Of a DNA stretch of 41,535 nucleotides, positions 1 through 41,535 are shown in pieces. The notes beneath the pieces are model-generated. The model was not told the origin of the DNA and searched no databases. It saw only the letters and a list, made by a program, of their open reading frames with translations. Position 1 is the stretch's first letter; each line of letters starts with the position of its first letter. Position numbers and translations under genes: made by a program. Source of the stretch: Xenorhabdus khoisanae. Its GTDB lineage: Bacteria > Pseudomonadota > Gammaproteobacteria > Enterobacterales > Enterobacteriaceae. The stretch covers positions 1 to 41,535 of the forward strand of contig NZ_LFCV01000066.1 in NCBI RefSeq assembly GCF_001037465.1, written 5' to 3'.

Positions 1-476
1 TTAGAATAAATAGCAAAAATCCAATTCTTATTGATCTTTTTATAGTGAATATAGAGTACAGTTACTTGGGATTTAATATATAGGATATAATAAAATCGAT
101 ATTAAATAGAAAATTAATTCGCTATTTTCCATTGTCTTAGAATAATTTTCCATATGACGTTAAAATAATATAAAAATATAATATGCTTTAAGGGGGTTAA
201 TGGAGGTATTAATTTTTATTTAAAATAATCAAGTTATTAGTGGAACGGCTGATGATTAAAATAGATAGGAGTGTTAGAGTAATGATAAAACAGGATAGGA
301 AATAGAATGTTTTCTTAGCTAATTAAGTAAGTTGAATTAATAAACAAATATCGATATGGATACGCAATTAGAGGAACAGTTATAATAAAAATTATAGATA
401 ACATCTCATTTTAGAAAAGAGATTGATTTTTCTAAAAAAATAGAAACTGGAAAAGGATACATCAGGAGATGGCGTT
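1..476. other. AT-rich gene-free stretch at window start
   Basis: I see no convincing gene here. The sequence is very AT-rich. A TATAAT hexamer at 381-386 could be the -10 box of the following gene, but no good -35 box accompanies it. The only clear structure is the hairpin at 409-437, listed separately. Confidence 0.5.
409..437 (+). promoter_or_regulatory. Leader hairpin upstream of coiled-coil gene
   Basis: TTTTAGAAAA (409-418) and TTTTCTAAAA (428-437) form a perfect 10-bp stem with a 9-nt loop, 39 bp before the start codon at 477. It could be a terminator of upstream transcription (an A-run follows on this strand, and a T-run follows on the other) or a leader structure. The stem is almost all A/T, so it is weak. 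Confidence 0.35.
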
Positions 477-977
477 ATGAAACAGAAAATTAGTTCTGTT
501 CAAAATGGATATGGATATTTTTCCGAAAATAACAAAATATTTTTGTTACCTGAATCGATAAGTTATAACTCCTTAAAATTTAGTTGGAAAAAGGCAATGA
601 GTACAACATTGGAAAAAAGAGTTGAAAATCTGGAATCAGATGTTGCACAAATAAAAACAGATGTTGCTGTCATAAAGTCAAACTATGCAACAAAAGCGGA
701 TGTTGAGGCTGTTAGTGCATTGGTTCATAAAGAAATAGCTTCTGTACGTAATGATATGTCTTTAATGAAACAAGATATTGATTTTATGAAAAAAGATATT
801 CTTTGTATGAAAGGAGATATTTCCTCCATGAAAGGGGATATTTCTTCCTTGAGGGAAGATATTTCATCTATACATGTAAACGTATCAGAGAAAATAATTT
901 CTCAAACTAAGTGGATGGTTACAATCATGTTTGGCCTTTCAGGTATGATTATTGCTGCGATGAAGTTTATGCTTTAA
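477..977 (+). CDS. Small coiled-coil membrane-anchored protein
   Basis: Function not recognised. The start at 477 is preceded by AGGAGA (464-469) at good spacing. An internal ATG at 597 gives a 126-aa form beginning [14 protein letters not shown], which looks like the usual start of this kind of protein, so the first 40 residues may be a local extension. The middle is a long coiled coil. Residues 97-131 are five 7-residue repeats of the type MKxDIxx, encoded by five 21-bp tandem repeats at 765-869. The C-terminus has one hydrophobic segment ([17 protein letters not shown]), suggesting a tail-anchored membrane protein. The layout resembles XhlA/DUF1640-type coiled-coil proteins, but the resemblance is only in composition. 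It stands alone, with no lysis or toxin partner nearby. Confidence 0.6.
765..869 (+). repeat. Five 21-bp tandem repeats encoding heptads
   Basis: Units begin at 765, 786, 807, 828 and 849. Each has the form ATGAAA..GATATT plus six bases; the last begins TTGAGG. Each encodes one heptad of the coiled coil. Units 3 and 4 are nearly identical, which fits recent duplication. Gain or loss of a unit would keep the reading frame. Confidence 0.8.
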
Positions 978-1185
978 ATACTTACTAAAATAAAGATCTT
1001 ACCTTTGAAACTGCTTATTCCAGTGATTTTTTATTATTGAAGGTCGTTTGGATACGGAGTGAGTATAAAACTGGAGCATAACGCAATCTGTGAAGACCTT
1101 GAGCACAATTCTGGCTCAAAATGACAAAGAAATTGATCTATTGTGATAGGTTCTTAGTAAAGTGAAGATATGACTAAGGTACACT

Positions 1186-1725
1186 ATGTTTTCTATTTGT
1201 TTAACACAAAAATCAGATGCGAGTCGATTACCCGCAATAGAGCATTCCGCTGCAAAATTATTTAGTGCTATACCTGAATTGGCTTGGATAGCTGATGGTC
1301 ATGTGCAAACGGAACAGCAGCATTTGGAGTATATCTCACAAGGTAATAGCTGGGTCGCGCTTAATGGTGGCTCTCAGCCTATTGGTTTTATTTTAGCTAA
1401 GCCGTTGGATGACGGTCTCCATATTATGGAACTCTCCGTCCATGGAGACTGGCAGAAGAAAGGTATTGGAAAGGCATTGATTGAGAAGGTGGTTCAAGTT
1501 GCGGAACAGCGTCAACTTCAAGCTGTTACATTAACTACTTTTCGTTATGTTAATTGGAATGCGCCTTTTTATCACAGATTAGGATTTAACATTTTAGATT
1601 CTCAGCAGCTTACTGAGTCATTACGTCAAATATTACAAAGTGAAATTGACTACGGATTTACTGAAGAACAACGTTGTGCAATGAAACGGTTGATCTCTAC
1701 ACCTGAGCATTGTGCTGGTTTTTGA
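1186..1725 (+). CDS. GNAT family N-acetyltransferase
   Basis: A 179-aa protein of the GCN5-related N-acetyltransferase fold, which transfers an acetyl group from acetyl-CoA to an amine. The acetyl-CoA pyrophosphate loop is visible as VHGDWQKKGIGKAL (Q-x-x-G-x-G motif) around residues 89-103, after a beta strand with LHIMELS. A later motif, NAPFYHRLGF, is the usual C-terminal GNAT segment with the tyrosine that often acts as general acid. The substrate cannot be told. It stands alone, ending 74 bp before the convergent mnmC. Confidence 0.8.
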   Translation: MFSICLTQKSDASRLPAIEHSAAKLFSAIPELAWIADGHVQTEQQHLEYISQGNSWVALNGGSQPIGFILAKPLDDGLHIMELSVHGDWQKKGIGKALIEKVVQVAEQRQLQAVTLTTFRYVNWNAPFYHRLGFNILDSQQLTESLRQILQSEIDYGFTEEQRCAMKRLISTPEHCAGF

Positions 1726-1799
1726 GAATGGAAATATTGGTGTTTCATTAGGCACCCTGTTTTCTATGCAGGGTACCTGATATAGATGAGTAAATGCCC

Positions 1800-3851
1800 T
1801 TAAGATCTTTCTGTCTTAACGGATTTTCCCCGTAACAACTTTCTCACCCAAAAGCGATTGGGATGTAAAGTTGCCAATGTTTCATCATCCAGAGGTAAGG
1901 CTTCTCCAAAAATTTGACTAGCCAATAATTCAGCACTCAAAGGAGCGGAACATAAACCACGAGAACCTAACGCACCAATAACAAATAGATTAGGGTAACA
2001 AGGCGATTCTTCAATAACTTCATCAGACTGTATCTGATGAGGTAAATTTGCATATTTCTCCATGATGTCACTTAAAACAGGAACGTTTCCGACCATTGGC
2101 ATATGATCCCGAATGACACACCGTATGCCTTGGCGGGATTTTCCTTCCGAGATATCAATCTCCTGTACCCAATCAACATCAGGAAAACATTTCAATAAAC
2201 GATCACGGTTTTCCTGCTGTTCAATAGAAGAGTACTGTGTATCTAATTGTTGGCGTTGGTAACTGGCACCAATACAGTGATACTGATTATTGGGGTTAGC
2301 CGGAGTCATGTAACCATCGTAACACAGTACGCTTTTCAGTTGGTTGAGACTGTCTGTGGTAGGGATATGGCTCACTTGACCGCGAACAGCAGTAACTGGA
2401 AGTTTTTTCGTTTGTTCGAACTGCGGCAGACAGTGACCATTGGCAATGATAACGGCGTTATGATTTTTGTATTGTAGGCTTTCTTTATATTCAATCTGCA
2501 ATTGCCAACTGTTTTCATTTTGAATGAGTTGTGTCACTTTATGATTGAAATTAACCCGCATACCACGTTGCTCAGCAAGTTTTATGACTTTCTGGGTTAA
2601 TTGTGCAGGGTATAACCAGCCTCCTTGTGGATAGTGAATGCCATGATAATTAACGTCCAATCCACTGACATGACTCAATTGTTGGCGATCCATCGCCATT
2701 GCAATGGCTTCTGGCCATTTTGTTTGCAGCATTTTGTTAATTTTATTGTTGCTCTTTTCATCATAAGCTAATTGGCTGACACCACACCATTGGTGGTCAA
2801 ATGGCACATTTTCAGCAATCAATTGATCATACTGACGTCGGGCAAACGTAAATGCTGATGTGAAGAAACGCTCTAGTGGATCGTCATTGCCCGTTAGTAA
2901 GGGATAAAGGGCTCCCTGCTGGTTGCCAGATGCATTCTGTGCGGGTTGTTCGTCTTGGCAATATAGTGTGACTTTCGCTCCACGGCGCAATAAAGCGAGG
3001 GCAGTTAATGCACTTGCGATACCGCCACCGATAATAGCTATATCATTGGGATGGGTAGCGGCTTGGCGAGAAAACCATGGCATGTGGGATAAAGCAAGAG
3101 AAGGATTTTCTGTTGGAGATAAAACGCCTGTCAGCATCTCTCTTTTGCGTCCAAATCCTTTAACCTTTGTGACAGTAAAACCTGCACCCTGCAATCCTCT
3201 ACGAACTGTTCCGGCGGATGTAAAAGTTGCAAATGTACCTCCGGAGCGGCAAAATTTTGCCATTGCAGCGAACAACTGTTCGCTCCACATTTGTGGGTTT
3301 TTAGACGGTGCAAAACCATCTAAAAACCAGGCATCAACTTTTCCAATCAGATTCGAATTTATTTTAGGTAAAAGATCATTTACATCCCCAAACCAAAGAT
3401 CCAATGTGATTGCGCCATTATCCAAAATTAATCTATGGCAGCCTGCAAGCGCTAAGGGCCATTGCTGACATAATTGATCAGAAAAAGCCTGTAGTTCAGG
3501 CCAACGTTGGTGCGCGGTTTTTAGATCTGCTGGCTTTAATGGGTATTTTTCAAAACTAATGTAATGAAGTCGTTTTAAAGAGGCTTCAGGATTTTGCTGT
3601 CTGAAAAGAGAAAATGATTGCCAAAAAGTAAGAAAATTCAATCCAGTACCAAACCCGGTTTCTGCAATGACGCAATCTGAGCGGGGATGAGTGTTAAAAC
3701 GAGCAGGAAAATTATTACCTTTTAAAAATACATATAAAGTTTCTTCCAAGCCATCTTGATTTGAAAAATAAACATCATCAAACTGCTCAGAAACAGGTGT
3801 ACCCTGTTCATTCCAACTTAGGGTTGCGCTGTTGATAGCACTGTTTTTCAC
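1800..3851 (-). CDS. mnmC: Bifunctional tRNA mnm5s2U34 biosynthesis protein MnmC
   Basis: A 683-aa two-domain enzyme that completes 5-methylaminomethyl-2-thiouridine at the tRNA wobble position. The N-terminal part (about residues 1-245) is the SAM-dependent methyltransferase domain; [13 protein letters not shown] is the SAM-binding loop and [17 protein letters not shown] a conserved family segment. The C-terminal part (about 265-665) is the FAD-dependent oxidase that removes the carboxymethyl group; [18 protein letters not shown] is the dinucleotide loop and [13 protein letters not shown] lies near the C-terminus. Length agrees with E. coli MnmC (668 aa). The start is a GTG at 3851 with a weak ribosome site. 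It diverges from fabB. Both domains look intact. Confidence 0.95.
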
Positions 3852-3968
3852 AATAATGCCCGTATGTTGATAAGAATAATATAGGGATTTTAACGGTCTT
3901 CATTTGGTTGTACCACCCATGGGTGAGCTGCGGGGGGTTAGTCCGGATCAATTTTTCCACATATTTTA

Positions 3969-3985
3969 ACCTGATCGGACTTGTT
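3969..3985 (+). promoter_or_regulatory. Candidate FadR site upstream of fabB
   Basis: The 17-mer acctgatcggacttgtt matches 11 of the 15 defined positions of the FadR operator consensus (A-N-CTGGTCCGACCAG-N-T). FadR activates fabB in E. coli by binding just upstream of the FabR site, and the order here is the same. The match is by eye. Confidence 0.55.
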
Positions 3986-3987
3986 CG

Positions 3988-4003
3988 GCGTACAAGTGTA
4001 CGC
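3988..4003 (+). promoter_or_regulatory. Candidate FabR operator upstream of fabB
   Basis: GCGTACA-AG-TGTACGC is a perfect palindrome lying three bases after the FadR-like site and about 50 bp before the fabB start. It fits the FabR-type palindrome (AGCGTACA..TGTACGCT) by which E. coli represses fabA and fabB according to unsaturated fatty acid supply. Confidence 0.7.
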
Positions 4004-4054
4004 TAAAGTGCTGGTGAAAAAATCCCGCTGGTAAACATATTGATGAGGTAAGTA

Positions 4055-5269
4055 ATGAAACGTGCAGTAATCACTGGTCTGGGTATTGTTTCCAGTATTG
4101 GTAATAACCAGAAAGAGGTGCTGGAATCTCTGAAAGAAGGCCGTTCCGGGATAACTTTATCAGAAAAATTTAAAGAGATAGGAATGCGCAGCCATGTTTG
4201 GGGCAATGTAAAACTGGATACAACTGGTTTGATTGACCGCAAAACTCAACGTTTTATGAGTGACGCATCTATTTATGCTTATCTGGCAATGGATGAGGCA
4301 ATTAAAGATTCTGGCTTGTCCGATGAACAAGTTTCTAATCTTCGCACGGGGCTGGTTGTGGGTTCAGGAGGCGGTTCACCGTATAACCAGGTTGCTGGTT
4401 CAGATGGGATGCGTGCCCGTGGATTGCGTGGCGTTGGGCCATATATGGTTACGCGCGCAATGGCTTCCGGTGTGTCAGCTTGTTTAGCAACTCCATTTAA
4501 AATCAAAGGCGTTAACTACTCCATTAGCTCTGCCTGCTCAACTTCTGCGCATTGTATCGGTCATGCTGTTGAATTAATCCAACTTGGCAAACAAGATATT
4601 ATTTTTGCTGGGGGCGGTGAAGAATTAAGCTGGGAAATGGCGTGTGAATTCGATGCGATGGGCGCGCTGTCTACCAAGTATAATGAAACACCAGAACAGG
4701 CTTCCCGTACTTATGATCAGAACCGTGATGGTTTTGTCATTGCAGGCGGTGGCGGTATTGTTGTTGTTGAAGAATTAGAGCATGCATTAGCCCGTGGCGC
4801 ACATATTTACGCTGAAATTGTGGGTTATGGCGCAAACTCAGATGGTGCGGATATGGTTGCGCCTTCAGGAGAAGGTGCTGTTCGCTGTATGAAGATGGCA
4901 TTGGATGGTGTTGAAGGTGAGGTGGATTACATCAATACCCATGGAACTTCGACGCCGATTGGTGACTTGAAAGAGCTAGAAGCTATCAGAGAAGTTTTTG
5001 GTGATAACACACCTGCCATTTCCGCCACTAAGGCGATGACTGGGCATTCTTTAGGCGCTGCTGGTGCTCACGAAGCGATCTACAGTTTGTTGATGCTGGA
5101 GCATGGCATTATTGCACCAAGCATCAATATTGAAGATTTAGACGAAAAAGCATTGGGCATGAATATCATCACTGAACCTACCGAACGCGAGCTAAGAACG
5201 GTAATGTCCAATAGCTTCGGGTTCGGCGGTACAAATGCATCCCTGGTGATGCGCAAGTATTCAGACTGA
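4055..5269 (+). CDS. fabB: 3-oxoacyl-[acyl-carrier-protein] synthase I
   Basis: A 404-aa beta-ketoacyl-ACP synthase I, the condensing enzyme needed for elongation of unsaturated fatty acids. The thiolase-fold catalytic triad is visible: nucleophilic Cys161 in SSACSTSAH, His in [11 protein letters not shown] (about residue 296) and His in [12 protein letters not shown] (about 331). The C-terminal glycine-rich [10 protein letters not shown] loop is present. Length matches E. coli FabB (406 aa). The start at 4055 follows GATGAGGTAAGTA, with a GAGG ribosome site. Control is probably by FadR and FabR through the sites at 3969-4003. It is monocistronic; a repeat-containing inverted repeat follows it. 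Confidence 0.97.
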
Positions 5270-5306
5270 TTTTTTAAATACTGAAAAAATTATCAGCTAA
5301 AATGAA

Positions 5307-5373
5307 AGCCAATCCATTAACTATGTGCATTAACTAAATGTATTAACTAAGTGTATAACTATGTGGATTGGCT
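5307..5373. repeat. Four 13-bp tandem repeats inside a 10-bp inverted repeat
   Basis: Units at 5316-5328, 5329-5341, 5342-5354 and 5355-5366 are variants of ATTAACTAWRTGT (the last lacks one base). They lie between AGCCAATCCA (5307-5316) and TGGATTGGCT (5364-5373), a perfect 10-bp inverted repeat. The whole sits between the convergent fabB and tctA; the right arm includes the tctA stop codon. The outer arms may act as a bidirectional terminator whose loop has grown by tandem duplication. Confidence 0.75.
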
Positions 5374-6889
5374 ATTTTAATTGTGATGCCGTGATTTTAT
5401 TACGGCGTTTCTTAATGGTTCGTAAAGCAAGCGGAATAATAATCACTAATATCGCCAGAATCAGAAGAACCTGAGCGATTACGCTGCTCCACAGTATTTC
5501 AAAATTTCCATTACTGATTGATAACGCCCGGCGTAAATTTTGCTCCAGCATTTCGCCTAATACGAATCCCAAAATCAGTGGCGACATTGGGAAATTCATT
5601 TTTCGGAGAATGTAACCGAAAACACCCAGCCCAACCATCAATATAAGATCGAATGTAGTACTGTGAACAGCGTATACCCCAACAGCGGAAATAATTGCTA
5701 TTGATGGAACCAGAAACCACAGCGGAATACTTAACATACGGGTAAATATTCCAATCATCGGGATATTCATAATCAGTAACAAAACGTTAGCGATCAGTAA
5801 AGCGGCAATAAGTCCCCAAACAATATCAGGTTGCTCTGTGAACATAGCTGGGCCGGGAGTGATGTTATAAAGCGTCAAAGCGCCTATCATTACTGCTGTT
5901 GTGCCTGATCCCGGCACACCGAGAGTGAGCATCGGGATGAATGAACCACATGCCGAAGCATTATTAGCGGCTTCTGGCGCTGCGACACCTCGAATATCTC
6001 CTTTGCCAAACGAATCACTGTTGCCACTAATCCGCTTTTCTGTCATGTATGTGATTGCACTGGCGATTGTTGCCCCAGCTCCGGGTAATATACCCACGAA
6101 AAAACCAATCACAGAGGAGCGTAAGGTTGGCCCTACACAAACCGCTGCTTCTTTTCTATTGAACAGTAGGCGGCCTGTTTTACTTATCACTTTTTGTCCC
6201 GCAGAAGTGCTTTCCAGCATCAACAAAATTTCACTGACTGAAAACAAACCAATAACGACAACAATAAATTGAATACCGTCAGAAAGGTGTACGCTATCAA
6301 AAGTGAAACGATAAACACCTGTATTAGAATCCACGCCAACGGTTGCCAAACCCAGGCCGATTAAGGCGGCCAATAATGATTTTATCGGGTTTTGGCTCAT
6401 CATACTGCCGAGACAGGCAATGGCAAAAACCATCAGGGCAAAATACTCAGCAGGCCCGAACGCTAAAGACCATTGCGCCAGAAGAGGGGCAAACAAGATG
6501 ATACCAATGATAGCTAAAAGCGAACCGCAAAATGAACTGACAGCAGAAATAGAAAGTGCAACCCCGGCTCGCCCTTGTTTTGCCATCGGATAACCATCAA
6601 GGGCTGTCATGATGGCAGCGGCATCTCCCGGTACATTTAGTAGGATTGAAGAGATACGGCCCCCGTATTCACAACCAATGTAGACAGTTGCCAATAAAAT
6701 CAGGGCTGATTCAGCAGGTAATTTTAATGCAAAAGCGAGTGGTAGTAAGATAGCAACCCCATTGATGGGGCCAAGACCGGGTAGTAATCCAACAACAGTA
6801 CCAATAAAACAACCAATTAATGCAATGACTAAATTCTGGGGAACTAATGCAACTTCGAATCCCTGGCTCAGATATACCCAAGTATCCAT
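5372..6889 (-). CDS. tctA: Tripartite tricarboxylate transporter, large membrane subunit TctA
   Basis: The 505-aa large membrane subunit of a TTT-family secondary transporter that takes up citrate-like tricarboxylates using the TctC binding protein. The protein is largely hydrophobic with about 10-12 membrane spans. It shows the family signatures GLLPGLGPINGVAILLPL near residue 35 and GILPGAGATIASAITYMTEKR near residue 260. I place the start at 6889 (MDTWVYLSQGF), with AGGAGATAAC just upstream. An upstream GTG at 6934 would overlap tctB and is unlikely. It is the last gene of tctCBA, 10 bp after tctB. Confidence 0.93.
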   Translation of the reverse strand: MDTWVYLSQGFEVALVPQNLVIALIGCFIGTVVGLLPGLGPINGVAILLPLAFALKLPAESALILLATVYIGCEYGGRISSILLNVPGDAAAIMTALDGYPMAKQGRAGVALSISAVSSFCGSLLAIIGIILFAPLLAQWSLAFGPAEYFALMVFAIACLGSMMSQNPIKSLLAALIGLGLATVGVDSNTGVYRFTFDSVHLSDGIQFIVVVIGLFSVSEILLMLESTSAGQKVISKTGRLLFNRKEAAVCVGPTLRSSVIGFFVGILPGAGATIASAITYMTEKRISGNSDSFGKGDIRGVAAPEAANNASACGSFIPMLTLGVPGSGTTAVMIGALTLYNITPGPAMFTEQPDIVWGLIAALLIANVLLLIMNIPMIGIFTRMLSIPLWFLVPSIAIISAVGVYAVHSTTFDLILMVGLGVFGYILRKMNFPMSPLILGFVLGEMLEQNLRRALSISNGNFEILWSSVIAQVLLILAILVIIIPLALRTIKKRRNKITASQLK

Positions 6890-6899
6890 TGTTATCTCC

Positions 6900-7331
6900 T
6901 TAGCTGAGCCAACTGCCGACTGGCAATGTGACATCTAACAGGCGATCAAAGGCAAAAAAGAGCGAAATACCAAGAAATATGCCAGATATGATCGCTGCCG
7001 GAAGCGTAGCGTTAAATAACAGTGCCACGCTGATGGTCAATAATGTTGTTGCCAGAGGAAACCCCAGCCATTCAAACGACCATGCATAAATGACTAGCGA
7101 AGCAATCAACAAAACTAAGCGAGGTAATACTTGTATTGCCGGCCATTGTATGGGGTCAGGTTTTTTAAACAGCAACAGTAATGCACAGAATGCCATTAAT
7201 GAAATGATAGCTATTGGAAATGGGCGAGGCCCCAAGGGTTCATAACTATATTCGCTATGGATCCCCCAGCCAATGACCAGCCCTATCCCACATAGCACCA
7301 GCCATATAACAGCAAAGATACGATCGCTCAT
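6900..7331 (-). CDS. tctB: Tripartite tricarboxylate transporter, small membrane subunit TctB
   Basis: A 143-aa membrane protein with four likely transmembrane segments: residues 5-24, 38-55, 70-107 (two close segments) and 112-132. It matches TctB of tripartite tricarboxylate transporters in length and position, between tctC and tctA. TctB is the small partner of TctA in the membrane channel. An AGAGG ribosome site precedes the start. Confidence 0.9.
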   Translation of the reverse strand: MSDRIFAVIWLVLCGIGLVIGWGIHSEYSYEPLGPRPFPIAIISLMAFCALLLLFKKPDPIQWPAIQVLPRLVLLIASLVIYAWSFEWLGFPLATTLLTISVALLFNATLPAAIISGIFLGISLFFAFDRLLDVTLPVGSWLS

Positions 7332-7344
7332 GATGCTACCTCTG

Positions 7345-8319
7345 TTATTTTGCTAAACCAAAGGATTTAGCCATTTCGTGGTACTGAATAACCTGTTTTT
7401 TCACATAATCATCCAGTTCCTTGCCTGTCATATTCAATTCAAATAACCCGCGTAATTCGCGTTGTTTTTTGAACTCCGCAGTTTGCTGTAACGTCTTAAA
7501 GGTATCTACCCACCATTGATATTGCGCATCAGAGACTTTAGGCCCCATATAAAAACCACGAATAACTGGCCATACGATGTCATATCCCTGTTCTTTTGCC
7601 GTTGGAATATTTGCCAACTCACCATTCAGGCGTTTATCTGCATAGATAGCCAGTATGCGGATTTTATCCCCATTGAGATAAGGTAAAGTTTCACTCAGAT
7701 CACCGGAAACAACTTGAATATGATTGCCTAAAAGGGCTGTGATAGGTTCGCCACCACCTTCAAATGCGACATAGCGCATTTTGCGGGGATCAATACCGAC
7801 TTCTTTCGCCAATAATGCGGTTTTCATCCAGTCCTGACTACCGATAGAGGCACCTGCACCAAACACAATGCTGTCAGGCGCTTTTTTGAAAGCCTCCATC
7901 AAATCTGCCAAAGTTTTGTAAGGAGAATCCTGACGCACAGCAATCATACCGTAGTCTGTACCGACACTCGCCAGCCAGCGCACATCATTCACGTTGTAGC
8001 GACCGAATTTTCCTTGAGCAAGATTTAACAGAGAACCACCGGAAAAAGCGACGACAGTGCCGGGTTCAGCAGGTCGCTGGGCAATGATGGCATTGTAGGC
8101 AACAGCACCGACACCACCGGGCATGAATGTGACCCGCATTGGAGAGTTGATGATTTTGGTTTCCAATAATGAAACCTGAATGAGTTTGCAGGTTAAATCA
8201 AAGCCTCCACCGGGCTTGGCTGGTGCTATACATTCGGTTCTATTGGGGGCAGTAGTTGCAAAAGCACTGGTACAGAGAAGTAGACTTGCAGCAGTTAATA
8301 AGGTTTTGAATGTTTTCAT
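7345..8319 (-). CDS. tctC: Tricarboxylate-binding periplasmic protein TctC
   Basis: A 324-aa extracytoplasmic solute receptor of the Bug/TctC family. A standard signal peptide is visible (MKTF start, hydrophobic LLTAASLLLC core, cleavage after about SAFA). The mature start TECIAPAKPGGGFDLTCKLI holds the conserved PGGGFD loop that contacts the ligand carboxylate. The first gene of tctCBA, with GAGGAATC before the ATG. It diverges from tctDE. By analogy with Salmonella it binds citrate or tricarballylate; the real ligand cannot be read from sequence. Confidence 0.93.
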   Translation of the reverse strand: MKTFKTLLTAASLLLCTSAFATTAPNRTECIAPAKPGGGFDLTCKLIQVSLLETKIINSPMRVTFMPGGVGAVAYNAIIAQRPAEPGTVVAFSGGSLLNLAQGKFGRYNVNDVRWLASVGTDYGMIAVRQDSPYKTLADLMEAFKKAPDSIVFGAGASIGSQDWMKTALLAKEVGIDPRKMRYVAFEGGGEPITALLGNHIQVVSGDLSETLPYLNGDKIRILAIYADKRLNGELANIPTAKEQGYDIVWPVIRGFYMGPKVSDAQYQWWVDTFKTLQQTAEFKKQRELRGLFELNMTGKELDDYVKKQVIQYHEMAKSFGLAK

Positions 8320-8393
8320 TTTGATTCCTCACATAGCACCAGTAAAGGACAGGGATGACAAATTTCTGGTGCATATTTATTTATAGAAGTGAA

Positions 8394-8412
8394 ACCTTTC
8401 AATTACCTTTCA
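8394..8412 (+). promoter_or_regulatory. Candidate TctD-binding direct repeat
   Basis: ACCTTTCA occurs at 8394-8401 and again at 8405-8412, an 11-bp offset of one helical turn on the same face. Spaced direct repeats like this are how OmpR-family regulators such as TctD bind. It lies about 75-95 bp upstream of the tctC start in the tctC-tctD divergent region. The link to TctD is inferred. Confidence 0.4.
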
Positions 8413-8601
8413 TTAACAACATAAATTGGCTGGATGTGACCTTAATCGCTTAATTTGCGTAGTGTTTCACAAGGAAATGTTAATAAACTGTTTTCAGATA
8501 TATTTTTTGTTAACCCATAAACAATTGCTAAATCTTAATATTGCAATTGGGTAATATTTCAGCTTTATTCCTCTGGTTTATTTTTAACAGTGGTGTTATT
8601 C

Positions 8602-9270
8602 ATGCGTCTCTTATTGGTTGAAGACCATCCTGACTTATCACATTGGCTACAGAAGGCACTGAACAATTCTGGGTTCGTGGTCGATCTGGCAGAAGATGGC
8701 GTTGTGGCAGATCAGCTTTTACAGACCGAAAATTATGCCTTACTGATTTTGGATGTTGCTTTGCCCAGATTAGACGGAATTTCTTTGTTATCCCGGTTGC
8801 GTAAGCGTGGTCAGAACTTACCCGTATTGCTATTGACCGCTAAAACAGATGTTACGGATCGCGTAAAAGGATTGAATTCTGGTGCTGATGATTACTTAAC
8901 CAAGCCTTTTGATTTTCAGGAACTGGAAGCTCGTATTCGCGCGTTATTACGCCGTAGTACAACTATGCCACAAGAGGCTCAAAAATTTGGTTCATTGGTT
9001 TATGAAGATGAAGGTTATTTCGTATTGGATGATGTACCGTTGGCCCTGACTCCCAGGGAATTATCCGTTTTAACAACCCTGTTTCACCGTCGGGGGCGGC
9101 CTGTTTCTAAACAGCAATTGTTTGAGCAGGTATTTTCCCTATCGGACGAAGCAAATCCACAAAGCATTGAACTATATGTACACCGATTGCGGAAAAAATT
9201 ACTCGATAGTGATGTAAGAATAGGAACATTACGTGGATTGGGATATCGCTTGGAACTACAGAATTCATGA
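8602..9270 (+). CDS. tctD: OmpR-family response regulator TctD
   Basis: A 222-aa two-component response regulator. The receiver domain (residues 1-115) shows acidic residues ED at 7-8, phospho-acceptor Asp51 in LLILDVALP, Thr in LLTAK and Lys in LTKPF. The C-terminal winged helix (about 125-220) has LTPRELSVLTTLF and the recognition-helix region SIELYVHRLRKKL, ending in GLGYRL. I take ATG 8602 as the start because the family begins MRLLLVED; an in-frame GTG at 8590 would add four residues. Its position beside tctCBA and its 4-bp overlap with tctE support control of tricarboxylate transport. Confidence 0.92.
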   Translation: MRLLLVEDHPDLSHWLQKALNNSGFVVDLAEDGVVADQLLQTENYALLILDVALPRLDGISLLSRLRKRGQNLPVLLLTAKTDVTDRVKGLNSGADDYLTKPFDFQELEARIRALLRRSTTMPQEAQKFGSLVYEDEGYFVLDDVPLALTPRELSVLTTLFHRRGRPVSKQQLFEQVFSLSDEANPQSIELYVHRLRKKLLDSDVRIGTLRGLGYRLELQNS

Positions 9271-10700
9271 AATTTATCAAAATACCCCGATCGTTATTCC
9301 ACCAACTGCTGCTGTTTTTTGGCGTACCGCTGCTGTTATTGGGCTGTGCTTCTGTTTATAGCCAGTATGTCAGCGTGAAGAGTGCTGCAACGCTGGCTTA
9401 TGATCGAACGTTGCTGGCATCAGCAAGAACGGTTGCTGAACGTCTGGTTGTCCGGGATAAACATTTGATTGTCGATGTCCCTTATGTTGTCTTGGATAGT
9501 TTTGAGCGCAATACAAATGATCGTCTGTATTATCAAATCATCTCCCCTGAGGGGAAAACCGTTTCAGGAGCCGATAACCTGCCTCTCATACCTCAACATG
9601 TTCAACGTTCACCATTGTACACGGCACTGGCATATTTTTATGATGCAGAATACCGGGGACAGCCTATACGCGTCGTGGCATTGTACCAACCCGTCAACGA
9701 GGGCGGCATAATGGGAATGGCGTTGATATTAGTGGCTGAAACGGTGATTTCTCGCCAATACATGACGCAGCAATTACTGTTTTCTTCGTTGGTGAGTCAG
9801 GGGACGGTTGTATTATTAACGTCGCTTCTGGCTTATATTCTGTTAAAGCAATTGCTTAAGCCGCTACGAAAGCTGTCAGGCATTATGATCAGACGCCCAG
9901 CTAATAACCTCACGCCATTACCGAATATTTTGCCGTGGTCTGAGCTTTCTCCATTGCTTCAGGCATTCAACCGATATATCGAAAGACTGAAATTAATGGT
10001 TGGACGCCAAGAACGATTCAGTGCGGATGCCTCTCATCAGCTTAGAACGCCTCTAGCTGTACTGAAAACACAGGTGGCGGTAGCTCGTAGTGATCAAAAC
10101 TCAGATCAGAGGGAAACAATACTGGCAGCGATTGACAACAGTTTGGACAATATGATTTTGCTGACCGACCGCTTATTGCAACTATCACAATTGAAAGTAC
10201 ATGAAAAGGAAGCAATACAAAACTATCAGCCAGTTAATATCGTAGAATTGTTGCAACAAGCCTGCTTTTCCCGTTTGCAGCAAGCAGAAAGTAAATGTAT
10301 TGATTTGGGTTATGAGGGGGAAGATTCCTTTTGGATCAAAGGTGAATCCGTCTTGTTAACAGAAATGTGTGCCAATTTGCTGGACAATGCCATCAAATAT
10401 ACTCCGCAAATGGGTGTGGTAACGGGGCGTGTGAAAATGACACCGGACAAAAAATACTGTTGTCTTGAAATTGACGATTCAGGGCCGGGTATTGCGCAAG
10501 ATGATATTAATCACTCTCTCATGGCATTTAACCGTTTGGGAAACTCTGCGGGGCTGGAGGGTGCAGGGTTAGGGCTGACTATCGTCAAAGAAATCAGCCT
10601 GTATCACGGCGCTACTCTCCAGCTTTTACCCAGCGAAATGTTGGGAGGATTATTGGTCCGGGTTGTCTTCCGGCTTTCTACGAGTGAGCGGAATGCGTAA
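9267..10700 (+). CDS. tctE: Sensor histidine kinase TctE
   Basis: A 477-aa membrane sensor kinase that partners TctD. The N-terminal transmembrane segment (about residues 13-30) and a second (about 169-193) flank a periplasmic sensing region. The H-box FSADASHQLRTPLAVLKTQ contains phospho-acceptor His257. The ATPase part has NLLDNAIKYTP (N box), DDSGPGI (G1) and GAGLGLTIVKEI (G2). Start overlaps tctD by ATGA, so the two are co-translated. Its last 51 bases overlap the convergent EamA gene. Confidence 0.92.
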   Translation: MKFIKIPRSLFHQLLLFFGVPLLLLGCASVYSQYVSVKSAATLAYDRTLLASARTVAERLVVRDKHLIVDVPYVVLDSFERNTNDRLYYQIISPEGKTVSGADNLPLIPQHVQRSPLYTALAYFYDAEYRGQPIRVVALYQPVNEGGIMGMALILVAETVISRQYMTQQLLFSSLVSQGTVVLLTSLLAYILLKQLLKPLRKLSGIMIRRPANNLTPLPNILPWSELSPLLQAFNRYIERLKLMVGRQERFSADASHQLRTPLAVLKTQVAVARSDQNSDQRETILAAIDNSLDNMILLTDRLLQLSQLKVHEKEAIQNYQPVNIVELLQQACFSRLQQAESKCIDLGYEGEDSFWIKGESVLLTEMCANLLDNAIKYTPQMGVVTGRVKMTPDKKYCCLEIDDSGPGIAQDDINHSLMAFNRLGNSAGLEGAGLGLTIVKEISLYHGATLQLLPSEMLGGLLVRVVFRLSTSERNA

Positions 10701-11552
10701 TTGCTGTGCGAGTATCACGCCTCCCAACACAATACCTCCTCCAATTAGGTGATAACTGTGCATCTCTTCATGAAGAACCACGATAGCAATGAGGGCCGTA
10801 AATACGGGAGCCAGATTCATAAAAATAGAAGTCATATTTGCACCAATACGAATTACGCCCTGTATCCACATATAGGGAGCAATAATCGATGCTGGGATGC
10901 CGGCAAATAAGACAAGAGAGATATTATCGGCTGTTAACTGAACATTTTCTGCCATCATGAAGTTAGGCAGAAGTAATAAAACGCCAAACCCGATTTGTAC
11001 ATAGAGTGATTGCCAGTTGGGTAAGGAGATTGCCCAGCGTTTTGTTAAAACACCATATAAGGCGTAAGAAGCGGCAGCAATAAACATCATGACTTCTCCG
11101 ATACCCAGCCCATGTTGTAATAGGGAGGCAGGATTTCCTTCGCTGACAAGCCACATAAGGCCGAACAAAGATAAAACTGTGCCAAGGGTGATGCCGACAG
11201 TAGGAGCAACTCGCAAGGCAAATATACTGATAATGACGGTCAATAAGGGAATCAATGAAGTAAAAATACCAATTATTGTCGCACTGACAGTATGGGCAGC
11301 ATAGTATGCCAGACTTTGGTTAAGTACCATGCCCAGAGAGCCTAAAACCAATAACTTCCACCAATATTGGGCAACGAGTTTCCGTTGTTTCAGGACGGGC
11401 AATAAGACGAAAGGAGTTAAAGTCAGGAAGGCAATGAACCAGCGATAAAAAGCAATGGCAGCAGGTTCAATTACGGTGGCGGCAGCTTTACTGACCACGG
11501 CATTGATTGACCAGATCAATACAGCCACGAGGGGAAACAATAAATTCTTCAT
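10650..11552 (-). CDS. EamA-family (DMT) transporter
   Basis: A 300-aa drug/metabolite transporter superfamily protein with ten predicted transmembrane helices in two five-helix EamA halves (about residues 1-140 and 150-285). Features include SINAVVSKAA in helix 1, FYRWFIAFLTL in helix 2, and the repeat-half signature with HEEMHSYHLIGGGIVLGGVILA near the end. I start at ATG 11552; a TTG one codon earlier is also open. These proteins often export amino acids or other metabolites; no substrate is evident. It diverges from an AraC regulator, which likely controls it. The 3' end overlaps tctE by 51 bp on the opposite strand. Confidence 0.85.
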   Translation of the reverse strand: MKNLLFPLVAVLIWSINAVVSKAAATVIEPAAIAFYRWFIAFLTLTPFVLLPVLKQRKLVAQYWWKLLVLGSLGMVLNQSLAYYAAHTVSATIIGIFTSLIPLLTVIISIFALRVAPTVGITLGTVLSLFGLMWLVSEGNPASLLQHGLGIGEVMMFIAAASYALYGVLTKRWAISLPNWQSLYVQIGFGVLLLLPNFMMAENVQLTADNISLVLFAGIPASIIAPYMWIQGVIRIGANMTSIFMNLAPVFTALIAIVVLHEEMHSYHLIGGGIVLGGVILAQQLRIPLTRRKPEDNPDQ

Positions 11553-11771
11553 CAAGCTAAATTTTTTATGTAAGTTTATAGTCTGATTAGTTTAGCAGTG
11601 ACCGATTTATTATATATATTGATAATCAGCCAACAGATGTGGCAATTAAGACAAAATACCTATACCTAATAGATTAAGCATCAATTTCAAAGATAAAAAA
11701 ACCATTCCCTTAATTAGATTATGGATAAAAGGCTGGGGGAATAAATGCTCGAAAGATCAGAGGTGAACCAT

Positions 11772-12524
11772 ATGGAATTTCAGCCAATGATGCCAAATAC
11801 ACTTTCTTTTCGTGATGAAATGCTGAACGCTGATACTGAATGTAGATTACATACCCATCCCTTTGGGCAGTTAATCTATGTTGTTTGTGGTGTCATGGAA
11901 ACTCAGGTGGGAAGGCAGCGATTCCTTGCACCACCCGAATTTTGTATTTGGATACCCCAAAATATCGCACACTCAAGTTATAACCGGAAAGCGATGCGAT
12001 TTTGGATAATTGATATTTCTCCGCAATGGACAGATACCTTACCTCAACAGCCTTGCATTATCCGACTGAGCAGTATCTTTAATATCATTATGGCGGATTT
12101 TTTTGAACGGAAAATCAGACAGCCAAGAACCGAAAAAGACAGGCGTTTGGCACAAATATTGATTGATCAGTTGGAACTGTCACCAAGTCAATGCACCTAT
12201 TTGCCTTCTTCAAAAGATAAATTACTCGCCCCAATATTACAGATGCTGGAGCGTAATCCGGCGGATAACACTTCTTTAGCTGAATGGGCCAAAAGGCGTT
12301 ATACCTCAGAAAGAACTTTATCGCGGCGGTGTCGGCAGGAGTTGGGAATGTCATTCGGTGAATGGCGGCAGCGGTTACGTTTTCTGCACGCCATATCCTT
12401 ATTGGAACAGGGTAAAAATGTCTATGAAGTCGCATTTGATGTGGGCTATAGCTCATCATCGGCTTTCATTGCCATGTTTCAGCAACTTTCTGGTACGACG
12501 CCAGAGCGTTTTAGGAAAGGCTGA
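11772..12524 (+). CDS. AraC-family transcriptional regulator
   Basis: A 250-aa regulator with an N-terminal cupin-like sensing domain (HTHPFGQLIYVVCGVMETQ and FCIWIPQNIAHSS) and a C-terminal pair of helix-turn-helix motifs (LAEWAKRRYTSERTLSRRC and VYEVAFDVGYSSSSAFIAMF, ending TTPERFR). The start at 11772 follows AGAGGTGA; ATG 11745, preceded by GGGGGA, would add nine residues and is equally possible. It is divergent from the EamA transporter, an arrangement typical of regulators of metabolite exporters. The stop codon begins a half copy of the Xenorhabdus/Photorhabdus-type intergenic element. Confidence 0.85.
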   Translation: MEFQPMMPNTLSFRDEMLNADTECRLHTHPFGQLIYVVCGVMETQVGRQRFLAPPEFCIWIPQNIAHSSYNRKAMRFWIIDISPQWTDTLPQQPCIIRLSSIFNIIMADFFERKIRQPRTEKDRRLAQILIDQLELSPSQCTYLPSSKDKLLAPILQMLERNPADNTSLAEWAKRRYTSERTLSRRCRQELGMSFGEWRQRLRFLHAISLLEQGKNVYEVAFDVGYSSSSAFIAMFQQLSGTTPERFRKG

Positions 12525-12548
12525 TTTGAAAGATGAAGGGAATATAGG
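12525..12548 (+). repeat. Half copy of intergenic palindromic element
   Basis: ATTTGAAAGATGAAGGGAATATA matches the right half of the elements at 16514-16574 and 22356-22416. No left half is seen nearby, so it is a remnant or the shortest form. Confidence 0.4.
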
Positions 12549-12602
12549 TTTTATGCAGATAAAATGGCAGAATAGCAGATCCCGCCCATTTAAAGCCGTT
12601 GG

Positions 12603-13739
12603 ATGAGAAAAGTGAAAATATTGGTTGATGAAAATATGCCTTATGCTGAACAGCTCTTTCAGCAATTGGGGGAAGTACAGGCAATTTCGGGGCGTCCAGT
12701 GCCTGAGGGAGTTTTGGAACATGCGGATGCCTTTATGGTGCGTTCTGTCACTAAAGTTAATGAATCCTTGTTGCAAGGCAGCTCAATAAAATTTGTGGGT
12801 ACTGCCACTGCGGGTATGGATCATATTGATCAGCAATGGCTGGCGCAGGCAGGAATTGGTTTTTCCGCTGCTCCCGGCTGTAATGCGATTGCGGTTGTTG
12901 AGTATGTATTTTCTGCACTGATGTTATTGGCTGAACAAGATCAGTTTCAACTCAAAGATAAAACGGTTGGAATTATCGGTGTTGGTAATGTCGGCGGGCG
13001 CCTGGCTGATCGGCTGACGGCTTTGGGCGTGAAAACATTACTGTGCGATCCTCCACGCGCTGATCGGGGTGATGAAGGTGAATTTTGGCCTTTAGAAAAA
13101 TTAGTGAAAGAAGCGGACATTCTGACTTTTCATACGCCCTTTAATCAATCTGGCCCATATCAAACCTATCATTTAGCAGATGAAAAATTACTTTCTGCAT
13201 TACCAGCTAACCGAATTTTGATTAACGCCAGCCGAGGTGAGGTGGTTGATAATCAAGCATTACTTTCTGTGCTGCAAAGTGGAAAAAAATTACGTGTAGT
13301 GCTTGATGTTTGGGAGCCAGAGCCTAACCTTTCACTGCCTTTACTGGAATTGATTGATATTGGTACTCCCCATATTGCGGGCTATACCCTGGAGGGTAAG
13401 GCTCGGGGGACAACTCAGGTTTTTGAAGCCTATTGTGAATTTCTGGGGCAACCACGCAAAACAGAATTGTCTGAGCTGCTGCCCACTCCTGATTTCAGCC
13501 AGATCACCCTACAAGGTGAAGTGACACAAAGCATCCTGAAGCGCTTGATGCATTTAGTGTATGATGTGCGCCGTGATGATGCACCTTTACGTCAGGTTGC
13601 AGGTCAAGAAGGGGCTTTTGACCAGTTGCGCAAACATTATCCAGAACGTCGGGAATGGTCTTCCTTGACAGTGTATTGTGATTCAGAAAAAAGCGCTCGA
13701 TTACTATCCCAGATTGGGTTTAACGCAAAACTGGGTTAA
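12603..13739 (+). CDS. pdxB: Erythronate-4-phosphate dehydrogenase
   Basis: A 378-aa D-2-hydroxyacid dehydrogenase of the deoxyxylulose 5-phosphate-dependent pyridoxal phosphate pathway; it oxidises 4-phosphoerythronate using NAD. The NAD-binding loop is [17 protein letters not shown] (about residues 121-137). The substrate loop [11 protein letters not shown] and the catalytic segments [11 protein letters not shown] (Arg), WEPEPNLS (Glu) and [16 protein letters not shown] (His) are visible. The C-terminal domain unique to PdxB is present. Length equals E. coli PdxB. A GTG at 12612 is an alternative start that matches [12 protein letters not shown] better. The last codons lie in a tandem repeat. 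Confidence 0.95.
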
Positions 13740-13780
13740 CACAAAACTGAGTTTAACGCTCAAGTGATTTAACACAGGCA
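13715..13780 (+). repeat. Four 16-17-bp tandem repeats over the pdxB 3' end
   Basis: Units at 13715-13731, 13732-13747, 13748-13764 and 13765-13780 alternate 17 and 16 bp: tgggtttaacgcaaaac, tgggttaacacaaaac, tgagtttaacgctcaag, tgatttaacacaggca. The first encodes the last pdxB residues, the second holds its stop, and the fourth runs into the left arm of the hairpin at 13774-13795. Confidence 0.75.
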
Positions 13781-13795
13781 GGAACTCCTGCCTGT
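13774..13795 (+). terminator. Hairpin between pdxB and usg
   Basis: ACAGGCAGG (13774-13782) and CCTGCCTGT (13787-13795) form a perfect 9-bp GC-rich stem with an AACT loop, 35 bp after the pdxB stop. There is no T-run, so it may be a processing or attenuating hairpin. Its core CAGGAACTCCTG also occurs at 22445-22456. Confidence 0.5.
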
Positions 13796-13826
13796 CAGCA
13801 AAATGAAAGAAGTGGAGAAAACCAAC

Positions 13827-14837
13827 ATGTCTGAAGGTTGGAATATTGCGCTCTTGGGTGCAACAGGCGCAGTAGGTGAGGCGATATTGGCGTTATTACA
13901 GGAACGCCAATTTCCGGTTGGTGAACTGCATCTTCTTGCCAGTGAACAAAGTGTCGGAAAGATCCAGCGTTTTAATGGCAAAAACATCACCGTTCGTGAT
14001 GTGGCAGAATTTGACTGGTCACAGGTACAGCTTGCGTTTTTTGCCGCGACAATGGAAGCAACAGCGCAGCATATTGAAAAAGCAACAGAGTCTGGCTGTC
14101 TGGTGATTGACAGCAGTGGCCTGTTTGCAGCAGAGCCGGATATACCTTTGGTTGTTCCCGGCGTTAACCCACATGTATTGGCGGAGTACCGTAACCGTAA
14201 CATCATCGCTGTGGCTGATAGCTCAACAAGTCAGGTTCTGACAGCCATCAAACCATTGATCGACGCGGCTGGCATTGCCCGTTTACATTTCACCAATATA
14301 TTGCCGATTTCTGTGCATGGTAAAGCAGCCATTGATGAACTGGCTGGTCAGAGTGCTCGTTTATTAAATGGCATTCCACCGGATGAAGGCCGTTTCAGCA
14401 AACAATTGGCTTTTAATTTACTGCCTTTATTACCTGATGTTGAAGGTACTGTGCGTGAAGAGCGCCGTATTGTCGACCAAATTCGCAGAATATTGCAGGA
14501 TGAAGGTCTGCCGGTTTCCGTAAGTTGTGTGCAGTCTTCCGTGTTCTATGGTATTGCGCAGATGGTAAATTTGGAGACATTACGTCCGGTTGGAACAGAA
14601 GAAGCGCGTGGTGAATTTGAACGTCTTGAGGAAATTCAGGTCTCAGAAGAGGGCGATTATCCGACTCAGGTGACTGATGCTTCTGGTCATGATGGTTTGA
14701 GCATAGGTTGCCTGCGCCATGACTATGGTATGCCAGAAATGCTGCAATTTTGGTCGGTTGCCGATAATATCCGTTTTGGCGGCGCATTGATGGCGGTTGA
14801 AGTTGCAGAAAAACTGATGCAGGAGCAATTTTACTGA
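13827..14837 (+). CDS. usg: USG-1 protein, aspartate-semialdehyde dehydrogenase-like
   Basis: A 336-aa paralogue of aspartate-beta-semialdehyde dehydrogenase (Asd). [16 protein letters not shown] is the NADP loop at the N-terminus. Where Asd has its catalytic Cys, this protein reads [13 protein letters not shown], so the nucleophile is missing and ordinary Asd activity is unlikely. That matches E. coli Usg, which sits between pdxB and truA and has no established function. I start at 13827 (MSEGWN), preceded by GGAG, instead of the in-frame ATG 13803, which lacks a ribosome site. The stop overlaps the truA start (TGATG). Confidence 0.9.
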
Positions 14838-15682
14838 TGTCTGATACAGAGCTGGATCAGTCTGTGCCAGAAGCAAAGAGAGTGAAAATTGCACTGGGGA
14901 TTGAATATGACGGCAGCCGATATTATGGTTGGCAGCGCCAGCAAGAAGTGAGAAGCGTACAGGCGTGTTTGGAAAAAGCCCTGTCGAAAGTCGCGAATGA
15001 GCCTATTTCAGTTTTTTGTGCCGGCAGAACGGATGCGGGAGTTCACGCAACCGGGCAGGTAGTGCATTTTGAAACTTCGGCGCAACGTAAAGAGGCCGCA
15101 TGGACAATGGGAGTAAATACCCATTTGCCGTCGGATATTGCCGTTCGTTGGGTCAAAATGGCAGATGATGAATTTCATGCCCGTTTCAGTGCAACCGCTC
15201 GCCGTTATCGCTATGTGATTTTTAACCATCGCTATCGTCCGGCAGTATTGGCACAGGGTGTCACGCATTTTCACTATCCATTGGATGAGAAAAAAATGCA
15301 TGAAGCGGCACAGAGCCTATTGGGAGAAAATGACTTTACTTCTTTCAGGGCGGTGCAGTGTCAGTCCAATTCACCGTGGCGCAATATGATGCATATTAAT
15401 GTCAGCCGGTATGGACATTATATTGTTGTGGATATCAAGGCGAATGCCTTTGTTCATCACATGGTGCGCAATATCGTTGGTAGCTTACTGGAAATTGGCT
15501 GTGGCAATCAGGACATCGGCTGGATGGCTGAACTATTGGCATTGAAAGACAGAACCAAAGCGGCGGCAACGGCCAAGGCTGAAGGGCTATATTTGGTTGC
15601 TGTGGATTATCCTGAACACTTTGGTTTACCTGAACCCATGATGGGACCACTGTTTCTGGGAAATGATTTAGTTTCTGGCTAA
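14837..15682 (+). CDS. truA: tRNA pseudouridine(38-40) synthase TruA
   Basis: A 281-aa pseudouridine synthase that modifies positions 38, 39 and 40 in the tRNA anticodon arm. The catalytic Asp66 lies in [16 protein letters not shown]. Other family landmarks are [19 protein letters not shown] near the N-terminus, [10 protein letters not shown] in the middle, and [19 protein letters not shown] near the C-terminus. It overlaps usg by one base and so is probably translationally coupled. E. coli TruA is 270 aa; this one has about ten extra residues at the N-terminus. Confidence 0.96.
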
Positions 15683-15741
15683 CGATTTAATCTGACATTT
15701 TCGAATAGTGACAGGGATGTTCGTGTATAACGAGGAATATT

Positions 15742-16431
15742 ATGGAGTTTTTAACTCATTTTGTTGATTTTGCGAAATTTATTGTCGATTTTATTTTACA
15801 CATTGATGCTCATTTAGCTGAATTGGTTGCCAGCTATGGGGATTGGGTGTATGGCATCTTATTCCTGATTATATTTTGCGAAACAGGGCTGGTGGTTACG
15901 CCATTTTTACCGGGAGATTCTCTGCTATTTGTTGCGGGTGCGATCTCTGCATTAGATTCGAATAATCTTAATGTACATATTATGGTGGCCTTGATGATCA
16001 TGGCCGCAATTATTGGTGATGCTATAAACTATACTATTGGTCGAATTTTTGGTGAAAAATTATTTACCAATCCGAATTCAAAAATTTTCCGTCGCAGTTA
16101 TTTAGATAAAACTCATGGGTTTTATGAAAAACACGGTGGAAAAGCAATAATCTTGGCTCGATTTGTGCCAATTATTAGAACGTTTGCACCGTTTGTTGCA
16201 GGAATGGGGAAAATGTCTTATCGCCATTTTGCGGCTTATAATATCATCGGTGCATTTATCTGGGTGCTATTATTCACGTATGCAGGTTATTTATTCGGCG
16301 ATATGCCAATTGTACAGCAGAACCTGAAACTATTGATTGTTGCAATTATCTTTATTTCTATTCTGCCGGGCGTCATAGAAATTTGGCGTCATCGCCGCGC
16401 TGCGTCAAAAAAAGCAGCTGAGAGTAAGTAG
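15742..16431 (+). CDS. dedA: DedA family membrane protein
   Basis: A 229-aa polytopic inner membrane protein of the DedA/VTT family; members move or flip polyprenyl or phospholipid carriers and support envelope homeostasis. The family motif is visible in two parts: an E/F-P-G element ([15 protein letters not shown]) and the F/YxxxR plus G-rich element ([22 protein letters not shown]). Four to five membrane spans follow. The position between truA and accD is that of E. coli dedA (219 aa). A GAGGAATATT ribosome site precedes the start. Confidence 0.92.
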
Positions 16432-16513
16432 ATAACCGTTAACAGGTTTGAGCAGTTTTTTATCCACACTGCAATGGCATTGTGGTTTAATGGCACGTAA
16501 AACAAAAGCTGGC

Positions 16514-16574
16514 ATCTACCCGATAGATCTCAGGCCACTGCTAATAAAGCTGTGGCTTGAAAGATGAAGGTATA
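16514..16574 (+). repeat. Intergenic palindromic element, diverged copy
   Basis: Begins atctacccgatagatctcag and ends ggcttgaaagatgaaggtata, an imperfect terminal inverted repeat. It aligns with the copy at 22356-22416, including the shared centre ATAAAGC. I recognise it as a short internally deleted form of a repeat common in Xenorhabdus and Photorhabdus intergenic regions; this rests on memory, not a search. It lies between dedA and accD. Confidence 0.55.
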
Positions 16575-16602
16575 AGCTAAATTCAGACGGAAAGGTTCAT
16601 TA

Positions 16603-17553
16603 ATGAGCTGGATTGAAAAGATTCTAAATAAAAGCAAAATAATGCAAACTCGCAAGGCAAGCATACCTGAAGGAGTTTGGACAAAATGCGATAGTTGTAG
16701 TCAGGTACTGTATCGTGCTGAATTAGAGCGTAATCTCGAAGTGTGTCCGAAATGTGACCACCATATGCGCATTTCAGCCCGCCAGAGACTGACCTCATTT
16801 TTGGATGAAGGCACCGGCACAGAATTAGGTAGTGAGTTGGAACCTAAAGATATTCTGAAGTTCCGCGATACCAAAAAGTACAAAGATCGTTTAGTTGCAG
16901 CCCAAAAGCTGACTAAGGAAAAAGACGCACTGATCGTCATGAAAGGCGCTTTACATGAGATGCCTGTTGTAGCAGGTGCATTTGAATTTAGCTTTATTGG
17001 CGGTTCAATGGGCTCTGTAGTTGGTGCGCGTTTTGTTCGTGCCGTTGAGCAGGCTTTGGAAGATAATTGCCCGCTCATCTGTTTTGCTACCAGTGGCGGG
17101 GCGCGTATGCAGGAAGCCCTGATGTCACTGATGCAGATGGCAAAAACCAGTGCTGCACTGGCAAAAATGCAAGATCGAGGTCTGCCTTATATCTGTGTTC
17201 TGACTAACCCGACAATGGGTGGTGTGACCGCAAGTATGGGGATGCTGGGTGATATTAATATCGCTGAACCTAAGGCATTGATTGGTTTTGCCGGCCCTCG
17301 CATCATAGAGCAGACAGTGCGTGAAAAGCTGCCGGAAGGTTTCCAGCGCAGTGAATTCTTACTGGAGAAAGGCGCAATTGACATGATCGTGCGTCGCCCA
17401 GAAATGCGCGAAAAAATTGCCAGCCTGGTTGCGATGTTGACTCACCAACCGCAACCGGGAACAGAGGCGAAGCCAGCAGCAGAAGTCGTTGTTGAACAAG
17501 CTGCTGATGCCGAAGCTGATATAAACATCAACACTAATAAAGAAGATGTCTGA
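16603..17553 (+). CDS. accD: Acetyl-CoA carboxylase carboxyltransferase beta subunit
   Basis: The 316-aa beta subunit of acetyl-CoA carboxyltransferase, which with AccA transfers the carboxyl group from carboxybiotin to acetyl-CoA to make malonyl-CoA for fatty acid synthesis. The N-terminal zinc ribbon has Cys29, Cys32, Cys48 and Cys51. The crotonase-like core follows, with [18 protein letters not shown] and [17 protein letters not shown]. The C-terminal tail after about residue 285 is low-complexity and acidic, as in relatives. It overlaps folC by 8 bp. Confidence 0.97.
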
Positions 17554-18850
17554 TACTTTGCAAACTCCTCAAGCCACGTCGCCACTGATGACGTGGCTTT
17601 CCTATTTGGAAAACCTGCATACCAAAGCCATTGATATGGGGCTTGAGCGCGTGGGGAAACTCGGTGGTCAATTAGGCTTGCTGCATCCCGCGCCAAAAGT
17701 GATTACGGTGTCAGGTACTAATGGCAAGGGAACCACTTGCCATGCCCTTGAATCTATTTTTCTGGCCGCGGGTCTTAAGGTTGGCGTGTACAGTTCCCCG
17801 CATCTGGTACGCTATACCGAAAGAGTACGTATTCAGGGTAAGGAAGCGACAGAACAGGGCTTCTGCCGTGTATTTGCGGATATTGAAACCCAGCGTGGCG
17901 ATATCTCATTAACTTATTTTGAATATGGTACGTTGGCAGCGTTACAGCTTTTTAAAGAAGCCGATCTTGATGTTGTGATTCTGGAAGTTGGGCTGGGTGG
18001 ACGTCTGGATGCCACCAACATTGTGGATGCGGATGTTGCGGCAATCACCAGTATTGCATTGGATCATACGGATTGGTTGGGTTCTGATCGCGAACACATT
18101 GGTCGTGAAAAAGCGGGAATTTTCCGTCGCGGGCATTTTGCTGTGGTGGGGGAACCCGATATGCCACATGCGATTGCCGAAGTTGCAGGTGAATTGGGGG
18201 CTAAACTCTTTCGTCGTGGTGCGGACTGGCATTTCACTCAGGATAAAAATAGCTGGGCTTGGCTAACGGATGGGCAGCAATTCAGTGAATTGCCCTTACC
18301 CAATTTGCCACTGGCAAATGCTGCAACTGCGATGGGTGTGATCCACTGTTTATTGCAGCAGGACGATAAAATCAGCCGGGCAATTGATGAGCGGGCAATC
18401 CATGCGGGATTGATAAACGCCCAATTACCGGGACGTTTCCAAATCGTCAGGGAAAAACCGCTGGTTATTCTGGACGTGGCACATAATCCTCATGCTGCGG
18501 GTTATCTGGTTCAGAAACTGGCAGAACTGCCTCGTGCACCAGGCAGCAAAATTCGTGGTGTGATTGGCATGCTGAAAGACAAGGATATTGCGGGCACACT
18601 GGCTTGCCTTTCCCAGCAAATTGATGAATGGTATTGCGCATCATTGCATGAACTACGGGGTGCAGAGGCTGAGATATTGGCAGGGCAGCTTGCCCGTGCC
18701 CGTGCCCGGGCATTTGCAGAAGTTGAACCGGCATGGCAGCAGGCAATGGAAGATGCGTCAGAGCAGGATATCATTGTAGTTTGTGGTTCTTTCCACACCG
18801 TGGCGCATGTCATGGAGGCACTTGAGGAAGGGAGGGAACGTGGCAAGTAA
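17546..18850 (+). CDS. folC: Bifunctional dihydrofolate synthase / folylpolyglutamate synthase
   Basis: A 434-aa Mur-ligase-family ATP-dependent enzyme that adds glutamate to dihydropteroate and to folates. The P-loop [12 protein letters not shown] is at residues 55-66. Further family landmarks are [14 protein letters not shown] (substrate loop), [16 protein letters not shown], and [20 protein letters not shown], the metal and carbamate-lysine region. The C-terminal ligase domain has [16 protein letters not shown]. It overlaps accD by 8 bp and dedD by 11 bp, so the three are translationally linked. Confidence 0.96.
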
Positions 18851-19541
18851 ATTTCAAAATCGCTTAGTTGGAACTCTTGTTCTTGTAGCATTGGGCGTGG
18901 TTGTGCTGCCTATTATCTTTGACGGCGATAAGAAATATAACGAAGACCAGTTTGCTTCTATTCCATTAGTGCCAAAACCGGGTGATGAAGAAGATATTGA
19001 CTCGATCCCGCCATTGACGCAAAACATGCCAACCACTCCACCGGAAGGGGCGGCGGAAGCGATGCAAACACAAGCACAGCAGCAATCAGATTCAGAAACA
19101 GCTATATTGCCTGAGCTGTCGTCTTCTGAGCCAACTCAGATAACAGCACCGCCTGCTGTTATCACAAAAGAGCCGAAGGCAGCGGTTAACCCTGAACCTC
19201 CTCCTCAACCGAAAGTGGAAACTAAACCACAAACTCAGCCTGACACTCGTTCTGAAAACAAGCCAGAAGCTAAATCGAAGCCGGTAGAACAGGCTCCGCA
19301 AGCAGCGGCATATATTGTTCAGCTTGGCGCATTGAAAAATGCCGATAAAGTAGGCGAAATAGTGGCTAAACTGCGTCTTTCGGGGCATCAGGTATACACC
19401 ATTCCTTCGTCTCCGGTGCAGGGGCAATTGACACGAATTTATGTCGGCCCTAACGCCTCCCGACAAAAACTGGAATCTATTTTGTCCGAACTGAAAGAAA
19501 TCACAGGGTTAGAAGGGCAAATTAAAAACTATAAGCCATAA
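18840..19541 (+). CDS. dedD: Cell division protein DedD (SPOR domain)
   Basis: A 233-aa inner membrane protein that binds septal peptidoglycan and assists cell constriction. The N-terminal membrane anchor (LVGTLVLVALGVVVLPIIF, about residues 9-27) is followed by a Pro/Gln/Lys-rich linker (about 60-150) and a C-terminal SPOR domain (about 158-230; YIVQLGALKNADKVGEIVAKL). I use the GTG start at 18840, preceded by GGGAGGG, because it begins just before the membrane anchor; an in-frame start at 18783 lies deep in folC. Confidence 0.92.
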   Translation: MASKFQNRLVGTLVLVALGVVVLPIIFDGDKKYNEDQFASIPLVPKPGDEEDIDSIPPLTQNMPTTPPEGAAEAMQTQAQQQSDSETAILPELSSSEPTQITAPPAVITKEPKAAVNPEPPPQPKVETKPQTQPDTRSENKPEAKSKPVEQAPQAAAYIVQLGALKNADKVGEIVAKLRLSGHQVYTIPSSPVQGQLTRIYVGPNASRQKLESILSELKEITGLEGQIKNYKP

Positions 19542-19552
19542 TCGGATAGGCA

Positions 19553-19581
19553 CTTCACGGGAATCAAAATGTCCCGTGAAG
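19553..19581 (+). terminator. Hairpin after dedD
   Basis: CTTCACGGGA and TCCCGTGAAG form a perfect 10-bp stem with a 9-nt loop, beginning 11 bp after the dedD stop. The tail is A-rich, not T-rich, so termination would not be classical. It probably separates the accD-folC-dedD message from cvpA-purF. Confidence 0.55.
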
Positions 19582-19619
19582 GTATAAAAAATTATTTTCA
19601 GTAGAGTGATAAATCTACT

Positions 19620-19635
19620 GCGCAAACGTTTTCGT
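19620..19635 (+). promoter_or_regulatory. PurR operator upstream of cvpA-purF
   Basis: GCGCAAACGTTTTCGT matches the PurR box consensus ACGCAAACGTTTGCGT at 14 of 16 positions, including the central AAACGTTT. It lies 56 bp before cvpA and just before a possible -10 box TAGAAT (19643-19648). In E. coli PurR represses the same cvpA-purF-ubiX operon in response to purines. Confidence 0.85.
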
Positions 19636-19690
19636 TTTCTGTTAGAATGCGCCCGACCTGAACGTCGGGAGCCTATTTTTGGATTAAAAT

Positions 19691-20179
19691 ATGGTCTGGA
19701 TTGATTATACGATTATTGCCATTATTGGTTTCTCGGCACTGGTTAGCCTGATCCGAGGGTTTGTTCGTGAGGCGCTTTCCCTGATAACTTGGGGCTGTGC
19801 TTTCTTTGTTGCGAGTCACTTCTATACTTATCTGGCGGCGTATTTTACCCGTCTTGAAGATGAGCTGGTGCGTAATGGCATAGCGATTGCTATTTTATTT
19901 ATTGCAACACTGATTGTTGGCGCAGTAGTGAACTATGTTATTGGTTCATTAGTTCAGCGAACTGGCCTGTCAGGTACTGATCGGGTTCTGGGGATCTGTT
20001 TTGGGGCATTGCGCGGGGTATTGATTGTATCTGCCATTCTGTTTGTTGCAGATTCTTTCACGCCACTGCCTAAAAGTCAGGACTGGCAACAGTCACAATT
20101 GATCCCGCAGTTCAGTCAAATCATCAGGTGGTTTTTTGACTACCTGCAAAATGCGTCGAGTTTCCTGCCGGAGAGATAA
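19691..20179 (+). CDS. cvpA: Colicin V production protein CvpA
   Basis: A 162-aa inner membrane protein, the same length as E. coli CvpA. It has four hydrophobic segments (about residues 5-20, 28-48, 61-85 and 98-122) and the family start [22 protein letters not shown]. It affects colicin V export and envelope stress tolerance; its biochemical role is not settled. First gene of the PurR-controlled operon with purF and ubiX. Confidence 0.94.
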
Positions 20180-20211
20180 TCCTCTCCGCTTGGCTGATGA
20201 GGAAAGACTAC

Positions 20212-21729
20212 ATGTGCGGTATTGTCGGTATCGTCGGTTTTACACCGGTTAACCAGTCGATTTATGATGCATTGACGGTGCTTCAGCACCGTGGACAAGA
20301 TGCAGCAGGCATTGCGACTATTGATAGTAACAATGAATTCCGTTTACGTAAGGCCAATGGTTTGGTCAAGGATGTGTTTGAAACACGACACATGTTACGT
20401 TTGCAGGGAACGATTGGGATCGGACATGTCCGTTACCCAACAGCAGGAAGTTCCAGTGCATCTGAAGCACAACCTTTTTATGTGAACTCTCCTTTTGGTA
20501 TCACGTTGGCGCATAACGGCAATCTGACAAACGCACATAAATTGAAAAAAATGTTGTTTGAAAATGCCCGCCGTCATGTCAACACCACCTCAGATTCTGA
20601 AATCCTGTTAAATATCTTTGCCAATGAATTAACGCAATTCCCGAATTTCCCATTAGAGCCTGACAACATTTTTGCAGCAGTCGCGGAAATGCACAGGAAA
20701 GTTCGTGGTGCTTATGCTTGTGTTGCCATGATTATCGGGCATGGATTAGTGGCTTTTCGTGATCCGCATGGTATCCGCCCTCTGGTGTTGGGGAAACGTA
20801 CACTCGAAGATGGCCGCAATGAATATATGGTGGCATCAGAAAGCGTGGCACTGGATACATTGGGCTTTGAATTCCTGCGTGATGTGGCTTCCGGTGAAGC
20901 GATTTATATCACCGAAAATGGGCAATTATTCACTCGCCAGTGTACTGAAAATCCGTCACTGACACCTTGCTTGTTCGAGTTTGTTTATCTTGCCCGCCCT
21001 GATTCCTTTATTGATAAAATTTCGGTATATAACGCACGGTTACGGATGGGCAAGAAGTTAGGCGAAAAAATTTCCCGTGAATGGGAAGATTTGCATATTG
21101 ACGTGGTTATTCCGGTTCCGGAAACGTCTTGTGACGTTGCGCTGGAAATTGCTCACATTTTAAATAAACCCTATCGTCAGGGATTTGTTAAAAATCGTTA
21201 TGTCGGGCGTACTTTTATTATGCCCGGTCAGAATGAACGTCGTAAATCAGTTCGTCGGAAACTAAATGCTAACCGCGCTGAATTCCGTGGTAAAAATGTC
21301 TTGCTGGTGGACGACTCCATCGTGCGCGGGACAACTTCAGAGCAGATTGTTGAATTGGCACGTGAAGCGGGAGCCAAGAAAGTTTATTTTGCTTCGGCAG
21401 CGCCGGAAGTTCGTTTCCCGAATGTTTATGGTATTGACATGCCGAATGCCAATGAGCTGATTGCCCATGGGCGAGAAGTGGATGAAATTCGCCAGCTCAT
21501 TGGTGCTGATGCCCTGATATATCAGGATCTCCAAGATCTTATTCAGGCGGTACGGGAAGAAAACCCAGATATTGAAAAATTCGAATGCTCTGTATTTGAT
21601 GGTATCTATGTGACGAAAGACATTGACCAGACTTACCTCGATTATCTGGAAAACCTGCGTAAAGACGATGCGATGAAAGTGCTTGGTCAGAGCGAAATAG
21701 AGAATCTGGAAATATATAATGAAGGATAA
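20212..21729 (+). CDS. purF: Amidophosphoribosyltransferase
   Basis: A 505-aa enzyme of the first committed step of purine synthesis: it transfers the glutamine amide nitrogen to PRPP to give phosphoribosylamine. The mature N-terminus is Cys1 ([10 protein letters not shown]), the glutaminase nucleophile, which fixes the start at 20212; an upstream in-frame ATG at 20197 would bury it. The glutaminase domain has HRGQDAAGI and [10 protein letters not shown]. The C-terminal phosphoribosyltransferase domain has the PRPP motif [16 protein letters not shown]. Length equals E. coli PurF. Confidence 0.97.
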
Positions 21730-21774
21730 TATTGTTATTATCATCAGGTTATAGCCAGAATCTCAGAGGAAAAA

Positions 21775-22368
21775 ATGAAAAAATTGATTGTCGGGCTGAC
21801 TGGGGCAAGCGGTGCGATTTATGGTGTCAGGTTACTGCAAGTTTTACAGCCAGTAGAAGGCATTGAAACGCACTTGGTCATTAGCCAATCAGCCCGGCAG
21901 ACATTGGCATTGGAAACGGATTATACCTTGCGCGATGTGCAGGCTTTGGCAGATGTGGTACATGATAATCGTGATATTGCCGCCTCCATTTCCTCGGGAT
22001 CATTTAAAACATTGGGCATGGTGATTCTGCCATGCTCCATAAAAACCTTATCAGGTATTGTGCATAGCTATACCGAGGGTTTAATTACCCGTGCGGCAGA
22101 TGTTGTTTTGAAAGAAGGCCGCAAATTGGTGCTGGGAGTGAGGGAAACGCCTTTGCACTTAGGGCATTTGAGGTTAATGACTCAGGCGGCTGAAATCGGG
22201 GCGGTGATAATGCCACCTGTTCCTGCGTTTTATCACCGTCCTGAGCATATTCAGGATATCATTGACCAGACTGTTAACCGTGTGCTTGATCAGTTTGATA
22301 TCGACTTGCCGGAAGATCTATTTAACCGTTGGCAGGGCGCTAAACCCACCGGAGGCTATACCCAATAG
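21775..22368 (+). CDS. ubiX: Flavin prenyltransferase UbiX
   Basis: A 197-aa enzyme that makes prenylated FMN, the cofactor for the UbiD decarboxylase of ubiquinone synthesis. Family signatures are the N-terminal IVGLTGASGAIYGVRLL (FMN binding), SGSFKTLGMVILPCSIKTLSGI, and RETPLHLGHLRLM. AGAGGAAA precedes the start. Third gene of the cvpA-purF operon. The last codons and stop (TAT ACC CAA TAG) are supplied by the left end of an intergenic palindromic element, so the C-terminus may differ from relatives; E. coli UbiX is 189 aa. Confidence 0.95.
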   Translation: MKKLIVGLTGASGAIYGVRLLQVLQPVEGIETHLVISQSARQTLALETDYTLRDVQALADVVHDNRDIAASISSGSFKTLGMVILPCSIKTLSGIVHSYTEGLITRAADVVLKEGRKLVLGVRETPLHLGHLRLMTQAAEIGAVIMPPVPAFYHRPEHIQDIIDQTVNRVLDQFDIDLPEDLFNRWQGAKPTGGYTQ

Positions 22369-22416
22369 ATTTCAAGTGACAGCAAATAAAGCAGTAGCTT
22401 GAAAGATAAAGGGCAT
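22356..22416 (+). repeat. Intergenic palindromic element overlapping ubiX stop
   Basis: Begins ctatacccaatagatttcaag and ends gcttgaaagataaagggcata, which are imperfect inverted repeats with a centre of about 20 bp. It is a better preserved copy than the one at 16514-16574. A still more degenerate trace is visible near 11664-11696 (tatacctaatagatt ... caaagata). Confidence 0.6.
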
Positions 22417-22444
22417 AGCATACAAACTTAGAAAACACAGCCTT

Positions 22445-22519
22445 CAGGAACTCCTGTCTTCAGTAAACATTGTTTTCAGTAGACATTGTTCAGTAGACCT
22501 TGTTTTCAATAAACACTGT
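22445..22519. repeat. Hairpin core and four 14-16-bp tandem repeats at yfcH 3' end
   Basis: CAGGAACTCCTG (22445-22456) is the same 12-mer found in the pdxB-usg hairpin. It is followed by tandem units at 22459-22474 (ttcagtaaacattgtt), 22475-22490 (ttcagtagacattgtt), 22491-22504 (cagtagaccttgtt) and 22505-22519 (ttcaataaacactgt). The yfcH stop codon (22506-22508) lies in the fourth unit, so the repeat extends into the coding region. Confidence 0.75.
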
Positions 22520-23420
22520 CATCTGCCTTTAATATATCTTGCAAGGCTTCCTCCAGCCGGAAATAGCGGAAGCCAAATCCGGCTTCTTCCAAATTTCTTG
22601 GAATGGCTTGTTGCCCACCTAAAACTAATTCTGCTGCTTCCCCCATCATCGCTTTTAATACAAACGCAGGAATGCGGACGAGAGATGGACGGTGTAAAAC
22701 TTTCGCTAATATGGCACTGAACTGCTCATTATGAATAGGATAGGGCGATGTCATATTAAAGGGGCCGCTTAATTCAGGCGATACCAGCAGGTAATAGATA
22801 CCATTAACCATGTCATCAATATGGATCCACGGCATATATTGCTTGCCATTACCGATTGTTCCCCCTAAGCCCAGTCGGAACATTGGCAGCATTTTTTGCA
22901 GCGCTCCCCCTTTTTTGGCTAATACAATACCAGTGCGTAGCAGGCAAACACGGGTTTTTTCACTTTTTGCCTGTAAAGCAAGCTGCTCCCAACGTTCACA
23001 AAGTCGATGGGTAAATTCATCATGAGGCGGATCATTTTCAGTAACAACGGATTGCCCCTGATTGCCATAATAGCCAATCGCTGAACCAGAAATGAACACC
23101 GATGGAGGAGACTCACTGGCGTTGATCAATTTACTCAACCGTTCAGTAAGTTGCCATCGACTTTGACAAAGGATTATTTTTTGCTTTGGCGTCCAGCGCT
23201 TATTTACAATAGGTTCGCCAGCAAGATTAATAACGGCATCAAAATCATTTAGATCATTCTGGTCATCCAGCGTTGTCCAACATTCAACGCGATCGGAAAA
23301 CAGAGAATAAACCTTTTGTGGTGAACGGCTCAGAATAGTAATGGAATGAGAGAGAGAAAGTAATCGACAGGTCAAATGATGACCAATTAATCCTGTTCCC
23401 CCTGTAAGTAAGATACGCAT
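22506..23420 (-). CDS. yfcH: SDR39U1-type epimerase-family protein YfcH
   Basis: A 304-aa NAD(P)-binding Rossmann protein of the TIGR01777/SDR39U1 family. The nucleotide loop is [16 protein letters not shown] at the very N-terminus. Also visible are [19 protein letters not shown], a serine-then-YxxxQ region ([14 protein letters not shown]) and [15 protein letters not shown], with a C-terminal DUF1731-like segment ([20 protein letters not shown]). The biochemical function is unknown. ATG 23420 is preceded by AGGGGGT; a GTG at 23426 is also open. The 3' end is built on a tandem repeat. Confidence 0.9.
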
Positions 23421-23571
23421 AGCCACCCCCTGTGACGGAAATAGATAGTCGATTGTTGACTATAGCAAGGGATGGCTCATATGGCAGCGAAATATGCTGT
23501 TATCTGTTACCAATATCAAGTTTTATGGTGAAAAATTTCGCCAATAACCAAATTATTTGCATGGGTTACAT

Positions 23572-24192
23572 TCAAGCGTCATGATAAGCAGTTATTGTCG
23601 CAGGGCGCTGTTTAATCTTATCAAGCCATTTTTCAACAGCAGGATAATCTTGCAAATTAATTTTTTGATACTCATGGCATTTAGCCCATGGATAAGTGGC
23701 AATATCCGCAATGCTGTATTCGTTCCCGCCCAGATAGTCTGTTTTTTCCAGTTGGGTATTGAGCACCTTGTATAAACGTTGTGACTCTTCCACGTAGCGT
23801 TTAATGGCATAAGGAACGACTTCAGGGGCATAGCAATTGAAATGGTGATTTTGCCCTAACATCGGGCCAAAACCGGCCATTTGCCAGAACAGCCATTGCA
23901 ATTGTTCAGTTCGTTCGCGTAAATCTTTGCTTAACAACTGACCTGTTTTATTTGCTAAATAAAATAAAATGGCACCTGATTCGAAGAGGGAGATAGGTTC
24001 TCCCCCATCGGCAGGTTGATGGTCAACAATAGCCGGAATTTTATTATTGGGTGCAATAGCAAGGAATTCAGGCTTGAATTGTTCATCAGCACTGATATTG
24101 ATGGGATGAATAGTGTAAGGTAGGCCGGTTTCTTCAAGAAATAGAGTGATTTTATAGCCGTTAGGGGTTGGAGCATAATACAGATCTATCAT
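23572..24192 (-). CDS. yfcG: Glutathione S-transferase family disulfide-bond oxidoreductase YfcG
   Basis: A 206-aa nu-class glutathione transferase. It begins MIDLYYAPTPNGYKITLFLE, very like E. coli YfcG (215 aa), which has glutathione disulfide reductase activity. The thioredoxin-like domain (1-80) shows NNKIPAIVDH with the cis-proline and FESGAIL for glutathione binding. The helical domain contains LQWLFWQMAGFGPMLGQNHHFN and YSIADIATYPW. GGAGGTTAT precedes the start. The gene order with yfcH and yfcD follows E. coli, although E. coli yfcE and yfcF are missing here. Confidence 0.9.
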   Translation of the reverse strand: MIDLYYAPTPNGYKITLFLEETGLPYTIHPINISADEQFKPEFLAIAPNNKIPAIVDHQPADGGEPISLFESGAILFYLANKTGQLLSKDLRERTEQLQWLFWQMAGFGPMLGQNHHFNCYAPEVVPYAIKRYVEESQRLYKVLNTQLEKTDYLGGNEYSIADIATYPWAKCHEYQKINLQDYPAVEKWLDKIKQRPATITAYHDA

Positions 24193-24353
24193 ATAACCTC
24201 CAGTAATAATAACTGTCTGATAAATATAGTGGCGTTACACTAGCACTATTTGTCTGCAACATGTTACAAATTTCTTATATCCGTTTTAGTCCCCCTAATC
24301 GGGGCATCACAGCAAAAAACTGGCATACAAATCATTTATTAAAGGTTCTTAGG

Positions 24354-24875
24354 ATGGTGCAAGAAAAATCAGTAAGTATTGAATGGATTGACATCGTCAA
24401 TAAAGACAATGAAGTGATTGCGCAGGCAACTCGTCAGCAGATGAGAACGCAAAATTTGAGGCATCGTGCTACCTATATCGTTGTACATAATGGTATGGGC
24501 AAAATTTTGGTTCAGCATCGTACAGAAACGAAAGATTTTTATCCGGGCCAATTGGATGCAACGGCAGGCGGTGTTGTTATAACAGGAGAAAACTTGCTCG
24601 ATTCTGCCCGTCGAGAAGCGGAAGAAGAGCTGGGTATCGCGGGTGTTCCATTTGCTGAACATGGTGTTTTTTACTATGAGGAAGATATCTGTCGTATATG
24701 GGGCGGTTTATTCAGTTGTGTCAGTCACGGGCCGTTTGCACTACAGGAAGAAGAAGTCACGGCTGTTTATTGGCTAACACCGGAAGAAATTACGGCTCGT
24801 TGTGATGAATTCACACCAGATTCACTGAAAGCGCTTTCCTTGTGGTTAGCACGTAATAATCAGATGGAATATTGA
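24354..24875 (+). CDS. yfcD: Nudix hydrolase YfcD
   Basis: A 173-aa Nudix hydrolase related to isopentenyl diphosphate isomerase-like proteins; closely similar to E. coli YfcD. The Nudix box is visible as a glycine-rich lead ([13 protein letters not shown]) followed by [14 protein letters not shown], where REAEEELG is the catalytic R-E-x-x-E-E core. The substrate is unknown. I start at ATG 24354 ([16 protein letters not shown]), the homologous start; an ATG at 24261 has no ribosome site and adds unrelated residues. It is the last intact core gene before the integrated element. Confidence 0.9.
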
Positions 24876-25057
24876 TACTGTAATCATTTTCCTTATGTAT
24901 TTCTGCTCCGCAACTCCGCAACAGCAAGGGGAACAGGCTGAAATACGGGAAGCTTCACCACGGAGTAGCTATCTGGATCAACTGTTTGATGCTGATTTGT
25001 GATGCTGGCGTGAGATAAAAAAATAAACGATGGCAGAAACAGTAATTGGAGTTTGAA

Positions 25058-25213
25058 ATGATTGAACAAAATCTCAAAGTAACATTAGTTCAAACCGATT
25101 TGTTTTGGGAAAGCGTAGAACAAAACCGTGGACACATTGAACAGCACATTGAAAAGATTACGGACAGTGATCTAACTATTAGGAATATAATCCTAATTAA
25201 TTTAGATGATTAG
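25058..25213 (+). pseudogene. Truncated yafV-like amidase gene
   Basis: A 51-codon open frame with a good GGAG ribosome site. Residues 1-39 (MIEQNLKVTLVQTDLFWESV up to TDSDL) resemble the N-terminus of YafV/omega-amidase nitrilase-family enzymes, which are about 255 aa and continue with IVLPEMF at this point. Here the sequence changes to unrelated residues after DSDL (about 25174) and stops at 25213. No nitrilase catalytic residues remain. The break coincides with the inferred left edge of the satellite, so the gene was probably cut by integration and the 3' part should lie beyond the right end of the window. Confidence 0.65.
25178..25197. other. Candidate left attachment core
   Basis: ATTAGGA-ATATAA-TCCTAAT is a perfect 7-bp inverted repeat around a 6-bp centre, the geometry of a tyrosine integrase core site. 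It lies 4 bp after the point where yafV homology ends. The matching right site would be outside the window, so this is unproven. Confidence 0.35.
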
Positions 25214-25382
25214 TGTGATTTTAATTTGCTAAAATATGGTAATGTTTATACAAATATTTATACACAATTCGCTGAACGAATACATAAGCTTGTTATAAGG
25301 TGAGAACATTAAGAATGCAGTGAGAGGTCAGTACGCTAAACACACCAACCTTGTGAGGGGTTCCGACGAATTTCGTCGGAAT
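25214..25382. other. Left end of the integrated element, non-coding
   Basis: No gene is visible. The palindrome ttccgacgaa-t-ttcgtcggaa lies at 25361-25381, immediately after the stop of the OB-fold gene on the minus strand. It may end leftward transcription, although no T-run follows in that direction. The AT-rich part before it could hold integrase arm sites. Confidence 0.4.
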
Positions 25383-25649
25383 CTATGGAACGATGGAAAA
25401 TACAGCCAACTGATAGCCCTGCCAGTAAGAAGCCTTTCCCGTCACCGTGATCACCTGCCCCTTCCGCAATAACATTACTGACAGTGCCACTTCATCAAAG
25501 CCAACGACACGCAGCGGGTAATCACTGCGCTTATTGCTCTGTACCTGCATGGTAGCAACTGCCATTACTTTATCTGTCTGACACTTGATACGCTTGGGTG
25601 CGACGGTAACCTTCCCTGTTACCGTGGTTGTGTTAGGTTGCCTTGTCAT
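25383..25649 (-). CDS. Small OB-fold, SSB/PriB-like protein
   Basis: An 88-aa protein built of beta strands in an OB-fold pattern: TTVTGKVTVAPKRIKCQT, VMAVATMQVQS, YPLRVVGFDEVA, LLRKGQVITVTGKASYWQGY, LAVFSIVP. This resembles small single-stranded DNA-binding or PriB-like proteins, but no catalytic or diagnostic residue fixes the function. The start codon follows the stop of the gpI-like gene directly (TAAATG), so the two are surely co-translated. It is the last gene of the satellite. In lambdoid phages the gene after I is the large tail fibre J, so its place here is unusual. Confidence 0.6.
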   Translation of the reverse strand: MTRQPNTTTVTGKVTVAPKRIKCQTDKVMAVATMQVQSNKRSDYPLRVVGFDEVALSVMLLRKGQVITVTGKASYWQGYQLAVFSIVP

Positions 25650-26252
25650 TTATTGCTGATCTTCGGTGTAGATACCCGCTGAGATAATAGCCCCGCCTAT
25701 TTCGCGTGTGCCGTATAGAACGGGAACCGGATTCCCCTGAGCTGTAGTATTGACTGGACCACCAAAAGCGTAACTGGGTTTATTTTCCGGTGACTCACGC
25801 ATTCGCAATCCGGGCATTTGAGGGGAAAGCATCTGGGCAACACCACCGAGGGCCATTGATGCTCCCGCAGCCCCAACGGAAAAAGCCATGTTGGCCGACA
25901 TAAATGCGGGTGGACTCCACACAGCTAAAGCTAACAATGCCACACCTAAAATAGTCTGAAATAATCCAGCACGTTTGCTACCGATAATGACAGGTAGAAT
26001 ATGAATATCCTCCGTCCCTTTTGTCATTTCCAGCTCATCTTGACTGATATTTCTCCCGCCCACAAAAATAGAAAATGTCAGCCCTTTTTTATGCGCTTCG
26101 GACATATATTTTTCAAAACCGGGTAACAGATTACGCATGGCATTAATAGCATGTCGGGCATCCCGTGCCTTATATTTAAATTCTTTTCCGAAGCGGGAAA
26201 TAAGAGGACCATGAAAGCGCACGGTGCGCATGGGAACATCGATAAAAGCCAT
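25650..26252 (-). CDS. Lambda gpI-like tail assembly protein
   Basis: A 200-aa homologue of the lambda tail tip assembly protein I. The N-terminal part (about residues 1-95) is the ubiquitin-like assembly domain (MRTVRFHGPLISRFGKEFKY, GTEDIHILPVIIGSKRAG). A hydrophobic middle (about 97-135) precedes the very conserved tail with MLSPQMPGL, SYAFGGPVNTTAQGNPVPV and a final GGAIISAGIYTEDQQ. The protein looks full length (lambda gpI 223 aa). I start at 26252, with AGAGG upstream; the open frame reaches 26357 but those residues do not look like the family. No other tail gene is present, so it cannot build a tail tip by itself. Confidence 0.85.
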   Translation of the reverse strand: MAFIDVPMRTVRFHGPLISRFGKEFKYKARDARHAINAMRNLLPGFEKYMSEAHKKGLTFSIFVGGRNISQDELEMTKGTEDIHILPVIIGSKRAGLFQTILGVALLALAVWSPPAFMSANMAFSVGAAGASMALGGVAQMLSPQMPGLRMRESPENKPSYAFGGPVNTTAQGNPVPVLYGTREIGGAIISAGIYTEDQQ

Positions 26253-26357
26253 AATTACCTCTAGATGATCTGGTTTTTCAATCATGATAAGAGTCAATAG
26301 GTTAAAATTATAACATCTTTCCTGTTCCTCCCTGCAACGTAATACGTATTCAGTCAT

Positions 26358-26768
26358 GAATTACATTAGGAAATTCCCAATTAGTTTATTTTTTGACCTA
26401 AGCCCGAATTCGGGCTTTGCTTACTGATAGATTTGCCGTCAGTCACTCAGTTACATTAAGTAACTCTGTGAGTGTAAAAGGTATGGTGGAAATCACCATA
26501 CCCAAGGTGTGATATCACATCTTAAAGATGGTCAAGATTTTGACCATGACTCAGATTTAAGCCATCTACGGCAACTATAGGGATTTCCACCATAGTTGAT
26601 TAACTCATTGATTTTAAACAACTCCGCCCCTGTGCCGGAAATAAGTAAAATCAGTAAGTTACGTTAAATGGGATTTGAAAGCCCTTTTAACCCATTGATA
26701 TCACACAATTCCTGCTCAGAACCGGAATACCTGCACCATGCAGGAAATTAGTGAAATCAGAGGGTTAA
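26358..26768. repeat. Hairpin-rich non-coding region after terL
   Basis: No gene. Visible structures: palindrome aagcccgaattcgggctt (26400-26417); stem ggtatggtg/caccatacc (26480-26502); palindrome tgtgatatcaca (26508-26519); stem tggtcaa/ttgacca (26529-26546); stem cctgca/tgcagg (26730-26744). The 13-mer tatggtggaaatc (26482-26494) recurs inverted at 26582-26594. Two diverged direct units start TTAACTCATTGAT (26600) and TTAACCCATTGATAT (26687), 87 bp apart. Related units occur inverted near 37.94-38.03 kb. Possible roles are terminator cluster, packaging site or decayed repeat gene. Confidence 0.6.
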
Positions 26769-28442
26769 CTAAATCCCATCAAAGCTATCCAACCGCTGTT
26801 GCTGTTCTTCACTTAAGGTAAATGCAAAATCTTCATGTTCTGCTTGCCATGTGCCAAAACTCATCAGGAACGCGATTGCAGGATCTATCTTGTTCGCGGA
26901 CTTCTTCTTATTAGGTTTGATATTGGCGTTCGCGTCCGTTTCCATCACCACGTTGGACATTGCCCATGTGAGTACCGGATCGCCGTTGTGACGAATGACC
27001 TTGCGGTTAACGAACACCTCAGCGGATTTTGCCACCGGACTAAACCGCATATAAGTTTGCGGGAACGGCTCAACATCTAAGCCTGCGCCCTGTAGTTGGG
27101 TGCGTAGATGTGTGGCGTTCCATGTGTCGAAGCCGATGAGTTTGATATCAAACTGCTGACTGTCTTTGAGAATGTCATCCCGGATACGGTCATAATCTAT
27201 GCAATCCCCCGGTGTGGTACGTAACCAGCCCATTTGTACCCATTGCCGATAGATTGCCCGGTTCTTATTCGCCGGATTCTGTAGCTGGGCTTCGGGTAAA
27301 TAATGACGGGTGAGTAATAACAGCTCGTTATCCACCGGAAACGTATAGCAAATACTGGTGATATCCCCTGTGGAAGATAAATCCAGCCCGGCGTAACACT
27401 CCAGCCCCTTAAGATCGTTTTCATCGTATTCTGTCTGGCAGGCTTTCCAAGCGCCATCACCCATCCACGGCGTTTCGCCCTGGCACCAGATATTAAAGCG
27501 TTTGGTTAACATCTCTGTCCATTGTGATGGAATGCCCCGCGCCTTTTGGATAGTGTCATGCAATGAGGTGCTGTCTACGGACACATTGAGATTAGGATTG
27601 GCCTTAATCCAGAGCGTTTCATCATCAATCTCGTTCTCGTCGTCCAGCTCGTAGATCAGGGCGAACAGGGATTCGTTTTGTTCTTCGTCTGCCAGTATCT
27701 GACAGCAATAATCATAGTGCTGCTTACAGGCCGATATCACGTTACTGCCTGCGGTCGTAATGGCAAACAGAATGCCTTCGGGACGGGCGCCCATCCCCAA
27801 CTCAAGGGCAGAGTAAACGGCGTTATCCGGGTGCAAATGGTATTCATCGACAATGGCAAGGCTGGGGTTTGTGCCCTCAATGGTGGAGGCTTTGGCTGCC
27901 AGTGGTTTTAACAGGCTGTTACTCTTTGCATAAGTCACTTTATGTTGCTGGATAGCGACCCGTTTCTTAAGGGGTTTGGATAACAGGCACATCTGGCGGG
28001 CATCATCAAACACAATACGCGCCTGATCCCGGCTCACGGCGGCGGTGTAAATATCCTGCTGTCCCTGTTCCATGACCAAGAACCAGTTCGCCAACATTGC
28101 AGCAACCGTAGATTTGGCATTTTTGCGCGGGACTTGAATATAGGCACTGCGGTATTTCCGGCGTCCGGTTGCTTTGACCTTGAAGCCGAACAAATTAGCA
28201 AAGGCGAATTGCTGCCACGGCTCAAGCATGATGGGCTTACCGCGCAAGTGCCCTTTGACGTGGGGACAGAGGCGGGAAAAGCCAATAAAACGCTCTACCA
28301 CTTCGGTATCGAACGTATAAAGCGGGTTATTCCGGTCATTATAATAGCGTTTCACGGCCTGTTTCAGACGCTTACAGGCCGGAATAGTGCCATTTTCGAC
28401 ATCAAAAGCGTACTGCTCCCATGCGTTCATCGGTAATCTCAT
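26769..28442 (-). CDS. Terminase large subunit (HK97 type)
   Basis: A 557-aa packaging motor and nuclease. The ATPase part shows the HK97-type Walker A YIQVPRKNAKSTVAAML (about residue 100), Walker B LAIVDEYHLH and coupling motif ITTAGS. The nuclease part has acidic residues in YAGLDLSSTGDITSICY and IGFDTWNATHL, plus a late Asp in KKSANKIDPAIAFLMSFG. All regions look intact, so it should be able to package DNA. It overlaps the terS stop by one base (TGATG). It is the last gene of the head operon, followed by the hairpin-rich region. Confidence 0.93.
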   Translation of the reverse strand: MRLPMNAWEQYAFDVENGTIPACKRLKQAVKRYYNDRNNPLYTFDTEVVERFIGFSRLCPHVKGHLRGKPIMLEPWQQFAFANLFGFKVKATGRRKYRSAYIQVPRKNAKSTVAAMLANWFLVMEQGQQDIYTAAVSRDQARIVFDDARQMCLLSKPLKKRVAIQQHKVTYAKSNSLLKPLAAKASTIEGTNPSLAIVDEYHLHPDNAVYSALELGMGARPEGILFAITTAGSNVISACKQHYDYCCQILADEEQNESLFALIYELDDENEIDDETLWIKANPNLNVSVDSTSLHDTIQKARGIPSQWTEMLTKRFNIWCQGETPWMGDGAWKACQTEYDENDLKGLECYAGLDLSSTGDITSICYTFPVDNELLLLTRHYLPEAQLQNPANKNRAIYRQWVQMGWLRTTPGDCIDYDRIRDDILKDSQQFDIKLIGFDTWNATHLRTQLQGAGLDVEPFPQTYMRFSPVAKSAEVFVNRKVIRHNGDPVLTWAMSNVVMETDANANIKPNKKKSANKIDPAIAFLMSFGTWQAEHEDFAFTLSEEQQQRLDSFDGI

Positions 28443-28801
28443 CAGGCAATCAGCGCGTCTAAATCATCGGGTTCGTCGCTTTCGACCGGATTTCGGCGGC
28501 GGGATACCGGATCAAAGCCCAGCAGTGACGACATTTTAATCATGATTTTTTCGGCATCCGCTTTCGCTTTCAATGACGGGTTACTGGTGGCTGCGCCGCG
28601 TGAGCCTTCGACCGCGAACCCGCGCACCTCAATATCGGCCACGGCTTTACGGTAAATCGCATAGTTGACGCAATACAGTTCTAAGTTGTTCCAGTCCGCC
28701 GGGCTGAGGTCGTCACGCTCGTTAAGGATTTTGGCTTTTGATTTCCATTGTTGCGCGGCGATATCATTTAAATACTCAGGGGGTTTGGGTGCTCTTGCCA
28801 T
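28442..28801 (-). CDS. Terminase small subunit (P27 family)
   Basis: A 119-aa DNA-recognition subunit of the terminase. MARAPKPPEYLNDIAAQQWK, then ERDDLSPADWNNLELYCVNYAIY, is the standard start of the P27 family, followed by a helical middle with SNPSLKAKADAEKIMIKMSSLLGFDPVSRRR. I start at 28801; a farther upstream ATG at 28852 adds residues not seen in the family. As the subunit that finds the packaging site, it decides whether the element packages its own or helper DNA. Confidence 0.88.
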   Translation of the reverse strand: MARAPKPPEYLNDIAAQQWKSKAKILNERDDLSPADWNNLELYCVNYAIYRKAVADIEVRGFAVEGSRGAATSNPSLKAKADAEKIMIKMSSLLGFDPVSRRRNPVESDEPDDLDALIA

Positions 28802-28936
28802 AACTTTATGTTTCCTATGAAGATTACTGCTATTGAAAAAAGTGCCGTGCATAAAAATTTGAGGACGCGGCGGTTCTTTTTAGCGGGGCGTTTGTCATTT
28901 TTAATCCCCCCACCTCGTTATCTCATTGCGTTATTA
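28802..28936. promoter_or_regulatory. HNH-terS gap with C/G tract, possible cos region
   Basis: A 135-bp gap inside an otherwise tightly packed operon. On the minus strand it contains CGAGGTGGGGGGATT (28902-28916). In HK97-like phages HNH, TerS and TerL act together at a cos site close to these genes, so this gap is one candidate for it. No cohesive-end sequence can be recognised by eye. Confidence 0.3.
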
Positions 28937-29368
28937 TCATTCAATCAACCAATCACGACGCCTTGCTGCCTCTGCTTCCAGTTCCCGATACTCACCATTC
29001 TTACGCCGCTGTTTGGTTGCCGGGTCTGTCTGCACGGTCTTACGGTTATGGCAGCCATGGCACAGGGCTTGATGATTGAAGTCAGGCCAAAACAGCACAT
29101 CACTGTCACCGTCTATCGGGATAATGTGGTCAACGATAGTTGCAGGTGTGTAGCTGTTCTGCTTGAGGCAATGCACACATAAGGGGTGAGCCTTGAGGTA
29201 TATCAATCGGTAGCGTCCCCATCGGTTACTGTAGCCTCGTTCGGTACGTGTGCCTCGCTGCTTATCCTGTTGGCGTCTGGCTTCCCGTTGATGCTCCACA
29301 CAGCGACCCGACTTTACCCGTTGCTTACATCCCGGATAGCTACAGCGCTTTAAAGGTTGCCACGGCAT
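28937..29368 (-). CDS. HNH endonuclease of the packaging module
   Basis: A 143-aa HNH nuclease. Zinc-binding cysteine pairs are at the N-terminus (CSYPGCKQRVKSGRC) and around the active site (CVHCLKQ and CHGCHNRKT). The HNH core reads VDHIIPIDGDSD ... FWPDFNHQALCHGCHN. In HK97-type systems such HNH proteins stimulate terminase cutting at cos. It overlaps the connector stop by one base and lies just before terS, the standard place. Confidence 0.9.
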   Translation of the reverse strand: MPWQPLKRCSYPGCKQRVKSGRCVEHQREARRQQDKQRGTRTERGYSNRWGRYRLIYLKAHPLCVHCLKQNSYTPATIVDHIIPIDGDSDVLFWPDFNHQALCHGCHNRKTVQTDPATKQRRKNGEYRELEAEAARRRDWLIE

Positions 29369-29670
29369 CAGAAGATCCCCACATCACGATAGACAGACCA
29401 CAGGGATTTAATGGTGAAAGGCACTTCTTTAAGCTCAATGTCTACCGCCATTGCCCGATTTTCATACAGCAAGCCGATATAGAGTAAGCAGCCTACTTTA
29501 ATTGCAGGGCTGAATATCAAGCCCTCTTCAAATCGCTTACCGATATGTTGCTGGCAGACTTCCAATGCAGCCTCGGCATAGCCCTTGAGCAGTTCATCTT
29601 CAAGTGTATTGCTTTCATCTATCCGGCAATGTTGTTTGATTTCATCAAGGCTGATTTCTGGCTGACTCAT
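29368..29670 (-). CDS. Head-tail connector protein (gp6-like)
   Basis: A 100-aa adaptor of the phage gp6-like head-tail connector family, which forms a ring under the portal. The start MSQPEISLDEIKQHCRID, the LKGYAEAALEVCQQHIGKRF helix and the C-terminal VPFTIKSLWSVYRDVG are typical. I start at 29670, which overlaps the portal stop by ATGA. In a satellite that borrows tails, this ring is the natural docking surface for the helper's tail. Confidence 0.85.
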   Translation of the reverse strand: MSQPEISLDEIKQHCRIDESNTLEDELLKGYAEAALEVCQQHIGKRFEEGLIFSPAIKVGCLLYIGLLYENRAMAVDIELKEVPFTIKSLWSVYRDVGIF

Positions 29671-30884
29671 TCCTTGCCCTCCGGTTGTTTCTTCACTTCT
29701 ACCGTCTGCTTCCATGCCTGACTGAATTCATCACCTCCTTCACGGGGTGATAATCCCTCACGTTCACGGGCTTCATTCGGGCACATCACCCCTGACTTAA
29801 TCGCCGTCTCATAACTCTGGAAGCGTTCTTTCGGATTGGCTCGCAGCAGGTCAGCCGTATCAAACTCGACTTGGTAACGAATGCCTCTTTTCGGTGATGC
29901 CATCAGTAAGGCCGATTTGATTTGTTGCTCAAAGTTGGCAAGCCACGGGCGCATGGTGATAGTCAGGAAAGCGCGTGATGCTTCACTAAAGTTGCTGTAG
30001 GTGCTGTTCGAATACTCTTGCAGAAAGATAGGGCTGACATTGAACATCCGGGCGATATCGTCAATGGTGAAACGACGGGAAGCCAGCCATTCCGCATCCT
30101 GATTACTCATGCCTAATTGCTGGTATTCCATCCCGCCTTCAAGGATCGGTGTTTTCCCTGCATTGCGAGCGCCCTTGTAACGTTCGAGGGCTTCCAGTGC
30201 CTTAGCGCCTTTCGTGCCATCTAACCAATCGGCGGATTTAATCACGCCCGCCGCCATCATCCCCTCTTTCATAATGCTTGCACCGTGGCGTTGTTGTGCC
30301 AGTCCCAAGCCCAATGTTTCACGGCAAATGGTGACAGGCGAACGCCCCAGAAAGCCGTCTTCGGTGGCATAACGCAAATGCAGCACTTCTTCTTGCAGGT
30401 AGGTTTTGACCTTGCCGCTATAAGGTTCAGTGATGGTATAAGCGAACCGGTGATCGGATAATCGTTGAGGGACAACCGCTGACGGCGGGTAAGGGTGTAA
30501 CGATTGTGGCTGTCCGTCGTTGCCCCAGATTATCACGGCATAAGCGTTGCCGTTCAGTAAACAATGGCGCATCAGCGTTCGCTTAAACTGAAACGGGGTC
30601 TGGCAGTCGTTCGGGCACTCATTGAGCAAATAATCCACCGGGTGATCGCTTAACCACTCGCGGGACTCTTTCCCGTGCTGGTGCTGAACCCGATAGAGAT
30701 AACAGGGCATGGTTGCCACCGCTTCACTAATCACCGTGACGGCATTCATCACGGCGGGTAAACCTTCGGCTGTCGAGGGTGAAACATGCTCGCCCGATTT
30801 GGTGTTAGATACGCCTGCCAGAGAAAGAAACTCATCAATGGTCATACTGCGAGTCTCAGGGTCTTTACGCTTAAACGGCCACAT
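29667..30884 (-). CDS. Phage portal protein (HK97 gp3 family)
   Basis: A 405-aa portal protein that forms the dodecameric DNA channel at one capsid vertex. Typical segments: MWPFKRKDPETRSMTIDEFL, VISEAVATMPCYLYR, HPVDYLLNECPND, MRHCLLNGNAYAVIIW, and the late FTIDDIARMFNVSPIFLQEY. The C-terminus has NPKERFQSYETAIKSGVMCPNEAREREGL-type segments, split over 30 residues. GAGGTGTAACC precedes the start, 2 bp after the protease stop. Confidence 0.92.
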   Translation of the reverse strand: MWPFKRKDPETRSMTIDEFLSLAGVSNTKSGEHVSPSTAEGLPAVMNAVTVISEAVATMPCYLYRVQHQHGKESREWLSDHPVDYLLNECPNDCQTPFQFKRTLMRHCLLNGNAYAVIIWGNDGQPQSLHPYPPSAVVPQRLSDHRFAYTITEPYSGKVKTYLQEEVLHLRYATEDGFLGRSPVTICRETLGLGLAQQRHGASIMKEGMMAAGVIKSADWLDGTKGAKALEALERYKGARNAGKTPILEGGMEYQQLGMSNQDAEWLASRRFTIDDIARMFNVSPIFLQEYSNSTYSNFSEASRAFLTITMRPWLANFEQQIKSALLMASPKRGIRYQVEFDTADLLRANPKERFQSYETAIKSGVMCPNEAREREGLSPREGGDEFSQAWKQTVEVKKQPEGKE

Positions 30885-30886
30885 GG

Positions 30887-31426
30887 TTACACCTCGGACA
30901 GTTGCAGCCAGTAGTGGCGCAAATTGCAGGGCTTAACTGCATTCAGCGAACGTTTGGCGATCTCCACGCCACTCTCAGGGTAGGCGGGCAGACTGGTGAT
31001 CGTGATTTCCCTCAACTCGGCTTCTAATACTGTCCTGATATAAGGCTCCTGACCAATGTCCCACTGATCCTTCAATGCCCTGAACCCAAAGGACATACCG
31101 GAAATATCACCCCGTTCAACCAGTGTCAGCACATCGCGCCCCAATTGGGTATCTGGCGGGGTTAACTCAAAACGTAATCCGGTGGCATCTTCACTTAATT
31201 GCAATGTGCCGGACGTGGTACGGCCTAACAGGTTCATGTGATCATGTTCATACAATGCCCTGACATCAGTATTTGCCGTCAAGCTGGTACTAAACGCATT
31301 CGGGGCGAACTGTTCGACAAATTCATCCCATAAGATTTGTGATCGGCTGTTCCACTTAATCACATAACCGGTCAGCTTCTTATCGCTGGCAGAAAGTGAT
31401 GCCGTTCTTAATTCAATATCATTCAT
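30887..31426 (-). CDS. HK97-family prohead protease
   Basis: A 179-aa serine protease that cleaves the capsid scaffold domain during maturation. The catalytic His lies in ALYEHDHMNLLGRT and the catalytic Ser in RGDISGMSFGFRALKD; the acidic third residue is probably in VLEAELREITITS. Start has GGAG about 10 bp upstream. Its substrate should be the N-terminal coiled-coil domain of the neighbouring capsid protein. Confidence 0.9.
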   Translation of the reverse strand: MNDIELRTASLSASDKKLTGYVIKWNSRSQILWDEFVEQFAPNAFSTSLTANTDVRALYEHDHMNLLGRTTSGTLQLSEDATGLRFELTPPDTQLGRDVLTLVERGDISGMSFGFRALKDQWDIGQEPYIRTVLEAELREITITSLPAYPESGVEIAKRSLNAVKPCNLRHYWLQLSEV

Positions 31427-31470
31427 TCGATGAACTCCAAGACGGAAAAGGGGCTTTTCGCCCCTCTCAC

Positions 31471-32622
31471 TTATTTACTGGTTGCTTTGATTTCCAGTAC
31501 CTTGATGGCGTTGGAGTCCACCAGCCCACCACCTAAATATTTATCGGTATGTACCTTATAAAATCCCGGTTCGGTGATATTGTCAGGACGGGTACGGGTG
31601 CCTGTTTGATGGTCAACAATGAAATAACCGCGCTTGAAGTCACCCAGACCGATGATGTTATCGGGCATAAATTCGAGGTAATGAACAGGCAAGCCCAGCA
31701 ACATATCAGGATCACCGGCTTGCAAACGCTCACGCCAGATATAATCTCCGTTACCATTTTTCAGCTTCTGCACCTGCGCAGCAGTGGTTGAGTTCATCAC
31801 CCAGACCGCGTTTTTTCGGTATTTGTTCTTGAGCAGGAATTTAAGGTCAATCAGGCTGTCAGCTTCAAGTTTGGTCGCTTCCAGCTTTTGCAGCGTACCG
31901 AATGCACGTACCTTGTCGGCTTGGGTATCGCGGGAGTAAGACAAGAAGCCTTTCGCTTTTTTACTGCCGTCACCGCTCACAAGATCCGTTTCTTCGGTAT
32001 CCACGAACGTATCGGCAATCTCAGATGTCAGCCAGCCCAAGATATCCACATCGCTAAAATCGATAATTTCTTGGGTAGTCTTGGGGTAGGCGTAGATGGG
32101 GAACAGCTTGATGCTGACCTCTTCCATTTTTGGCGTAGCAGTCTCACTACGCGCCTTGCCTTCTTCTCCGTGGGCTACCGCTGCACCACCGACTGAAACA
32201 AGCTGTTTATACTCGTTGCTGCGAGTGGTTTTAATCGTACAGATTTGACGCATGACCGACTCATCAGCCAATTGCTGCATGATCTGCTTGTTCAACTCAG
32301 GGATAACGGTATAGCCACCGTCTGCCGGAACACCTGTAGACAAGGAACGCGCTTCTCCGGTCAGAATGTAATTGCGCAGCTCGTCATTGCTGAGTTTTTC
32401 ACTGGTCGGCTGAGTCTTCGCCTGATTGCGTTCTTCATCAGACAATGCCTCATAACGGGCAATTTCAGAGTTGAGCGCATCAGACTGAGTGCGCAGCTCG
32501 TCAAATTGTTTGGCTTCCTCAGCATTCAGCGAACGCTTTTCGTCTTCGGCTTTGGTGAGCAGTGAGCGCATTTGCTGGGTTAAATCGGCTTTTTGCTGAC
32601 GTAATTCAATTAATTTCTTCAT
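31471..32622 (-). CDS. Major capsid protein (HK97 fold)
   Basis: A 383-aa HK97-type capsid protein. Residues 1 to about 85 are a charged coiled coil (MKKLIELRQQKADLTQQM...), the delta scaffold domain that the protease removes. The shell part begins near STGVPADGGYTVIPELNKQI. Further family segments are AYPKTTQEIIDFSDVDILGW and AVWVMNSTTAAQVQKLKNG. AGAGGCATC precedes the start. It is the first gene of the head operon, whose order here (capsid, protease, portal, connector, HNH, TerS, TerL) is a rotation of the usual phage order. Confidence 0.93.
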   Translation of the reverse strand: MKKLIELRQQKADLTQQMRSLLTKAEDEKRSLNAEEAKQFDELRTQSDALNSEIARYEALSDEERNQAKTQPTSEKLSNDELRNYILTGEARSLSTGVPADGGYTVIPELNKQIMQQLADESVMRQICTIKTTRSNEYKQLVSVGGAAVAHGEEGKARSETATPKMEEVSIKLFPIYAYPKTTQEIIDFSDVDILGWLTSEIADTFVDTEETDLVSGDGSKKAKGFLSYSRDTQADKVRAFGTLQKLEATKLEADSLIDLKFLLKNKYRKNAVWVMNSTTAAQVQKLKNGNGDYIWRERLQAGDPDMLLGLPVHYLEFMPDNIIGLGDFKRGYFIVDHQTGTRTRPDNITEPGFYKVHTDKYLGGGLVDSNAIKVLEIKATSK

Positions 32623-32784
32623 GATGCCTCTGCATGTAGGTTAAAGGTTCGCTGTCATGCAGGTTGGGGGAAGCGGTAGCGGGTTGCACTACCGCCTTTG
32701 AGGACATGCTACAGAGCAATTGAAATCAAGATGAGCCTACATGTATCAGCAATGACTATTTAACACCATGAAAAATGAATAAAA
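32623..32784 (-). promoter_or_regulatory. Leader of the head operon
   Basis: A 162-bp stretch between the early-region terminator and the capsid gene; it should contain the late promoter. It has the inverted repeat gcggtag/ctaccgc (32673-32679, 32689-32695) and a wider pair catgtagg (32633-32640) and cctacatg (32736-32743). These may be operator or leader structures; no sigma70 promoter is obvious. Confidence 0.4.
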
Positions 32785-32805
32785 AGACCTCAAAATAAGA
32801 GGTCT
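32777..32805 (-). terminator. Rho-independent terminator ending the early region
   Basis: On the minus strand AGACCTC (32805-32799) and GAGGTCT (32791-32785) form a 7-bp stem with a 7-nt loop, followed by TTTTTATT. This is a standard terminator. It lies about 47 bp after the stop of the 86-aa gene and separates replication-side genes from the head operon. Confidence 0.8.
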
Positions 32806-32851
32806 AAACAGGCGGAAACATGAGGACAGGATATTTACAAATCTTTACTAT

Positions 32852-33112
32852 TTATTTTTCACTCATAAAATCAGGTGTATCACTCATGTTTTCCCTGAAT
32901 TCCTTTAACTGCTCAATTAAAACATCTAATTGCTCCTTATTGGTTGCCAGTATTTCCTCAGAAAATGTGTGGCGCAAACTCCCGCCTGTATCCTGAAAGA
33001 AAAAAGCGTGATTGTTTACCAACTGACGATAGTCAGCTGTATGCAGATCATCAAGCTGTGTAATGCCGTGATAATCATAATGTTCAATAATATCTTGTTG
33101 GGTAATTGGCAT
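32852..33112 (-). CDS. Unknown 86-aa acidic protein
   Basis: Not recognised. It begins MPITQQDIIEHYDYHGIT, with a strong AGGAG ribosome site, and is acidic and mostly helical; the middle has HAFFFQDTGGSLRHTF. No membrane segment, signal or metal motif. It forms a two-gene unit with the 77-aa gene 18 bp upstream, between the candidate origin and the terminator. That spot often carries accessory or helper-interference genes in satellites, but nothing in the sequence shows this function. Confidence 0.6.
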   Translation of the reverse strand: MPITQQDIIEHYDYHGITQLDDLHTADYRQLVNNHAFFFQDTGGSLRHTFSEEILATNKEQLDVLIEQLKEFRENMSDTPDFMSEK

Positions 33113-33130
33113 AATTTGCTCCTCGTATCA

Positions 33131-33364
33131 TTATTCTGCTTCTTTAGATATTGTAACTTGGAATGTTTCTAAAGCCTCCGCTATTCCGCGAATGTTCATA
33201 GCTAACTCATCTCGTGCTGCTGTCTTCATAAATGCGGCTATAAGCTCTGGGTGCTGTTTGGCATACCCTTCACCGAACAAGGTATCTATTTCTTTGACTG
33301 CTCTTTCCATCCAGTACGCCGCTGAATTAGCCGCCTGTCTTTCAATCGTTGTTGCATCTATCAT
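33131..33364 (-). CDS. Unknown 77-aa helical protein
   Basis: Not recognised. I start at 33364 (MIDATTIERQAANSAAYWME), 10 bp after GGAG; the open frame extends to 33442, but those residues run through iterons and do not look like a protein. It is predicted mostly helical (AAYWMERAVKEIDTLFGEGY, ELAMNIRGIAEALETF). The wording resembles small phage proteins near replication genes that carry a YAKxHPELxAAF segment, whose role is not known to me. It lies downstream of the iteron region and upstream of the 86-aa gene. Confidence 0.6.
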   Translation of the reverse strand: MIDATTIERQAANSAAYWMERAVKEIDTLFGEGYAKQHPELIAAFMKTAARDELAMNIRGIAEALETFQVTISKEAE

Positions 33365-33401
33365 AACGTTCTCCATTTTTGTATATATACAGTGAAAAGT
33401 T

Positions 33402-33776
33402 ACCGACAACACCGACAAACCGACAATTTCAAAAATTATCATTTATAATCAAATCTATACGATGTTAAATCGTTGTCGGTTAATTGTCGCTCAATTTTTT
33501 GATATTTCAAAATTCATACAATTATTTCTATCTTTCAATAAGATATATGTTTAGTCCTATTGTCGGTTTTCGACAACGCCGTTAATAAAATCTTTCCCTG
33601 CATACCTGATCCCTTTTGCCTGCCAAGAAAAGAAAGTTTTTCTTCTGGCAGGGATTTGTTTTTAGTTCGACAATGAAAACGACAAACCGACAACATACCG
33701 ACAAACATTTAACATTTTATTGTATTGATTTATAAGGTATTTATATAACTATTGTCGATTTGTCGGTGTTGTCGGT
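33402..33776. repeat. Iteron array, candidate replication origin
   Basis: The 8-mer ACCGACAA/TTGTCGGT occurs nine times in 375 bp: as ACCGACAA at 33402, 33411, 33419, 33686 and 33697, and as TTGTCGGT at 33473, 33560, 33760 and 33769. Partial CGACAA/TTGTCG copies lie at 33484, 33571, 33668, 33680 and 33752. The two outer clusters point toward each other around an AT-rich centre. The array begins just after the primase stop. P4 alpha protein binds iterons at its origin, so this is very likely the satellite origin or its regulator. Confidence 0.75.
33619..33652. other. Hairpin inside the iteron region
   Basis: CCTGCC-AAGAAAA and TTTTCTT-CT-GGCAGG pair as a 13-bp stem with a 2-nt bulge. Rightward it is followed by GATTTGTTTTT, so it could terminate plus-strand transcription. 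It sits in the middle of the iteron array and may instead be an origin element. Confidence 0.5.
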
Positions 33777-33799
33777 TAGTTTTACGTGTATGAGAAAAT

Positions 33800-36511
33800 T
33801 TATTCTTCTATCTCATCAGTAGAATACATCACGACATAATACTTACGGGGTGAGCCGTTATGTTTCATGCCTTGCACCTTAAAGCCCCCATTTGCCGCCT
33901 TTTTCAGCATGCCCGACTCTGCCAGAACACGCGCAAACATCTTTGGCTCAAACCCTTCTGATACCTCTGCCTCAAACACATCGGGGAACGTGTAAAAATG
34001 AATAATTCCACCCTTGTTGGGTATATCGCTGGTATCTTTCCGATAGCCTGCCAGATTAGAAATATTGGCATGATCATAGGTGTACGGTTCCGGTGCATAC
34101 CGATTCAACCCGAAGCGATCTAAAAATGCCTCAGTCTGTTCCCGAACTTGTTGGTGTTCCTTATTGGTAGTACCAAATTCAGTCACCCACGCATTAAAGC
34201 AGTGCTGTATAGCGTCCCGGCTTTCCTGTTCTGTCCATCCGGTAAGGTGTGTTGCTGCGATAAGTGCCCCCTCTAAGATGGCGAACCGTTCAGACACACG
34301 GGGAAGTTGCGCACCAGCCCCTTTGGGGATCAATCCATTCCATCGGGTTTTGGCCTCCTCAATAGTGTTTCTGGTCGCTTTTTGATGCTGAGTCAGATAC
34401 TCACACCATACCCGCCCAATAGCCCCGTGATTGTCGGCAATGGCTTTTTCGATTGCCTTAGCGTGCTCTCTGGCATCCTGACAACCATGAAAGACGGTCG
34501 GGCTACCAAACGGGATATTCAGTAACCGGACAAGCTGACCCGCTTTCAGGCGCTTACCTTCACTTCTGACAAAGGTATCAAGATCGACCTCACCTGTACT
34601 GATAGCAATAGTTTTAAATTGAAGAATGTCACGGTTGCCGCCATTTTTTGCCCCTTGTAGCTTTCCCTTGCCGTTAAACAGCGCATAAGACGCATTCGCC
34701 ACATCTTTAACCGACGAACCTTGTCCAACCTCATCAAGCGGTAAAAGATTGTTGTTATGGGCGGCTGCTTCGTTAATCAACCCTAATGTTGTTGCAAACC
34801 ACGTCAAACGCATGGCTGACGGCTCACCGAACACACTACACCCCACGCTTTGCGCCGTGGTTTTCCCTGCGGTGCTCTGGTCGTAGAAGTGAACACCAAA
34901 GCCATCATCACGCAGTAAACCAATAACAGGGGAAGCCAATGCGGAAGCAATGGACAGCATCATAAACGGATTGCCTTTGGCTAGTTTTGCCACAGAATCA
35001 CGCCAGCTTTCAGGGGTTCCTGACACGGTATACCCTCGTATTGATGACGTTCTGCCACAAAAGATAACCGATTTTTCTGGATTGCCGATAACTTCACCTG
35101 TCGGAAAGATATAAGCCCCATGCTGCCAGCCTGTCGAATGGGTGATATGCCAGTCAGTCTTTTTAGCGCAACGTTGCAACCAGTCCGCCAGAATGCCACG
35201 TAAAAAGGGTTTAGTGGCAATATTCAGCCCTGCCGCTTTGAGTTGCCGCCAGCCTTCACGCTCACCAATATCACCTGTTCTCACCGCCTCAGTGTACGTT
35301 GTGCCGTCTTCCTCCCATTGGATAATAAGATAAAATTCAATATCATCACGACCTCGCCCGATCACCTGCATGGCATCACTGAGCCATTGCTCATGGTTGA
35401 TGACTTCGCCACTCTCTTTGTCTACCTTTGGAGTCACGTAGTAAATCCCATTTTTGCGTGAATCAATAAATGGCTTTAACGGATCACGCTCTTTCGCCCG
35501 GTGTTCGTCCAGATTGATAACTACAGATTTTGCTACTGACATGTTCTCACCTACCTGATATAACCCTTCATTAAACGCCCGCTTTGCTGCCTCAATGCCG
35601 TTCTGCTGGCGATAATCGTCCCAGTCGGCTTTGTGTTCTGTGGGCGGTAACGTGACCCACCCGTTGATCGCTTTGGCGGTTTTCTCGGCTGCAATCTTGC
35701 CGACGTTCTTCTTGGGCTTGCCTTTGTCGTCCAGTTCGCCCGGTGTGTGCCAGTCGTTATCCGCCGCCAGAATGATTTTCGCTGTTGGCCACCGTTCTCT
35801 CACCAGCCCGGCAACGGTCGATAAATTACCTTCATCCAGCGCAGCCAGTACTAAGCCCTCATGCAATTGACTGACCGTTAAGGCCGTTGCATATCCCTCG
35901 GCAATGATGAAAGTATCTGGTGTTCCGGTGATGGGGGATAAGGGGATAAAACTCCCCTTTTTCTGAGTGCCAGAGACAAGGCGTTTTTCACCCGTCGGTT
36001 TAATGACCTGAGCACCAGTTATCACGCTGTCCAGTGCCTGAGTGACCAGCACCAAAGAGCCATCTTTCAGTAATTGCTGATCGGGGCATGGTAGCCCCTT
36101 GTTAGTCAGATAGTCGGATTGCCCGGCAGTGGCCTGAGCTAATAACTTGTTCACTTTTTCAGCTATCGGTTGAGCCTCTGATTTCGGAGCCTCCTTTCTG
36201 GCGGGCTTGGGTTCGGGTAAAGGTAACAGCAGCGCATCAGAAACAGCTTTCACGGCCTCAGTGATCGTGATTCCCTTAGCCCTCACCAACAAATCAAAAC
36301 CATCACCATACTGCGGGTTATCACACTGGCGGCAATGCCAGTTACCGTCTCCGTGGTCGTCGATGAAGTGAAAGCGGTCAGTGCCCCCGCATATCGGGCA
36401 AGCACCATGCTTACCCTTCGCCGGAACATCCACCCCACAGGCCGCCAACAATCCGTACCACTGATCTTGCGCCGCCGTTTTCACTGACCGGATATCAATA
36501 TGGCTTACCAT
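33800..36511 (-). CDS. P4 alpha-like primase with Toprim and DUF927 helicase domains
   Basis: A 903-aa replication protein. The N-terminal zinc finger has Cys38, Cys41, Cys60 and Cys63 (ACPICGGTDRF, NWHCRQC). The Toprim-like primase core shows IIAEGYATALTVSQL and KIILAADND, as in P4 alpha. From about residue 340 a DUF927 ATPase/helicase domain follows, with the Walker A-like YDQSTAGKTTAQS. A C-terminal region ends in HNGSPRKYYVVMYSTDEIEE. Start overlaps the 101-aa gene by 7 bp. It should prime and unwind DNA at the adjacent iteron array, giving the satellite autonomous replication. Confidence 0.92.
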   Translation of the reverse strand: MVSHIDIRSVKTAAQDQWYGLLAACGVDVPAKGKHGACPICGGTDRFHFIDDHGDGNWHCRQCDNPQYGDGFDLLVRAKGITITEAVKAVSDALLLPLPEPKPARKEAPKSEAQPIAEKVNKLLAQATAGQSDYLTNKGLPCPDQQLLKDGSLVLVTQALDSVITGAQVIKPTGEKRLVSGTQKKGSFIPLSPITGTPDTFIIAEGYATALTVSQLHEGLVLAALDEGNLSTVAGLVRERWPTAKIILAADNDWHTPGELDDKGKPKKNVGKIAAEKTAKAINGWVTLPPTEHKADWDDYRQQNGIEAAKRAFNEGLYQVGENMSVAKSVVINLDEHRAKERDPLKPFIDSRKNGIYYVTPKVDKESGEVINHEQWLSDAMQVIGRGRDDIEFYLIIQWEEDGTTYTEAVRTGDIGEREGWRQLKAAGLNIATKPFLRGILADWLQRCAKKTDWHITHSTGWQHGAYIFPTGEVIGNPEKSVIFCGRTSSIRGYTVSGTPESWRDSVAKLAKGNPFMMLSIASALASPVIGLLRDDGFGVHFYDQSTAGKTTAQSVGCSVFGEPSAMRLTWFATTLGLINEAAAHNNNLLPLDEVGQGSSVKDVANASYALFNGKGKLQGAKNGGNRDILQFKTIAISTGEVDLDTFVRSEGKRLKAGQLVRLLNIPFGSPTVFHGCQDAREHAKAIEKAIADNHGAIGRVWCEYLTQHQKATRNTIEEAKTRWNGLIPKGAGAQLPRVSERFAILEGALIAATHLTGWTEQESRDAIQHCFNAWVTEFGTTNKEHQQVREQTEAFLDRFGLNRYAPEPYTYDHANISNLAGYRKDTSDIPNKGGIIHFYTFPDVFEAEVSEGFEPKMFARVLAESGMLKKAANGGFKVQGMKHNGSPRKYYVVMYSTDEIEE

Positions 36512-36810
36512 TTTGGGAATCCCTCACGGTGATGGATTTCAAAATCCGCATGCTGTGCTGTGTCGTTCAGGGCCTCGGCGATCCTCGGTAAATACATCAG
36601 GGCTTCACCGATGCGGCGTAAATCGTCCCTTGCTTGACAATCAGCATAGTTTTCGTTGTCTGCTGACCAGAAAGCCAGTTCGCCCATTGCAGACATCGCC
36701 GCCATCACTGCACTGTGCGCACCGTCTGAATGCTTGCGTAAGTCTTTTAGCTCCTTAGTGTCCATGGTGCTAAAGTTGTTGCGTACCAAGTGGTTATAGA
36801 TATCAGACAT
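36505..36810 (-). CDS. Unknown 101-aa phage/satellite protein
   Basis: Not recognised to function. It begins MSDIYNHLVRNNFSTMDTKE and is mostly helical, with a charged N-terminus and HADFEIHHREGFPKW at the end. Similar short proteins are common just before P4-type primases in enterobacterial prophages. It begins 2 bp after the stop of the DUF4222-like gene and overlaps the primase start by 7 bp, so all are translated from one message. Confidence 0.65.
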   Translation of the reverse strand: MSDIYNHLVRNNFSTMDTKELKDLRKHSDGAHSAVMAAMSAMGELAFWSADNENYADCQARDDLRRIGEALMYLPRIAEALNDTAQHADFEIHHREGFPKW

Positions 36811-36812
36811 AA

Positions 36813-36983
36813 TCAGGCTCTCCCTGCGTAGGTGTATTCTTTAGTGAAACGGCTTACTGGCATGATGCACGGGTTGTTGTAACCATCACGGACAAACGTC
36901 ACGCGATTAAAGGCGACTGACAGCACCTGAACGGTTTCCCCGTTTTTATGGGTGTAGTAGTCATGGGGGGCAGGGTTAGGCAT
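36813..36983 (-). CDS. DUF4222-like small protein
   Basis: A 56-aa protein: MPNPAPHDYYTHKNGETVQV, then LSVAFNRVTFVRDGYNNPCI and MPVSRFTKEYTYAGRA. The pattern (aromatic start, VxVxSV, RVTFxRxGY, P-x-x-x-F-x-x-x-Y/F) fits DUF4222, a small fold common in enterobacterial prophages, of unknown function. The start overlaps the Icd-like stop by 8 bp and the stop is 2 bp before the next start, so translational coupling supports it as a real gene. Confidence 0.75.
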   Translation of the reverse strand: MPNPAPHDYYTHKNGETVQVLSVAFNRVTFVRDGYNNPCIMPVSRFTKEYTYAGRA

Positions 36984-37224
36984 GGTTCACCCCCTGAACG
37001 GTAGACATATCGCTACGGTTGAAAGGGGTATCGATACCGATATCCCATGCTTGACGGGAAACAAATATCAGTGAGGAAATGCCAGCCAGTAAACGGGCTT
37101 CATTTTCGCTATCCGCCAGTACAGTAATCAGGCGTACCGGGTGAATATCCACCAGCCGCTGAGTGCCAGATGCAATTAGGAATGTAAATTTAAGGCGAGT
37201 TTGGTTATGCTGTTGTATAGCCAT
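36976..37224 (-). CDS. Icd-like host cell division inhibitor
   Basis: An 82-aa protein starting MAIQQHNQTRLKFTFLIASG, ending in QGVNHA. The N-terminal TQ/QT-rich start, the KFTFLIAS strand and the ENEARLLAG helix are those of the Icd/Ash-type family annotated as host cell division inhibitor Icd-like; P1 icd and P4 kil are functional relatives. GGAG lies 9 bp before the start. The same reading frame stays open without a stop back to 38235, which could give a 419-aa form, but that extension runs antisense to the DUF3950-type gene and through repeats. First gene of the unit leading to the primase. Confidence 0.75.
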   Translation of the reverse strand: MAIQQHNQTRLKFTFLIASGTQRLVDIHPVRLITVLADSENEARLLAGISSLIFVSRQAWDIGIDTPFNRSDMSTVQGVNHA

Positions 37225-37318
37225 AATCGTTACTCCAGTTAACGGTTGTTGGTTAGACGCCTCGATAGTGTTTGCCGCACTTCGGGGCGTTGTTATTTTT
37301 ACCATCACATCAGTGAAG

Positions 37319-37424
37319 GTGTTTAAATACATTACGCCATAATGTTTAAACACGTCAAGAGGAATTTGTTTAAACACTTTCGAAAATTTGTTCGATGGTG
37401 TATCTTTATAAGTGTTAAAACACT
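37319..37424. promoter_or_regulatory. Palindromic operator array in a divergent promoter region
   Basis: Four related sites: gtgtttaaat (37319-37328), tgtttaaacac (37343-37353), tgtttaaacac (37367-37377) and agtgttaaaacact (37411-37424). Their centres are about 23, 24 and 46 bp apart, a multiple of two helical turns with one position skipped. The last lies just before the RHH gene, the first nearer the Icd-like gene. This suits cooperative binding of a small dimeric repressor, most simply the adjacent DUF3950-type protein, acting on both promoters. Confidence 0.65.
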
Positions 37425-37441
37425 TTTTTGAGATGAGGCAT

Positions 37442-37642
37442 ATGGCGACAGGACACAAAAACAACAAATCAGGGTACAAGGGAATACGCTTCCCACATGA
37501 GTTAATCGAAGAAATAAACGATAGTGTGGAAGTGAATAAACCTTCTAATCCAAGTGCTAATTTTTCAGCATGGGTTATTGATGCATGTGAACGAAAACTC
37601 AAATCAGAAAAACGCAAAGCCAAAGCATCATCTGAGCAGTAA
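37442..37642 (+). CDS. DUF3950 / YlcI-YnfO-like ribbon-helix-helix protein
   Basis: A 66-aa basic protein: MATGHKNNKSGYKGIRFPHE, then LIEEINDSVEVNK and NFSAWVIDACERKLKSE. GIRFPHELIEEI followed by a helix fits a ribbon-helix-helix DNA-binding fold (beta strand, helix, helix), as in the DUF3950/YlcI-YnfO family. GATGAGG precedes the start. It is the only rightward gene in the element and is divergent from the Icd-primase unit. The operator array directly upstream suggests it represses itself and the early operon. It could be the satellite's own immunity-type regulator; this is inferred. Confidence 0.75.
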   Translation: MATGHKNNKSGYKGIRFPHELIEEINDSVEVNKPSNPSANFSAWVIDACERKLKSEKRKAKASSEQ

Positions 37643-38231
37643 GACCAGAATTTAACTAACTGATTTAACTCATGACGCAAATATGCGTGATCCCAAAGGG
37701 TAGCATTCGCCGTGCTATCCTTTTCTTTTTGTACCTGACTAACTGTCAGTCGCAGAGTTTGCGCGTCGCTAAATGAACCGCGCAAAGTTTGTGAGCAAAT
37801 ATCATTTACGCTCAAAGCTATTTGCGAGTAACTACCTGTTACGCTCAAAGTCCGATTATCGGATATTGGATTTTGCATACCGATATTTTCGGTGCTCAAA
37901 CTATGACCAGACTGCAAATATGCCGTTTGATTGAATATCAATGGGTTAAGTAACTGACCCACAATTAGTGGGGCAGTTGAACTATGACCAAACGCCAAAT
38001 ATGGCGTCTGGATATTTATCAATGAGTTATTGGGGTGTGAGAAATTTTTCGCATACCCATCAGCTAAAATTTCAGCCGATGTATAACCAGCCAAAGTGAC
38101 GGCCTCGGGGAAATCAATAAGTTGCTGTAAATGTGACTGAGCGAAAAGTTTCTCTGAGTGAAGACTCCTTAACCTCAAGGAGTCACCAGAAATAATAGTG
38201 TCGCTTAAAGCTATAGAATTGCCTCCGTGCA
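37643..38231 (-). repeat. Repeat-rich region with long open frame
   Basis: An 81-bp direct repeat is visible: ctatgacca at 37901 and 37982, atcaat at 37937 and 38018. A shorter motif GCKCAAA[GC] ends at 37787, 37817, 37850 and 37901, at offsets of 30, 33 and 51. All offsets are multiples of three. On the minus strand one frame stays open, reading repeat-like segments such as TPYLAFGHSST and TAYLQSGHSLST, then TLSV, ALSV and TLRG units. Its ATG at 38235 overlaps the stop of the 309-aa gene. It may be a repetitive Ash-like protein or an RNA hairpin array; I cannot decide. Confidence 0.55.
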
Positions 38232-39161
38232 TCATTTTATTTCTCTCATCTCAATACCATTAGCTGTATATCCCTGAACCCGAACGCCCTCAACACGGTG
38301 ACGTTTTTTGGTCAGAAAGCGAATGTGATCGGCATAGACATAGAGCCACTGACCATCTACAGCAATGCGCTCAAATGTTTTTATTGGTCGTTTTGTATAC
38401 TGGACAAATGGAGTTATATTGTTGTTTTTAATGTTTATTTTTGTGCGTAAGGGGGTGCTTTTCTCTTTGTGTCGATAAACCCAAAAGTCTTGAAGGCTAC
38501 CTGTGATTTTCCTAGTTCGAACCTTGATATAACCCAGCCGCTTCATGAGTCGGCTAAATTCTGCATTGTCCTTAATTACCTGTGTGATATACACCAACGA
38601 CTCACTCCTCCAGCCTTTCGCCTGATAGCACTTCGCCAATTCATGATGGTGTTGTTTATTGAGAATGGTGTATTTGTCTGGCTGGTTTGGATTGCGGTAC
38701 AAGATCCAGTTATCAACCGCTTGCTTTCGTTGTTTTTGCTCAATCAGTAATGCGAACGTCGCTAAAGGCACACCATTTTTGCGTGTGTGATATTCGGAAC
38801 TGATTGAAGCGATGATATTTAGGGCATAGCTATCAATATCTTTTAGCTGGACAAATCCATAATAGTTACCACTATTCAAATGGTTAACTGAGCACACCCC
38901 TGAATGATACTCATAGGACTGCTTATCCTTTCCTGTCAGCCCTGTATCACTTTCTGCATCGTGAACCGATACACCAGAATTAAGCCAGACCAACCCTTGA
39001 CCATTATGACGTAATCCCAAATCAGTGAGTGTACAAATACCTTTGTTAATCGATGACCAGTTACCGGAAATAACCGCTTTGCGAATAATTGAAATATCAT
39101 CTTGACTATTTTCAGAGTGAGCGAAGCCCTGACCATTTAAGGCCACCTTTTTAGATGTCAT
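38232..39161 (-). CDS. Unknown 309-aa satellite protein
   Basis: Function not recognised. The first 75 residues are Gly/Ser/Asn-rich and contain two similar segments, VALNGQGFAHSENS and LRHNGQGLVWLNSG, in the same style as the repeats in the next region. The rest (about 100-309) looks like a folded basic protein, with YITQVIKDNAEFSRLMKRLGY and WLYVYADHIRFLTKKRHRVEG; the WVYRH and VYADHIRFLTK segments suggest strands and possible nucleic-acid binding. AGGG precedes the start. It lies between the AlpA-like gene and the repeat region. Confidence 0.6.
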   Translation of the reverse strand: MTSKKVALNGQGFAHSENSQDDISIIRKAVISGNWSSINKGICTLTDLGLRHNGQGLVWLNSGVSVHDAESDTGLTGKDKQSYEYHSGVCSVNHLNSGNYYGFVQLKDIDSYALNIIASISSEYHTRKNGVPLATFALLIEQKQRKQAVDNWILYRNPNQPDKYTILNKQHHHELAKCYQAKGWRSESLVYITQVIKDNAEFSRLMKRLGYIKVRTRKITGSLQDFWVYRHKEKSTPLRTKINIKNNNITPFVQYTKRPIKTFERIAVDGQWLYVYADHIRFLTKKRHRVEGVRVQGYTANGIEMREIK

Positions 39162-39179
39162 ATTTTTACCCTGTCTTAA

Positions 39180-39461
39180 TTAATTTGATTTTCGGCTATA
39201 GGGGTTATTTACGTTCTCTACTGTGGGCGGGTTGCGTACCCAATGCAGCAGCTCACTGAGCAACCAAGCACAGGAATTGCGGCCTAATGGTTTACGGGCA
39301 GGGAAGCGACCTTCGTTTTCCAGCTTCCATGCGGAAGTACGGGAAATAGAGGTGATGTGATGGCGCTCCTTTTCACGTACAAGACGATCATAAGGTTCAC
39401 CATACTCGGAAAGGATAGAGCGACGTTCTTCTGGTGTTGGTGAAATAAATTGATTTTGCAT
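39180..39461 (-). CDS. AlpA-family transcriptional activator
   Basis: A 93-aa protein with an AlpA-type winged helix-turn-helix: ITSISRTSAWKLENEGRFPAR, then KPLGRNSCAWLLSELLHWVR, the usual S-R-(S/T)-x-x-W/Y..L-x-x-E/G-x-FP..G-x-x-x-x-W-x-x-S-E-x-x-x-W pattern. The N-terminal 35 residues are extra. In Gram-negative PICIs and P4-like elements AlpA proteins activate excision or early genes, and are a hallmark of these elements. It starts 18 bp before the 309-aa gene. Confidence 0.85.
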   Translation of the reverse strand: MQNQFISPTPEERRSILSEYGEPYDRLVREKERHHITSISRTSAWKLENEGRFPARKPLGRNSCAWLLSELLHWVRNPPTVENVNNPYSRKSN

Positions 39462-39566
39462 GCTACCCTCATGGTTTCAGTGTTTTCATGAGGGTGATTT
39501 TGCCTATAAGTAGTTTGTTTTTACGGTGATTATTGATAAAAAATTTTTAGTTCCTGTGGACTAAAT

Positions 39567-40463
39567 CTAATTCCCGTTCCACTTTGAAGGGTTATAAACT
39601 TTACTTAACAGCCTTTCGATGCTTTCAATCTCAAGGGGCGGCTTTCCTTCTTGCGGCCAAAATTCTAGAGCAGCTAAATCAATTTGCTTAGCCCATTCTG
39701 TATAAGAATTGCATTTATCTGGATATTTTTTCTGGATGTACATAGCTGCCATTAAAACTGCTTCACGCTTTGCAGCAAATCTTTCTCCATTTCCATGTGG
39801 TGTCTTGATGGTTTCTTTTTCCGTTCTCTCAGGTTCTATGCTGCCATTGATGAATCTTTGTAATTCAGTTTTTGTGATAAGCATTTTATCTATTGACACG
39901 GGGTATTTTATTCCTGAGATTGCTGTAGGCTTATAACCTATACCTTCTTCTTCTTCAACTCTTGCTGTTAGATCATATATTTTATAGTTGTCAGATTTTG
40001 GCAGAGTTAAAACTGTTTCGTTAAAAATATCGCCTTTAAGTAATTTGTTTTCAGAGAATCTAAATAGTTCATTACTTAAAGCAAATAGACCATTAATTTC
40101 TATTGCTCTATGCTCTAACTCTTTCTGTTTATAATTATATCGTATTTGCTCTTCAATCAAAGTAACGTCTGTTTCGTAGGCAAGTTCAATATATGACAAA
40201 GGAGGCTCTTCGCCATTGCATAACGTCAATGCCTCTGTCGCTTTAACATAATTATATCTTGAAAACACTCTCATTCCATCCGCTTCAATCGAATCCATAT
40301 CAAATCCATTCTGCCAATTCACCTTCACGCATATTTCAAGATCACCTATAGCGGCATAATGAACTAAGTCTTCTAGATCACACGGAATACCTATTTCTCT
40401 TTCTATTTTATGTAAAGGAAAATATCTTCTTTCTGGTAAATTAATAATTCTATTTTTTTTCAT
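39567..40463 (-). CDS. Unknown 298-aa protein between integrase and AlpA
   Basis: No certain function. The N-terminus (LPERRYFPLHKIEREIGIPC, DLEDLVHYAAIGDLEICVKV) looks like a MerR/HTH-like DNA-binding module. The C-terminal 75 residues (FAAKREAVLMAAMYIQKKYP, SYTEWAKQIDLAALEFWPQE, PPLEIESIERLLSKVYNPS) form a second domain that I have seen in regulators of integrative elements. AAGGGTAACGCA precedes the start. The middle (EEQIRYNYKQKELEHRAIEI) is helical. Position next to the integrase suggests control of excision. Confidence 0.65.
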   Translation of the reverse strand: MKKNRIINLPERRYFPLHKIEREIGIPCDLEDLVHYAAIGDLEICVKVNWQNGFDMDSIEADGMRVFSRYNYVKATEALTLCNGEEPPLSYIELAYETDVTLIEEQIRYNYKQKELEHRAIEINGLFALSNELFRFSENKLLKGDIFNETVLTLPKSDNYKIYDLTARVEEEEGIGYKPTAISGIKYPVSIDKMLITKTELQRFINGSIEPERTEKETIKTPHGNGERFAAKREAVLMAAMYIQKKYPDKCNSYTEWAKQIDLAALEFWPQEGKPPLEIESIERLLSKVYNPSKWNGN

Positions 40464-40557
40464 TGCGTTACCCTTAACACTACCCTAAAAGTTTAGCGAA
40501 ACAGGCAAGTAGGGTTTCTTGCTTTTCACCCCGTCGGGCTAGTCTCGCCGTGTCAGT

Positions 40558-41535
40558 TTATGCCGTTTTACTGCCGATTAAAACCACATTTTCATAATTA
40601 CCCGCCAATACATCCAGCCGCTCACACCACTTGTTTAAGGCGTCTAGCTTCTCTGGTAGGTATTGGCTCTTGTTGTATATAGCCATGATGCCCGGTAGTG
40701 CATGGCCTAACAGTTGCTCAACTACATGAGGTGCTATGCCCATATCATTTAGCTTAGTTGCTAAGGTGCGTCTCAAATCATGTAATGTCCATTTTTCCGT
40801 ATGCCCTAATTTTTTCCATACTCTTGTCCCATATTGAGCTACTGTCACACTATCTTTTAACTCACCAAGCAGATAGCCACTTTTATAATTTTCATAAATT
40901 AATTTACTCAAGAATGGTTTTAAATATTCAGGGATTGGACGAATAATTTTTCCCCCTGATTTACTGTGTTCTTTTGGAACAGTCCATAGCATTGAATCAA
41001 AATCCCATTCTGAGTATTTTGATAATCTAGCCTCTTGAGTTCTACAGCCAAATACAATCAAAAGTATTAATAAATTACTGTAATAAGGAATATAGGTATT
41101 TGTACTTATAGATCTCCATAATTGACCTAACTCATTATCTGTTAAAACCCTGTCCCCTTTATTTTGCAATTTACCTACATCTGGAATCGTTAAATCATCT
41201 AGCGCATTACTAATAGCAAATTTCCTTACCCGGCAAAATTTTAAAGCTTGCTTGCAGAGTTGAAATATATATCCAGCAGAAACGGGGGATTTCTTCTTTA
41301 TATTATCAAAACATTTAAGCCAATAGCGCGTCTCGCAGTCTGATAATGCCATATTCCCAATATTTGGATAAATATATTTATTTAGTTGGGCTATAAGTTT
41401 ATCAATGCCTGCACGGTTGTCTCTTCCATAATTTTCGATCCAATACTCAATGGCTTCTCTTACTGTTACGGGTTTTAATGACTCTTGCATATCCAAGTTA
41501 AATTGTAACTTCGGATCTTTGCCAGAGGCTAACCA
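40558..41535 (-). CDS. Tyrosine integrase, 5' end outside window
   Basis: A P4-type site-specific recombinase, cut by the window edge. The frame runs without a stop to base 41535, adding WLASGKDPKLQFN before a TTG at 41496, so the true start is farther right; the ASGKDP segment belongs to the arm-binding N-terminal domain. The core-binding domain follows (about 312 further residues in total). Catalytic residues visible are Arg in FGCRTQEARL, Lys in PKEHSKSGGK (likely), His-x-x-Arg in HDLRRTLATKL, His in LLGHALPG and Tyr in MAIYNKSQY. It should integrate and excise the satellite. Confidence 0.9.
   Translation of the reverse strand, partial: WLASGKDPKLQFNLDMQESLKPVTVREAIEYWIENYGRDNRAGIDKLIAQLNKYIYPNIGNMALSDCETRYWLKCFDNIKKKSPVSAGYIFQLCKQALKFCRVRKFAISNALDDLTIPDVGKLQNKGDRVLTDNELGQLWRSISTNTYIPYYSNLLILLIVFGCRTQEARLSKYSEWDFDSMLWTVPKEHSKSGGKIIRPIPEYLKPFLSKLIYENYKSGYLLGELKDSVTVAQYGTRVWKKLGHTEKWTLHDLRRTLATKLNDMGIAPHVVEQLLGHALPGIMAIYNKSQYLPEKLDALNKWCERLDVLAGNYENVVLIGSKTA

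Follow-up and report, generated by a model that had tools for sequence, protein, structure and literature searches.

The right-hand part of the window (the whole 41,535-nucleotide stretch of Xenorhabdus khoisanae DNA analysed here, contig NZ_LFCV01000066.1) is best explained, taken as a whole, as nearly all of a capsid-forming phage-inducible chromosomal island (cf-PICI) of Xenorhabdus (positions 25,168-41,535), a reading to which we give a probability of about three in four. The element is a new member of an already known type, with one feature for which no description was found, namely a gene for a homologue of the lambda tail-tip protein gpI located after the gene of the large terminase subunit (TerL). 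The original prediction had listed gpI as a mere accessory; it is the more interesting part of the element. A literature search found no title reporting gpI in satellites, and the central cf-PICI papers may mention it in their text.

General organization of the element

The cf-PICI interpretation, proposed earlier, is supported by (i) gene content, (ii) gene order, (iii) an iteron cluster, (iv) estimated size, (v) the left arm of an attachment (att) site and (vi) an int-alpA RNA, and also by the matching order of genes in Escherichia coli islands inserted between core genes and in sequence LR881103. Twenty ORFs of the element were compared with the Pfam and PHROGs databases. The predicted set of integrase, AlpA, primase, capsid, prohead protease, portal, connector, HNH endonuclease, terminase small subunit (TerS) and TerL was borne out by the matches, all of these genes being present as co-oriented open frames (the integrase is partial). 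Likewise, the predicted lack of a tail module and of lysis genes held among the 20 ORFs, where the sole tail gene was gpI (phrog_32) and no lysis gene was matched, the last ~0.4 kb up to the right att site lying outside the assembly. The visible part of the element is 16.4 kb and its estimated total size is ~16.8 kb (left att placed by homology, right att outside the assembly); the average given for cf-PICIs in the available text of PMC10803314 is ~14 kb.

The integration and regulation module typical of PICIs is composed of a tyrosine integrase (40,558-41,535; Phage_integrase, E 1.1e-15), whose N-terminal part is cut by the contig end, an AlpA regulator/excisionase (39,180-39,461; Phage_AlpA, 8.2e-14; phrog_2790, 3.4e-34) and the int-alpA RNA (40,483-40,549; RF02996, 55.7 bits vs. 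a gathering threshold of 35.8), with genes mostly in one direction (the minus strand, which carries all features of the element given here unless indicated otherwise). A protein without a Pfam or PHROG match is encoded between int and alpA (39,567-40,463), and a further protein is encoded beyond alpA (38,232-39,161; 81% in the related locus L088 and two matching segments, 69 and 50%, in LR881103). The 419-aa ORF at 36,976-38,235 is probably not a single gene, since its family match is confined to residues 350-394 (phrog_20855, E 2.8e-08) and a DUF3950 protein (37,412-37,642, plus strand; DUF3950, 1.5e-07; phrog_949, 8.1e-23), antisense to the rest, is encoded within it.

The primase-helicase (33,800-36,511) contains zinc ribbon, Toprim and DUF927 domains (DUF927, 1e-44; Toprim_3, 3.8e-11; phrog_1139, 1e-153) and is accompanied by a small protein (36,505-36,810; phrog_6805, 7.1e-49) and a DUF4222 protein (36,813-36,983; 1.8e-23), the latter being a primase neighbour in E. 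coli cf-PICIs as well. The iteron origin suggested before corresponds to a real cluster directly downstream of the primase (33,402-33,776), with nine exact ACCGACAA copies distributed over both strands. The whole window contains 10 exact sites vs. 1.10 expected from shuffling, and none of 100 shuffles yielded as many as 10. This cluster is likely the replication origin; origins of GN-PICIs are described as sitting downstream of pri (PMC10111431, available text). Two further small proteins are encoded at 33,131-33,442 (phrog_1231, 1.3e-13) and 32,852-33,112 (phrog_1957, 1.3e-23).

Head and packaging module

The module encodes (i) an HK97-type major capsid protein (31,471-32,622; Phage_capsid, 3.6e-64), (ii) a prohead protease (30,887-31,426; Peptidase_S78, 9.4e-47), (iii) a portal protein (29,667-30,884; Phage_portal, 3.6e-95), (iv) a head-tail connector, adaptor Ad1 (29,368-29,715, with a likely start nearer 29,670; Phage_connect_1, 7.9e-07; phrog_40, 1.4e-28), (v) an HNH endonuclease (28,937-29,368; HNH, 6.8e-06; phrog_144, 2.9e-37), (vi) TerS (28,442-28,852; Terminase_4, 5.4e-24) and (vii) TerL (26,769-28,442; TerL_nuclease, 9.6e-54; TerL_ATPase, 5.6e-30). 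The head and packaging genes listed in the original prediction are intact, but the set is not full, as no match to a head-closure/stopper gene was found between portal and connector, where the gap is -45. This gene is also absent in 60 of 295 loci (a raw count, not dereplicated, with the window element counted twice), and head closure was therefore not treated as defining for cf-PICIs.

Attachment site and ends of the element

The host DNA at the left junction contains a 5' fragment (~40 codons; 25,061-25,179, plus strand) of a yafV-like amidase gene, with which the intact copies in congeners align up to position 25,179. All five CN_hydrolase matches in genome G000 begin at profile position 1-2, so none of them is the missing 3' part of this gene. 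The fragment overlaps the attachment-site arm of the element (25,168-25,213, plus strand), which codes for the C-terminal tail of MetA (DLTIRNIILINLDD-stop) and corresponds to the 3' end of metA in loci L122 and L124, where the gene is intact and related cf-PICIs abut it. In genome G312 the metA element is bounded on either side by a 16-nt direct repeat (AAGATCATATGGCGTT), and among 11 integrases compared that of this element is the most similar to the one in the window (87.5% vs. 47-79% for the others). The contig ends at 41,535, inside the integrase gene, and in the G312 sister element the att repeat is reached 421 nt past the point homologous to this break. Judged from that element, the right end would be located ~0.4 kb past the contig. 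The earlier bounds (25,175-41,535) enclose nearly the whole element, while its start is at the att arm (~25,168) and its right end is past the contig. In related loci, direct repeats of at least 14 nt between element ends were not found for L088 or L093. Such repeats were seen for L094 and L101, for L086 (18 nt, placed by eye where a hemF-like gene begins) and for L083, in which several occur close to fis.

A decayed prophage that has lost its tail and lysis genes was suggested by the partial phage gene set and the fragmented assembly. We reject this explanation as very improbable: disrupted head genes, named beforehand as its expected sign, were not found, every head ORF being open; portal, TerL and gpI are under purifying selection (see below); and the same tail-less layout is flanked by core genes in E. 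coli and by att repeats in G312. Even less probable, and also rejected, is a complete small phage with its tail genes past the right-hand break of the contig. Such a view draws on the break inside the integrase gene, but the position of the G312 att repeat and the E. coli islands, which end at int, speak against it.

Related elements

A near full-length copy of the capsid gene product (355 or more of the 383 residues, 86% or higher) was found in 23 of 30 congeneric genomes, a count that is not dereplicated and includes the genome of origin. At E 0.001 a capsid match was obtained in 28 of the 30, some of these matches being fragments or distant phage capsids. The lineage of the window element is common in the genus. 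A Morganellaceae element with its accessory genes, DUF3950 among them, had been regarded as unusual, which does not agree with these counts, with the listing of Morganellaceae among cf-PICI hosts in the available text of PMC10803314, or with the antisense DUF3950 gene also present in LR881103.

The proposed comparison with cf-PICIs of E. coli (roxA-phoQ in O157; yhdJ-fis) revealed the same gene order in islands placed between core genes: int, an AlpA-type regulator, primase and capsid-protease-portal-connector-HNH-TerS-TerL in one direction, and neither a tail module nor lysis genes among the annotations. The window element differs in having no head-closure gene and in carrying gpI and a small gene for an OB-fold-like protein (OB gene) after TerL. 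Escherichia phage vB_KppS-Ant (LR881103) is a 16.5-kb "induced prophage" with the same order, antisense DUF3950 included (capsid, 70%; TerL, 79%; int, 66%); it differs by an extra gene between portal and adaptor and by a solitary tape measure gene replacing gpI after TerL. Pasteurella phage Pmp8 (OR544139; 15.3 kb) has the same head module (TerL, 73%), but a HK97 gp10-like neck protein is encoded after its TerL and its integrase region is far diverged (20%).

The gpI homologue and the OB gene

The first gene after TerL (25,650-26,252; frame open to 26,357) encodes a 200-aa homologue, counted from the ATG (MAFIDV), of the tail-tip insertion/plug protein gpI (phrog_32, E 7.5e-75). The match is full-length (phrog_32 positions 3-201 of 203), and that to lambda gpI (PDB 8iyk, chain I; E 2.8e-22) spans residues 17-212 of 223, including the C-terminal J-binding part. 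In lambda, gpI is described as a trimeric plug of the tail-tip lumen, which contacts J and the end of the tape measure protein and closes the DNA exit (PMC11101478 and PMC10721106, available text). K and J were not found around the window gpI, and the lambda K-gpI-J neighbourhood is absent. Judged by these alignments, the protein is a homologue of lambda gpI, of the same family over nearly its full length, in a new setting: unlike the lambda gene, that of the window belongs to a satellite which has no J, K, L or M.

Among three Xenorhabdus satellites, dN/dS was 0.05-0.06 for gpI (in an alignment whose three satellite rows carried six codons upstream of the ATG), 0.02-0.05 for portal and 0.03-0.04 for TerL; the genes measured here all evolve under purifying selection. 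The C-terminus conserved in phage gpI is retained in the satellite protein, as one would expect if the copy is functional. A satellite-specific change in gpI was considered and rejected, the hydrophobic middle varying strongly between many phage pairs too. The window gpI and a prophage in its own genome have 327 identical bases in common, vs. at most 30 in four other relatives, which points to recent genetic exchange between the satellite and the resident prophage.

Directly after the gpI stop codon starts the gene of an 88-aa OB-fold-like protein (25,383-25,649). Of the gpI and OB-fold pair noted earlier, gpI is strongly matched, whereas the OB-fold assignment is backed weakly (SSB, E 0.012, below the Pfam cut-off). 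The dN/dS of the OB gene is 0.16-0.21. In loci L170 and L171 gpI occupies the same slot after TerL and is followed by an orthologue of the OB gene. A general role of the OB gene in a gpI module was rejected, as it follows TerL without gpI in L084, L099 and L250 and occurs in other contexts elsewhere. Structure models of both proteins were poor (mean pLDDT of 56 for gpI and 52 for the OB protein), and the conclusions are independent of both.

Distribution and history of gpI among satellites

A solitary gpI gene after TerL was found in 9 of 80 named TerL loci, from eight other genera (not dereplicated; the 80 named and 80 viral loci of each scan are best matches, not random samples). Within 8 kb after TerL, none of K, L, M and J was detected in these nine loci, and M, L and K were detected in L326 only among the 80. 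Of the dereplicated viral contigs found by TerL, 36 of 120 carry gpI (57 of 178 raw), the window element itself being one of the 36. This frequency depends on the query: 3/30 for TerL of E. coli (an element without gpI), 16/60 for the window TerL and 19/34 for that of L294, two of the three queries (window and L294) thus coming from gpI-bearing elements. A gpI frame of at least 180 codons is open in 34 of the 36 contigs (exceptions, L579 and L515); the gene is broken in L144 and L147, and the coordinates of L525 are identical to those of the broken L147 copy.

The 120 contigs yielded no M, L or K and one match to J, and 74 of them carry none of the tail genes tested; the queries were Xenorhabdus-phage and a few other sequences, with which diverged tail genes may be missed. 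Seven E. coli loci were read: gpI is present, shortly before fis, in the two fetched by a gpI search and absent in the other five. These five islands likewise carry none of the tail genes tested, so, as judged from them and from the 74 contigs, gpI is not a general requirement of cf-PICIs. What follows TerL varies between loci; when 59 further ORFs from this slot were compared with PHROGs, the 25 listed families (of 33) included none of tail proteins.

The gpI tree (quick search, LG+G4; L247 dropped, some branches long) requires at least 12 changes between phage and satellite labels, a figure in which captures are not separated from replacements. Satellite labels also cluster on the tree (12 changes vs. 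a shuffled mean of 22), so part of the pattern is inheritance.

Possible role of the satellite gpI

cf-PICIs are described as requiring only phage tails. By analogy with known cf-PICIs, the satellite would excise and replicate on helper induction, build a small head and package its own DNA with its own TerS and TerL, and the particle would be completed by the tail of the helper. We propose, at slightly less than even odds, that the satellite gpI is fitted into the tail tip when a lambda-type tail is borrowed, the satellite thereby supplying or tuning the part that serves as gate and in membrane entry. Recombination with the helper phage's own gpI gene would keep the satellite copy matched to the local helper. 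More tentatively, some cf-PICI lineages may refit stolen tails, single genes for lumen parts (the gpI plug; elsewhere the tape measure) repeatedly entering the slot after TerL, and gpI staying in step with the local helper through gene conversion. If so, a refitting satellite would govern how the DNA gate of a borrowed tail works and how the envelope is entered, tying gpI to helper and host range; a tail-tip plug gene that recurs in satellites under selection would mean that chimeric particles owe some of their infection machinery to the satellite; and what sets their helper and host range would become directly testable via one 600-bp gene.

Alternatively, gpI and the OB gene could be passengers acquired by recombination with lambda-type prophages beside the att site, with no role in satellite transfer, as the varied cargo of the slot, the broken copies in L144 and L147 and the absence of gpI from most sampled elements might suggest. 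We consider this unlikely in view of the low dN/dS of gpI, the at least 12 label changes on its tree, and the recurrence of the same lone gene in the same slot across several genera, M, L and K having been detected in L326 only and in none of the 120 contigs (one J match). Capture of prophage late genes by satellites has been proposed in work on PICIs, helper-embedded ones included (PMC10111431); there, however, late-gene clusters are captured, and in the available text gpI is unmentioned and the M and L Pfams figure in no satellite model. It is more doubtful still that the satellite gpI acts as an interference factor, which would enter or block helper tail tips and lower the infectivity of the helper or of competitors, comparable with Tai and Tab, which work by other means. 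Tail-assembly inhibitors are indeed known in PICIs and prophages (PMC11364771 and PMC10884400, available text), but the PICI Tai genes are described as sitting downstream of pri rather than after TerL, the conserved C-terminus of phage gpI is kept, and a cf-PICI is cited in PMC10803314 (available text) as not significantly altering helper production.

Gene content and relatives of the element

Contig C66, one of 265 in its assembly, makes up the whole window, and the element (25,168-41,535) runs to the contig end. From right to left it comprises (i) a tyrosine integrase gene, truncated on its N-terminal side by the contig end, an int-alpA RNA (RF02996), AlpA, genes of no assigned function and an antisense DUF3950 gene; (ii) DUF4222 and a primase-helicase; (iii) an iteron cluster (33,402-33,776) and two small genes; (iv) capsid, protease, portal, connector, HNH, TerS and TerL genes; and (v) gpI (25,650-26,252, minus strand), a small OB-like gene (OB; 25,383-25,649, minus strand) and an att arm. 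Apart from the cut integrase, all these ORFs are open. Judged by gene order and relatives, the element is a capsid-forming PICI (cf-PICI), as originally predicted: capsid relatives occur in congeneric genomes, and the order is shared by E. coli islands and by LR881103 (Escherichia phage vB_KppS-Ant; 16.5 kb, deposited as an induced prophage), the antisense DUF3950 included. The predicted iteron origin is supported by nine exact ACCGACAA copies within the cluster.

The head set, first described as full, is open from capsid to TerL and lacks a head-closure gene: sister elements carry one between portal and connector, and none was found there in the window. In raw counts, 235 of 295 loci had a head-closure match, and 60, the window included, had neither a match nor space for one; such elements may take the stopper from their helper.

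The element had also been called unusual for Morganellaceae, a view that we abandon, because PMC10803314 already lists the family among cf-PICI hosts and a search for capsid relatives gave matches in 28 genomes out of 30 from the genus, counting the window's own. A near full-length capsid copy at no less than 86% identity occurs in 23 of the 30, often several per genome. The window's genome holds at least two more head modules, one on C60 and another on C15 and C7, possibly opposite ends of a single element. In E. coli, 473 of 5,426 complete genomes have a TerL akin to the LR881103 protein, and in 423 of these the match spans 80% of the query or more.

Boundaries and integration site

Window positions 25,168-25,213 encode the C-terminal tail of MetA. 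This att arm lies beyond OB at the left end, and gpI and OB are therefore inside the element. In two loci (L122 and L124), related cf-PICIs lie directly against an intact metA gene at its 3' end, and at the metA site of genome G312 a 16-nt direct repeat flanks both ends of an element whose integrase is the closest to that of the window (87.5%; the rest of the 11 compared, 47-79%). The right end is absent from the contig; since the G312 repeat lies 421 nt past the point homologous to the contig end, the full element would measure about 16.8 kb.

Here, by contrast, the first ~40 codons of a yafV-like gene take the place of metA beside this tail, and the two share a short core around GATCT; we read the junction as secondary-site integration or a later rearrangement. 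A congener's MetA gave no match in the window's assembly, in a search without a positive control in that genome, yet the element ends in a metA tail. At 24,875-25,061 of the window, a Nudix gene adjoins the yafV-like gene; about 18 kb separates the two in several congeners, where, read by eye, the yafV-like gene stands beside reductase-, ABC transporter- or synthetase-like genes. The adjacency is likely a deletion.

A tail-tip gene after TerL

The gpI product matches phrog_32 over nearly its full length and lambda gpI of solved tail tips (8iyk, E 2.8e-22). In structural reports (PMC11101478, PMC10721106), lambda gpI is a trimer inside the tip lumen that contacts gpJ and the tape measure end and plugs the DNA exit, its two hydrophobic helices being proposed to enter the outer membrane.

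Xenorhabdus elements L170 and L171 also have an intact TerL-gpI-OB order, which is disrupted in L144 and L147. Of 80 named loci, which are best TerL matches, 9 have a solitary gpI after TerL (two Serratia, one with two tandem copies, and Hafnia, Pantoea, Pectobacterium, Winslowiella, Intestinirhabdus, Kosakonia and Enterobacter), and gpI occurs in 36 of 120 dereplicated viral contigs found by TerL, the window element among them. Its frequency differs by TerL query: 3/30 for E. coli, 16/60 for the window and 19/34 for a gpI-bearing Enterobacter element. The habit is thus lineage-bound, and the pooled share is no population estimate. In two E. coli islands, located between yhdJ and fis, the sole annotated tail gene is gpI, which immediately follows TerL. 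By DNA similarity, one gpI type has a match spanning at least 80% of the query in 4 E. coli genomes out of 5,426. Four Serratia-type cf-PICIs have a tandem pair of differing gpI genes; the L278 pair sits on separate tree branches.

Capture of late-gene clusters by PICIs has been proposed, and a survey reports tail genes M and L for no satellite model (PMC10111431), which makes the recurrence of gpI more striking. Provisionally, we regard the pattern in satellites as new.

Origin and possible role of gpI

Among three Xenorhabdus satellites, gpI had a dN/dS of 0.05-0.06; portal gave 0.02-0.05, TerL 0.03-0.04 and OB 0.16-0.21. The gathered loci held 218 gpI genes, labelled by their neighbours as satellite (57), phage (153) or unclear (8). 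A quick tree was built from 100 representatives, of which 25 were satellite and 75 phage. Its labels require 12 changes, all forced by the starred branches, against about 22 with shuffled labels; satellites thus acquired or replaced gpI on many occasions, with inheritance as well in some lineages. The same genome has a lambda-type prophage on C153 whose gpI shares 327 identical bases with the window gpI, from 9 nt before the ATG, compared with at most 30 in four other relatives. Such identity points to a recent exchange and names this prophage as a possible helper.

By analogy with the cf-PICI family, the satellite would excise, replicate, build its own head, package its own DNA and borrow a tail. 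The gpI gene retains its full length, evolves under selection, lies beyond the packaging genes and matches that of a resident phage, so the most economical reading of the sequence is that its product would be built into the tips of borrowed lambda-type tails. It may help by dosage, tune DNA release or interfere with helper tails. The many elements without gpI make it possible that the gene is a passenger.

In genome G313 (C1, about 915,500-931,300; L679 and L678 with L088), a cf-PICI lies within what, judged by eye, is a lambda/HK97-type prophage, whose tail genes it interrupts at a point between chaperone region and tape measure. Upstream of the cf-PICI integrase stand head, tube and chaperone-like genes; the tape measure gene and M, L, K, I and J lie downstream. 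The arrangement resembles a helper-embedded cf-PICI. In X. kozodoii (L326), a tape measure gene with M, L and K likewise lies downstream of the cf-PICI.

Other genes after TerL

Among the same 80 best-matching loci, 10 from Pasteurellaceae have an HK97 gp10-like neck gene after TerL and 5 from Xenorhabdus a tail fibre; one locus has a tape measure there and one a longer series of tail genes (H, M, L, K); none of these or gpI was detected after TerL in 54, a few with less than 1.2 kb in view. Besides gpI, the 120 viral contigs gave matches to tape measure (H; 5), fibre (4) and J (1), and 74 had none of the tail genes sought.

A solitary tape measure gene directly follows TerL in two cf-PICIs (L289 and L103), and tape measure-type H matches do so in four further loci. 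The neck protein was seen after TerL in eleven Pasteurellaceae cf-PICIs (PHROG match checked on L302 alone) and tail-fibre genes in eight Xenorhabdus cf-PICIs (checked on L267 alone); the latter are a possible source of altered host range. On C77 of the window's genome (L038), pieces of the OB gene and surrounding non-coding DNA are repeated several times within the contig.
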